Positions 1 through 64,000 of a stretch of 64,000 nt of DNA are shown here, piece by piece; the first letter of the stretch is position 1; every line of letters starts with the position of its first letter. Under the pieces are notes generated by a model. It did not search any database. It was not told where the DNA came from and saw nothing but the letters and a program-made list of their open reading frames with translations. The DNA comes from Eimeria necatrix. Its lineage: Eukaryota; Apicomplexa; Conoidasida; Eucoccidiorida; Eimeriidae. The translations under genes and the position numbers were made by a program. The stretch covers positions 1-64,000 of the forward strand of contig NW_013653258.1 in assembly GCF_000499385.1 (NCBI RefSeq), given 5' to 3'.

Positions 1-69
1 GCCCGGGGGCCCCCCCGGAGCCGCGGGCGGGCGCCGCGAGGCGCGGGGGAGGAGAGCGGGTGGGGCCGG

Positions 70-2023
70 ATGTCGCAGCTGCTGCTGCGGAGCCGCGGGC
101 TGCTGCTGCCGTCCGTGGAGCACCCCGCTGCAGCACAAGCCACGCCCTTCCGGCTGAACCGGTACCTGCTGCTGGGGGTCTACATGCTGTACACGCTGCT
201 GACCTCCTGCGTCTACTTCGGCTGGGGGCCCCTCAGCAGCATGCTGTACAAAGCGGGGGTTTCGCTGTGGCTGTGCAGCACGGAGGAGCAGAGCGAGGCG
301 CAGCTGAGCGAGCAGCCCGTGTGCAGGGCCCAAGACACGAGTGTGCAGAACCTCTTCACCATTTGCTACGCGAGTCACTTCATAGTTAGCGCAGCAGCGG
401 GGCTGCTGGTGGACACTGCGGGCCCGAAGGTGACTGCGCTGCTGGGCCAGACCCTCAACATCTGTGGCTGGGTCTTTCTGGGGGCCAGCAACGCCTCCTT
501 CAGGGCCGTGGTGCCTGCCTTCGTGCTCATTGGCGCCGGCTCGGACTTGTGCTTTATTCCAGTTTTGTGCATTGCAAACTTGTTTCCTGGAAGTGTGGGG
601 TTTGCCCTCACGGCCTTGGGCGTGGCTTCTTCGCTGAGCTTCGCTGTGCCGCTGGTGCTGCGCGCTGTACAGACAGCTGGCGTCAGCTTCCGCTGGGTCT
701 GCTGGGGCTACGCAGTCCTCGGGCCTTGCTTTTGCTTCATAATTGTTTCTCTTTTTGTTCCTTTGGGGGGTTTCATTCAAGTCGACATGTTTGTTCTTGT
801 TCGCTCGCCCCCCAGACGCCCCAACTTGCCTGCTGCTTCTCCCCCCGAGGGCCCCCGCCGCCGCAGCTGTTCGCCCGAGGCCGAGGCCCGCGCCGTGGCC
901 CTCGCTTCGCCCGCGCCCACCAGCAGCAGCAGCAGCAGCAGCGGCAGGAGCAGCAGGAGCAGCAGGGGCAGCAGCAGCAGCAGGAGCCGCTCCCTCTCCT
1001 TCGTGTCCCCCATTCCCGACGTCGACGAACTCAGCAGCGTCACCGACGACTCCTTCTTCAAGCCTTTTCACCGCGAGGCTCTGACTTTCCTTTATGTGGG
1101 AGTTTGTCTTTACTTCGGAGTCTGCAGCATTGCCATCAATTACTACCAACAAGCAGCAAACCAGTTTCTCCTCGAAGATGCCAGAGAGGCCCTCAACATT
1201 GCCATTCCCCTCTCCACTCTCCCCACGCTTTTCCTCGGCAGGCTGTGCGCCAGCGACGAACGCTAAACCCTAAACCCTCAAAAGGCCTTTCCTCTTCTAA
1301 TCCAACTCTGCCCCTCTCAAGAGTTCTTAAGCCACTCGCTGCCTGCTGCAAGTGAATTGCAGGCTACACTTTGAGCTTCCGGCTCGGGGTTCAGATTCTC
1401 TACCAGTGCCGGTTTAGGGTTTAGGGTTTAGGGTTTAGGGTTTGGGGTTTGTGTGTGGGTGCAGGGCGGACTTTGTGCCGATAGTGTACATAATGCTGGT
1501 GGTGAACACGGCGGGGGCACTGTCTTACGGGCTGGCGATATCTCGGGGTTTGGTTGGCGACATGGTGTCGGTGTGTTGCTTTTCAGTTTACATTTCAATG
1601 TTTTCATCTCAAGTTTACATTTACATCAAAGACATGTTCACTTCCGTGAACTACGGGAGGCTGGTGGGAGTGGCCAGCATGGTGGGGGGTTGCCTTTCGC
1701 TGCTGAGCAACGAGCTGTACAAACACTACACAGACGTCCCGGACACTGCAGCAGCAGAGGCCGTCATGTGGGGTGTCTTCGGCACTGTCTGCGGGGCTTA
1801 TTTGCTGCTGCTGCCCATGCTGCTGCTCTCTAAGAAAAGGTATCCCTACAGACACGGTGGCGACTTCGTCGAGCTTGTTGCAGTGGCTCAAGCACGCACC
1901 CGCCCCCGCTCCCGCAGCAACAGCAACGCAGCCCCAGCCCACAAGCCCCGGAACGCCAGCAGCAGCAACAGCAGCAGCAACAACAGCAACAGCAGAGGCG
2001 CAACAACACGCAAACCCACCTAG
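70..2023 (+). CDS. ApiAT-like MFS transporter, two exons
   Basis: A multi-pass membrane protein resembling the apicomplexan ApiAT/LAT3-like branch of the major facilitator superfamily, whose characterised members move amino acids across the plasma membrane; the substrate here is unknown. Exon 1 is 70-1244 and exon 2 is 1465-2023. The GT donor at 1245 and AG at 1463-1464 keep the frame and rebuild the junction GRLADFVPIV. Hydrophobic segments begin near residue 30 (YLLLGVYMLYTLL). An MFS-type loop, DTAGPKVTALLG, follows a helix near residue 120. A Ser/Arg-rich low-complexity loop with about ten Ser in a row (residues about 275-325) separates the two halves. Exon 2 holds further helices and a Ser/Asn tail inside a 55-bp tandem repeat. 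The first Met lies only 70 bases from the window edge, so the true start could be upstream. The intron carries telomere-like repeats. Family call is good, subfamily tentative. Confidence 0.8.
1264..1278 (+). repeat. Telomere-like heptamers, C-rich strand
   Basis: Two adjacent TAAACCC units inside the transporter intron, 20 bases after the donor site. They are the reverse complement of the longer run at 1413-1450. Confidence 0.9.
1413..1450 (+). repeat. Interstitial telomere-like repeat (TTTAGGG)n
   Basis: Four perfect TTTAGGG units (1413-1440) followed by a variant TTTGGGG and a partial unit. They end 14 bases before the intron's acceptor AG, where a pyrimidine tract would normally lie. The unit matches apicomplexan telomeres, but coding sequence runs on both sides, so this is an interstitial block and not a chromosome end. 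Confidence 0.95.
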
Positions 2024-2133
2024 CAGCAGCAGCAACAACAGCAACAGCAGAGGCGCAACCACACGCAAACCCACCTAGCAGCAGCAGCAACAACAGCAAC
2101 AGCAGAGGCGCAACAACACGCAAACCCACCTAG
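1969..2133 (+). repeat. 55-bp tandem repeat, three copies, at the transporter stop codon
   Basis: Three head-to-tail copies (1969-2023, 2024-2078, 2079-2133) that differ at one or two bases. Each begins with CAG/CAA repeats and ends in ACCCACCTAG. The first copy supplies the transporter's C-terminus and stop codon. Because 55 is not a multiple of three, the copies fall in successive frames. Confidence 0.95.
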
Positions 2134-5100
2134 CCGCAGCTCCACCCACAGGGGGGCTCCCCGCGCCGTAGAGGAAAAGTGCAGCGGCTGCAAAGGTTAC
2201 ACACGGACACAGACACAAACGTTATACCTGTCTTCAGTCTGCTTCTCTTGCTGCTGTTTCTGCTGCTGCTGCTTCTGGCCGTTCTGCTGCTGCCGCTGTT
2301 GCCGCTGCTGCGCTTGCTGCTGCACTTGCCGCTGCACTTGCTCCTGCGTCGAAGTGAAGCGCACAGCCACAGAAACCCTTGTTCCCGAAACAGCTCTAGC
2401 AGCCTCAAATATAAGCTCTGGACCTCCCCACAGCTACTACCAGCAAGAGTAACTAGTGGCAGCTGCCTAGAGCTGCTCCTTGCAAGGCACTGCAAGCCAC
2501 AGCTGGCCACAGCCAGCAGTAGCTATCCACGGCTGCCAGCGCAGGCAGCCGTAGCTAGTGGCTAGCCAGGCCGGCCACGCATAAACTGGCCGCATATTCG
2601 GGATATCTGGTTTCTCGTCATCTCCCAATCGGCTCAGTCCTCGACAGAGCTTTCCTCAGGTCGAGGAGGCTATCTGTGGCTAGTGTGGCTACCTCTGGTT
2701 AGCTGCAGCTAGTTACACCTGTCTACAGCCCAGCGTTATCCTGAGCAGTGGCGGGCTCTTTGCTTTGCTTTTATTTTGGAAGAGCCAGCTAGAGCCTGAC
2801 GTTTACTGTCAGGAGCATACATTCCCCGGGGCACCTCTGCTGCGGTCCTCCAGCTCCTTTCACTTAAATTCTTTGGCGCCAATTCTCTTTCCATATTTTA
2901 TCCTTTTCCGTCTCTCTTGAAGTTTGCATGCTCCTCTCCCCACCTCTGCTTCAGTGGGAGCCTGAAGCTATCTGTTCCCGCTGCTGCGGGTGTCGCCTGT
3001 TGTATTTGCTGCTGCTGCTGCTTCTGGCCACTCTGCTACTCATCCTTCCCTTTCTGGGCAATCCAGCAGCGCTACAGCACTGCAGACTTGCTGCAGCTTT
3101 GGTTTGCCTGGGATATTTCTGCGGCTAAGGGGGGAGGGGAGAGCTAGAGTCTAGGCAGCAAGATGGCTACTGCTATCCAGATTATCCAGAAAGTTGCGGT
3201 GTATGCGCCAGTTACGAGGCCCTACCTGTAAATCCGAGAGGCTGAAGCCCAAATGCTGTCTTCGGGAGAAGAGTTTCTGCTTCTTGAGACAAAAAAGTTA
3301 AGAAAAAGAAGCAAAAAAGAAGGGGGGATAAGCAAGGGAGGAGGCAGTGCAGAGGGAGCAAAGGCTGCCTACTGCGAAGTGTTGGCCTGCGGCCATTCTG
3401 AACAAGCTCTTGCGCCTAGCCACTTTAGCTTCCCCGCAGCAGCAGCTAGTCAGGTAGCTGCAGCGGGTAGCCAGCTAGCTATCTGTCTGCCTTTCTATCT
3501 GCTGTGTAAGCTCTGGTCAGCTAGCTGGGATGTTAGCTAGCTGGAGGCTGACGCCACTGGCAAGCAAAGCCTCTACTTCTTACCTTTTGCTTCCAGAAGA
3601 ATTGAGCAAAGAGAGGAGAGGGCTAAAGGCTCCCCTGTGGCTGCTGCAGGGCGAGCAGCGCTGTGGTCTGCTGCTGCAGCGTTGCTTCTGTTGCTGCTGC
3701 AGCTGCAGCGCCGCAGCAGCTGCCGCTCTTTCTGCTGTTGCTGCTGCTGCAGATGCAGCAGTGCCTTGCACTGCATCTATCTTGCTTATTCTGCGCAGTC
3801 AGCACTCCCACAGCCGCTGCAGTTGGAAGCAGGGCCGCTGCAACCCCAGCTATTCAAAGCCACAACAGCGCCACAATTCCAGTGGCGGCGTCAGCAGCAG
3901 CATCAGGAGAGCAGCAGATACTCCACCACTAACAGCAGGCGCAGCAGCAGCAGCAGCGAAGGCAGAAGCAGCACTGCTGCTGCATTCTTTACTTCTCCAG
4001 TTGGCTGCTTTCTTTGCAAATGCGGCATTTCTTGCAGATCCGCGCACTCGGTTGAGCCCGAGGCTCCTCACTTAAGAATAAGCTATAGCTAAGGCTATAA
4101 GCACCAGCAGAGCCGCTAATGTTTCAACTTAGAAGCAAAGACTCAGGCAGCAGCAGCAGGTGCAGCGTTTTGCTTCGATGCGTTCTGCTGCAGCTACCCC
4201 CATACTATTTCATTGCGTGCCTTGCAGCCCAAATAAAGCACTTTTGAATTGCATTTTGATTCGAATTGGCTAAAGAGAAAATACTGCGCAGCAGTCTTGT
4301 GCATAAGAAAATAATAAATAGTCCAAGTGCCAGAAGTTGAGTTTGGGAGAAGGAAGGAGAAGCTTTTAAAGCCCTTTCTGTCTTTCTAAAGTCTCACTTA
4401 GCAGCGCTGCAGCAGCAAGACATACTGGCAGAAGCTGAAGGGCTGGAAGAATAAAACGCAAGCGAATTTTCATTCTAGTAAAAATGACAGTTAAGAGAAT
4501 TAAGAGAACTAATGGCCTCCTGCTGCTGCTAAATGAGACTTTAGAAAGACAGAAAGGGCCTTAAAAACTTCTTCCTTCTCCCAAACTCAACTTCTGCAGC
4601 GAAGGAAGGACAAGCACTTACAGCCTTTTCTGTCTTTTTCCCACACCGTCAAGAACAGCCAACCCCGCACGCACAATTATTTGCAGCATCAAGTTCAATA
4701 TTTGGAATGCCTTAACAGCAGAAGAGTTTTTTTCCTGTGTCCAATAGCTGCGCTGCATTTCACGGGGGAAGTGGGACATCCTAGATAGGTAGGTGACTTG
4801 GCTGCGCTTTCTGCAGCATAATAAGTAACAAGTAAGTATTAAAATGATTTGTCTTCATGTTATTTCGAAGCTTTTCCTTCACTCCTTTCATTCTCTAGTC
4901 ACTCTGTGGGGCGCCAAGCCTTCGGGCTAATCAAGAAAGTGCTGTGGGCTTTGGCGCGGGGACGCCAACAGGGACAGCTAGAAGTAACTCTACTTATATC
5001 GGCCGCAGCTGCAGCTGCACCGCTTCTGCAAGCACTGTAGAGGCGCATGCGCATGCACTAAGGGCTGCGGCCTATTTGGCCGGGCTGGGAGGCCAAAGAG

Positions 5101-5595
5101 AGCTAAAGAGGCTGGAATCGGTGGCTGGCTTGTGGGCCCTGCAGGCTGTTGGCGAGTTCAGCGAGGTGGCTAATCTACGAGCTTTTAAAGATGGCATTTA
5201 AAGACCTGTTTGTTGCTCAGAAGTGATGAAAGGAGCCACTTAAACTCAGAGAAATTCAATAAAGGCCAAGAATTACAACCCACAAGCGGGGCTTGCCAGC
5301 GCAGCCAAAGCCAACGGCGCGCTCAGAGGAATCCGCCAAGTCTGCTTCTTCCCTGTACAACTGAACACTTTAAATTAACAGCTGCGGAAGAGCCATTTCC
5401 GAGACTAGCAGAAGACTGTTTAGTAAAGTTATGTGGGCTTTGGCAGCTACTAGAGCAGTAAGACAAAACGCAGCTTCGCGGGGCGAGTGGGGGCTTAGTC
5501 CCAGCTTGGAAGTTAAAACCCTTATTCAATTAATTGCTGGAAGAAAAGGGGCAGCTTTGCCGTGTCTGTAAACCTAAAAAGAAGTGCTAAGCAGC
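2134..5595. other. Repeat-rich intergenic DNA
   Basis: No gene is supported. The stretch carries CTG/CAG runs (2240-2345, 3000-3020, 3640-3770, 3890-3990) and scattered TAGCTAGC/GCTAGC words. Open frames here are Leu-, Ala- or Gln-rich by-products of the repeats. The one notable structure is the inverted repeat at 4331-4596. Confidence 0.6.
4331..4596. repeat. Imperfect inverted repeat (foldback element), about 75-bp arms
   Basis: The arm at 4331-4405 (begins CAGAAGTTGAGTTTGGGAG) reappears as its reverse complement at 4525-4596 (ends CCCAAACTCAACTTCTG), with only a few mismatches and indels. The spacer is about 120 bp. A decayed partial third copy, in the orientation of the first arm, lies at about 4599-4640. 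This may be a non-autonomous foldback transposon or the source of a hairpin RNA. No transposase is nearby. Confidence 0.85.
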
Positions 5596-5997
5596 ATGGG
5601 GGAAGGCCACTGGGCTGCGCAGCAGGAAGCCAGGCCACAGCCCCCACGCCCTGCAGGCTCCTGGGGTGGCCAGAGGCCGGCGAATATAGGAGCATGCAAA
5701 GAAGTGACTCGGGACCAGAGAAAGGTAATTAGAGACGCTGAGCAGGAGCTGCAATTTAGCGGCTGCGAGCGGCTGCAGCTGCTGGGGGCTGCAGGAGCGC
5801 CTGGGCGAAATGAAGGCCGCAGCAGCACCGATTCTGGCCTGCAGAATGCAGCCAAGTACTTGGAAATAGCAGCAGCAGAGGCTGTGTGGCCGAAAGCGGG
5901 GCTGCACACGCTAAGACGGATCACCCCCGAAGCCAGCCCTGCCTGCGGAAGCGCCGTCGAGAGGATGGAAGCTAAACTAACTCATTCTGAGTCCTAG
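5596..5997 (+). CDS. Possible small hypothetical protein, 133 aa
   Basis: An ATG-started frame with less repetitive composition than its surroundings (starts MGEGHWAAQQ, ends KLTHSES). It has no recognised domain, signal peptide or membrane segment. It is listed only because its composition is balanced and it holds no homopolymer. It could easily be a chance ORF. Confidence 0.2.
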   Translation: MGEGHWAAQQEARPQPPRPAGSWGGQRPANIGACKEVTRDQRKVIRDAEQELQFSGCERLQLLGAAGAPGRNEGRSSTDSGLQNAAKYLEIAAAEAVWPKAGLHTLRRITPEASPACGSAVERMEAKLTHSES

Positions 5998-7795
5998 GGC
6001 AAGATCTTTGCATATAAATAGAACCAAATGGGTCCGGGCTGAGGGCTGCTTCCCCAGGACCAGCACCAACTGCAACGCCGCCCCCACGGCTCACAGCGGA
6101 GGGCCCCCCTGCGTGGTTGGTTGCTGCCGCTGCTTGGGAGTAGGGTGTTCGTGGGAGTGATTAGGTTGATTTATGGGTCTTTAAAGGTTAGTCTAGTCTA
6201 AATATTTGATCTATTATAAAATAAAAATGCAAAAGCCAGCGGGTTAGGCTCTGGATGGTGTCGGCGGCGCGGCTGCTCCATCGAAGCCGACGTGGAGGCT
6301 CAGGCTGCCGCTGCTGGTGCGTGTTTTCGTTGTTCGTTTGTCGCTTGAGAAGAGTTGATTAGAGTCAATATGACCCTTTTGAAGCCGCACAAACGAATTT
6401 AACAATGTCAGCAACAAAGAACGGATCCTTAAACTGCATAAACCGTTAGGCTCGATACCGTGGGGAAAGGCCTGCGGTCGCTGCACGCTGTTGCCAGCCG
6501 CGCTGCCGATGCCCAGCAGCAGCAGCAGCAGCAGCAGCAACCGCGGCAACCACAAGCGCCTGCGACTCTACTTTCCTTTAGTCACCTCCTCTCTTTGTTT
6601 CTCTTCCTTTTGCAGCAGCTGCTGCGGATTCATCAAGCCCCTGCTGTGCTGCAGCAGCAACACCCGTCTCTCCCCCGTGCTCGTTTGTGCTGCAGCGGCG
6701 CCGGCTACGCTATCTGGGACGGCTTTTAGGGCTTCTGCTGCTGAATTAAATCCGTTAAAAGGATATATTAACACTTGCTGCTGGGCCTTCGCGGCAGCAA
6801 TCGCTGCCGCTGCCGCTGCTGCTGCTTCTGCTTCTGGGAGGTAGCGTAGCAGCACCCAGCAGCAAAGCCACTTGTGTTGCCTGGCTTGTTTGTTTTGCTG
6901 TTCCACTCACTTTGTTTTGGATTATATATCTGTTCTAGGGCCTCCTAAGCCCTAGAGGCACCCTCAGGGCTTCGGGGAGCCCCCGATTACTGCACTGTTC
7001 CTTGCTAGACCGGGGGCTACTGACCGATGCTGCTGCTGCCGCTGCAGCAGCACCCCTACCCAATTTTTTGTCTTCCCCCCACTTGATTTTGCCTAGATCT
7101 CAGTGGCGCGAGATATAGCAGCAACTGCTGCTGCACCAGCAGCGGGTGGGCTAGCACCACGGTGACGGCGCCGCCCCCAGCAACAGAATCTGCAAAACCT
7201 CCTCCCTCCTCATTCATCATTTGGCTGCCACAGTATGGGGATACTGCAGCAGCAGCAGCAGCAGAAGCAGCAGCAGCAGAAGCAGCAGCAGCAGAAGCAG
7301 CAGCAACAGCAGAAGCAGCAGCGCGAGAAGCACAAGGTGCAGACGCCTTTGCCCTTTTCCCTTTCCTGATTTGCCCTCCCCCACCCAGGCAGCAGCTAGT
7401 TGCTGCCGCTGTGCGACTTTGTACTGCAGCTGGGGAAGCTGCAGCAGCAGCAACAGGGGGGGCGGACCCACCTTCTAACTTACTTCCTTTTCGGCGGCAG
7501 CGGCTGCAGCAGCAGCAGCAGCAGCGGGAGGGGGAGTCGCGGCAGCAGCGGCAGCTGCAGAGGGACTGGCGGGTGTCCAAGCCACAGGCAGCAGCAGCAC
7601 GAGCAGGTGCCATTTCTTTTGTCCTCTTAAAGTAGCGGCAGCAGCCGCATCGGTGTCTTGAGGAGCACGGGCTGCAGCGGCAGCAGCGGCAGCAGCAACA
7701 GCAGCAGCGGCAGCAACAGCAGCACCAGCAGCGAAGGCAGCCACAGCAGCAAATCCAGGGACTCATTTTTGCTGATACGTTTTTGCTAATATATA
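5998..7795. other. Repeat-rich intergenic DNA upstream of a Gln/Ala-rich frame
   Basis: The first part is plain sequence, including an AT-rich patch at 6180-6235. Then come CAG runs (6510-6540, 7250-7330, 7500-7560, 7670-7740). All long frames on both strands are repeat translations. This may include promoter or untranslated sequence of the gene that follows. Confidence 0.5.
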
Positions 7796-8714
7796 ATGGA
7801 GACAGATACAGTATCAGCAGCAGCGCCTGCTGCAGCAGCAGCATCTGTCGAGTCAGCAGAGGCCGCTGCAGAAGCGGTTTCTGCTGAAGCTGCAGAAACT
7901 GCAGCAGCATCAGTAGCAGCAGCAGCTGCTGCTGTTTCAGAGGCTGCTGCTGCAGGAGAAGAAGCTTCCGCGGACGTGCTGGCGACAGCGGAAGTTGAAA
8001 GAGCAGCAGAGGCGTCTGCGGCAGCAGCAGAGCCAGCAGCAGCAGAGCCAGCAGCAGCAGAGCCAGCAGCAGCAGAACCAGCAGCAGCAGAACCAGCAGC
8101 AGTAGGTCCAGCAGCAGCAGACTCTGCCGCAGCGGCAGAGGCTCCAGCGGCGGCAGCTGCAGCAGAAGACACAGCAGCAGCAGCAGCATCGGAACCAGCA
8201 GCAGCAGAGCCGCTGCCAGCAGCAATAAAAGCAGAACCAACTCTTAGTGCTGCAGCCCTGCGAAGCTCCTGGGTGGATAGACCAGGGGAGCAGCCTGCAG
8301 CAGGTGCAGCAGGTGCAGCAGCAGCAACAGCAGCAGAGCCTGGCGTGTCGACTGCCAGCAACACCCCAGACACTTCTCCTCTGGGGGCCCCATCCAAGAT
8401 TACTGCAGCAGCAACAGCGACAGACTCTCTGCTGCAGAAGCAACAGCAGCACCAGCAGCAGACGCAGTCTCTTGAGATGCAGCAGCGGGAGTTGTTGCAG
8501 CAGCAGCTGCTACTCGAAAGGTTGGAGAAGCAGCTGCAGCTCATCCCGCTACAGCCGAAGCAGCAACAGCTGCTGTTGCAGCCGTTGCTGCTGCAGCAGC
8601 AGCTGGAGCAGCTGCAGCAGCAGTGTCAGGAGCAGGAGCAGGCAATGGAAGCGGCGGCGCCCACAATCGCTAACCTTGCAGCAGCAGTAGCAGCAGTGTC
8701 GCCACCGCCCATGG

Positions 8715-8746
<32 letters not shown>

Positions 8747-8994
8747 AGCAGCAGCAACAACGACTCGGGCTTATTTGGCCTGTCGGAAGGGGACGTCGCG
8801 GCACCTGCTGCTGCAGCAGCAGCAGCTGCTGCTGCTGCAGGGACCCAACGTATGGACACAGCAGCAGGTGACACAGCGAACAGCGTCTTAGACACGCTTT
8901 CTGATCTTCATGAGCGGCTTTGTGTTCTGTTGGACGTGACAATGCGGCAGCACAGCGAGCAGCGACTGCTGCTGCAGTCCATTAGCACACTGCA

Positions 8995-9025
<31 letters not shown>

Positions 9026-9934
9026 GCCCTCGAGCATGACGACCGCTCTCTGCTACTCCTGCGTAACCCGCTGGCCTCTGCCCTTCAGACGAGCCGGATC
9101 TCGGAATTAGAGCAGCACCAGCTGCAGCAGCTGCAGCATCTGCAGCAGCAACAGGAACTGCAGCAGCAGCAACAGCAACTGCAGCAGCTGCAGCAGCAGC
9201 TTCAGCAGCAGGTCAAGTGCGACATCGCCGCAGCGTCTCCTGTATCGCACCGCAACCATCGCCCGCAACAGCCGCCGACGCCGCAACAGCAGCAGCAGCA
9301 GCAGCTGGAACAGCAGCAGCAGCAGCAGCAGGTAGAGCAACAGGTGCGGCAGGCGCAACAGCACTCCCTTTGTTTGGATACGCAGCTGCTGGGCCTTGCT
9401 GCTGGGCTGCAGGTGGGCAACGTGCCTGCAGCAGCGCTGCAGCACTACTTGCTGTCGCAGGCGGGGCTGCTTCCGCCTCCGCGAACCCCCACAGCAGCAG
9501 GAACTGCTGCTGCAGCGCAGCAGGCGTTTGCTGCTGCGTTTACTAAGGGCGAAGCAGCAGCAGGCGCAGCTGTTGCTGCTGCTCCTGCTGATGGCGCCCT
9601 CAAGCAGCTCAAGAGCTTCCCGGTTAAGACAGGAGAGTACCGCAGGAAGACAGCGCAGCAGCAGCAGCGGGGTGCTGCTGGAGCGTCCAGCGGTGCCACT
9701 TCCCCCCAGCATCGGCAGCAGCAGCAGCAGCAGCAGCAGCTCCTGCGCCTCACGCCAGCTTCTGTTCGACGGCTTCATGACCACCGCCTGGCCTTGCTGC
9801 AGCAGGAGCAGCGCCGCAGCAGCAGCAACAGTAGCAACAACAGCTGTTCCCCTCCTGCTAGCAGCAGTCACCGGTCTAGGGGTAAGCGTGCACGGTTTGC
9901 TGCTGCCGCTGCTGCTGCGGTTGCGGATGCTTGA
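7796..9934 (+). CDS. Gln/Ala-rich low-complexity protein or exon
   Basis: An ATG-started frame of 712 codons dominated by Ala in the first third (including five consecutive AAAEP-type pentapeptides near residues 80-105) and Gln/Leu afterwards. Non-repetitive islands argue for real coding: an amphipathic stretch with DLHERLCVLL near residue 377, a segment with PLASALQTSRISELE near residue 425, and SFPVKTGEYRRKTAQ near residue 608. A strong-looking donor, GGTAAGC, sits at 9881-9887, so the last 18 codons may be intronic and the gene may continue into the frame at 10580. I could not find an acceptor with a compatible phase, so the two are listed separately. The reverse strand is also open across part of this region, as expected for CAG repeats. 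Function unknown. Confidence 0.45.
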
Positions 9935-10579
9935 ACTCCATCTTCTTGTTGCTGTGGCTACGCCAGTGCGGATCTTGCAGTTTTGCTGTGTGTTTTGCCA
10001 TTGCTTTTGTTGCTGCTGCTCTTTGCGCTGCTGTTGCTGCTGCACGAGCAGCCGTTGCTGTAGCCTGCTCCTTCGCAGCAAACGTCGAGCATTGCGTCTG
10101 GCCTGCCTCTTTGTGTGCTGCTGCTGCAGACAGCGCAACGTCTCCATCACCGCAGCCGCATCAGCAGCAGCAGCACTGCGGGGGCTCTTCTACTTCTGTT
10201 TACAGCAGAGGCAGCAACGCGCAGCACCTGCACGACCCATACCCTCACAGGTGCGTTGCGTTACTGCTACTGCTGCTGCTGCTTCTGCTGCTCTTTGTTG
10301 CCGGCTCTTCTTGTTGAGCTTCGCTGTGGTTTATGTGACGGAGTGCTTCTTGCTTATTCTGATCTCTGTGGCTGTGGCAGCATCTGTGGGTCTCCGCTTC
10401 TGCTGTTTGATTTGCTGCTTTACTGTATATGTTTCAGCTTGCTTCGCATTTGCTGCTGCCAATATTGCCTTCTTTGTAGTTTTTGTTTGCTTTGTTCTGG
10501 CATCTCTCCGTGTCCGTTTGCTGCTTTCCGTTGCATGGGTTTGGCCGCTTGCTGCTGCTGTTGTTGCTGCTGCAGCACG
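9935..10579 (+). other. Pyrimidine-rich segment between two reading frames, possible intron
   Basis: T-rich, CTG-containing sequence lying between the 712-codon frame and the conserved-looking ORF at 10580. It ends in a pyrimidine tract and CTGCAG just before that ATG. It reads like an intron or 5' leader, but the join cannot be fixed. Confidence 0.4.
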
Positions 10580-11908
10580 ATGATCCAGTTGATTCAGCCG
10601 TTGCCGACGGGAATAAAGCTGGAGCTGAAGTCGCACAAGGCTGTGAAGTCCGGGGGCTGCGGCGGCGGGGCTGAGGGGGGCCCCCTGGGGGCCCCCGGGT
10701 GCTGCCCGGCGCCCCGCGAATACGCCCTGCGGGTCTCACTGACACGACACGAAACCAAGTACTGCTCCTTCCACGCGTTGCACGGCATTTTGCCTGCATA
10801 CAACGAGGCCGTGAGGCTGCGGAATCGGTACGCGGGGCTCCCGTTTCAGCTGCCGCTGATAACTGAAGCGGTGCTGCGGGACCGGAAGCAGCTGCTGGAC
10901 GAGGGGAAGCCGCTACCGCTCTTCGGGCCCAAGGAAGCATTCATGACGGTTCAGGAAAGAACTATTTTCTACAAGCAAGGCAGGCTGGAGGCGAGCGCCC
11001 ACGAGCAGCGGGCGCCCTCTCCGCATGCTGCACAGCAGCAGCAGCAAAGCAGCATCAAGTCTGAGTCCATCAGAGACGACCCGGAGGCCACTTCAGCTCT
11101 CAGGGGGCTTGCAGTCTTTGCGCCGCCACCTGCGGGGGCTGCAGTTGCTGCCTCCAGTGTTGGTGCTGCCCTCCAGCAGCAGCAGCAGCAGCACATGGGC
11201 CGCGGCAGCAGGAAGAGGCAGCGGGATCTTCTTACTGCCGCAGCAGCTTCCACAGAAACTGCAGCTAACGCCGGAGGCCTGAAAGCTAGGAAGCCCGAGC
11301 GACGGCCTTCTTCGGGAGGCGGGGGTCCCCAAGGGCCCCAGGGGGCCTCCCACTCAAGACGGGCGGATGACGGAGGGGTGCCTCCCCGTGCGGGTAGCAG
11401 CAGCAGCAGCAGCAGAAGCAGCAGCATGCTTGCGGATGGGGTTGCAGAGGCCTTGCTGAACTTCCCAGCAGCAGCAGGAAGCAGCAGCAGCCTGCTAGAA
11501 CCTGTTTTGGGACCCCTGGAGGCCCCGTCTCCCACCCGCACAAACAAAGAAAGCGAATATGGTTTGCTAACTACTCAGCAGCAACAACAGCTGACTGATG
11601 AGAGGTCTCGCAGCAGCAGCTGTGAAGCTGGAGAGGCCCCCATGCTGCCAAAGACCACAGAAAGTGTTTCATCTGTGTCTTCGGGGGCGCCCGCGGATTG
11701 GGGGCCTCACCAGAGTGTTGCTGCAGACATTGCTGCTTCGCTGGGTCTTCCTTTGGAGGAATTGGCAGCGCGGCTTTCTCATTTCATCAACAAGGCCGAC
11801 GGCAGAGCAGCAGCAGCAACAGCAGCAGCAGCAGGTACCGTGGGCAGCGATCGAACAGGGGGCGAGCCTTCTTCTCTAACGTCCTCTAATTCAGGAGCCT
11901 TCCGTTAG
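10580..11908 (+). CDS. Hypothetical protein with possible AP2-like segment
   Basis: A 442-codon frame beginning MIQLIQPLPTGIKLELKSHK. Residues about 50-110 are non-repetitive. They contain two strand-like stretches (YALRVSL and TKYCSF), then a helix-like stretch with YNEAVRLRNRY. That order and the basic/aromatic pattern are reminiscent of the beta-beta-beta-alpha AP2 DNA-binding domain of apicomplexan ApiAP2 factors, though the first strand is not obvious. The remainder is Ser/Gln/Gly-rich with charged patches (GSRKRQRD; KARKPERRPSS) that could serve as nuclear signals. The start could be internal if an upstream exon exists. That it is a real gene is fairly likely; the AP2 reading is an inference from pattern only. 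Confidence 0.6.
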   Translation: MIQLIQPLPTGIKLELKSHKAVKSGGCGGGAEGGPLGAPGCCPAPREYALRVSLTRHETKYCSFHALHGILPAYNEAVRLRNRYAGLPFQLPLITEAVLRDRKQLLDEGKPLPLFGPKEAFMTVQERTIFYKQGRLEASAHEQRAPSPHAAQQQQQSSIKSESIRDDPEATSALRGLAVFAPPPAGAAVAASSVGAALQQQQQQHMGRGSRKRQRDLLTAAAASTETAANAGGLKARKPERRPSSGGGGPQGPQGASHSRRADDGGVPPRAGSSSSSSRSSSMLADGVAEALLNFPAAAGSSSSLLEPVLGPLEAPSPTRTNKESEYGLLTTQQQQQLTDERSRSSSCEAGEAPMLPKTTESVSSVSSGAPADWGPHQSVAADIAASLGLPLEELAARLSHFINKADGRAAAATAAAAGTVGSDRTGGEPSSLTSSNSGAFR

Positions 11909-13803
11909 ATATTGGAGGCCCTCAGGAAGCCAGCCCACTTGGGGGCCGCGCAGAGGCCCCCATGGAGGCCCCTGAGGGGGCCCTGAGGGGCCTCTCAACT
12001 GCTTGCATGCATTTGGGAGGCCCTTCGCCCCTCTCGCATCACCGCCGGCGTGCCCTTGGCATGGGAAGTGCATGCATCTGCGCATCTAGGTGCATGCAAG
12101 TGGTGTTTTGTATGTGCTATACGTTTTGTATATCGTATGTATTGGTGCCTGCGTGTGTATATACTATGCATGCGTGCATGCATGCATGCATGCATGCACT
12201 CGTGCATGCGCGCATGCAGGGAGGGGGCTCTTGCGATGAGACTCCATCAAGTGCACCCAGGGACGCCTCGTAGCAGCAGCCACACAGGGACGGGCGGCAG
12301 ACGGACTCTTTGTGCTTATGCAAGCGTGCTTGACTGTGTATGGAAGTGCGTGCACATGTATTTAGACCTTCATCTTCTACCTGTGCCATCTGCATGCATA
12401 CATACACTCACGCATGCACGCGTGCACCTGTGAACACGCGCAACTGCCTGGCTACTGAATTTATTAGATGGCTGGATGCGTGCAGGTGTATGCACTAAGT
12501 ACATGCATGCATGCAAATGCGGTTTGCACCCGTAGTTATGGTTTGCATGCATTTTTGCGTGGAAGTCTGTGCGCTATTTCGTTGAGTGTACGTAACCACT
12601 TCTGTCCCGTGTGCACATTTGGGGCTTTATTGGCTTATGGGCCCTCGAGTGAAGCGCCCGCGTATCTTTCGGGTCTTTTCTCTTAGTTGAATTTCTCCCG
12701 TCGTGGGGAATAGAGAAGACGCCGAGCTTGGGCGGTTCGTGCGACTTACGGGGCCCCCACACAAGGGGGCCCCCACAGCGTGAGAGGTGCTTCTCCAGTT
12801 TCAGGGGGGCCTCCACTCGACTAAGTTACGCACCGCCACTTGTGTGCCCCCTCTGCCGTCCCCAGGAACTTGAACAGCTGCAGCAGCTGCTGCTGATGGC
12901 GCTGCAGCAGCGGGTCCAGGGGTTTATTCTATCGAGGGGTACTACTGGTGAGGTTGCTATTGGTGAGGGAACGCACAAAGGGTATTCGAAAGGGGCCTCA
13001 AAAGGGGGCCCCCAATTGAGCCCCTTAAGGTGCGACTTACTGTGGGGAAGACGCGGTCGTGCCCTGGCATTATTTGGCCGATCGCAGCAACAACATCAGC
13101 AAGGCAGCAGGGGCGGCTCAAGCGACTTCTGCAGCTGTTGGTGTTGCTGCAGCAGCAAAAAGGGAATTGTGGCGTTCTGCCCAAACTATTTTCTGTCTCT
13201 TGATTGATCTTTGAACGGAGTGGATCTATGGGTTTGTCACTTTCTTCTCAGCTCTTTCCTACTGAACTAGACTGTGGCTCTTGCATTGCTTTTTGGTTCT
13301 TTTTTTTGCGATATGCTGCAGCAGCAGCAGCTTCTCCCGTTAGCGGACAGCGGCGTGCATGCGTCCCGCTGGCACTGCGAGACACCAGTGGCACAGCTAG
13401 GGTCACTTCAGGTAGCCCCGAATTGTTCTAGCCCAGTACGGGCACCGCCAGTTAGCGTGTAGCCGGAGCCTCTGTAGACTCTAGTTATGGCAGTATGTCG
13501 ATATTGGCTGCGGCCACAGCGTAACGGCCGGACTATATAGTCTACTCGCAAGTTCTTAAGGCATTTCTTTGTAGGGTACTTCCTGTTCTCTAGGTCCTAT
13601 ACCTTGAGCACTACCGCCCTGAGGCCCACTCTGGCAGCCAGTGCCATTCGCGCAATTATGGAGGACACGCAGACTTATTAAATACGAAAAGTCCACTGCA
13701 GCTGCTCCAGAGCTGCTTGGGGAATGCCCCACAGTGCACCGTGGGAAACACACGGGCGCGGCCGATACGGCAGCAGAATGGAAACAGCAACAACACCCTA
13801 CGC
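11909..13803. other. Intergenic spacer with GGGGGCCC and TGCATGCA words
   Basis: There is no supported gene. It contains GC palindromes (11940-11985, 12748-12780, 13000-13015), the TGCA microsatellite, a short CAG run at about 12878-12915 and a T-rich patch near 13300. The 3' untranslated region of RPL8 should lie at its right end. Confidence 0.6.
12166..12219. repeat. TGCA/GCATGC microsatellite
   Basis: An alternating TGCATGCA tract with small interruptions. Further GCATGC words are scattered from about 12000 to 12560. TGCATGCA is also the known binding word of some ApiAP2 factors in Plasmodium and Cryptosporidium, but a simple repeat explains the tract equally well. Confidence 0.9.
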
Positions 13804-14885
13804 TCACTTGTCCTTGCCCACCAGCTTGCTCTTCCGCCCACCGCGCAACAGACCCGTGCGCCTGGCAGCAATAAGACCCACCTTCTGGCCTGAAGACAGC
13901 AGCAACAGCACCAGCAGCAGCAGCTCAGTGCGGCACCCTGGGAGCCCCACGCGGCACGCAAGCTATTTGCCAGCGAAAGCCACACCCAAAACCCTGCAAC
14001 CCATTTAACTGATACACTATTTTTGACATTTTGCTACCCCACACAGCCCCATGCATGCAGCCAGCAGCTGCAGCACACTGGCACGTTCAGCCACAGCGAA
14101 CCTGGAGGCGCAGTCCGAGACACAGTCGAGGGGTGGCCAATGTGCTGGTGGTTACCACCACCGTGAGGATGCTCCACGGGGTTCATCGCCACACCCCTCA
14201 CCTTAGGCCAGCAGTTCCTCTTGGCCTGAGCACCGCAGCACAGACAAAGACACAGCCAACTACTTAGACAACAGCTAGCTAGGTAGCTAGCCGCCTGGCC
14301 AGCTAGCCAGCTACACATCTGGCTGCGTACGCCAATCTAAGAGTGGAGCTCCTCTTCAATCTAAAAATGTTGTATTATCTCATTTTCCTAAATACCCCAC
14401 TCGTTTAGTCGTGAATTCCCATTAGCCTTCCACTGTTTCTCTTTTTCCCCTTTGGTCTGTTTAACTAAACCATATCTACTATTTTATTTTGCCAGTTTCA
14501 ACTTCGCGATTCTTCACAATCAGCTTAGACTCGCCCCGGGCCCCTCCTTGCCCGTTTCTACCAGCCTCTGCGCCTCTACCCCAACCCCTCAGCCTCTAAA
14601 GCCTAAGCCTGGCTTTGGTCCGTCTACGCCGCGCCGCGGCCAGCAGCAGCAGCCCTCTCTACAAGCAGCAGCAGCAGCAACAGCAGCAGCAACAGCAGCA
14701 GCAACAGCAGCAGCTCGTACCTTGTACTTGTGGTAGGCCGTGCCCGCCTTCAGCAGGGGCTTGTCTATACGGCCCCCACCAGCCACCAGCCCTATGATGC
14801 ACCGCGAGCGCGAGGGCAGCGTCTTGCGGGCGCCGGAGGGCAGCCGCACGCGGGTCTTGCCGGTTTCTTCGCTGTGACCTGCCAG

Positions 14886-14916
<31 letters not shown>

Positions 14917-16411
14917 TGTAGGGGTAGTAGCAGCAGAAGTGCTGCGGCGGAACTAGAGAACACACTCGGGGATGGCGGGCAACAAAGGCAGCGACCGATA
15001 CGGAGTAAAGACAGTCAGATAGCAGCAAATAAAAAGCAAAAATGCAAATGACACAAGAAGAGAGGTTCCAGAGGAAAGCAAATTCAAGGACGAAAGAGAA
15101 GCAAAAAGGACTCACCAACCACAGTAGCGAAGGACCCGGAAGTCTTGGCAATGGTGCCTCTGTCTCCGGCCTTCTCCTCCACAGAGCAAACCACTGTACC
15201 CTCTGGCACCTTTCCGAGAGGCAGCACATTTCCGATGGTCAGGTCGGCTGCGGGCAGGCAGCAAAGACACAGCAGCACACACTGCAGCAGCGGCAGATAC
15301 TGCAGCAGCAGCTAACTGGCCGCTGCTGCTGCTCCGTCCCCATAGAAACGCGGCAAGCGCAGTCATTGTCAAGCGCAAGATACAAGCAGCAAAGCAATAC
15401 GACACAATCCGCGCTGCAGGCAGAGCCAACAGACCCCGCAGCAGCAGCAGCAGCAACAGCAGGTACCTTTCTTGCCGCAGTGGATGAACTGGCCAGTGTG
15501 CAGCCCCTCCACAGCCAGCATCGTCTCCTTGTTGATTCTGTAGCGATAAGCATCACGGAAGGAAACAACAGCAAGAGGAGCGCCGCGGCCGGGGTCGTGC
15601 TGGATGGAAGTCACCAGCCCTGCGCAGCCCACCAAGCAGCAACTCAAGAATTTTTTGTTGAATATCTAGCAAATAAATAATAAATATATAAATATACTTA
15701 TTCCCATTCAACATAGTTGTAGGTGTACACACAGACCCGCATAGCCATGCATACAACACACAAATGCCTATGCTGCAAACGGAAACGCCGCATTAGCGCA
15801 GGCGACCAGCAGATGCTGTAGCTTCAGCCATATTCAGATGCAGCAACAGCAACAGCAACAGCCACAGCGTCAGCATGCAGCCAATCGCAACACACGCGGC
15901 GCCGGTGCAGCGGCTGCAAGCTGCTGCAGCGGAGGCGCAGCGGCTGTAGAAAGCCCACCCTTGATGTAGCCGTTCCTCTCTGCATAGTCCAGAGCGCGGA
16001 GCTTGGCAGCCCCCTTTCTCTTGTGGGTGTGGGCCCTGAACACGGACCCGCGACCCTTACGTTGTGCTGCAGCACAAAGCAACAGCAGCAGCACGCTAAG
16101 CTGCAACGGCGCGGGAGATTCTAAACGCAGCTAAATGCAAAATCAAACGCCGCTAAGCAAGCTGAATAAGGCTAGGAAGTGCACGGCCAGCTCCCTGTTG
16201 CCGCTACTATTTCTGCTGCGGCCGCTGCTGCTGCTGCTGGGCGTTGCCTCTGCCCCGAATCAACCCAAAAGACTGAAGTGGCAAGAGAAAAAGACAAAAA
16301 ATCAGCAAACGAGTGCTGGAGCTGGCTAGCAGCAACGAAAACAGACTGGAAGGGTGAACAGGCAGAAGTGTGGGGGGCCACGGGAGGCTTACAGCGGATG
16401 ACGCGTCCCAT
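13804..16411 (-). CDS. RPL8: 60S ribosomal protein L8 (uL2), seven exons
   Basis: Large-subunit protein uL2, which binds 28S rRNA near the peptidyl-transferase centre. Exons are 16411-16393, 16066-15959, 15619-15467, 15247-15116, 14878-14721, 14225-14102 and 13889-13804. All six introns are GT-AG, all phases agree, and the product is 259 residues, against about 257 in animals. The first exon encodes only MGRVIR and one extra base. Family landmarks are [69 protein letters not shown] and [11 protein letters not shown]. The [17 protein letters not shown] loop holds the conserved histidine that is hydroxylated in human L8. The short segment after YIKG (GLVTSIQ) appears one residue longer than usual, so that junction deserves a check. 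Introns carry CAG runs. Divergently arranged with PACRG. Confidence 0.97.
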
Positions 16412-16950
16412 CTTCCTGCTGCTGCTGCTGCTGCTGTTACGAGCGCTAAATCAGCTACCTATGCAGCAACAAAACAAACGGCTTCTGCCACCAAAACCCA
16501 CCGTCAACTCCCCCTCATGCATAAGCCAAACAAGCATCGGCAGCTGCTGCTGCAACGGGGGCTTGTGCACCCCTCCTTGCGGGGCTGGGGCAGTAGCCGC
16601 TGCTGCGGCTACTGTTTTCGCTGCTATTGCAACTGCTGCTCCGGGTTGCAGCGTCCTGAAAGGAAGATAATACCAAATTTTAAATTAAGACCTGCTCAAC
16701 TTTTATGTGTAGCTGCAGCAGCATTCTTCCACCCTGTATCTGTAAACAGCAGCAGGGCAGCAGCCGAGCACAATGAACAGCCAGCGCCGAACGGCAGCAG
16801 CCACGGTAGTAGCCCCAGTTGCTGAGCAGCAGAGCCAGGTTGTGGCCTAAAGACAGAAGCCCCCAGCTAAACTAGAATAATTATAATACTAAAGCAAATA
16901 TCATATTTTCTCTATAAACCGAAGTTGTACCTACACTTGGCGGCGCAACC
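16412..16950. promoter_or_regulatory. Divergent promoter region, RPL8 and PACRG
   Basis: 539 bp between two start codons on opposite strands. It holds CTG/CAG runs next to RPL8 and an AT-rich patch at about 16870-16915 nearer PACRG. I see no TATA box or other defined motif. The regulatory role follows from position only. Confidence 0.5.
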
Positions 16951-19900
16951 ATGGCTTCCTGGATGGCCAGCAGCTGCCGCGAGCTGCAAGAAGGCGACGG
17001 CCTGCGTCGTTTGATTAACAAAGGATACAAAAGAGAGGAAAGGGCTACAGGATATTTGCCCCGAAATAAAGAATCTCCGTTTGGCGACTTCCCCAGGGGG
17101 CCCCGGGGTTCCGCGAGATGCATAGAGAGCCCATACGCAGCCACTGCCTCAATTAAGCCTCTCACCAAATTCAACGAGAGAGAGTCTTTAGCGCGCAGCA
17201 ACGTGAAAGGTCGCTAAGCACCTCAGGCTCCGCTGCCTCAGCAGCAACAGCAACTGCTAATACTAGGGAAACTGGTGCTGTTGCATCCACGCCTGTAGAA
17301 GGCCTTATATATTAGGCTACTAGGAGTTGCTCAGCAGCTAGAAACTGCTACTAATAAAGCGGTCGCTGTTAGAATTGATGCAGCTAGAGCTGAACCTCTT
17401 AGGGACTTTGGCCCTTGTAGGAATGGCGTTGTTTTTTCAGTGGTCGGTGCTGCTTCCGCTGCTGCCGTTTGCTGGGGCACTTCATGTTGTAGAAAGTTTT
17501 GCCGTTGCTATTCTTGCTGCTGTTCCACTGCTGGCAGTGTCGCTGCTACTGCTGCTGCTGTTGCTCCTGTCTTGTCTCAGCAGCCACTAAGAATGCTGCG
17601 GTAGCTGCTGGTTGTGTTGCTGCTGCCGGTGCTGCTTCGAGCCTTCGGAAGCAGAGGCTCCTTAGTTCACTTCTGCCAGCTATTCGCTGCATCCGACCAG
17701 CACCTCAACCTGTACAGACGCGTTTAGCAGACATCCAGCGGGAAACTTTGCTGCTATTGCTGCTGCTGCTGCTGCTGCAGGGGGAGCTGGAGGGTATAAA
17801 GATGCAGGGGGTCAAATGAGGTGGGCGCGGAGTCAGCCATTGCCGCCCAAAGCAGGTAGCTGTTGCTGAGTGCTACTTGGGGTGCACGGTCACGGCAAAG
17901 AAGGCCTAGCTGCCGCTTCTCAGTTGTTTGTTGTTTTGCTTCATTCCATGTCTTTCTAAAACTAGCAATTTGTTCTTTTCTCCTCCAAATGTGGCTCCTT
18001 GTGCTGCTTTTCCTGCCTCTAGATTTCATTTCACTTTGCACCATGCCGAAGTCCCTGTTCTTCTCTGTTGGGCTGTTCTTAGGGGCCTTCCGTCGCCGGC
18101 AAATCGAGCCAACTCTGTTTCGTTTTTACTATGACAGAGGAGACATTCCCTTATCTATAGACCACACAGCATCAGGTCCGCCTGTCGCAGCCATTTTTTT
18201 GGCTCTGTCTCTTCATCTGTGCTGCCCGGGCTACCTGCCTCTTCTCTCCAAACTCGTGGTTCATTCTGTGTTTCTCTTTGTGCCTTTAGCTCTCTTCGCC
18301 CCTGCTGTGCTTCTGGTTGCTTCCGTATCTGCTGCTTCCCTTCCCCTCTTGCTTTGCCTTTTGTGTCTCGTTTCTCCCTTTTCCCTTCTGCTTTTCTTCT
18401 CTTTTTTTCTCACCTGATCTGCTTCTAAAGAAGCTCGGCAGTCTTTTTCTCTTTTCTGTTGTCTTAGTCTCTGGTTCAAAGCGTCTCGCGCTGGCGCGCT
18501 TCTAGCTAGTTGCATAGCTAGCTGGTAGCGGGCAGGTGGCTGGCCCCTCGCCAGGCTGGCTGGGGCCTCGTTTGGGTAGCTGTCAATTCACGTGCCTAGC
18601 TGTCGATTCACATGGGCAGCTGGGCTAGCTGTGGGACCCCGGCCTTCTTCCGCAGGCAACAAAGTCTCCTGGGCAGTGCCCCCCTCCTCAGTAGACTTCC
18701 ACCGCTATCTTCCCATTTTCTGCGACGGCATTCGAGAAAAAGATGACCCTTACAGGCTCCTTGCAGTGCAGGGGGTAACGCCCACCCACATTTTCGCAGG
18801 CCAGCCAGCTGGCTAGCTGAGTGGCTAGCTACCCAGCAGCATAGCCCTCCTGAAGATGCAGCTAGCCCACAACCACCGAAGGAGTTTGCCACAGAGCTAG
18901 CTAGCTAGCCGGCTAACCCCATAGTGCTAGCCGCGCGTCCCCGCACCTAGGCGGTGGCATAATCCGCCTCCTCCGCTGCTGGCACCGCAAGAGCTGAGCC
19001 CTGAGCTAGCCACCAAGACGTCCCGCAACAGGACCAACCTAGGCTGCCGCCGCACTGCGAGCAGCGGCCTTTGCTGTTGCATGCGTCTTCAGAGGCAGCT
19101 TGCTTAGCTGGCTCTCTAGTGTCTGCTAAGTTTGGGGGGCCTGCTCATTGCCTAGAGGCTTGGGGTGCAGTGGGCTTGGGGCGGATGTTAAGATTCTAAA
19201 TTTGAAGTGGCCACTTGACTTCAAATTCAGAAAGTTAATATGCACCATATCAGTGTGGGGAACTGTGTGCAGACGCACGATCTGCTTGAAGCCAGCGGAA
19301 AGAAGGCGGTGACTGTCATCCCACAACTCATCATGCCGTTAAAGACAGCCCTCAATACCCGAGATCCCGAAGTGGGCATTTTTGCTTCATCTTTTCGTTG
19401 CGGCTGCCCAAAGCTGCTTCTCTGCACGTTCTCGCCCCCAAAGTCACTTTTTTTGGCTCTGTTTGCTGGAGCTACCTCTTTCTGTCTTGTTTCCCCCATC
19501 AGCCTCTTATTGGCCTCTCTTTTTCTGTTTTTCTTGGTTTTCTTCTCTACTACTGCTCCCACTGGCCAATGCCGACGTCTGTCTATCTGCATACACTTCT
19601 GCATCTCTGCCCTTGCCTATATTATCTTCTTTTCAGCTTTTACGTGTCGGCATACGTCTTGTGCAGTTGCGTGGCTGCAACGGGGTTTCTGCCCATATCG
19701 TCTACTACTTTGCCTTTTTTTCCGTTAAATCTTGCATTGCTCTCTGTCTATCCTTTTCCTCTGTGTGTCTGTCACAAAGCGGGCCCTATAATCATTTTTT
19801 TGTTCCTGTTTTCCTCTTTTTCTTCTACTTCGCATCCCGCCTTGTGTGTGCGCCTTCCGTAGGTAATGGCCACCACTCTGAAAGTCATTCAGAAGCTTCT

Positions 19901-20548
19901 ACAAACTGGCAAGTGAACCCGATCAGGCTTCCTAAAAGGGTATTTTTGCTTCTTTTTGTGCACACTGCTCTGTTTTGCTCTGCTGAAAGGGCAGACAAGA
20001 CACGCTGTGGGCTGTGCAGTGCCTCTGCGCCTTCAGCATTGAAGCTTAGTTGGACCCCTGACTACTTGCGTTTTCTCTTGTCCGTTTTGTCGGGTGGTAG
20101 GACCCCACGCGGGAGAAGCCCTCGTGCCTTACTACCGTCAGCTGCTACCGTGTTTTAACCTCTTCATCTCGAAAAGGAACAATCTGAACAGCGCCACAGA
20201 CTACGCGCAACGAAGAAGGCAGGAACCACACCCCACCCATTTTTAACCCTTGAAAACAGCTGCACACACAGTCCAAGTTCACCTCCTCTTAGAGCCAACG
20301 CACTGTCCCCTGCACCGCAGACCTTTCTGTTGGACGCACATGACCTGCCCCCAGTTGCAACTCTTCAGGCCCACAGCCGTCAAACAGCAGCAGCAGAATC
20401 GAATGTGTCTTTCTGCTGCAGGGAGGACGTTGCTGTGTTAATTGAGGAGACCCTTAAAATGATGGAGGAGACAGGGGGTCCTGATGCCTTTATCAACATT
20501 AAATACATGGTGCCCATTTACGAGTCCCAAGTGCTTACGGGACGATGA
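16951..20548 (+). CDS. PACRG: Parkin co-regulated gene protein homologue, seven exons
   Basis: A conserved axonemal protein of the doublet-microtubule inner junction; in coccidia only the microgamete is flagellated, so expression there is expected. Exons are 16951-17209, 18083-18175, 18656-18774, 19273-19371, 19863-19908, 20101-20218 and 20422-20548, giving 286 residues. Landmarks are [90 protein letters not shown] and [15 protein letters not shown]. Introns 5 (GCAAGT donor at 19909) and 6 (GCAGGA donor at 20219) are GC-AG. Only these joins give the right phase, and the spacing between conserved blocks then equals that of the human protein. No GT donor works before the in-frame stops. Exon 1 (86 codons) is supported by phase and an ATG, not by homology; its donor GTCGCT is weak, so the N-terminus is tentative. 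Confidence 0.93.
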
Positions 20549-21713
20549 GAGTTACAGCTGTACAATGCGATGCTCCTTGAATGTGAGAGAGACCACCCCG
20601 CTAGTGGCCCTGTCTATTGGCTCCGTCTATTTTGGGGCATTTGGCCCCTAGCTAATGCCCCCTCACTAAAAGGCCAGTATCACTGGGCTTTCCCATGCAT
20701 CACTTGGCATTTGTGTCCACTGTGGCAAATCCAGATTTGAGCGCCCCTGTGCAATTGTTGGCGCCTCCACTTGCTGGAAAGCGCTTTTAGAGGCGCAGGT
20801 CTCTAGTAGCGGGCCCTTGAGTAGGCCCCCTTTAAACTCCCTGAAAAGAAATTTAGTACGGGAAAGAAGGCACCCTATGAAACCCTTTCCAAGCTGCGGG
20901 CCCATAATGACGGTGCGCCTCCGCTTCAAAAGCCCTCTTTAAAGGTGCACCAAAACAACGCGGTGTAGCCAACTCAATCAGTTTGCCTGGAGTTCGCCGT
21001 CGGCGTGCAAAGAAATAGGGACAGAGCAGGGAGCAAGAGCTTCCAGAAAGTAGCTGTAGTATAAGGTGCTCTGTGCGGTGTCAGTGGGCTGTCTGCACAT
21101 GCATTTCTTCCTTTATATCTTTGCACCGTGAACTTTTTCTTTCCTGTGGTTGCCTGCTGGTTTCCACTGTTTCCTACATCTCGGCTATCTAGGTCTCTCT
21201 TTCCCGCGCTGGCTCTCACTGCTTTGGTTCCAATCACTTTGCTCTGACTCTGCGTATGCCTCGATGTCTGCATCCCCAGCCTGTCTGTCTAGCTGTACCT
21301 TTAACATCCCCGTAAATTAAATAGCCACAATCAAATCAGAGAAACACAGCCACTGCCGGAACCTCGGCCAGTCTCTGTGCGGCGGCGCAGAACAATCAGC
21401 AGCGTTAAGCTGCGATAACTGCCGCAGCAGCAGAAACTTCCCAGCCAACCGGTGCAGCAGCACAAAATGCTGCAGCAACGCATGCTGCATCAACACATGA
21501 TGCAGAAGTGTCGCGGCAGCAACACTCATTGCAGAAAAAACGGCTGCCGCTACAATGCAGATGCGGCAGCAACTGGTGGGGCTGCAGCATAAGCTCGGCC
21601 CTTGTCTGCCACCTGAGGCTCCACTGTCTGCGGTCAATGCCCTAATATCAGATTTGTAAACCTTAGGAATAACAACCCAAAGCTGCATTGGTGTAAGAGC
21701 TGCTGGCAACCTC
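20549..21713. other. Convergent intergenic spacer
   Basis: Lies between the 3' ends of PACRG and the TPR gene. No gene or repeat of note is visible. It should contain both 3' untranslated regions. Confidence 0.6.
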
Positions 21714-24700
21714 CTACGGCATGGCAGCTCCGGCAGCACCAGTAGCCCCAGGGTCACGGCCTTTGAATGCAAAAAAGCCTGCAGCAGCAAAGCACAAACA
21801 AACTCTCAGTGGCCAATACAAAGTTCTAGACGCCAGAATGTGAGAGCAAAAGAGAGCCAATTCGGTGCATAGCTTGAAGCTAAAGTCTTCGTTGTCTTAC
21901 TTCCGTGTTTGGCGCATGCCACGTGCTGCTTGACAGCCTTCGACTCTGCATCAGCAGCAGCAGCAGCAGCTAGCTCAGCAGCAGCAGCAGCAGCAGCAGT
22001 GTCTGCTGCTGCCTTCTTGGCTGCTGCTTCTGCTGCAGCAACAGCCTCCGGACAGGCTTTCCCCTTGGCTCTCTCCGCTGCAGCTGCAGCTGCATCAGCA
22101 GCAGCGGCAGCATTTCGAGCAGCAAAATCCGCAGCTCTGGCTCCGTCTGCTGCCGACGGCAGCTCCAGGAGCAGCGGGAATCTGCTGCGTTCGGGGGGAA
22201 GCAGCAGCAGGCCACCTAGCTGCTCAACTACTGGCGCGCCCCTGCTGGGTGGCAGTGGCGGTGCTGCGGCTGTTCTTGCTGCTGTCACTGATGAATATGC
22301 AGCAACATCCTCCGCTGTGCACATAGTGCTCTCTGTGACGACCGTTAGCTGCAGTCAAAGATACAGGGGCAGAGCCACTAGCGGTAGAGATAAAACCAAA
22401 CAAAATGAACGCAGAGTGTAAAAGCTGCTAAAGAGCAGCCAACGGCTCCCCAATAGACACCTAGGCCGAGAGAAGGGCAAATAACTAGGTAAGTAGGGAA
22501 AACACAGGAAGCCCAACAGCATAACCAACAACTTCGGGCTAGAATATGATAAGCGTAGAGACAAAATAATAAAGGGCAACAGCACGGGCGGTGAGGCAGG
22601 CGGGGGCAAAAGTATAAGAAAAACAGGAAACGGATAAAGAGTCGTCGAGGAGGATATGAATGTGAGCAGACCTAGGAGAGTGAGAATAGCATGGAGAATG
22701 CACGGCAGGGAATTGAAAAGATAGACACTAAGAATAGAATGCCTGACAAGAGAGAGAAGCAAGCTGGTAGAATGCCCATCAGCAGCTCACCACATTGTTG
22801 TCTATAAGGAGACGCAGTGCCTCCACTGTCGCTTCAGATAGGGTGTCTGGCCCTTCTGCTGTGGCCTGAGTACCATTGGAGGGCCCCTGGAGGGCTCCTA
22901 GGGTGCTGAAAAGTGCTATATCTGGAAAGAAAGTACATTTGGGGTTGGAGAGAATGCCGGGGACTTTCTGAGAAACAGAAACAGAAAAGGACTCAGTTCA
23001 TGTTTCTTTCGATCTGATTGGTCACTGTTCTCTGCCCAACGCCGTGAAAGAGGCACTGGAGCGCAAGAAATTTAAAGCAGAAGATCCAGCAGCTCAGAGA
23101 GCTCCAGCAGCAGCTGTAAGATTCACGCGGGGCAAGTTAATGCAGACACTGGAAGAGGGAGGTGACGCCAAAGGGCTTCAGGAGGCACATTAATAGACGC
23201 ATGCATGAAGGCTTAAGAAAAGAATCGGCGCGAAAAATAGATCTGGTGGTCCTGAGCAGCGGAACGGAACATGAGGCATTGCAGCAGCAGCAGCAGCAAC
23301 AGCAGCCAGCACATACCTTCGTCAAATCCGAGTAAGTGCCTTTGAAGAAAACAGCGACCTGCTCTCGTCCGTCGACTTTGACGCAGTGTGGGGGAGACAG
23401 CTCTCCCTTCACGAGGTCTTCTGTGGCAGCAGCACCAGCGGCAGCAGCAGCAGCAGAAGCAGCAGCAGCACCAGCAGGGGTAACTGAAGAGGACCAGAAG
23501 CACTAGCTGTGGCTGCAGCTAAGGCTCAGCAATGAGAATGACAGCGCAGCAGCACTCAAGGAGCAACAAGCACGTGCGCAGCACACAGTAAACGCCTCGG
23601 AAGCAGCAGCGGCAAAAAAAGCAGCAAAAACAGCAAAGACGACTGCGTTGGCAAGAGCAGCAGCAACGCAACAAGCATTTGGAGCAGCAGCAGCCACTAA
23701 CAGAGAAGCTGCGGCTGGACACGGTGAAGAAGCACCAGCAGCAGCACCAGGTGCGGCAGCAGCAGCCTGAGCAGCAGCAAGAGCAAAGATGGCTTGCCTT
23801 CAAACTTAGTGGGGTTGGGCGCCCCTTGAGTAAATCCTACAAAGAGAATTATGAGGGTTTTCAGCTGCGGCCACCTCTCCAAGATGGAAGTGAAGCGGCA
23901 GCTCAACTCATGATGTGCTGAGGCCCCTAAAATATGGAGGCAGAGTGTATCCTTCTTCAAATCGGGCAAAGCTTGCTTCTGCTGCTGCTCCTGCTGTTGC
24001 AGCTGCAGCTCGTGCAGGGCTGAAAGCAGCGTGAGGGGGAGAGAGCGAGTCAAAGGGAAATTGCATTCCTCAGACAAGTACTCTAAAGAGTGCGGACGGA
24101 GCCACAAAGAGCTGTCTTGGTCATCATTGCGCCACTGTATGTCCCATATGAAGCTGTTGCTGCTGTCTGCGTTGCTGCTGCTGGTGGTACTGCTCGTGTT
24201 GCTGCTGCTGCTGCCTGTGTTGCTGCTGCTGCTTGTGTTGCTGGAGGTCTTGATGCTGGGATCGTCAGCTTCTTTCGACGGGGTGCCGCTGTTCGTGCTG
24301 CTGGTGTTGCTGGTGTTGCTCTTGCTGCTGCTGCTCTTGGTGCTGACGCCCATCATTTTCCGCATCAGCTTTCGCTGCTGGATCTTGTGCAATTCCCGTT
24401 CCCGTGCTATCTCTTGCTGCAGTGACAGAGCCAAAGGGTCACCTGGCTGCACTTGCAGCAGCAGTTCTGCTGCTTCTGAAGCGTCTTGAAATTCCTGCAG
24501 CAGAAGATGCCGCAAAAACAGCTGTTGCAAAAAGTAGAGAGGAAGCTGCTGCCCGCGCAGCTGGTGCAGCAATCCCTGCAGAAGCAGCAGCAGCTACACT
24601 ACGAACAGCAGTCCCAAGACCAGTCACAGCAGCAGCACATCCACCCGCAACAGCAGCATAAGATTACATTGACCATAAGATGCGCCTTGGCAAGCCTGTA

Positions 24701-26167
24701 GAGCGCCTTGGGGTGCCTCTTCTTCAGCTGCAACGCTCTGGTGCAGTGGTGAATGGCTGTGTGAGCTTCCCCAGTTTTGAGAGCAGCTGCAGCCAAATTG
24801 AGATGTAAAGGCAGCTCCAGGGGAATGAGTTCCTGGCCCATGTGGGGCCCTGGGTGCGCAGACGAAACCAGAAACAAAAAAGACAAAAATAATCGATCCC
24901 GGCGAGATGCAGCAGCTGCCTATACACCACACGGCTCGCTAGCAGCAGCAGCAGCACTTGTCCCACACAAACACAAATAGGCAACAACCCGCGTGCACTT
25001 GCTGCAGCGCCATTAGCAGCAAGCAGGGGCGCAGCCAAAGACAAGAGCTGCAAGGCAGCAACGCATGCAGAGAGGGGCGGCAGGAGAAGCAGCAGCAAAC
25101 GAATGCACAACACCAGCCACTTGTCCTAGAGCCTAGACTCTGGTGCCCTAAAGGACGCAGCAGCTAACCTCGGCAAGCGAGTGAGAAGCAAACCTTGAGC
25201 GATAGCTGCCACTCCCTGATTGCTTCGTCGACTTGACCCTGAAGGCAGCAGCAGCAGCACCGCCAGCAGCGGCAGCAATTAAAGCAGCACGCCGGCAGCA
25301 GCGAGAAACAGCTGCAATGGCACCAGCAGCAGCAGCTACACCAGCAATAGCAGAAGCACCGCAAAAGCTGGCTGTACGGCTAACCGCAGCAGCAGCGGCG
25401 AAAAGCAAATCCGCAGCTGCACCAGCAAATGTGACTGGTGTCGCAACAAGAGCAGCAATGCAGCGGCAGCAGCAACAGCAGCAAGAACTTGCCTGCTTCC
25501 AGAGTTCGTTCCCCCTCTCCTTCCTTTCCTCGACTTCCCGGAGCTTCTCAGCGACCTCTGTAGCATTTGAAAACAAAGAAAACCGAAGATGCCGAAGTAT
25601 AACAGAAACGCAGCAAAGAGATGAACTGCTGCAACGGGATTGACCCTATGGCAGCGGCAGCAGCCGCTGCAGTTGATGCAGCTGCTGAGATGGGGCGACT
25701 CTGAATTGTACACATAGCTATTCCAAGACTTCCCCTGCTGCCAGCCTCTTTAGATCCTACTCTGTTTCTATATCTTTTCCCCTTTTCTGCTTTTTCTGCA
25801 GCCCCTTTTCTTCGGCTGCGTCTGCCTCCCGTCTTCTGCGGCTGTACCTGGAGTGTCAGCATCACCTTCACTGCTACTATGCCCCTTTCCCTTTCTGCTC
25901 AACTCAAGCCGCAGCAGCAGCAACGTAGCTACACTTGGCCAGCAGCAAATAGCGGTCTACCAGCAGCAGCATCGGCAACGGCGAACCTCTTTCCTGCTCC
26001 ATTGCCATTTCCTTGACCTCAGGGGGTGGGGGCGGGAAGGGCTCCGTGTATTGGTCTCCCAATCCTGCATCTTCCCCTGCTGCTCCTGTTGCTGGTGCAG
26101 AGCCGCTCTCTTCGGCTTGCGCTGCTGCTACCGCCGAGCCGACCTTCTCAGGAAGTGTCTCTGCCAT
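21714..26167 (-). CDS. TPR protein with MSS51-like C-terminal region, nine exons
   Basis: Exons are 26167-25987, 25557-25493, 25238-25169, 24849-24674, 24494-23798, 23420-23317, 22967-22791, 22348-21901 and 21778-21714, giving 660 residues with every phase consistent. After a Pro-rich N-terminus, residues about 62-185 form TPR helices (RKERGNELWKQ/GQVDEAIREWQLSL; LHLNLAAAALKTGEAHTAIHHCTRAL; ALYRLAKAHLMEFQDASEA). A Ser/Asn/Thr-rich linker follows. From about residue 350, CLHILGASAHHEL, TLIILFVGF, PDIALFSTLGAL and VEALRLLIDNNVLTVVTES resemble the C-terminal region of MSS51/ZMYND17 proteins, but no MYND finger is present. A long Ala-rich helix is inserted late (residues about 545-610). Introns 2 (GC at 25492) and 5 (GC at 23797) are GC-AG. 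The exon 3 end is the least certain: an alternative pairing, 25194 with an acceptor inside exon 4, also keeps frame. TPR is firm, MSS51 likeness moderate. Confidence 0.8.
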
Positions 26168-27216
26168 CTTCAAAATTTATAGAAAGCAAGGAGCCTCAAG
26201 TGAGCTCACTGCTAGGTGCTTAGCAAAAATGCCGAGGAACAGCTGTAGCAAGAGCAGCAGTGTGTACAGTAGCAACATCAGGAGCTGGCGCTGCTGCCGC
26301 AGGGGGCCCCGTGCCGAACCAGCAACTCCGACCCCGGGCAGTGTTTCTTCTTTACTTTATGAGTCATTATTTTCCAGGAAATACTTTTCAATTTTGAATT
26401 TACTCTTCATTTTTACTTTGACCATGCCCTGTGGGTGCGTCAAGCCGGGCGCCCTTCACTAGGACGCGAGGGGCCCCTGTTGCTGCACCCTCTCTCCAGT
26501 TTCTATGCAGGGGCAAGAGAGCAGGCTCAACGGCACTCTTAGACTGCAGAAGGGCCTCCTATCTGTGCGTGAGAGCGGCCAAGCCCCTCAAAGCTGGCTG
26601 CATCACCTCAGACAAGGGTCCGTAAATAGGGGCCTCGCTTCCGGCAAAGGCCCCTCCGCAAAGTATGTACAAATAGGCGGAGACTTCTTATCCGAGGCAG
26701 TCCCCAGGAAGTCTGAAGCCCATAAACGTGCCCTCACTTCTGCTGGGACCTTTCGTTTTCACTGGCGCCCCCTGGCCCAGAGGGGTGCCTCCGACTTGGC
26801 AGGCGACGCACGGGTCCTAGAGAAATCCCCAAGCCTAAACCAGGACTCAAAAGCTTGGCGTAGCGCATACAGGGACACCCTGGCCGTTGGAGAGCCTCGC
26901 TGGAAGACAGTATCTTTGGCAGTGTCTTCAGTTTTATTAAGTCTGCGTGTGTCTGCCGCGGCTCCTGTGTGTCTTTGTGCCCCCTCCACCTGCACAGCTC
27001 CCCACATATATCTGCATTTGCCTGTCTGAGCGCTGCTGTTTCTGCCTGTTTGAGTGGCCGCCTCTGCCTCTCCTTGGGCCCTCCTGGGGGGCCCCGTTTG
27101 CCTCTGCGTGTTGCTGCCCCCCTACTCGCCTTCAGCCATATTTGCACATTTGTCTTAATAGCAGCTGCTGTCGGTGCCCCTGTCGCTCTCTGAGCGGCGA
27201 ACTCCGCTCCTTGACA
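26168..27216. promoter_or_regulatory. Divergent promoter region, TPR gene and PIG-P
   Basis: About 1 kb between two divergent start codons, with an AT-rich patch at about 26340-26425 and no convincing coding sequence. The frame running through 26505-27029 has no recognisable features. The promoter role is inferred from position. Confidence 0.45.
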
Positions 27217-29027
27217 ATGGGCGACTCGACCTCCACAGAGGTGAACGGCTTTGTGGGCTGGCTGACTTCCTTTGTGGCTTTCTTCGCCTACTTCTTCTGG
27301 TCCCTCAGCAGCAGAGAGCAGCTCGAGAGGCTCGGCATCAGCTACTACCCGGACAGGCAAGCGAGCCAGACGGCGACACAACTGAACCCCCCATGACAAG
27401 CCAAACTTCTTGAGCGCACTTGTGCTGCTGGCTCTGTTGGGTCTACTGGGTCGCTGCAGTGGCGGCTGTGGCTGCAGCTGCCTCCCCTTTGCCGCGTATT
27501 GGGCTTCTATGCCTTCTGCAAAGGCCCTGTCTACCCTTTTGCGTCAGTCTTCTGTGGTGGCCTTTGTGTGAGCATGTCTGGCTTTGCGCGTCTCGTCTAC
27601 ATTCGCCTCTTGGCCTCCCTTCTTGGCCGTTCCAGCTTCTGTTACTCCTTTCTACTCTCTCCCCTCAACCCTATAGATCGCAGCTGGCGCGACCTCACTG
27701 CCTATTTTTGCATGCGGGCAAACGAGGCGTGTACCTGCATTTGGCATCAGAATCTGTCGTTGTGCGCTGCTGCTTGTTGGAGACTCTTGTGGCAGCTTAC
27801 AGAGTTGCTGCCTACAATGTTGACCGCCTGCAGATGTTTCCGGTCTCAACTCTTCCGCATGTGCAGGCCTCTGCGTGTTGCGTGTGCCCGTGGCTGTCTG
27901 CGGTAGCTGGGCTGAGTAGCTGTGCTCTGCTGTGGCGGCGCTTTGCGCATGCTTCAGGTACTGGGCGCTGTCGCTTCCTGTGTTGCTGCTGGTCGTGCTA
28001 GCTGTTGTCTTCTTCGGCTATGTCTTAATCAACATGCTGTACTCCCCGCCTCCTGACGACATGCGGCAGTTCACAGGCAAGGGGAACAAAAATGCAACTG
28101 AGAGAACAAATAGAAAGCACAAACAGCACACCGTACAGTTCAAAGAGCTCGAGCGACAGCTCCACATTCCCCAAGTTGGGAGCCGTAGACGCTAGCTACT
28201 GCATCTGCCCGGCTGTTTGCAAAGATGCTCTGGCGTGTTAGTGCAGCATCCGTGCGCCCAGGAAGCCAATGCAAGTTGCACATGCTATGTGCCGGTGCAG
28301 ACTTGAACGTATATATTTATATATTAGATAGTGCGCAGACTTGAACTGGGATAGAAGGATTTCTGGTCGTTTGCTGTACCTTGCTCTGTGCACAAAGTAG
28401 AATTGCCTGTTCCTCTCTCGCACTTCATGCGCGGCAGCTTTCGCTCGTTTACACGCCCAAGTCTCTAGTTAGATGTGCAGCTGCACATTTCACCACCTTC
28501 CAGAGGTGTGAAACCACCGCATATCACTTAGGGTTTTTGGCTGTGAAGGTTGGGGCATGCGGATGCAACTGTTCTGTAGCTCCTCAGTCTATTTCGCTGC
28601 CTTGTGCCATCTCTTCTAGTCCGAGCCCTAGAACGTCGACCCAGAGAACAAACTTTCTTGTTTGGGCATGCGTCATTTTTTGTGATTTACAGATAGTCGA
28701 GCCAGGGCGCCTTCCCCAGAAGCTGAGCGTTCGCTCCAGCTTATGGCTGGCGCGTCTGCTGTAGCAGTGGCATCAGCGGCCGCAGCAGCAGCAAGAGGTC
28801 ACCCGCAGCAGGTCAACTGCCAGGACCATATCCAGAAGCCTGTTGTGAACTTGCTGCAGCGGCACCAGCAGCAGCACCACCACCACAGGCATACCGGCAC
28901 AATAGGCGACATCCCTCTTGCACTTGTCTCGCGGGTGTTATTCCCCTTAAACCCAAACTTGGAGGGCAGACCTGCAGTCCTCGGGGGCCCTCCCTTCTAC
29001 TACGAGCCGCTCAAGCCCAAGCCCTGA
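27217..29027 (+). CDS. PIGP: PIG-P subunit of GPI-GlcNAc transferase, three exons
   Basis: A small ER membrane subunit of the complex that transfers GlcNAc to phosphatidylinositol, the first step of GPI-anchor synthesis. Exons are 27217-27356, 27958-28076 and 28693-29027, giving 197 residues. Two membrane spans are visible: GFVGWLTSFVAFFAYFFWSL (about residues 12-31) and one from LPVLLLVVLAVVFFGYVLIN. The family motif ISYYPDRYWALSLPV between them is rebuilt exactly by the first splice. The C-terminal GDIPLALVSRVLF corresponds to the conserved DIP...VN tail of the family and is reached by the second splice. Both introns are GC-AG (donors GCAAGC at 27357 and GCAAGG at 28077); no GT donor keeps frame in either case. 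An Ala/Gln/His-rich insert (residues about 105-150) separates the spans from the tail. If intron 2 were retained, translation would stop at 28195. Confidence 0.93.
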
Positions 29028-29058
29028 AGCCAGGCGCGTACCCACGTCCCTGGAGAGC

Positions 29059-29082
29059 CCAAACGTCAAGATTGACGTTTGG
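29059..29082. repeat. Perfect 11-bp inverted repeat
   Basis: CCAAACGTCAA and its exact reverse complement, separated by 2 bases, 32 bases after the PIG-P stop codon. It could form a hairpin in the 3' untranslated region. Confidence 0.85.
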
Positions 29083-29307
29083 ACTCAACCTATCGGGCCC
29101 CGAATGATGTACGCCCTTGCGATTGGGGCCTGCACAATTGGTAATAGTGCCATAGTTGAGCCCGCCGAGGCGTAGTTTGTAGGAATTCTAGCGACAGCAG
29201 AGTAGCCTGGGGCCTATGAGCACATAGGGCCTCCAGTAGCACTGCACAGCAGGCGACGTGTACCATTTGCTGGCACGGGTGCCGCGCCATCCGACGAAAA
29301 CGACACT

Positions 29308-29340
29308 AAAAGAGGGCCTCACCGAAAGGCCCTCTTTTTT
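29308..29340. terminator. Terminator-like hairpin between convergent genes
   Basis: A perfect 12-bp stem (AAAAGAGGGCCT with its reverse complement) around a 7-base loop, running into a T tract. It has the form of an intrinsic terminator, but this is eukaryotic DNA. Its role between the 3' ends of PIG-P and the RCC1 gene is therefore open: 3' end formation, small-RNA end or chance. Confidence 0.6.
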
Positions 29341-29514
29341 TCTTTACAAAGTTAATGTATTGGCAAGACTTAAGGGATTTGTTTACGGATATACTACGAC
29401 AACGGGTGCTGATGCAGTGGATACTCCTGTAGCGGTTGCTACTGTAGCAAAGATGTTGCTAAGAACGTCCTTATATTGCTGGGGACCGCGTTTTGAAGGC
29501 TCCAGAGCTGTTCC

Positions 29515-32500
29515 TCAGGGGCTTCTGTTGTAGCTGCTGCTTCTGCTGCTGCAGATTCTCTCCCAGTACGAAATCTCCAGCAGCAGCAAACTGTGCGTTT
29601 CTCCTGCTGCAATATCCTTTACTGTTACTCTTTCAATGGATCTCCACACGCCATCTGCACCCAATTCCCCGCGTGTTCCCATGGGCGGGTCGTCGTCTTT
29701 CGGGGCCGTGTACGAGCGGCTTGCGCTGCTCCGGCGTACGGAGCCAAATACACTTAACTCACCTTTGCGTCTTCGAGCTTCAAGCTTGTTGCGGGTGCTG
29801 GTATTACAGACGCCGCCGCCACTGCTACTGCTGCTGCGTGAACTGAAAGGTTGGCCTCCGCTTTTGCTTGATAGTGAAGCTTGCCTGCTGTATCTGTTCG
29901 AAGCAGCAGAGTTGGCCTGTTTTCGTGTAACAGATATGGGAAGCCGTCGGATGCCTACAGAGAAAAGGGAAGGCCGTTTATTAGTTTCCGTACAGCTTTT
30001 TGACCTTAGAGGTACCCCCTTGCCTTTTGTTTGTGGAGCTGTTACCTCCATGGAATGTGGGCTGGAAGACAAGCAAGCTTCATTTGCTCTGTTTTTCGCG
30101 GCTGCCGTTGTCCCTGTATGTTCTCTTGAGCCCTTGTTAGCTGTCTTGTCGTCTGTCCCTTCTGCTCGTTTTGCCTGTCTCTTCCCAACCTCTGTATCCT
30201 TGCCCCCTAGAGAGTCCAGTCGCGTGAGCAGCCGGGAAAGATATGCCTTCAATGGGCTTTGTTGCTCTGGTTCTCCCGCCTCATTTGCAGCATTCCTGCG
30301 GGTCTGACAAGCAGGCCCAGCCATTGTACTTGGTGCTGCTGCGAGGAATGAGCGTTTCCGATAGTTCCGCAGGATCTGAAGAGGAGTCCGAAGTCGTTGT
30401 GAGAAAAAAAGATGCCCCTTAATACGTTGGGTGACTGCTGCATCTTTTGCCTGCGGTGAAGCCTCTGCAGTTCCTTTTCCGCTGCCGCTGCTGTCCCCAC
30501 TGCAGTTGCTGTTGCTGCCTCCAAAGCCGGCAGCAGTATATGCTAGTGGAGGTGTCCAGATGTTCTGGAGAGCACTGTACGCAAGTGCCTCAAGATCAAT
30601 TCGCTTTGGAAGCTTGATTCTCTTTCTCCCTGTTTCCTGTCTCTGTTGGGGAGATAGGGGAATCTGCTGCTGCTCATTGCTGCCCCATGCATATAGCTGA
30701 ATGGGCAACACGCAGGCGTGCTGTTCCAGATTTGCTCTGTCAGGACGGAGATGGGACCCTGACTGGCCTCCATACTTACCAAAAGAGGCCGAAGGACAAT
30801 GAGGAAGACTGTCGGAGGAGACTGCAGAGCTGAAAAGGTCTGTAAAATGGAAACTGCCCTCAGCAGAACCGCTGAGTCCACAACTAAAGGTATTGCGCCG
30901 CAGCGGAGGCGACAAGCTCCTCAAAGGCGCCTGAAGGGGAAAAGAACGTAGTGAGTGACTCCTGCACGGGTCTTCTTTTCTGGAAAAGCTGGAGCAGCGA
31001 ATTGCCTCAGCCGCCTCTGAGACAGTTATCTCCCTCAATACCGTTTTTGTCCAGCCACCGTCCCCTGCTGCTTTTTCTTCTGCATTTGAAGACGTGCTTG
31101 ACGTCTTATCAATGGAAACAAAGGAAGGACCCGTCTGAGCAAAGCAGAGCGGAGGCACCCACGGGGGCCGTCCATACAGGCCACTTGTCTTCTCTGACCA
31201 GTCCACAGAGCCGCTTTTGCTAGTAGCCTCCAGTGAGGGCGGTAGAGAGGCGAAGGACGACGATGAGGAGCTGCGAGAACGTTCATCCTCGGAAGAGTGA
31301 CTGGAGGGGCAAAATGAAACGCCGGCAATCGTAAAGGCGAGGCCAAGGGCCAATCTGTGGATCTGGATGTAGGAGGGACGTTTTGGGTCCTGCAAGAAAG
31401 GTAACTGAGACAGCAAACGTCACAGAAAAGTACCGGAATCCTTGAGACACAGCAGAGATTGGCACTTGAGAAGTTGCCCAAGCTGATTACTTGCGTCGGC
31501 CTCCCGTTGCTTCTCAGCTGTAGCTCTGAATATGTTGGCTACTTCGTGCGACATTCTGTTGCCCTTTGAGTGTGCAGACGCTCCCTTCGTCAGCTGTCTG
31601 TGGTTCGCGCACTGTCCACTTTGTAACCATGTATGTAAATTCCCTGAGGCTGCGATTCCCTTGCCTTCTTCAGCCTCCTTTTATTTCTACATGAGTTAGT
31701 GCGTGATTCTCTCCTTCCACTGCATTGCGTCCCTCTCAAACTCGTCTTTTCAGCTTTTATCAGCCTTTTTGGTTTCCTCACCTCTATAGGTTTCACAACA
31801 TTGCGGATCGAGTTCAGACCCAGCTGTCCCTCAGACCCTCTGCCCCACATCAACAGTTTGTCTCCCGACTGACGGTAAGCGCTCTTGCTCTCCTGTTTCT
31901 CTTGCTGTGGTGCAACTGCAAATACACCCCAAAACACCACATTTGGCAGCTACTAAAGGAAGCGGCATGCCTTTCAGTGATTAACATATTAAGGTTAGCT
32001 TGCATGGATCCGTATATTTCACATCTGTTTAAATGAAATGAGGGTCTCCAGGGACACTGAAAGCCCGTATGCTTCCATTCCCCACGGAGTTTCAGCTCCG
32101 TACGCTTCTTTTTCTGGGCTTGTTGAGCTAGCTTGGCCCTGTACTGCTGAAGAGGTCTTGAGAAGAGAAGTTTCGAAGGACGTCCCAGCCTTTTCCCTTC
32201 CTTTTTATTTTTTTCCTCCCTCACGACAGCAGTTGAAAGTGTAGACTTATGTTTCTGGCCCTTCCAGTCCAGCTGCTGCAGAAGTTGCTGCAGCAACTGC
32301 TGCTCGCTGCTCCTGTCCGCAGCACAGATTGCAGCGCAGTGTGTGCCGCCGCACACAACGCGTGTAGCAAAACTCCCCAAGCCCTTCAGTAGCTGAGGGC
32401 CACAGAGGTGGTGCGTCTTCGTGGGCATCTGGCGGCCGCGCCAAAGCCACTGCTGAATTGGCAAGTGATGAGACAGCACAAAACAACTGGCTGCGTCCAT

Positions 32501-35500
32501 TCATGCTACTGCAACGTGAAATTTTTTCTGTGCTTGCAAAGGCTTCAATGCAAGGGCAGATGTACGAGCACAGAGAGAGAAACGTATTCACACGGCTGTG
32601 CGGCTGTGGGCTTACTTGTAGATACTTTTATAAACATGCGCAAAAGAGCATGTGATAGCGCCAATGCATGCACTCATGTGTTAGTAACAGCACGACAGCA
32701 TTGCAGATTGCTCATAGTTTAAACAGGTAAAACCTTCATAGCAGATGAAGGCATCCAATAATGTTCAAGGAGCATTATTGGACGCGCAAAATCTTGCAAA
32801 TGCCACTTCAAAGATAGACAACAGGATTGGAGTTCCGAAGTTATCTGTCCACTCTTTTTTTCAAAAGGCGTATCGTGATGCTGCATTCCTTACTGCTTTC
32901 AGCTTGCGTGTTTCCCAAGAGCCAACGACGGCAGGGCCCCAAACATAAACTTGACCCTCATCAGAAAGGCAAGCACTGTGCCACCGTCCAAGGCACACCT
33001 GAAACACAACGCAAGCACAAGTAGCAGCAGTCGAACAAGCAGTTACAGAATCAGTGAAAGACGCAGGCTAAAATGATGCGGAGGGTGCAGCAGCCACTGA
33101 AGCCACTAGCAATCTAAGGGGTTCAAAAGGTGCGGCCACCGACAGGCACGACACCAAAAGCATGGACATTTGCGGCCTACAGCAGCAAAAGTGGCACCTC
33201 TTGCATGAAATGCAGATACGTCTCCATTAGCAGCTATAGTGAAAAGACGTGCCTGCACAACTGCAGTGGCGAAGGGAAAGCGGACACGAGAGGGCCTGAA
33301 GGGACTGAGGCTCCGACAGGAAGTTTCCCTACCCAGCTGTCCAAACTGCAGCAGGAATGCAAGAAAACAGAAACAATGAAGAGCACCACCTGAGCCGACA
33401 CAAAGAGAATAATTTGCAAGGGAAGAGCTAGCACGCGAAACAGCAAATAGCAAACATACTGCAAGCAGAAGAGGAAACGGCAGTCGCTGAGAATGGTAGG
33501 TGCCGTGCCGCAGCAATGGATCAGCCGCAACAGTAGGAGAAAAGAGCCATCCCAGTACGGGCAAGAGACATCAGTACAATCGACCAAGCGATGAAAGAAA
33601 TAATAACCACACGACAACGGCACTTCAGAAGCCGCTATAAAGCAAAGCCATCAGCTGCGGACGCAACAAATGCAGTTGCAGCGGCAGCGGAGAGGCAAAT
33701 CCTCTTCTACGGTGAAGATAAATTTTTACCTCATTGTTGCCCCAAGTAAACAACTGATCTCTGCAATCAATACAAGCTGAATGCCTGAAGCGGAAAGCCA
33801 AAAAAGCATTTGCTTCTGAAGCTCCAGCTCGGCTCCAGCTGCAGCAGGTGCGAAGACCCCTCTACGTCCACTCGTGAAAGCAGAATATAGCAGTTGAGGG
33901 AGCACAAAATTAGACATTCTTCGATGCAACAACGGAGCAACAAGAGAGTAAATAGAGGTTCGCAGCTCGGGAATGCACAATGTGCTGACTTCAAGGCTGC
34001 GAAGAAAGTGCAATGTCCTGCTTGCACTCTATGTTGGTGGCCCCTCCTGCCGGGGCAGCAGCTACTACAGACCTGTAACCAGCAGCAACAGCGGCAATTG
34101 GAGGTTTCAGGCCTTTGTACATTGTCCGGTCTTCTATAGGCATCCTCTGGGGTAGTGCAGCAAAAAGAAGCGGCTGTTGGGGAGCTGAAAAGAGGCCTAG
34201 CTGGCCTTCAGCATTGCTGCCACAAACCCACATGGAGCCATCTCGGCAGAGAAATATGCTATGTTCCCCTGCAGCAGCAACATAAGCAAAAGAGGACGCG
34301 AAAAGAGCACCTACTGAACAACGTGTCAGACCACGTAGCAGCTTACTGTGCTCCGTTGGAGTCAACAGAAATTGCAGCGGTCGTGGCCGACATAGCCCAA
34401 CAGCAGTGATAAACGCAGCATAGGCAGAATCAGGGTCAATATCAGTTGGACCGCAGTCAACACCCGCAGGGGTAAAAGCAACGAGCGGGAGCACAGTAGC
34501 TGCAAATCTAGCGGCACCTTGGCAATGCGCTACACAAGGGTATTTAACAGCCATGCTCCCAGTCGATGCAAGAAACACAGCAACGCAATCAACGCGAAAC
34601 TAAAAGAACATGCAGCAGCTTCTGCTCACCGCCCAAGGCAACGGCTTGTACTTTGTGTTCTCCACCGAACATAGGGAGGATTGACGGCCTCCATAGGGAT
34701 GTAGGCAGGCGCTGTCTGCGCATAGCTGCTGCCACTGCTGCCTTGACGCTCCTGCTTTTCTTGCGGCTACTCTGAAACAGATTCTGCTGTTGTTGCTGCA
34801 GTAACGCTGCGGAGTTATCCAAGTCACCTGCAGGAGCGATTCCTAGTTGGCCGCAGCTGTTGCTTCCCCATACATAAAGCCCGCCTTCCTCCATAACCGC
34901 TGCTGAGTGCTGTGCTCCGCAATACACCCTAATCACGTTGGGCTGATCCTGCTCTGGCTGCTGCTGACGCTGCTGATGCTGCTCCTGATGGCATGCATTG
35001 GACCAGCCGGCATTCTCTAGATGCCTCCAACGGCAGCCATCCTCAGAAGCGTCTCTCAATGCCTCCAGCAGCAACTCTCGCGCTACCCATGGATGAGGAG
35101 CCCTTGGAGAACCCCAGCCACCCACTGTGATCCTCCTCAGAATACCCGCTTTTCCAGTCCGTACATTTGTCTGAGCCACGCACACCCCAATAACCACATG
35201 CTAGACATCTGACCTTCAAAACCTATTAACGCTTTAACATCACACCCGCAGCGACATAAAAAAGCACAGGAGTTTCAAGATTGTATCAAAGCATCAAAAG
35301 AGTTATACTTTCCTGACCTCAAAAGGCGTTTCCACGGCAAACGAAGAACAAGCAGGCGTGGCTCCTGGAAAGTTATTAACAGCGATGTCGTTTCTCCTTG
35401 TCATTTGTCCTTTCGTCCCCTCTAACAGCGCTAGCGCTTCTCTATTGGGGAGATGTGAGGGTGATACGGATGCGGTATATTCTAGTGCCTCTGCTGCCGT

Positions 35501-36024
35501 TACCGTTGTATTTAAAGAAGAGGCGCCAGTCTGCCGTGCCAGGAACAAAGCACCACCAGTGCTGCTGCTGTCAAGTCTTCCTTCGAAACCTTCGAAAGGC
35601 CTGTCACGTGCAGTGCAGCCTGAGGGATATGGGGCGAACTGCATGTCCTTCCCAAGATTCAACAGATTGTTGCATACGCGAGAAACGGCTGCCGCTTCCT
35701 TTGCTGCTACATACCACAAGTCAGCTGCAGCTCTACACGGTCCTGATCCATCCAAATTTCTGTTTTTTTCCCATGAAGAATTACAGGTGTGCCCCCTCGC
35801 TTTATTGCTGCTGTTGCTGCCGCTGCTTTCAATTGCAGCGAAAGGGGAACTTCTCTGATCGGAGAAGCTTTGACTTTTCCCTCTGTCTTTGTTGGCCCAG
35901 CCCCTTGAAGCTCCTCCCTGCTTTTTGTCCTTTTCCAAAGAAGTGGCTGGGGTGGGCAGCAGGAGATAGACAGCATTTGCATGTAGCTTGAGCGGGTGCG
36001 CAAGCTGTCCGCTTTCGTTGCTGC
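29515..36024 (-). CDS. Large RCC1-repeat protein, 5' end not resolved
   Basis: Exons that join in phase are 36024-35309, 35200-34630, 34268-34073, 33760-33730, 32452-32225, 31868-31782 and 31389-29515 (about 1,233 residues). RCC1 propeller blades are recognised by SNESGQLAHPL, RVYCGAQHSAAV/LYVWGSNSCGQLG, HSIFLCRDGSMWVCGSNAEGQLGLF, QLFTWGNN, RVVCGGTHCAAI, KLLMWGRGSEGQLGLN, IQLYAWGSNEQQ and, at the C-terminus, VTVKDIAAGETHSLLLL. A Ser/Lys-rich disordered region of some 450 residues sits inside the last blade pair. RCC1 propellers serve as exchange factors or scaffolds; nothing here shows which. The first listed exon begins mid-blade, so at least one 5' exon is missing. One candidate ends near 36322 (TIIVACG, phase 1). 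The joins 34073/33760 and 32225/31868 rest on phase more than homology. Confidence 0.85.
32754..32782. repeat. Perfect 10-bp inverted repeat in an RCC1-gene intron
   Basis: TCCAATAATG and its reverse complement around a 9-base loop. A short hairpin of unknown meaning. Confidence 0.7.
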
Positions 36025-38783
36025 CTAGAGAAACACAAAAGTGAACAAGACGCAGGAAGCCGGTATAAAGCCATTAGGCCAAACAAAGACAGACGCTAAT
36101 ACGTGCAAACGGAAATCTCATAAGCCCAAATACACAAATTTTCGCAAGATCTGTGTACTGGAATTCTGGCCTGTGGCACTGAAATATTTTTCAGGGTTAA
36201 TGTGCACAGTAAGTTGATGCCACGATGCCCCATAGGCAGTTTTATATGCTTTGCTGGAAGCTTAGCGGCTCTAGTGTCTCGCAACAGATAGGGATATCTG
36301 CGTTTCTGTACCATACCGCAGGCCACAATGATCGTCTGAGACCTCCACCGATAGCTCACAGAACCAGAGGATGCTCTGGGGTACTTCGGAGGCATTACAG
36401 ACTGTACTGTGGGTTCCACTGGACTCGCTTCGTTGTGCACTCCACCATTCAGCCTTGAAACCCCTGGACCCTTCATCCTCGAAGGAGATCAAGGGCCGCG
36501 CACAAACCCCTGAGTTTTAAGCCAGAATGGAACTGAAATAGCGCAGCAGGGAGGAACTGTAACCAGTCTGAGCACTGCAGTTTCTCACCAAGGGGGCAGC
36601 AGCAACACAGGCGGTTCCGAAACCTCCAGCACTCACACTTCCTGCCTTTTAACTAGGAGTGAAGCGGTGTGTGTATATCCTTTAAGAGCCGCAGCGTGGC
36701 TGTTGGTCTTGGGGTTTGCTTTGACTCTCACGAGCTCTTCATGTGCCTGACGCTTCCTTCCCTTCGCGATGCGTTGTTTATTATTTTACCTGTTGCAATG
36801 GCTTGTCAACAAAACAAGAGCTACTACTGCAGGAGACATAAGAATGGTCCTTGAGGCTGTCTTTGTCCCCTCAAGAAGTGATCTCCGGAAGCGTCGGCAC
36901 TGAAGTCTTGCGATCAACTCTCGGCACACCTGCTTTTTGCTCTCCTGGCATTCAAGATATGCCTTTTTAATTCCACATAAGGGAAAATATGGCGTCCTGT
37001 TTAATGCCTTCTTCTTGATCGTAGCGACGCCGGACCAGTGGACTGTGGACCAGTGGCCTGCTCCGGAGTCACTGGCATCGATTTGCTAATGCTAGATTCA
37101 CCTCCCCGCACCCAACAACACGAACCCCGATTTTCTGCACAAAAGGTACCTTATACAAAAATATGTAGCCTAGGAAGCCGAATAAAGATCAACTTGCCGC
37201 ACTGTGTTCCTGAAATGTGCGCTTGTGGCCTGACACTGGGGTATTGCTGGGCACAAACTGGCACACATGGATGCAATTACTGCCTGGATCGGGTGCATCA
37301 CGTACTTTTTATCTCAACAAAAAAAGGCATCACGTATTTTTTATCTCAACAAAAGGATTTACGTCCTCTCTACTCAAGCCTGCGTAGCTGTTGGACACTC
37401 TAAAGTGCAAGTGGAAATGGCCGAACACTCTAACTACCGTAATAAGGCCGGCCAAAACTGTACCACCTCCGTGTCTCATTGAGAACTCCCAACACACACA
37501 GGTAGTAGTCCTGGAGACGAGACGTTGAGTTTAATAACTGCCGCAAAAGGCTACAAAACTGGCTCGTGCTCTCAAGGGACACGGAAGTCCCTGTTTCCGT
37601 TGCTTTGTGCCGCCGCTTCACATCTGCTTGCGGCTACTGCACATTAGTGGTACCTGCAAACTGTGACCGACGGCATGTCTAATTAACACTCAGCACTAGG
37701 TCCCTGACTGGCTATCGGCCTACTCTCCCCAGATACCACTTGAATGCCTATGAAAACGTCACCTCTCTGTTGGCTGCGCCTTTTTTCAATATAAAACGCA
37801 TACGCGGCAGCGGTCGTTTCCTGCTACATCATCACCAGCAGCCCTACAACGGATGGTAGCTGGAGCCTCAGATGCTGCAAGCCCTGCTTGTCTTATTACT
37901 GGCGCAGTGCGGCTCTTCTATCCCCGCCTATCGTATAATGAGTGGGAGAAACAGGCGCACTGCTTTCTGCGTATTTGGCTTCCGGGAAGTAAGTAATGAA
38001 GGCAAATGGTGAACGCAAGTGATGAAGGCATTGGAATTGGCAGCGTACAGTACACAGCAGCCGTTGCTGCGTGATGTGCCTGCGGAACAAATTACTCTGC
38101 TGCTCCATTCCACACCCCTTTCCACGTCTCAATCGAGAGTCACGAACACGCCGCCTGTGCCACCTCTGCTGCTGCTGCAGCATAAAATACTTGAAAAGCA
38201 CGAACCCGGCGGGCGTGCCGTGGGAATTAAAGTGTCACCAAGTGGTCGTACACACCTGAAATATCTTGATTTATTGCAGCTCTCCAAACGTCTAACACCA
38301 CCTTAATAGCAACAGCGGCTTCTTCTACAGCTGCTGCTGCCCTTACTGCAGCCGCGGCATCTGGGGAGGCAGCAACTCATGATGCCGGTCCCGATGCATT
38401 CACTGGGCCACATTAAACCATACAGCAAGCAATAGAGAAAAAGAGTCACAAGACGACAAACGAAATGGCTTAACGCAACAAGAACTCCATCATGGGCCCT
38501 TCCAACAGTGCCTTGAGGTCCCTATTCGGGGAGACACTATCGTGGGTATGCATATGGTGTAAGCAGAGATAGTATGGAACCCTATGAAAAACAATCGACA
38601 GCTTAAAATACATGCAGACCAAAGGAAAGATATATACAAAGCAAGCGTGCACTTTCTCAGCAGTGTCATTCTACGGCTTTAACAGCAGGTGCTCCTGCAC
38701 TTCCTGCTGCAGTGCGTGCTGCTTCTCCCTCTGAAACATAAAGGCCTTTTTCGAACCCGAACAACACAGTGGGGCAGACATGC
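36025..38783. other. Intergenic region with probable missing 5' exons of the RCC1 gene
   Basis: The first 500 bases probably hold upstream exon(s) of the RCC1 gene on the minus strand. Beyond about 36600 I see no gene. A near-duplicate of about 30 bp (CATCACGTA...TTTATCTCAACAAAA) occurs in tandem at about 37297-37355. Confidence 0.5.
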
Positions 38784-41700
38784 TCATTCAAAAATGCTGC
38801 AACAAAAGCTCCCCCTGCATCTTCCTCTGGTGCCGCATGACTCCTCTTCGCTGCACGGAGCCATATTTACGCTGTTACCGATGCCGCCTACGCTGCTGCT
38901 GCTACGGCAACAGGGTCGTACAGGTGTCTTTAGAGCAACACCAGGCGAAGGAGCGGCCGCTGCAGAGCCATGCTGAAGGACGCTGAGAAATGGAGTGAGG
39001 AATTCGTCCACTTCACTACTATCTGTGAGACACTGAGGGCAGCCTTCGCCTGCTACCGCGGCTGCTGCGGCTGCAGTTGCTGGATCCGTGTCAATTTGTT
39101 GCTGCAGCGCGCTGCAGCAACAGCATGGCACTCCCAGTGGCGGCGGCGTAGCAGCACAAGGTGAGCATGCGTCCAGCGGGTCCGGAGGTGGTGCTTTCCT
39201 CGCAGCAGCAGTCACACTCTCGCTTTTCCTTGTCAAACCACTGCCGGTGCTGTTGCTGCATGTAGCGCGGGCAGATGTTGGTGACGGCTCTTCTGAAATG
39301 CTGCAGCGCGTGCTGCTGCCACCACTGAAGACTCCAGTAGGGTTGTACAGTCCCTGGCCGGTTAGAGCTGCAGCAGCTTCCGCAGCGTATATTGCTGCTT
39401 CTTTGGCGCGCTCATTTACCTCCACTGAGCAGCAAGTACTACGTGCAGTCTTTTGTGGTTGCGGCGTTTTTGAGGATAGGACACGAGAGCTACGGCGAAG
39501 CCCGGGTGAACTGCTGCTGCTGCGGCTGTCCTCACCGCTACTTTGGTCGCAGTGGACACGGCGCGCATCCAAGAGCAGATCCGCGGCAGCGGCTGGCGCC
39601 ATGCCTAGTGTTACTGCCTTGATACCTCGTCTGTTCCACTTTCGGTACGGCAGGCCGATGCCAAGCGCCTCCGTCAGTCTCTCCTCGAGGTCCTCGCAGC
39701 CATTGCTGCTGCCGCTGCTGCTGTTGTGCTGCTGCCACATGGACTGCCCAGACATCCACCCCCCTACTGTGCCGCGTCCCTCGTTGTCCCTGTCGCTGCT
39801 GCACCTGCTGAGGCTGGTGCTGCTGCTGCAGCTCTGAAACTCTTCAAGCGAATCACTGCCGCCGCCAGCGTCGGGGCACTTTCTTTGGCTCTTGCTGGTG
39901 CCTCTACTGTACCCAATGCTTTCAAATGAACAAGCTGAGGCTTCTTTGTCGCAGAGAGATACTTCTCTGTCGCAGAGAGATACGGCGACAGCGGTGGCAA
40001 CATCAAGACCCCATGAGCTGTCTTTGGCACAGTCTGTTGCTGCTGTTGCAGCTGCTACTTCTGCTGGCTCTTGCGCTGCGAATACACCCTCCTTCGCTAC
40101 TGGCATTGCAGAAGTTATTGGAACCGGTGCATTGGCTACCGCTGCTGCTGCCCTTTCTGGTGCCAACGCTGCGGATGCGCCTTCTTCTGGAGCTGGAGCT
40201 GTTGGAACGAGTGGTACTGGCACAGTTTCTCCCGCTGCTTTTCCATCTGCTGCAGGAGCCTCTGCTGACAGTACTGCTATACCTGTTACTCCTTTTGCAG
40301 GATTTGCAGGCGTGCTTGATGAGGCCACTGACAGTACGGCGTCTTCACGTTGTTGATGTTCCCAGTGTTCCTTTGTTAGGTGGTTACGTACGGCCGCTGC
40401 TGAATCTAACGTATCATATGTTCCTGTTGCGCCTGGAGCTGCTGCTGCTGCCTCAGTTATTACTGGCACCGTAACAGCTGCTGCAGCAGCGCTGGTGCTG
40501 CTGCTGCGGCAACGTTGGTTTGGGCTGACTTCAGCTTGAATATCGCCAACAGCCTCACCCAGGGAGGCCTGTGGAAAACCGTGCTGCAGCTGCAACTGCA
40601 GGAGGAGGCGCTGCTGCACCTGCAACTGTTTCTGTGCCTCTGCATACCTTTGGCATTGCTTCCGTTGCTTCTGCTGCCTCTGCTGAAGCTGCTGCTGCGC
40701 TAGCTCAGAGCCCACTGCAGTGTACACGCAGCTTCCAACTACAAGGGGGCTGGTATGCACTCTACGGCCAGCGGACTCTCCAAACAGAGTACCTGAGCCC
40801 TCCTCTCCTGGAACTGCTGCCACTGCTTCTAAACTCGTAGCTTCATGAGCAGCAGCTGGTGCTGTGCTGGCCTTTGTGTGGCGACGCCGCCACATCAGCA
40901 GGTAGGACACACCATGTTTCTTCCGACGCTGCTGTTGCTGTTGTACTTCTCGCTGCTTCACTTGTGGCGGCTGGCATTGCACCACCTGGGCTCCCTGCGT
41001 CACGCGCTGCTGTTGCTGCTGCGGGCTCTCCACTACGTGAACTCCCCGGCAACTAGAAGAAGAGCACCCCATTGCGCAGCAAGACGCTAAAGCTGACGCT
41101 GCCTGTGGAGCCGTAGCAGAAGCAGCGTCAGGTCTCTCAACTGTCCTTTGGTTAACAGACGAGCTTCCCACTGCGTCTTCAAGAACGGCTGCAACCGCAG
41201 TATTGCACCTTCGCACTCTTCCTGTCGCTGTCACTAGAGATCCAGCAGTAGCAGCAGCTTGAAGATTCCCGCTGCTGTGCGTACGGGTGGCCTGTTGCGG
41301 CCGTTGATGCTGTTGAAGCGGCGCCCGCCAAAGTTTGCTGCCACTCCAAAGAAATGACAAGCGAGATAAACTTGTGATGGCGTTTTTGCTGCTGCCGTGG
41401 CTGAAGCTGCGTTGCGTCGGTAGCATGCGCCCGCGGGACAGATGCTGCTGATACAAACGCCTCTGTGGCACAACAGGAAGGCTCTCCCTGCTGTCGGAGA
41501 TTTCCGTTGCCTCCGTTTTGCTATTGCTTCTGCTGGCCACCGTCGCTGCGGCAGCAGGGTCAGGGTCATCCAGAGGTGTTTCGAAAAGCGCAGAGAAACA
41601 GGGAACTGCTGTTGCTGCTGCTGCTGCGGCCGCAGCTGCCGCTGCCGTCGCAGCAGCTGTTGCTGCTGCTGTCGCCGTTGCAGTTGCTGCAGCTGTTGCT

Positions 41701-42926
41701 GCAGCCGTTGCTGCAGCTGTTGCTGCAGCCTTTGCAGCAGCTGTTGCGGCTGCCTCTGCGGCGTCATCTGCAGCTGCTCCTGCTGCCGCCGTTGCAGATC
41801 TCGCCCCTGAAGTCCTCGCCACAAGAGAGGCCGGCTCGACTGCCACTGCACTGTCGCTATTGCAGTGGCGGTAGTAGCTACTGCTGCTGCTCTCTCCGCC
41901 GCTGCTGCAGCCACTCTCCAAAAGGATAACACGGCCTTCGAGCGAGTGGCCTCTCCAGGGTCCTCCGGGTGAAACTGCAGACGCCGCAAGAGCAGCAGCG
42001 GCAGCAGAAGGCGCCGGAAGCATCAGGGAAGACCCCGCCAACGAAACTGAGCTGCTGGGACATTTAAGGCGCTGATGCTGTGGCTTATGTTGCTTCTCAC
42101 GCTGCTGTTGCTGTCCGCTCTCCAAGGGGGTGCCGGAGTCGCTGTGCAAAAAAGACGATGCAGCTGCAGGTGATGCTACTGCAGTTGGGCCCTCTACGAA
42201 AACGCTGCGCGCCATAAGGACCCCATGGGGCCCCCAAAATTCCGTTGGAGACTCATAAAAAGAGCTCGCCTCTTCCCTTGCTACTGTTCTGGGAGTTGCT
42301 TTTGTTTGTTGTGCTGCTGCTGCTTCACTGCATGGCAGCTCGGTTGGCTGCCGCTGGTGCCGCTGCTGAACACCGCTAGGGCAAATGTGATGGCAGCCCT
42401 GCGGAGGCAGAGGCACTTCGTGAATTCCTGGGCTGATGCAAGCTATGCAGCCGCACAAAGCGCTGCCGACACTGTCACGGCTGTTGCTTGTCTGTAGTCC
42501 TGCTGCTCTTCCTGTGGTGCAGGTGCGGCATGTGGGGGAAGCCACTGTGCTGCTGCTGCTGCTACAGGTAAAGGCGGGCAAAAATGGAGCGCTTCTGCGG
42601 GTGCAGCTTGTGCTACAGCTATCTCCTCGGCGCATGCATTGCTGCTGCTTGCCGCTGCTGTTCCTCTCATGCAGGCCCAGCAGTTCGTCGCTCCCTACGG
42701 CAGCAAGTGGTAGCCACACACCCGAAGTGCTGCCACAGCTCGATAAGCTGCAGCAACTAATGCAGCTACCGTCTCGTCCGACCTCCTTGTCAGGAGAAGT
42801 GGCGGCGGAGGAGCCATAGCCCTCCTGAGCTGGCGTCGTTGTTGCCGTTGTAGCTGCGCCTGTTGCTGTTTTACTGCTGTTGCACTGCCCTGTGCTACGG
42901 GAAAGAATGCCGCGCCAGCGAGACAT
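38784..42926 (-). CDS. 1380-residue low-complexity hypothetical protein
   Basis: An uninterrupted ATG-started frame (MSRWRGILSRSTGQ...), rich in Ser, Ala, Gln and Gly. A long Ala/Thr tract falls near residues 385-440. Gln-rich stretches occur later, and a duplicated heptapeptide of type EVSLCDR/K is encoded at about 39945-39990. More balanced segments, such as SRLSFLWSGSKLWRAPLQ, EDLEERLTEALGIGLPYRKWNRR and KRHPDAGGGS-like charged runs, suggest genuine coding. A single exon of 4.1 kb is long for this window, whose other genes are finely split, so introns may be hidden in the repeats. No domain, signal peptide or membrane span was recognised. Shadow frames on the plus strand are Leu-rich repeat by-products. 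Confidence 0.6.
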   Translation of the reverse strand: MSRWRGILSRSTGQCNSSKTATGAATTATTTPAQEGYGSSAATSPDKEVGRDGSCISCCSLSSCGSTSGVWLPLAAVGSDELLGLHERNSSGKQQQCMRRGDSCSTSCTRRSAPFLPAFTCSSSSSTVASPTCRTCTTGRAAGLQTSNSRDSVGSALCGCIACISPGIHEVPLPPQGCHHICPSGVQQRHQRQPTELPCSEAAAAQQTKATPRTVAREEASSFYESPTEFWGPHGVLMARSVFVEGPTAVASPAAASSFLHSDSGTPLESGQQQQREKQHKPQHQRLKCPSSSVSLAGSSLMLPAPSAAAAALAASAVSPGGPWRGHSLEGRVILLESGCSSGGESSSSSYYRHCNSDSAVAVEPASLVARTSGARSATAAAGAAADDAAEAAATAAAKAAATAAATAAATAAATATATAAATAAATAAAAAAAAAAATAVPCFSALFETPLDDPDPAAAATVASRSNSKTEATEISDSRESLPVVPQRRLYQQHLSRGRMLPTQRSFSHGSSKNAITSLSRLSFLWSGSKLWRAPLQQHQRPQQATRTHSSGNLQAAATAGSLVTATGRVRRCNTAVAAVLEDAVGSSSVNQRTVERPDAASATAPQAASALASCCAMGCSSSSCRGVHVVESPQQQQQRVTQGAQVVQCQPPQVKQREVQQQQQRRKKHGVSYLLMWRRRHTKASTAPAAAHEATSLEAVAAVPGEEGSGTLFGESAGRRVHTSPLVVGSCVYTAVGSELAQQQLQQRQQKQRKQCQRYAEAQKQLQVQQRLLLQLQLQHGFPQASLGEAVGDIQAEVSPNQRCRSSSTSAAAAAVTVPVITEAAAAAPGATGTYDTLDSAAAVRNHLTKEHWEHQQREDAVLSVASSSTPANPAKGVTGIAVLSAEAPAADGKAAGETVPVPLVPTAPAPEEGASAALAPERAAAAVANAPVPITSAMPVAKEGVFAAQEPAEVAAATAATDCAKDSSWGLDVATAVAVSLCDREVSLCDKEASACSFESIGYSRGTSKSQRKCPDAGGGSDSLEEFQSCSSSTSLSRCSSDRDNEGRGTVGGWMSGQSMWQQHNSSSGSSNGCEDLEERLTEALGIGLPYRKWNRRGIKAVTLGMAPAAAADLLLDARRVHCDQSSGEDSRSSSSSPGLRRSSRVLSSKTPQPQKTARSTCCSVEVNERAKEAAIYAAEAAAALTGQGLYNPTGVFSGGSSTRCSISEEPSPTSARATCSNSTGSGLTRKSESVTAAARKAPPPDPLDACSPCAATPPPLGVPCCCCSALQQQIDTDPATAAAAAAVAGEGCPQCLTDSSEVDEFLTPFLSVLQHGSAAAAPSPGVALKTPVRPCCRSSSSVGGIGNSVNMAPCSEEESCGTRGRCRGSFCCSIFE

Positions 42927-45900
42927 GGGAAAAGTTAAAGGACTGCTGGAAGAGCCGACGGAGTAGAAAAGCCTTTCGTGCGGCCACAGCTGCTGCTGCT
43001 GCTGTAGCTGCTATACGCAAGCCGCGCTGCTTCTCGGGACGTCGGTGCAACCAGGCCAAGTGAAGGCAGTAATGCTGCCATGGTGGTCTCAGAACACATA
43101 TGAGGCCCTGAAAGCCTCTCAGTAAGCCGTTATCACAGCAGCAACCAAAGCAGGGTCGCGAACAGCCGAAGCCGGCGCCCCAGGTTGCTGCTGCAGCTGC
43201 AAATTTCCAAGAAGCGGGCGCAATATGTGCAGCACAAAACCATGAAGCGGTCGAGGCGCCCTTCGTGGCTGAACGTTTTGCTTCCACTGCAGCTGTTGCC
43301 AGCGTTACCCTAGCTGCTGCAGTCGTCGCCAGTAGTAAAAGCAACCGCCGTTGAATTGGGGTTCACTCTGGTCCTTAAGCCCTATTAAATAGCATTAAAT
43401 TCCTTCTCATAGAAGGAAAGCGGGAAACAAATGCTGCACAGGAGCTATTGAAAGCTACAGACCATAGCTGTTCCCCCAAGATCGAGGGAGTAGCAGTTGC
43501 AGCAGCGGCAACAAAAGTGGCAGCTCCAGGTGAAGCAGCAAAATGATACGATCCGTTTTTCATCAAATTGCTAAATTTACCTATTTGAGTTAAAGAGAGC
43601 GAAAGGGAGGAAAAATCATGGATAGAAACCGCGCAAGAGTGTGGGAGCTGCCGCGAGTAGCTGTTTATGCCACAGGTGAAAAACGGAGGTGAAAATACGC
43701 AACGTATACACCGTCTAATAAGTAAAACAGTACAATTTCAACAAAAAGGGAAAACGAACCACACAAGAACATGAGAACGTGAGGTCAAAGCGCGTCAGTT
43801 TTGCTCATTTGCAGCGCTTCCTGGGACAGAGGCGGTGGCGTTGCTCCTGTTGGCACTGCTCATGCACCTGCTGTTGCTTTTGCCTCTTTCATGGCAATTC
43901 CGCTGTACCTTTTACTTGTTGTTGAGTAAAAACCCACGTATGTGACATAACAAAGCGACCAGAGAGAGCATTTGACCCTCTTGTGCATCTGAAGTGCAGC
44001 CCTGTGGCGCTGCCGCTCCAGTTGTAGCGCTGGGCTCCACAATCTCTGGATCTTGTGGAAAAAAGGCAGACTGTGCACTATGAATAGTCCGTAGCATATT
44101 TACAAGGCTTTTTTTCCCTTCAAGTAGAGTCTTTCAAAGCACAGGCGCCGCCGCCTCCCCTACGCTGTGGCGTGACGATTGCTTGATCCCTACACCGCTG
44201 CTCCGCACATGGAGCAGTATGGTGTTGGCCAGGGAACGAGATGCATCTCCTAAATTGTGCATATAAACTCTATTCAAGTTAGACATTCGGTTTGGCGAGC
44301 TTTTGTACAGGGGAATGGGCACACTGGAGCGCGTGACGACTTGAAACTGCACTCAACATCGCTATTTCCGTGTCTTAAGAATTTTGCGTAGGCTTTATCA
44401 CGATGGTAGAGTCTAGCAAAGCTTCTTCCCATTGATTAATCTCTAAGCTCGCGTCTATGAATATTATATTGGGTATGCAGAGCGCCGTTCAGGTACTTGT
44501 ATGGCAGTTCGCTAGCTCACATTTGTGTGCTACCCTCAACTATTTACTGAACGCGGAAGCAAGCAGGTTTTCGCGCTACTCCGGTGTCTAGCCACCAAAG
44601 AGTAGGCTAGAAAAATGAAGGGCCTGGTAAGAATTCAGGCTAAATGCGACACTACCTACCAGGCTTGGGACAGCATGGCCAAGACTGGCCTGCAGTGGGT
44701 GGTAGTACCTGAAGATGATTAAGCTTCCCGTTAAAAGGGCGAAGTGCTAGATTTCCCCTGCCCTAAAACCGGGCATTGCGGGGACAAAATACACCAGTTC
44801 TGGTGTCGCAAAATATTATATTTGCAGTTCAAAACGATTCTGTTCTGTTTTAGCCAGACAGTGTCCACAATATCCCCACGAACAATATCCCCGGCGAGCC
44901 AACAAGCATTTGAAAAAGAACAGTGGAACGTGGTCTTATTAATCAAGGGCGCACAATCACGATCGCATTCCTTTTTTGACGATCCGAGTAGCCGAAGTGG
45001 TGAGTAGTGAGGAAACGGCTTGGAGTCATTGCTTGGTTGTGTTTGCTGTGCGAATCTGCAAAATATTTCCAGAGTTTTCTAGTAACTGTGGCTGGATGGG
45101 GTCCACACATCTCCCTCCCCCCTTAATTGGCTTTTCGGTTGTTCAAGTTGCTAGTTTGCACCGTTTTCGCTGGGTGCTCGCCGTTTGGGCAACTCCGGTG
45201 CGAAATCTTCATTTGCTGGGCCACATGTGTATGAGTTACCCAGGTGCATATGATACTTCTTAGTGAACATGGTCACATGTTTACCCGATGTGCTAGCATG
45301 TGTGTGCTAATGCGAGCTGAAAGTATGAGCTGTCATTTATAGGCATGGGGTAGGTGGTAGTGCGCATTTCCTGGAACAGCCCCTAGTTGTAGCTGGTTAA
45401 CCACGACACAGCCAGTACATTCTGCCACTCATTTTACAGCTCTGGAAACCCTTCTGCAATCATACCAAAACAGTAGAAAGGCAGAAGGGTAGAAATTTCT
45501 ACCAAGCAGTGGCAGGGCCTCAAAGGAAATCGAGGAGGCTTCTTGGCGTGTACAAATATCCCTTCACTTGCAGGTGCATTGCCGGCCCTATATGCCAAGA
45601 CTTCTTGCGGTACTCACATGGTCTCGCCACCGTCTGAACTCTACGGTTCTAGGTATACTATAATATATTTGTACATTGCGTATCTTCATTTCGGTGCATA
45701 AGGTATTCGAAGGCTCCCTTCTGGCTCGATTGTGGTGTGCAGCACTACGTTCCACCCGAAGGCAAAAATCATGAGTCTGAAGGCAGCCGTTGAAGATGAT
45801 TCCTTGTGGGCATCTTGGTGCACTCGAGGCCCCTTATAACGTTGCCCAATTGAGGCTGACAACCGTGTCTCCAGTGTCACGTAGTACTATATCTATGCCA

Positions 45901-46906
45901 ATTGCCACGTAGTACGATAATTATACCAATTGGCACTGCCGATTTACTGCTTCCTCTGATGCACGGAATTGTGTCTAGAGCAGCTCAAAACCGTCATACA
46001 TATTATGGCAACACATTACAAGTGCGAAGAGAGGCTACAACTGTTTGCTGAGTAGCTTTAAGCCGCAAAAATCGCAACCTCCCCTGTTCCCAGCCGCCCT
46101 CCCCTCTCATGCACTTTCGCGCGCCAACTCCATTAAATAAGTAGCTGCGTGCCACTCAAAGCACCAGGCCTAGCACCTCTACTTACGGCACTGCTGTTGT
46201 AATATTGGAAATAGAGGAGATACGCCGGCCGCATGGCCTACGCAGTCAAGGACACTCCCACACTACCCAGCCCAGCAAGTGAAGAGAGCCAACTGAGGTT
46301 CTGAACATGTTACACCCCATGTAGTGAGGACTAATCACTAGTAAAGGTAGCTTCCTTTCATAAAGGACCGTTCTCAATTTAAATCGTGCGGGAATGCCAG
46401 GCAGATCACAATCGGAATCATTAGGCGGGGTTGTCCAGCTGTGAAGTTCTAGCTACTGCACAACCTTCCCTAAAATTGCATTTTGAAAAACAAACTTCCG
46501 TATTGTCAAAATAACTTGGCTTCATGACGACAGGAGCAAAAAGCCTGGAAGAGTGTAGCGCCACCCAGGAAAAGAGATGATCGATTGCGCTGTTTGTTGT
46601 GTGTCTGTTGCTTCTGCCACAGCATCTGCTGAGGATAGCTTCGTGATTTAAATTGTTGGTTAGATTATTTCCATCCGCACACAGAGAAAAAAGCATTTAG
46701 TTGCGGGATCGGACGTTGTGCCGTTGTCGTGTGTACAGTGCATGTCTGCCAGCTGCCAGCGCGCGAAGCATGTGTCCGTACTTCGCTCCCAGCGCGATAA
46801 GCAAGTGCACTTCACACATGATGTGCTTCTCACATTTTCTCATTTTATCTCTGTTTCATTCTTCACCCTCCTTTTCTCCTATCCTTTTGTGTGCGGTGTA
46901 TCGACA
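42927..46906. other. Intergenic region spanning the drop in repeat density
   Basis: CAG/CTG runs continue to about 43545 and then nearly vanish. From there to the aldo-keto reductase gene the sequence is plain, moderately AT-rich and without a credible gene. The pyrimidine-rich stretch at about 46820-46890 lies just upstream of the reductase start. Confidence 0.55.
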
Positions 46907-48694
46907 ATGACTTGCCCGAGCCTTGCTGGGGTTGATCTTCTTGCAGCTGCAGAATGCTGCACACTATCCAACGGTGTTCGTATGCCCATTATAGGGCTAG
47001 GGACATGGCGGCTTCGCGGAGATAGGTTGCGATCTGGGGTCTTCGGGGCGCTTCAAGAGCGATACGCTTTGATTGACACCGCATCAGTGTACGGAAATGA
47101 GGAGGAGATCCGGCAGCTCCTGAAGGAGGCAGGTGTGTGGCGAACTTTCGAGCGATAAGTGCTCAGTTAAGCGTTTAATAACTTTAGAGACAGCGGTTAG
47201 CGTGGGGGAGCGGTGCCACCTTTGCTGCTGTGCTGCAGGAAACCCCAGGATATTCTTGACCTCCAAGCTGAAGCCCGAAGATGCCCAAGGGACGGAAGCA
47301 GTTCAGAAAGCATTTGAAGGCACAATCGAGCGTCTAGGAGTGGAGCAGCTCGACCTGTATCTAATACATTGGCCAGGTGAACGGACTTGTCTGCGTTGAG
47401 CTGCCGCAACAGTTGGAGGCGAACAGCTGTCCCAAGATTTCAAGTTTATGTGTACAGTTGTGTTTGCCAAGGCACGTACACACCAGGCTAAGTGCCTAGA
47501 ACTGTGCGTATTTCAAGTTTATGTGTACAGTTGTGTTTGCCAAGGCACGTACACACCGGGCTAAGTGCCTAGAACTGTGCGTATGTCGCGCTTTCAGGCA
47601 GCGGCGGGGTGGACGCCAACAGCCCAGCAAACAGGCAGAGGCGGCTGGAGAGTTGGCGAGCCTTAGAGCAGTTGTATGAGAAGAAAAAGGCAAGCTGTGA
47701 ATGGTTCGTATCCCTTGCATTCGTTTTCAAAAAAGTAACGGCGTCCCCATGGGGGTGGAGGAGCGAATAGATTGCATTGTGTATGTGTCGCGAACGTGTG
47801 CGGTTGTGCTAACGAGAGCACTAGATGGCTGTGGATTTTGAATAGGGGAGTGCAAGGCTTTGGCTCTCTTTGTTTAGGTCCGGGCGATTGGGGTGTCGAA
47901 TTTCTTGGTGCCGCACATCGAGCAGCTGATGCAGGACGGCGCGAAGATCATGCCAATGGTCAACCAGGTACAGGCGCTTAACACCGATGCGCCGGAACTG
48001 CCGCTGACTTGGCTAGTTCGTGAACTTGTGGGTGATAGCAGAAGGACTGGCCGTCCCTGTCTTGTGGCTCCGATCTGGCCAGCCAGTTATTGGGTATTTT
48101 GTATATGTGTGCATTGCCTTGTCTGCAGCTTGAGTGGCACCCAATGTGTTGGGTTCCCGATTTGATCCCCTTCGCAAAGAAGCACAATATAGTACTTCAG
48201 GCCTACTCCTCGCTTGGGTCCGGGGAAAGCAGGCTGCTTGACCACCCGGTCGTGAAGGAGGTTCGGCACACCTGTACTACCGCTAGTTTACCTTTTACTG
48301 ACCATGTTGAAAATGTTAGAGCGTCATTTGAGTGTGTAGTGAGGGATCTTGTGGGACGGGACCGGCGTGATGCGTTCACCTGTGTTGGCCGTGGCTTAGG
48401 CCGTGTGTAATTTGAGGGCATGCTTGTCATGTTGATCGGTTTATCTGCGGATTCCAATGTGTTTGGGTGTATCAGATCGCGAAGGAAATTAGTCAGCCAC
48501 CCAGCGTAGTGCTTTTGCGGTGGCCTCGTCAGCAGGGGCTGCTGATCATTCCGTGCAGCACATCCCAGGAGCATCTGAAGGAAAATTTGGCAGCGCTGAC
48601 CGTGCAACTGTCGGAAGATCAGATGAAGAGACTTGGCGCCATTCATGAAAATGTCAAGCACCGTTTCTGCTGGGACCCTAACACCATCGCATAG
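46907..48694 (+). CDS. Aldo-keto reductase, six exons
   Basis: An NAD(P)H-dependent reductase with the AKR TIM-barrel fold; substrate not predictable. Exons are 46907-47132, 47239-47376, 47598-47689, 47878-47967, 48129-48260 and 48476-48694, giving 298 residues, normal for the family. The catalytic tetrad is present: Asp57 and Tyr62 (LIDTASVYGNE), Lys85 (FLTSKL) and His119 (LIHWPG). VRAIGVSNF and VNQLEWHPMCW match the barrel signatures; the second crosses an exon junction, which confirms it. The C-terminal PCSTSQEHLKENL is the usual cofactor-phosphate loop, with CST in place of the more common KS. Intron 3 is GC-AG (GCAAGC at 47690): joining there gives LYEKKKVRAIGVSNF with exactly the family spacing. 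Frames upstream of 46907 are open too, so the start could be earlier, but similarity begins after it. Confidence 0.95.
47438..47583. repeat. 73-bp tandem duplication in an intron
   Basis: Two adjacent 73-bp copies (47438-47510 and 47511-47583) with a single visible mismatch (A/G), inside intron 2 of the aldo-keto reductase gene. The near identity points to a recent duplication. Confidence 0.95.
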
Positions 48695-51410
48695 AATCTT
48701 ATCCATTGCCACTTCACGTTTGTCTACGTTGGTTGCGTATTCTTTACTTGTCGGAGGGACTCACAGTCTTTAATGCAGAACAGCCTTTAGTCATTTCCTC
48801 CATCGTATTTTTCCCAGCCTGTGATCCTCCAAGTGGCTTCCGTAGGCTGCTAGGTCAGCACACACACACAAGCGCACAGGCTGTCCCTGCGTCCGGAGTG
48901 CAACAAGCAGTGCAACAACGGGGAGGCTAGCAGTCCTCGTTTAGCCGGAGAGTTTCTCGCGGCAGGGTTGGCTTGGCAAGCGACTCTGCTGCGATTACTG
49001 AAAACCGCAGCGAGCTGCTTTCGTCATGACAACTAGCATCCCAAAATGTTTTTAAAACTTCCAGACAGTTGTACCGCTAAGATCTGCGTTTGTCATGAAA
49101 AAACAGCATCATATCGTCCTCCCAGAGGATACAGATGGTTTAGCTATGTGTATGCTGTAGGCGTCTGCTTGCATCGCAGGCTTATGTCCGTATTTGCATT
49201 CCTAAGTTCACGAGTCTTTGACCGCGCACTTGCTGCGGTCTTCAGAAGCCGAGGACAGCGAGAACATTGTGAGCAGCGGTAGCGCATGCTCCTGCAAAGA
49301 GTACCCCTGCTCTTCGGGAAAAGCTAGAGGCGCTGTTCAGTGTGCAGCGTGCAAGGCAATATTGTCGAATACGGCGAGACCTTCCACGAACTTCGTCACT
49401 GCTGCAAGTCGCGTCATCCATGTGGGATATGTACTTCACGTGGACCCCCGTATCATGTGCCAGTGAAAGGCATTTTTCCAACGGAGAACTTCCCACCTGA
49501 TGAATACCGTAATTATGGCGGTGACACCATCGCAACAAGAAGAATCTTTGTTACAATTTCTGCTTGGCTGAGGCAACGGGACCACGCCGCCCAACAAGAA
49601 ATAGGTGCAGTGGCAACGCATCTATAGGTTTTAGCAGTAGCAGCAACAACGCAGCGCTCGGCATGTGTCACTCGCCGTGAGCAATGAAGCACATAAGTGG
49701 CTAAACTAAAGGGTTTCCACAAAATGCCAGAACAATATTATTACCAGACAGGGACAGGAAAGCCTTCGTCAGTACATCGCACTACTGCGTATAGAATAAG
49801 TGCTTACAAGACCACCGCGGTATGATGGTTGACAACCCCTGAAGCTTGTCGCTAGTCGTCAAGCAAATCTACATCTTTCCCACACGAGTTGTGGCTCCCC
49901 AGTTAAATGTCGGAGTCCTCTGTCTCTGCGTGAGAGACATCAGGCGCTGTCTGACAAGTCGCTAGCCCCTTTCCGATGCTCCTCAAATACTTCTGAGTCT
50001 GACATAGTTATTCAGCTTGTTGGTCTCTAATACTGCCGCAAAACTGTTCAACTTCGCTCCGAAGTTATGCAGTCTCCAGTCGGCCACTTCAGTAATTCCA
50101 CAGTGTTTGTTTCAGTGTTTGCTTAGAGCAGCGCTGTTGATGAAAATCATCACATGGTGTGCTCCGCAGTAGCAGTGGCGATGCGATAAAACCGTACTTT
50201 TCTGGCGCCATTACGTGATGCACTGCTGCTGCTACGTAAAAAAAAGTCACTACTGGCGCTATCGCTCTGTTTCGTAAATGGGGAGTGAAACGCAGCAAAC
50301 GGCTCCGTGCAGCTATATAAGTAGTAACATTTTTTACGTAGCACCAGCACTGCATCACGTAATGGCACCAGAGAAGTACGGTTTTATCGCATCGCCACTG
50401 CTACTGCGGAGCAGCATGTATTTAATGATTTTCGTCAACAGCACTGCTCTAAGCAAACACTGCCGAATTACTAAAGCGGCCGGCTGGAGGCTGCAGAGCC
50501 AAGTTGAACATCTTTGCAGCAGTTTTAGAGACCCCGCAGTTATGCTTTCGTTCCCAGATGCCGCTCTTCACCTCCCTACAGTTCTCTACTTGCACATAGG
50601 TGCGTGTATGCACGAAGTGCGCTGCCGTCCATATCTCTCCCAGGAATATTACACATTCATCAATGTGCATGAAAACACATCAACCATGTACTTTATATAG
50701 AAGGCAGCGTGCATAGGGTGTTCACCATCACTGCAGTGCTGCTGAGTGAAGCTTCTGCTTGTTTGATCTTCCTCACTATCCTTCTGGTTGTATTCTGAAC
50801 GCGAGGCTTAATAAAACAGGTTAAAACGTATGAGCTGGTCGATTAGCGTGACATAGCAAGTGGCGAATCTATTCCAGCAGGTGACGAATCTCCTGCGACT
50901 ACGCACTACGAGGAATTCTGAAGATCAAAACAGGATTACTGACTCGCTAGTTCTCTACAGTGCACCATAGGAAAGCACACCTCTTTGCCTCTAACATCTC
51001 TGATTGTATAAGCGCATGACCTTTCAGTGATCGCTTGCACACTAAGTAGGCTGTGTGTGAAGTTGCATGCACAAACAGAAACGCATTCAAAGAGCGAAAA
51101 TGAATGAAACTGTCTGTCATTCAATCTGAGTCTAGAACTGCCACCCTTACCCTGTACATCTTTCCACGCCACTCTGTATGCCTCGAGGGATGGCGCAGTT
51201 AATATCCTTGCTCCCAAATGCTTGTGCCCACATGCACTGCAATATGTGAGCAGAAATGGAGAGAAAATGACAGGGGAAGGGGAGCGGACAGTTTAAGAAC
51301 TAGTTCGCGGGTGCTGGGCTTCTATGCCGCGGCAAAGAGAACCCTCCCACAAACAACAAAAACGTTTGCCCGTAACCAGAGCTTACTTCAAATAAAGTTA
51401 AGCTGTGAAA
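48695..51410. other. Intergenic region with a foldback element
   Basis: No gene is supported. A short CACACACA stretch lies at 48859-48868. The main structure is the inverted repeat at 50022-50534. The other open frames are short and featureless. Confidence 0.55.
50022..50534. repeat. Large inverted repeat (foldback/MITE-like), about 215-230-bp arms
   Basis: The left arm, about 50022-50254, is repeated as its reverse complement at about 50319-50534, with a spacer near 65 bp. Long identical blocks include GCAGTAGCAGTGGCGATGCG, GATAAAACCGTACTT and CCATTACGTGATGCA. Mismatches and a small duplication (TTTCAGTGTTTG) in the left arm show some age. No transposase or target-site duplication could be identified by eye. 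The short matching ORFs in both arms are by-products of the symmetry. Confidence 0.9.
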
Positions 51411-54400
51411 TTAACGGCCTTTTTTCGGCTTCTTCAACTCCACCTCCACGAACTTTTTCGGAATGCCAAAGTGCGAAATCATCAGCTCAGCGACTGGCCG
51501 CGCAACGTTGCCCTGTGCAGAGTAAAAATAAAAAAATCAACTGGTAACAATAAGCAGCAATTGCTCTATGTATTACTGAAAATATTTAATATTGGCTACT
51601 GGCTCAACCGCCGATCTATTATCCATTGTTTGGGGGCACGTTACGGACGAGTACTGCTGCTGTGCCTCTTCACCCGCGCCCTAGTGATAAAAGATATGTC
51701 TCCCCCCAAAATTTGAGCAAATTTAAATGCATATGCATACTTGGGAGGTAGACCACGGTAGTGCAGTTAAGACACCGATGTTTTTTGTCACAAATCATAT
51801 TTGACGTATACATACCTGTACAGAAACAGCGGAAACCACCTTCGAGCCAGGTGGGGCATAAACAGAGGCCGATGCTGCCAATTTCTTCTGCAAGAATTCT
51901 GCAACAGCTTTTGGCTCGACCAGAAAATTTGTGACGTTCCTAAAAGGGCAAAAGAAACACGAAACTACAACCTGGTTGCATCAGGATATATGAAAAAATG
52001 CCGCAGCGAACAGCAAACCAACCTTGTTGCTGCTTTACCTCTTCGTGTTCCCGTTCCTACTTGTGCAGCTCAAGTACTCGTTATCGCTGCTTGAGTTATT
52101 ACTTTTGGTGCCGGGAGCTCACGCTATGTGTGTGAGGTGCTTCCGTCCCCCTTGCTTCTCCTCCACTGAAATCCGGACAGGGTTGCATGCACCCCGCCTG
52201 CAGCAGCCACGAGCGTGCACAAAAAAGCAAGAGAACTACAAAGCGAACGACCGCGGTAGGATGAACCACAACAGCACCAAACGCGCCTGCAAACTAGCGT
52301 ATAATCAGATCACTTCGTCAGCAGGCTTGTACATACACGATTCTTCCCTGAAGTAGTGGCAGCTCTCCCTCATCTCTAAGGACTGCATGGCAAGGCTGTG
52401 CAGTATCCATCCACCGCACAAATATTTCCCCTTTATCCATTACCAATTTTTCCTGCCCTGCTGCCTTTGCCTCCTCTCTTTCCTCCTTGGTCAGGACTGC
52501 GAACGAATCCGCAGCAAAAGGAACGGCAATATCTTTGTCTACTTTGTTCCTGGCCGTCATTGCTTCCACTCTCCTCTTGGGCTGTGTCCGTGTGTACAGG
52601 CGTGTTTCCCGTATGGGTGTCCGGTTGCCTTGCAGGTCATCAAACTTTATTGAGGGTTAAGCCAGAGAAGCCTGAAATACTGATTGCAAGTTGAGACTGA
52701 CCTGCGTCCGCCAAAAGAGGATCTATCGCAACGGTATTTTCCCTACTCCCCGAAGTGCATCGCGCCGCCTGTGTCTCTTCCTCGCCTTCCTCCTTCTTGG
52801 CATTTTGCACATCGAAGTACTTCACAAGCACCTGCCGGTATTCCTCAGCTGTAAAGAAAACATTCCTAAGACACCGCAACCCACAACTCCACGGCTAACA
52901 GATATTCCACAAGCACACAACCCCTCAAAAGCTCCTGAAACTTTACAGCAAATGCTGTGCAAGGCAAAAGCACATCTCTCTCTTCGTCCCTACCACTCTC
53001 TACTGTCGCTTCCTGCCCTTCACTTACTTCCCAGTGCGAACTTCAACTGCTGCGAAAATTCTGCAGCACTTCGCAGGAGGTGCGCAAAATTCAAAGACGA
53101 GCGGACCTGAGAAATGGCAGCGTGGGGAAGAATTAGATTCTAAGAACTACGATGCCAGCTGCATAGCTAGTCGCGAGCCCTCAGTGCGTGCAAGAGGAAT
53201 TCAGGCAGACAAGGAGATAGCGACATGCAGCAGTAATACGGACGTTCAAATTGGTCAAAAAGAAGAACGAATCGGAACAAATATAAACAAAGCAAGCTCT
53301 GTCTACTATGAAATTCTTGTCTGCTGCCTACCTTCATCTCCAGAGCGTGCAGTCCCCGCAGCATTAGGTGCATCTCGAGTTCCTTCTTCTCCTCCTGCTG
53401 CTACTGCTCCTGAAGCAGTTGGAGATGTTGCAGCAGCAGACGCTCCCGCCCTCTCCACAAGTTTCTTTTTTTGTGATTCGGGGACAGGGGTGTGTTTGCA
53501 GTAGTCGGGATGAGATCGGTTTATTTTCACGACCGACACGATGCCCCTCTGCTCCTTCGTCTGTATTAGCTTCTTTTTTGTGGCCCCTTGTATGAACTTC
53601 CCCAACTGTACATACACCCCAGCACTGCGTTCCGGAGCAGGAATCAACACTGCGTCTGTCAAAATACGCCTTTCGTGTGCAAGCAAGCCTTTCGTGTGGG
53701 CCGTCTCCTGGTCGATGCCTAATTGAAGTGCAATAGGGTGGGACGCGGCTCAAAAAGACTGAAGAAAATAAGTGCTATGCAGCCATCAGCACCGGCCAGC
53801 AATAGCAGCAGAAGTGAACTGACTTTCTTTGCTGACGATCGTCGAATATCAGGGGCTATGAATGGGCCGTCTCCCTTTGCGATTTTTGTGTAAAAGATTG
53901 CTGGAGCCTCTGTCGTAAGTTTACTGTAGCGACAAGGACAGAAAAGAAATACTGTATATATACATATACATATATTGACAGTACTCAGGAAGCAGGCGCA
54001 CCCTTGAATGCACGCATATCTGTTGTGACCAACTACTGAGCACCGCCACTTCAACGATGCGCCCACTCAACTTGCCTGTATAATGCAGAAACGTCAAGGG
54101 GTAGTTGGTCGTCCGAAACAGCATGCAACGTCTCTAACAAACATAAATCAAGGTATCCATCCTGCTCCTACGTAGATAAACACATACACGCGCCCAATGA
54201 AATACGTGCACTTACGTATTCATAAGCACACATACGCGGCCTTGCGGAGATTGATAGATGTACTGTTCTACGAAAAGCCTGTATGCGTGTGCGCCTGCTT
54301 GTGCGTGTATGTGCCTGCGTGCGCTCCACTCTTCACTTTTATGCACAGATGCATGATGTTCTTTGCAGTCAAGTGCAAATGCCTTTCGTTTTGTCAAGAT

Positions 54401-56948
54401 GAATCAACAACTACTGCACACAAGTACGCGGAATTAGGCAAAATGTGCCAGATACAGGTGACTACTGCACACCTGTAATGATTGACCTTCAGTGCACAAT
54501 AAAGATGGGCCTTCAGTGAACATGCCCATCTGTCAACCTGGCAAACCAATGAGGCACGTGCAAGCATTTGAGGGCATCTGACCTCAACGGTTAGCTCTGA
54601 CTCCAATGTGTTAAGGGGAGCGTCCTCTCCTGAATCAAGCGGGGGGCAGGTTTGCCTCCCTCCTTCCGCTGCATCCTCTACCTCCGCAGCAGCACATGAG
54701 GCAGCAGCAGCTGGGGACGCAGAAACCGGCGTGGGGGTGGGAGCATCTGTGTAGGCCAACTCTTCGCTCTCTTTCGCAGGAGCACCCGCATGGGAGGCTT
54801 CTGATTGCTGCGGTTGCTGCTTCAGCTCCGGTTGAGCCAGAAACCCCGGCAAGGACTCTGAGGGCCCCATACCGCAAGACGCCAGCAACTCCGCGTCGTC
54901 TCTCCCACTGAAGACCTGAGTGGAGGTGAAAAGTGGGGGCAAAACAACCTGCTTCCCGTGGTTCCTATCAATCAGCAGCAGCAAAAAAAAGAAGCAGCAA
55001 AATCAATGGCAGCAGTAATAGCAGAAGCAGCACAAAGTACAGCAAAAGCTAGTGATATATTAACTCCAGGTCAAAAGCTACATACAGAAGGCGACTGTGA
55101 CGGAGAGGGACACCCGAAAACAAAGTGCGGCAGACTTGAGGCGAAATAGGCTTGAAACTAAGCACGGAAAGGCAGATGGGACGAAGAGAACAATGCAACG
55201 GAGGGACAGAGAGGCATGCCCAGATTCACAAGTTGCCCTGAGGCAAGAAGGGATCACGAGCTGCGAAGTTGGCAGGGAGGTCAAGACATGGGAAGATACA
55301 GAGGTTTCGAACAGAGGCGAAAATGTCAAACTGAGCATGCAAAGGATTCCTGTATCCAAAGACTAGGTAGCAACAGCAACAACCGGGCTGTACATCAAGA
55401 CCTGGCACAAAAAGACACAGGCAGCTGAAGGGCCACACACAAGGACAAGCATTAATCTCACCACAAGGAGTCTCCCAAACGATGCATGAGATCAATGGCC
55501 TTCCCTTTTTCACCCAAAAGTTCTAAGGAGGGAGCCCTTGTAACAGCTCGCCCCACAGCAATGGGCAATGCGTTCCCGGCAACACGAACGGCCCAGAGAT
55601 CACCAAACTCGATTGAGTTAACACCCGCTGCTCTCGCTGCAGCTATGGTTAAGGGCCGACAGACACCCGGAAGCATCAAGTCGGCCCCCTTTAGCACAAG
55701 CTGAGATACTGGAGACGGCACTATCATGCACGGAAGCATCTGTGGACAGCGCCACAGACCGTGAACCTGCAAAAGCAGCAACACCGCTGCAGCAAAGTAA
55801 ATATTGGAGGCATATGGCAAAGATAGAGACCTCACGACGCGAGAAAGTATTCAAACAGGGGAGAGCAGGCTAGGGAACTGCAAATGGAATAACGTAGATG
55901 GGAGGCCTGTGCCTCTAAAACATTAAGGTGTGTTGTAAAAGGCAGTAATATGTATCACTGACTGTAGGGAATAAAAATCCATTTATTGCCGCGAGTAAAG
56001 GAATGTCCCCGACACAGTACAAATTGCATTTGTTGGCGCTGGTACAGCTCATTAGCGGTGCGAGGGCACCAGGCTGTTGGGGGCCTCCTCCAGCTGGAGC
56101 AGGTGCTTGAGGCAGATTGACGCGGGTGATTGTCACCCCCTCTTTTTGGGGCAGCAGTATGTCCGCATTCTCTTCAGTAAGAAGCGGGAAGGAACGCAAA
56201 AGGGTTTCCCGGAGTCTGCCAGGCGCCAGGGTGACACAGAAGGAGACAAGTAGAGCTGTACTGCACTCTTCTCACGTATGAGATTACCTTTTACCCCCTT
56301 GGGCTTATCTCTCGCGTACTGGCTGCCATTTAGCTGCTCAGATTCATCCTTACACGTACGCCATTACACCATTAGCAACATGGTTTCATGGCTGCCTATC
56401 ACCGTACCAACAATGAGTATTCCACCTCCAGCCCCGCGGCGGTGCTTTGCAACCAATTACAGGTGAGTATTAGTGGCAAGCTAGCTACATAGAGGATGTC
56501 TTGGGTAGGTGCCGAGGTACGCGATGGTACTGAGACTCACTTTTTTCTGTCCTTGTTCCCTAGTTGTGAGTGGTTGCCGGCTGGAAGAGGCCGACGAAAC
56601 ATTGTGAGTTGGCTCCTCAATTCTTCGTACTGCAAACGAAACAAATCCCAATCTTCAGATATAACCTTAACTGGAGGCAGAAGGCTAACGCCCTAGCTAG
56701 CAAGCAACCCACGATGCACGCCGCCTAAGCATTCCCATGCCCAAGTCGATCCTCATAGGTAACGCTGCCGGCGTCATGTCGGAGCCGGTAGGATCTGCAG
56801 CAGCTTCATGACGTGCCCCTGCTTTTCTTTGACTTCGAATTGCGTAGAACAACGGCTGTTTGAGCTGATGGACGTGAACAATAACTCACCTTGCTATCTG
56901 AGCAGCTGCCAGTGCAGCTCTTCACGAAGAACAGATGGTAAGCCTTGG
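51411..56948 (-). CDS. EIF2D: Translation initiation factor eIF2D (ligatin family), at least 12 exons
   Basis: Non-canonical initiation and ribosome-recycling factor. Exons in phase: 56948-56890, 56215-55963, 55766-55462, 54964-54583, 54131-54076, 53923-53837, 53624-53332, 53106-53028, 52865-52702, 52568 to about 52335, 52165-52123 (it may begin earlier), 51939-51816 and 51512-51411. The N-terminal domain shows FFVKSCTG and GVTITRVNLP. The PUA domain shows KGADLMLPGV, FGDLWAVRVAGN and PIAVGRAV. A linker with FTSTQVFSG follows, then the winged-helix region LPLDVSALYSKL and YVQLGKFIQ...KKLIQTKEQRGIVSVVKI, and EFCAPPAKCCRIF. The SUI1 domain has HIANVTNFLVEPKAVAEFLQKKL, PPGSKVVSAVSVQGN and HFGIPKKFVEVELKK. 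The intron at 54075-53924 is GC-AG (GCAAGT) and rebuilds LYSKL. Unresolved are the first exon with Met, the join 56890/56215, and the exon end between 52335 and 52165. Confidence 0.9.
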
Positions 56949-58415
56949 CTGACTCCTTATGTTACGGGATAGCTCAGTGTGTAGGTGTATATGTTGCGTC
57001 TCTAAAAATTAGAAAATTGTGCTCTTGAGCGAGAGCGGAGAAACGTAGGCAGCAGAGGTGCAGAGGCTCCCAGATGGCTTGAAAGACGTTTCTATGCAAC
57101 TCCTACACTTCTTAGCATACCGTTTAGACGGAGTGCTGAATGTTTTAGCTGAATAAAGGAGGGGGGCGAGTACGAGATCCTTGAGGGCAACAAGATCTCG
57201 CGCCCCACAGCTGGTCTCACTGGCGGCCCCAGCTGCGAGCAGCTCGCAATATCAACTTAGTTTATCTTATACGTGTCTCTCACAGAAAAAATATTAATAT
57301 TTTTAGTTGAAATAATAAAGCAAATGTCAGTTAATACCATGTTGGTCCTGTTGCCGTCTTTGATCCCACCGACAGCACTGCATTTTACTTCATCACCGAG
57401 CTCCCATACTGGATGCTCTAGGGTTAGGGTCATGAACTACAGATCCTCTTGTATGGAGTGCCCTCTAAGCAGTTTTCGTGTTTTCTGCAATATAGTATAA
57501 GGGCATGTGAAGGGTCCTGCAGAATGTTATAGAATTAGTCCGGCTTTTTGCCCTCACTGCTCTTACAGAGGCAAAGCTACGTAACCGTTGGCACTTTTTC
57601 CTACCAGTTCTGATCATGGACCACGTATTCATGGGGTGTGTCGCTAACTATTCTTGGTCAAGAAACACCGATATGCGTGAGACTGGGCAGATGGGCATAC
57701 CTAGGGCACGCGGGCCAATGTCTTAATACCGTGGACTGATATGAAGTTTAGCTTTTGATGCGGCATGAAGTAAGTGGTACATGTCTCCAGAAGCTCGCCT
57801 AGATATAACTGCAAGGAACTCGCGGTAATTATGTGGCATACATAGAAACATCCGTGACTGTGGGAGACAAGCTCGCCCACTTCCTAGCTTCCATCCCTTG
57901 GCCTCAGGAGCTAGTGCCCCACTTAAGCCAGGGAGAATCAACCGCAAATACTGACGGCACGAAGCAGTGGACATAGTCAGTATTGTCTGTATTTTACTTG
58001 AAGGTTTCACATTTAAACTGCTTCGCTTTGTCTTGGAGAGAGGCTCACAAAATCTACGACGCAGACGGTAACAGGCTAAAACGGTGCAGGCCTTGCTCTC
58101 TAGTTGCACTGCAAGGACTAACTCAGCGAATATGCATATCAGCTACAAATGGCAGAGAGAAAACGGAACACACTTCACAATTGTGTTTAGCCAAGTGTTT
58201 TTATTTCTGTTATCTGCCTGTCTAGACAAAGATATGTCACGCAGTTTCCTTGTGACTTCAGTACATATTAAAATACAGAAGCAACTCAGCAATTCCTGCA
58301 TTAATGTGCAGAAAGAGGCCTGCGCTAAAACAAAAAATTAGGCTGGGACGCAAACACAGACGAGATGACGTGGGAAAGAAACGCCACTCATTGATGCTTC
58401 CACCTGTGTTACATT
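56949..58415. other. Intergenic region, eIF2D upstream
   Basis: Probably contains the missing first exon and promoter of eIF2D (minus strand). Otherwise there are no recognisable features apart from AT-rich patches near 57000 and 57275-57320 and one isolated GGGTTAGGG-like word at 57420. Confidence 0.4.
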
Positions 58416-59555
58416 CTAGGCACGCTGAGGTGCTGCTTTCCCTTTGGCTTTCGCTGGCGTCTTCGCCTTTGCCTTTGCCTGAGGTTGATACTTGGCGGCC
58501 CACTTTGGCGTATATCCCACGAAGTGAGACAAACGTATGCACTGCGAGTTGCCGCAATTCATGCTGACTTGTCCCGGTGCAATCTGTAAAAAGCATTACA
58601 GAAAAAGCCTTAGATCAATCTGCTGCATGGAGCGTGCATAGAAGTTACAAAAGCAAATGACCACTTTGTTTTGTGTTTTACTATAAGTGAAGAGCTGGCC
58701 CCATGCTTGTGCGTAAGTGTACCCCTGCCCAAGTTCTTAGGTGTCTCGGCGACTACTCTGGCTGGTGTGTGTATTTGTCCTCATGTTGTTCTTTTCTTTA
58801 TCTGGGAAGCGGCACGTTGTAAAATTATAAAGCGTTCAACGAAGTCTCCGGGTAATTCCATACCTGTTTGAGCATCTTGAGGGAGTCGTCATCAGCGAAC
58901 AGAAATGACAAGAGTTTGCAGACATAACTAGGAACCGTTTTGTCTTGGCCTCTTTTCTGCACCTGAATTACAGGCAGGCCCTGCTCCATTGAAGTGTCTC
59001 CGTGCCACAGCACACAAGGCGCACTAGGGGAAGGGTCTCCCAGGATAGGGTCATCTGTAAAGCTGACGCTCCTTTAAGCGAAAACAACAAAACACATACG
59101 CGCATAGTGCAGAAAGGCCCGAAAAGGCGACAAAGCTAACAGTGGCTCATTTAGCAAGCACAAGGCGCCTGCCTACAGCATAAATAAGAACAGATAAGAA
59201 ATAATCGCAGACGTTAGGGCTGCAAGCCGGCTAGTAAGCAGGTTTAGTTCTCCGCAGCTTACAGGGCAACAGTTTTAAGAAGACCGAGTACCTCATCCCT
59301 TTCCCAAACTTTTGCTGCTCTTTTTTGAACGTGAGTGATCCATTTCTTGGAGAGTAGCTCCGCATTGGCCTCGCTGTGGGGCTGAAAATTTGGCTTTTCT
59401 GGAGGGCTTTCTACGGCCTCTACTTCTACGGGCTCTTCCTCCCAAGACTGCGTAGATGCTGAAGACTTCGACGCCAGAGTGCGATGGCTGTGTAACTCGG
59501 ATGTACTGTTGCTGCTCCCCCAGAAGTTGCCGCAGCAGGAGCGCCAGCAAGACAT
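58416..59555 (-). CDS. Small protein with a His-Me-type zinc-loop motif, three exons
   Basis: Exons 59555-59263, 59071-58864 and 58583-58416 join in phase with GT-AG introns and encode 222 residues. The N-terminal half is acidic and Ser-rich, followed by ELLSKKWITHVQKRAAKVW (about residues 72-90). The middle reads as a folded domain (CVLWHGDTSMEQGLPVIQV; VPSYVCKLLSFLFADDDSL). Exon 3 gives MNCGNSQCIRLSHFVGY, with Cys177-x4-Cys182-x4-His187. That spacing equals one zinc site of His-Me (beta-beta-alpha metal) homing endonucleases such as I-PpoI. The catalytic His, expected two residues before the first Cys, is Met here, so nuclease activity is unlikely. The tail is Lys/Ala-rich (AKAKAKTPAKAKGKAA), as in nucleic-acid-binding proteins. 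Gene structure fairly sure; the domain reading is an inference from one motif. Confidence 0.65.
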
Positions 59556-62500
59556 TTCAGCCCAGGTCGAAAATAAGAAAAGCTAGCCAATACAGGGGGA
59601 AGCGGGAAAGTGTCAAGGCAGCAAGACTGGGTCCAAACGTCCCCGAGGCCACAGTTGGTGCAGGCGGCCAAGAGGGGATAAGGGGGATGCCAGTACAACC
59701 TCAGCTCCATATCCATGCGCTCCGAGACTGCCACAGTCCCTATAAATAGGTGTTAAACTCGAATATATACTTCAAGGGCGATCACAGCAAAATTGTGCTG
59801 GGGCCTCCAGCGCTTCAGGGGGCCCAGTTGTGTCATCACCAGTTGCGGGTGAGGATGACAGTAATTGCGTATTCCAAGTTTCCTTAAATGAATTTTACAA
59901 CGTGAAAAACGCTATAATTTGAAAGCTTCAGCGGCTTGACAATACAGACACCGCATCGACCCCAAGAATCGAGCCACGGGCCGCGAAGAATGACCAGCAG
60001 GAAGGAAAGGGACGAAAAAAGCAACCCGCTGCAAATTTAGTGCTTCAAATTTACAAACTGTACAATATTCAGCATTTTGAAACTCCTCAAAGTTGGAGGC
60101 AGACAAGATATACGGCCCTCTGGAGCATCGAGCAGTGACGGTGTTGCTGGCTCTGGCTGCTTGAGCAAGCAGAGTTGAGCGTAGTCCTGAAAATGCCGAA
60201 CCCCTTACACGGGAACCTATCTCTCAAAGGCTTCAACAACTTAAAAAATGGCTTAACGCATCTTCTACCTCCTTCTTTTTGGGATCATTCACGAAAAACT
60301 GCTATTGGGTGGCGCAACGTCCGCTCAGTCACGACTCAAACTGGCCGAGGCGTTTGACCGTTCCCGCGCAAGGTCTCCAGGCGTCTGATCACCCAACGCT
60401 TAAGCAACAAATAAATTTCTCTAATATATCAATTTAATTCGCAATGCGCCTTTGGTGCAGGAGATAAACTGAAAACGCGAAAGTGCACACATAGGTCGCT
60501 GACGCTAGGTGCCCATGAGTCATTGAGGAAGCTAACAGTTAAGCCTCAAGGGACAAGCGAGGAGGCAACTCATGGAAGCATCTTTGCTTGAGTTTGTATA
60601 ACTAATTTGCGGCACAAACTGGAACCCCAGGGGCGCTTCGCAGTCAAGGCAAAAAAGCCAACACATTCAACAATCGCACAGCATTTGTCAAGGGGCCTTC
60701 GGCCACGACTTCATCTCTACAATTAGAACTCCACCTGCAATAAAAGTTACCAAGTAGCTCACAAAGTGCCAGAAAAAAACAAATATTCAGCGTTTGCTCG
60801 ATCAATCACAAAGTAGTTCGCTATCGAACAAGCGTAGTAATATCCTATGAAAGCCTCCATCAACGCGTTGAATCCCCTTCACGTTACTTTGCTCGGTCTC
60901 TAAATCCGTGTATGAATTATAACATTTCATACTGCGGGCAAAGTGCCACTCAAGAGGGATTATGGACGCCTGCAGAGTAGACGCTGACCGCAGCTCCAAT
61001 AAACCGTGTCGCTCTGAAAAACATATTTCTGCTTAGTTCTTTTAAAATTCGGCCAGGTGACGTTAATTCACAGTATATCTTGTTATGCATGAAATTCCTA
61101 TAAAGGCGCCACTGAGGCACACTGAATTGCCATGCCCAGGAACAATCCAACGCTCTCGCATAGCTGTGCTTGAAGTCTCCCAGCAATGAGAGTGCGGCTC
61201 CAAGGGTAGTGATACACTTCAAAGACTTGTCTTCCTGTTGCTGTTGCATACTTTTAGCCAGCCACGTGCAACTTGCATTCCTTAAGTCTCAAAATTCCAT
61301 AGGCTTTGTAGGTGCGACTTCCGTCGCTTCAGCACTTGTCATCGCTTACTAGGGCAAGCTCAGGAGGGTTTCGATTCCTCTACCCTGATTTGACATATAT
61401 GCTACGCCGTTCTAAGTCATGCTATGGAGTAGTGGCCTCAACGTAGCATCATAGACCATGGGGTCTGCCTTGCAGACCTGTTGCGCGAGCAAGCCACCTA
61501 GCAACTACAAAAGCTGAGGCGACATGCCTTAGTAGTGCCTGAACTGCAAAGAAGAACTGCGCAGAAGCACCCGAGCTACACGTCACGGACCAAAAGAAGT
61601 TAGGCTCGTTGTCCTCATCCAATGAGCGGGCAGCGAGGACCAGGGAGCCAGCACCGACACCATGAGTTGCAGTTTCAACATTGGTTATTTTTCTGATCAC
61701 AGCTCTCCAAAGAATCATTATAAATAATTGATGCAAGAGACAATACTTTATGACGAGAAACAATGCCCGTTGTAGAACTCTGCAAGCCCTCCCCGTCGGC
61801 CGGCGCTGCGAGATACAGCCGCGGCACTCGCGGGCCCTTTCAGGCACGAAATGCCCTCAACAGGAAGAACACACCTGAAGCCTTTGCAAGCTAGCTCTGG
61901 TTGATACCTGCGTTGCAGTAGCCCCACTGTTCTTTTGTTACCTAGTTTCCCCTTCTGTGAGGCTGCCACGCGTCCATCTGCTACCCTCTAACGAGATACC
62001 CATAGTGTCATCAGCCTACTGTCTGCCTACGGAATTCTCAGAGCACTTTAGAGAAGCCGAGGAATCTATAATGCAGTCGATTGTGTCTCCTTTTTAGCGG
62101 TACCTCACGAGCGTAACAGCAACTTGTTGGGGACGCCGTCGCTGTACGTTGTTTCCTTTTAAAGAAAGAAGCCTAAGGATGGCCATCTTGGGTGCGCCTC
62201 CATAAGCTTAATCAGGTAGCCTTTTAACAGGGGAAAAGCACCGTTAGACACGTGCCCAGGTAGGGACCCCTCTCCGCACTGTCTTGAACCGATTTTGTAG
62301 TGGTCAGAGGAGTATTCAGTTAAAGTAATCTTACACTGATATGGAGGCATGCTGTCCCCTGTCAGGGCAAGCAAGCTGAGGGAATGCTATATTTGTTGTT
62401 CTGTATACACAGCGATAAAGGATTAGCTATCAAACATTTCCAGCTTCGTTCTGAAGCAGTGAAGAGGCTCCGCATAGGCTGTTGCCACGAAGTCCTTACC

Positions 62501-62807
62501 TGGTGACAAAGTGATTTTCCACTTTTAAACCAATATTCCTGATTTTATGTATATTGTTCATGCGTTGAACTGCAACGGGAGCAGGCAAGCAGGAAGTGAG
62601 AGCAGCAATCGCGACTTGCCCTCACCCTCGAGCCGTCTGAACCACTCCACACCACTTCAGACATTGGGAATTAAAGACCTATCGCATCAAGAGCATTCCA
62701 CTTGTAAGAAGGAGGGGAGATGCATTAAAATATTGGCTAGAAAGGCGTAACAATTCCTTCCGGCCACCCACTCACAGGCTTGCCTTTATAACTACAGCAT
62801 GCGTCAC
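59556..62807. other. Intergenic region, nothing recognised
   Basis: Repeat-poor sequence, AT-rich at 60410-60440. No open frame shows domain features, and I see no RNA gene before the tRNA. The frames around 61450-61970 are open but unrecognised. If exons exist here, they are too short to call by eye. Confidence 0.45.
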
Positions 62808-62879
62808 AGCACCGTAGCTCAGTGGGAGAGTGGGGGGCTCATAACCCCCAGGTCCATGGATCGAAACCATGCGGTGCTA
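62808..62879 (+). tRNA. Initiator tRNA-Met (anticodon CAT)
   Basis: A complete cloverleaf without intron. The acceptor stem is AGCACCG with CGGTGCT and discriminator A. The D arm is GCTC...GAGT. The anticodon stem is five G-C pairs around CTCATAA, and the T stem CATGG/CCATG closes the loop ATCGAAA. Eukaryotic initiator marks are all present: A1:U72 at the end of the acceptor stem, three consecutive G:C pairs next to the anticodon loop, and A54 and A60 in the T loop in place of the usual T54. The internal B box is GGATCGAAACC. A run of four T's at 62891-62894, about 12 bases downstream, would terminate RNA polymerase III. Confidence 0.97.
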
Positions 62880-64000
62880 GTCCCGTACCCTTTTGTTCCG
62901 TCACAACACTGTTTTATGAAGTGACTTCAAGCGCAAAACTGCAAGAAATTTCTTTGTGGGAAGCCACCTGGGCCCATTAAACGTGTTAGGCAAGGCTGAG
63001 TAGGCTTCCACAATGAACCCTGGTCAACCCGGCAAGGCAATAAACACAGTAGGTAGCCAAAAGGTAGATAGGCTGCACACTAGTGCAAGCGCTCCTTAAG
63101 CCGATAGGAAATATGGGTTCCACCAGTGCTGGTGCATTTCATGCGCGACTCGAAGGCGCGCTGGTGCTCCAAATAATCGGCTAATGCCCTACGTTGCCCC
63201 ACCCTCGCCGAAAAGGCAATCAATACCATTACAGCACACTAGGAGCTGACAACACCTTGCTGACAATACCTTGCTAATGGTACCTCTGAATTCCTAAAGA
63301 GAGGCCTCCTCACTTTGAGGGATGTCACGTGCCTGTAGAGAACATCGACGCTCAGTAAGGTGCGCGCACACCCGTGCTCCCGTTGAGCAAGAAAAAGCTT
63401 TTCAAGTGGCTTTCTGTTCTGTTTTGACTAAATTTTGTTCTAGCGGGGGCCAAGTTAAGAACTCTGGCCTCCATCCAAAAGGGGGAACCCTGCTTGATGC
63501 CTTCACCCACAGCAACACGAGAATACTATAGGTCCGACATTCCTGCTGCCGCAGCTGAAACTGCTTTCGCTGCTAAGCTTGGTTGCCTCCCTGTTGAACA
63601 ACTGGCACGACTGCAAGCAGCTCGCACGCACTTCTGTTGCGGCTTTGTTTGCTAGCCTGCTAGCTAGCGGCTTCGTCTGTGTCCTTTCGCGCTTTCTACG
63701 TCCAAGAAATCCAACAGGCCTTTCAGTTGTTTGATTCTTCGCAGCAACAAAGAGCAAGCTGATTTGCACCAGCACCTGCAACCGGAGCCCTTACTGTTGT
63801 TTTGAGTCCATCATTTTCTCCACGTTCACCTGATGAGGGGTTCCAGAATAGGAAAATACGACGGCCTCTGGGGCCCCTTTGTCCCCTAAAGCCCCACACC
63901 GCGTCTAGGTCCCTTCACGACTTCTATCGACGCAGAGTTCTCCGTAATGCGGGAAATCTCTTGCGGACCACTGCGTAGAGCGCTACCACCAGGCAAGACG
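62880..64000. other. Downstream region, no clear gene
   Basis: The plus-strand stretch at about 63535-63660 (DIPAAAAETAFAAKLG...VEQLARLQAARTHF) has coding-like Ala-rich composition and could be an exon, but it has no flanking support. Nothing else is recognised before the window ends. Confidence 0.35.

Follow-up and report, generated by a model that had tools for sequence, protein, structure and literature searches.

In most organisms, about 1% of introns begin with GC and end with AG. In such U2-type GC-AG introns, the donor context is stronger than in GT introns. GC...AG introns are mostly handled by the major spliceosome (PMC7072748). The GC introns of Eimeria necatrix resemble these animal, fungal and plant introns in that their first two bases are GC and their last two AG (the AG being imposed in our spliced alignment), and their donor context is also stronger than that of the GT introns. 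They differ in frequency, with 4 of 68 GT or GC introns outside the analysed window and 7 of 84 overall, and the GT donors of E. necatrix look weak.

GC-AG shares well above 1% occur in algae such as Aureococcus anophagefferens (39.6%), Micromonas pusilla (22.2%) and Chlorella (7.7%), which are the G+C-richest of 61 genomes, the first two with 69.5% and 65.9% (PMC3033335). E. necatrix shares the excess with these algae but not the G+C richness. Its G+C content is 49.9% across the 264 kb examined, and hence base composition alone is not the explanation. In Eurytemora affinis, whose U1 is discussed in PMC7072748, GA and GG donors make up about 12% of introns, and gene models are compromised (PMC5714493). 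Many non-GT donors in one lineage and compromised gene models are common to both cases, but the donor is GA or GG there and GC here. Dinoflagellates and Amoebophrya are alveolate relatives with non-GT introns. Their non-canonical introns have many border types, and those of Amoebophrya include introners with inverted repeats (PMC5029490, PMC7789003), whereas in E. necatrix GC alone stands out. Within the literature searched, which comprised open-licence papers available in part, we found no report of raised GC-AG in coccidia, nor was it mentioned in the available parts of the genome papers on Eimeria falciformis, E. tenella and Cystoisospora.

Our analysis indicates that E. necatrix very probably has genuine U2-type GC-AG introns at several times the common frequency of about 1%, and that at least one of them looks common to Eimeria and Cyclospora. 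As a lineage of moderate G+C content with C at +2 in strong donors, E. necatrix lends itself to tests of the extent of U1 pairing that a donor requires.

The genome is a draft assembly of 44.0 Mb in 1148 contigs, and the window is the whole stretch of DNA that was analysed, 64,000 nucleotides on contig C567. Joins in E. necatrix rest on DNA and protein comparison. Frequencies were obtained with a protein-to-DNA spliced alignment of our own, which allows any donor dinucleotide, imposes AG as the intron end and charges every non-GT donor an equal extra 3 bits. The reference proteins were entered by hand, and human references were used for the window sites. References for 18 conserved genes were aligned, covering 5 genes in the window, 2 on C18 and 11 on other contigs. 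Introns were counted only with a good protein match on both sides, and those with a flank score below 12 were dropped. PABP aligned poorly to four RRM loci, as did V-ATPase B to L042, and these alignments were excluded from the counts.

In the window, all eight positions for which GC donors had been proposed do read GC (Table 1). The original prediction of a nearly uniform context, AG/GCAAG or AG/GCAGG (the slash marks the splice junction), was correct at seven of them; the first PACRG donor is preceded by CTG, not AG.

Table 1 Putative GC-AG introns and one comparison gene in the window
Feature	Position	Strand	Donor and phase	Basis or remark
PACRG GC-AG intron	19909..20100	+	CTG/GCAAG ... GGTAG/G, phase 1	Homolog and spliced alignment
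PACRG GC-AG intron	20219..20421	+	AAG/GCAGG, phase 2	Homolog and spliced alignment
PIG-P GC-AG intron 1	27357..27957	+	CAG/GCAAGC, phase 2	PF08510 score, deposited protein
PIG-P GC-AG intron 2	28077..28692	+	CAG/GCAAGG, phase 1	PF08510 score, deposited protein
Aldo-keto reductase GC-AG intron	47690..47877	+	AAG/GCAAGC, phase 0	Domain score
eIF2D GC-AG intron, winged-helix region	53924..54075	-	CAG/GCAAGT, phase 2	Acceptor by eye
TPR gene GC-AG intron inside TPR motif	25239..25492	-	CAG/GCAAGT, phase 0	Acceptor by eye, weak
Claimed GC donor, MSS51-like region of TPR gene	23797..23798	-	AAG/GCAAGC	Candidate, position only
60S ribosomal protein L8, comparison gene	13890..16392	-		6 introns found, all GT-AG

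PACRG: Spliced at both GC joins, the protein aligns without gaps to PACRGB (8g2z_4S) over 90 residues (E 3.9e-29). All 120 homologs listed (the best 120 of 3419) are gapless within at most 6 residues of both joins.

PIG-P: The GC-spliced protein scores 109.7 bits against PF08510, compared with 46.3 bits when the first intron is read through and 96.2 bits when the second is. The protein of the window gene and P0241, deposited for E. necatrix, are identical over 170 residues, and P0241 contains both GC joins. PIG-P of two relatives (P0242 and P0243) also matches across both joins. A search of solved structures gave no match to the PIG-P family.

Aldo-keto reductase and eIF2D: The former scores 134.7 bits when GC-spliced and 51.5 bits when read through, its remaining joins being placed by eye; the flank score of this intron was below the cut-off, so it lies outside the frequency set. 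For eIF2D, the score against PF25304 is 65.2 bits for the GC-spliced protein and 19.5 bits for the read-through, which ends at a stop.

TPR gene: Splicing at 25492 gives 18.2 bits against PF07719, below the family cut-off of 27, and the read-through has no TPR match; among solved structures, the query matched mostly designed TPR proteins. The join at 23797 is approximate and reaches 14.1 bits against PF20179, also below the cut-off.

The GC joins had been expected to keep the reading phase throughout and, in most cases, to restore family spacing. From these protein comparisons, six of the eight (two each in PACRG and PIG-P, one each in the aldo-keto reductase and eIF2D) are well supported, the TPR join at 25492 is weakly supported, and 23797 is not supported as an intron donor. 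Six of the sites were also submitted to the alignment with human references, which recovered 19909, 20219, 27357 and 47690 and missed 28077 and 54075; 25492 and 23797 were outside its input.

The frequency counts place GC apart from all other non-GT donors. Among 87 well-flanked introns, the donor was GT in 77, GC in 7, and AC, TC and AA in one each, despite the equal penalty on every non-GT dinucleotide. Without any GT preference (n = 92), the numbers were 74 for GT, 7 for GC and 11 for the remaining dinucleotides together, none of them with more than 2 (GA 2, GG 1). With the flank cut-off lowered to 8 (n = 104), they were 89 for GT, 9 for GC and 6 for others. Hence, non-GT donors besides GC are not raised (3 of 87 for 14 dinucleotides combined), and a general relaxation of the donor as in Eurytemora or Amoebophrya is not observed. 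The five window genes contributed 3 GC donors among 16 well-flanked GT or GC introns. The share outside the window, from 12 gene alignments, amounts to 5.9% with an exact confidence interval of 1.6-14.4% (binomial p = 0.005 against a rate of 1%); this is a small sample of conserved genes, which may differ from the remaining genes. Roughly one sampled intron in fifteen in E. necatrix starts with GC. The proposed 8 of about 46 introns was not reproduced, and its rate of 17% is probably too high for the whole genome, but the excess above 1% holds. Phase 2 was more frequent among the GC introns (4 of 7) than among the GT introns (5 of 77).

Two other ways of looking for donor use were of no help. 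Word counts in the 264 kb gave 19 AGGTAAG against 20.8 expected and 59 AGGCAAG against 60.1 expected. As the donor signal is lacking even for AGGTAAG, these counts are uninformative on GC donors. A coding-potential test of donor use was dropped because CAG repeats are coding-like in several frames.

The four GC introns outside the window lie in CCT-eta, CCT-beta, a VCP-like gene (L043) and ATP synthase alpha. Forbidding GC costs 11 half-bits in CCT-eta, 4 in CCT-beta (CCT2), 0 in the VCP-like gene and 16 in ATP synthase alpha. For the VCP-like gene, an equally good solution with neither GT nor GC exists, and allowing GT alone costs 10 half-bits. In ATP synthase alpha, where 250 of 309 residues are identical to the reference, the donor is tcgg/GCAAGT at FAQF/GSDLD. 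When GA or GG was allowed in place of GC, the score was partly regained in CCT7, PACRG and PIG-P but stayed below the gain from GC.

The CCT-eta intron (FAE/LVVEAV) allows a comparison with relatives. In 115 of the 120 homologs listed (the best 120 of 7993), the protein is joined without a gap at the predicted place. The five exceptions are E. tenella, E. necatrix, E. magna and two Cyclospora cayetanensis models, i.e., all named Eimeria and Cyclospora entries among the homologs listed. The proteins of E. tenella, E. necatrix (P0122) and one Cyclospora model lack 46 residues, which correspond to the two exons preceding the GC donor. In E. magna and the other Cyclospora model, FAE is followed by Ala-Ser, matching translated GCAAGC. 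These five aberrant models and the Ala-Ser read-through suggest that the GC donor is conserved in Eimeria and Cyclospora, where it looks to have been missed by gene finders. Three proteins of close relatives, on contigs of 1.8 to 2.1 kb, carry the exact join; judging by short contigs, P0123, P0125, P0126, P0242 and P0243 probably derive from mRNA. The suggestion of a lineage trait is supported for at least this intron, at which three of the models, from two Eimeria species and Cyclospora, leave out the two preceding exons and the remaining two, from E. magna and Cyclospora, continue into the intron. That GT-only gene finders would truncate such proteins agrees with the damaged CCT-eta models but is too simple, as the same species shows opposite outcomes: the deposited E. 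necatrix PIG-P carries its GC joins, and the deposited CCT-eta does not. At an intron of this kind, conserved stretches are lost from or added to the gene models of Eimeria and Cyclospora, with consequences for studies that rely on the proteomes of these parasites.

The GC donors stand out by their context. A at both +3 and +4 is present in 6 of 7 GC donors but in 12 of 77 GT donors (Fisher p = 0.0003). For a larger set of 12, we added to the 7 aligned donors 5 further window sites, including the candidate 23797. In this set, A+3 occurs in 12 of 12, A+4 in 11 of 12 and G+5 in 11 of 12, and G/GCAAG is present in 10 of 12. The minor-spliceosome donor motif is RTATCCTT. It is absent from the GC donors, which read GCAAG, GCAAA or GCAGG.

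The U1 genes were searched by scoring 41 of 486 first-look candidates, so the copies found are a minimum. Exact matches to the U1 5' end were obtained four times, AAACUUACCUG once and AAACUUACUUG three times, and a fifth, weaker match starts with CAACUUACUUG. The exact matches fall into two types, which differ opposite intron position -1 in having C9 (one gene) or U9 (three genes). Opposite +2, A7 is intact in all four exact 5' ends, and the fifth match has A there as well; C at +2 is therefore a mismatch. A one-mismatch pattern match on C1057 with T opposite +2 was rejected because it is absent from the U1 family matches and the reversed control gave two such hits. U6 carries ACAGAGA. With C9-type U1, the median pairing energies are alike, at -5.7 kcal/mol for the 12 GC donors and -6.4 kcal/mol for the 77 GT donors (p = 0.51), which agrees with the original prediction that the strong context compensates U1 pairing. 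With U9-type U1, GC donors are somewhat weaker than GT donors (p = 0.04). Given T at +2 and paired with C9-type U1, a GC donor of median strength would exceed 94% of the GT donors in stability.

Several other explanations have to be weighed against genuine GC-AG splicing. GC joins might have been modelled at places that really have a GT join or no intron, which happened in the nematode H. bacteriophora, where re-annotation lowered the GC-AG share from 8.9% to 0.8% (PMC5906903). The failure of 23797, the weak TPR site and an initial rate above that found outside the window point in this direction. Nevertheless, such an artefact is very unlikely, as GC outnumbered the other 14 dinucleotides together by 7 to 3 under an equal penalty, the PACRG and CCT-eta joins fit nearly all homologs listed, and the deposited PIG-P agrees with the GC joins. 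It is scarcely credible that sequencing errors or allelic variation made GC from GT. The assembly is a draft in many contigs, but random T-to-C errors would have no reason to concentrate in near-perfect contexts, and the CCT-eta donor seems common to independently sequenced species.

A changed spliceosome that accommodates C at +2, through a U1 variant or an altered U1C, LUC7 or PRP8, is improbable. The existence of two U1 types, which differ opposite -1, leaves some room for it, and further U1 copies may exist beyond the candidates scored. The U1C zinc finger, a domain of 38 residues that can be split by introns, was not found by the exon-wise search; LUC7 exons are present in the genome. However, the base opposite +2 is A in all five U1 matches, which speaks against the U1 change that had been put forward as a cause, and a strong context would not be required if recognition of +2 had changed. 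Somewhat less improbable, though still unlikely, is that the GC donors are retained for a role in alternative splicing, as weak sites under regulation, and do not reflect passive drift. In human, nematode and Arabidopsis, GC donors have been associated with genes that undergo alternative splicing (PMC2490688), and the apparent conservation in CCT-eta across Eimeria and Cyclospora would fit. Against this, several of the genes have housekeeping functions, and their domains would be shortened if the intron were retained.

Since the GC donors are near-perfect in context and reach about the pairing energy of GT donors, compensation is the simplest account of the GC-AG introns. Almost full pairing at the neighbouring positions would make up for the mismatch of C at +2 with the A of U1, and the compensated duplex would be roughly as stable as that of an average GT donor, whose context in E. 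necatrix is weak. The ordinary major spliceosome would then splice these introns, and a relaxed dependence on +2 may let T-to-C changes persist in strong donors. The trait could be genome-wide in Eimeriidae.

A further, doubtful possibility is that Eimeria and Cyclospora keep the U1-donor duplex in a middle band of stability, C at +2 being a favoured means of weakening otherwise perfect donors and not an error that persists. G/GTAAG is present in 2 of 77 GT donors, rarer than the 7.5 expected under independence (p = 0.016), which allows this reading. On this view, selection would act against G/GTAAG, with G/GCAAG replacing it, a claim that draws largely on pre-selected window sites. Total avoidance of strong GT donors was rejected, as the VCP gene in L044 has CCAG/GTAAGG and avoidance is at most partial. 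Outside the window, core-perfect donors comprise three with GC and two with GT.

The GT donors of the E. necatrix sample are weak. At position +3, A was found in 29 and G in 27 of the 77 GT introns in the set of aligned introns. The acceptors of the same introns carry C at −3 in 69/77 cases and G at −4 in 45/77. Phase 2 is occupied by 4 of the 7 GC introns, versus 5 of the 77 GT introns.

Exact 5′-end matches in the genome revealed U1 snRNA genes of two types, AAACUUACCUG and AAACUUACUUG. The AAACUUACUUG type differs from the AAACUUACCUG type at the base facing exon position −1, and it outnumbers the latter 3:1 when only exact matches are counted. For U1C, an exon-wise search of the whole genome gave no match to the zinc finger (PF06220); either an intron interrupts the domain or the assembly lacks it, as possible reasons.

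The deposited CCT-eta protein of E. necatrix (P0122; locus L037) lacks a second segment, VVRRAAKTHNVVGGGGAIE, in addition to the loss at the GC intron. Hence, the CCT-eta model is faulty at more places than the GC intron.

Coordinates of U1 snRNA genes (L numbers, genomic stretches) and other elements
Feature	Sequence	Position	Remark
U1 snRNA gene	L009	1501-1661	exact 5′-end match
U1 snRNA gene	L010	1501-1660	exact 5′-end match
U1 snRNA gene	L011	1501-1660	exact 5′-end match
U1 snRNA gene	L013	1501-1635	exact 5′-end match
GGTTTAG repeat	window	1411-1450	5.7 copies; interior of window
Tandem pair of 73-base copies	window	47437-47584	98% matching
tRNA gene	window	62808-62879	

The GGTTTAG repeat is similar to a telomere repeat. 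The tandem pair lies immediately upstream of an exon of the aldo-keto reductase gene, the one terminated by the GC donor.
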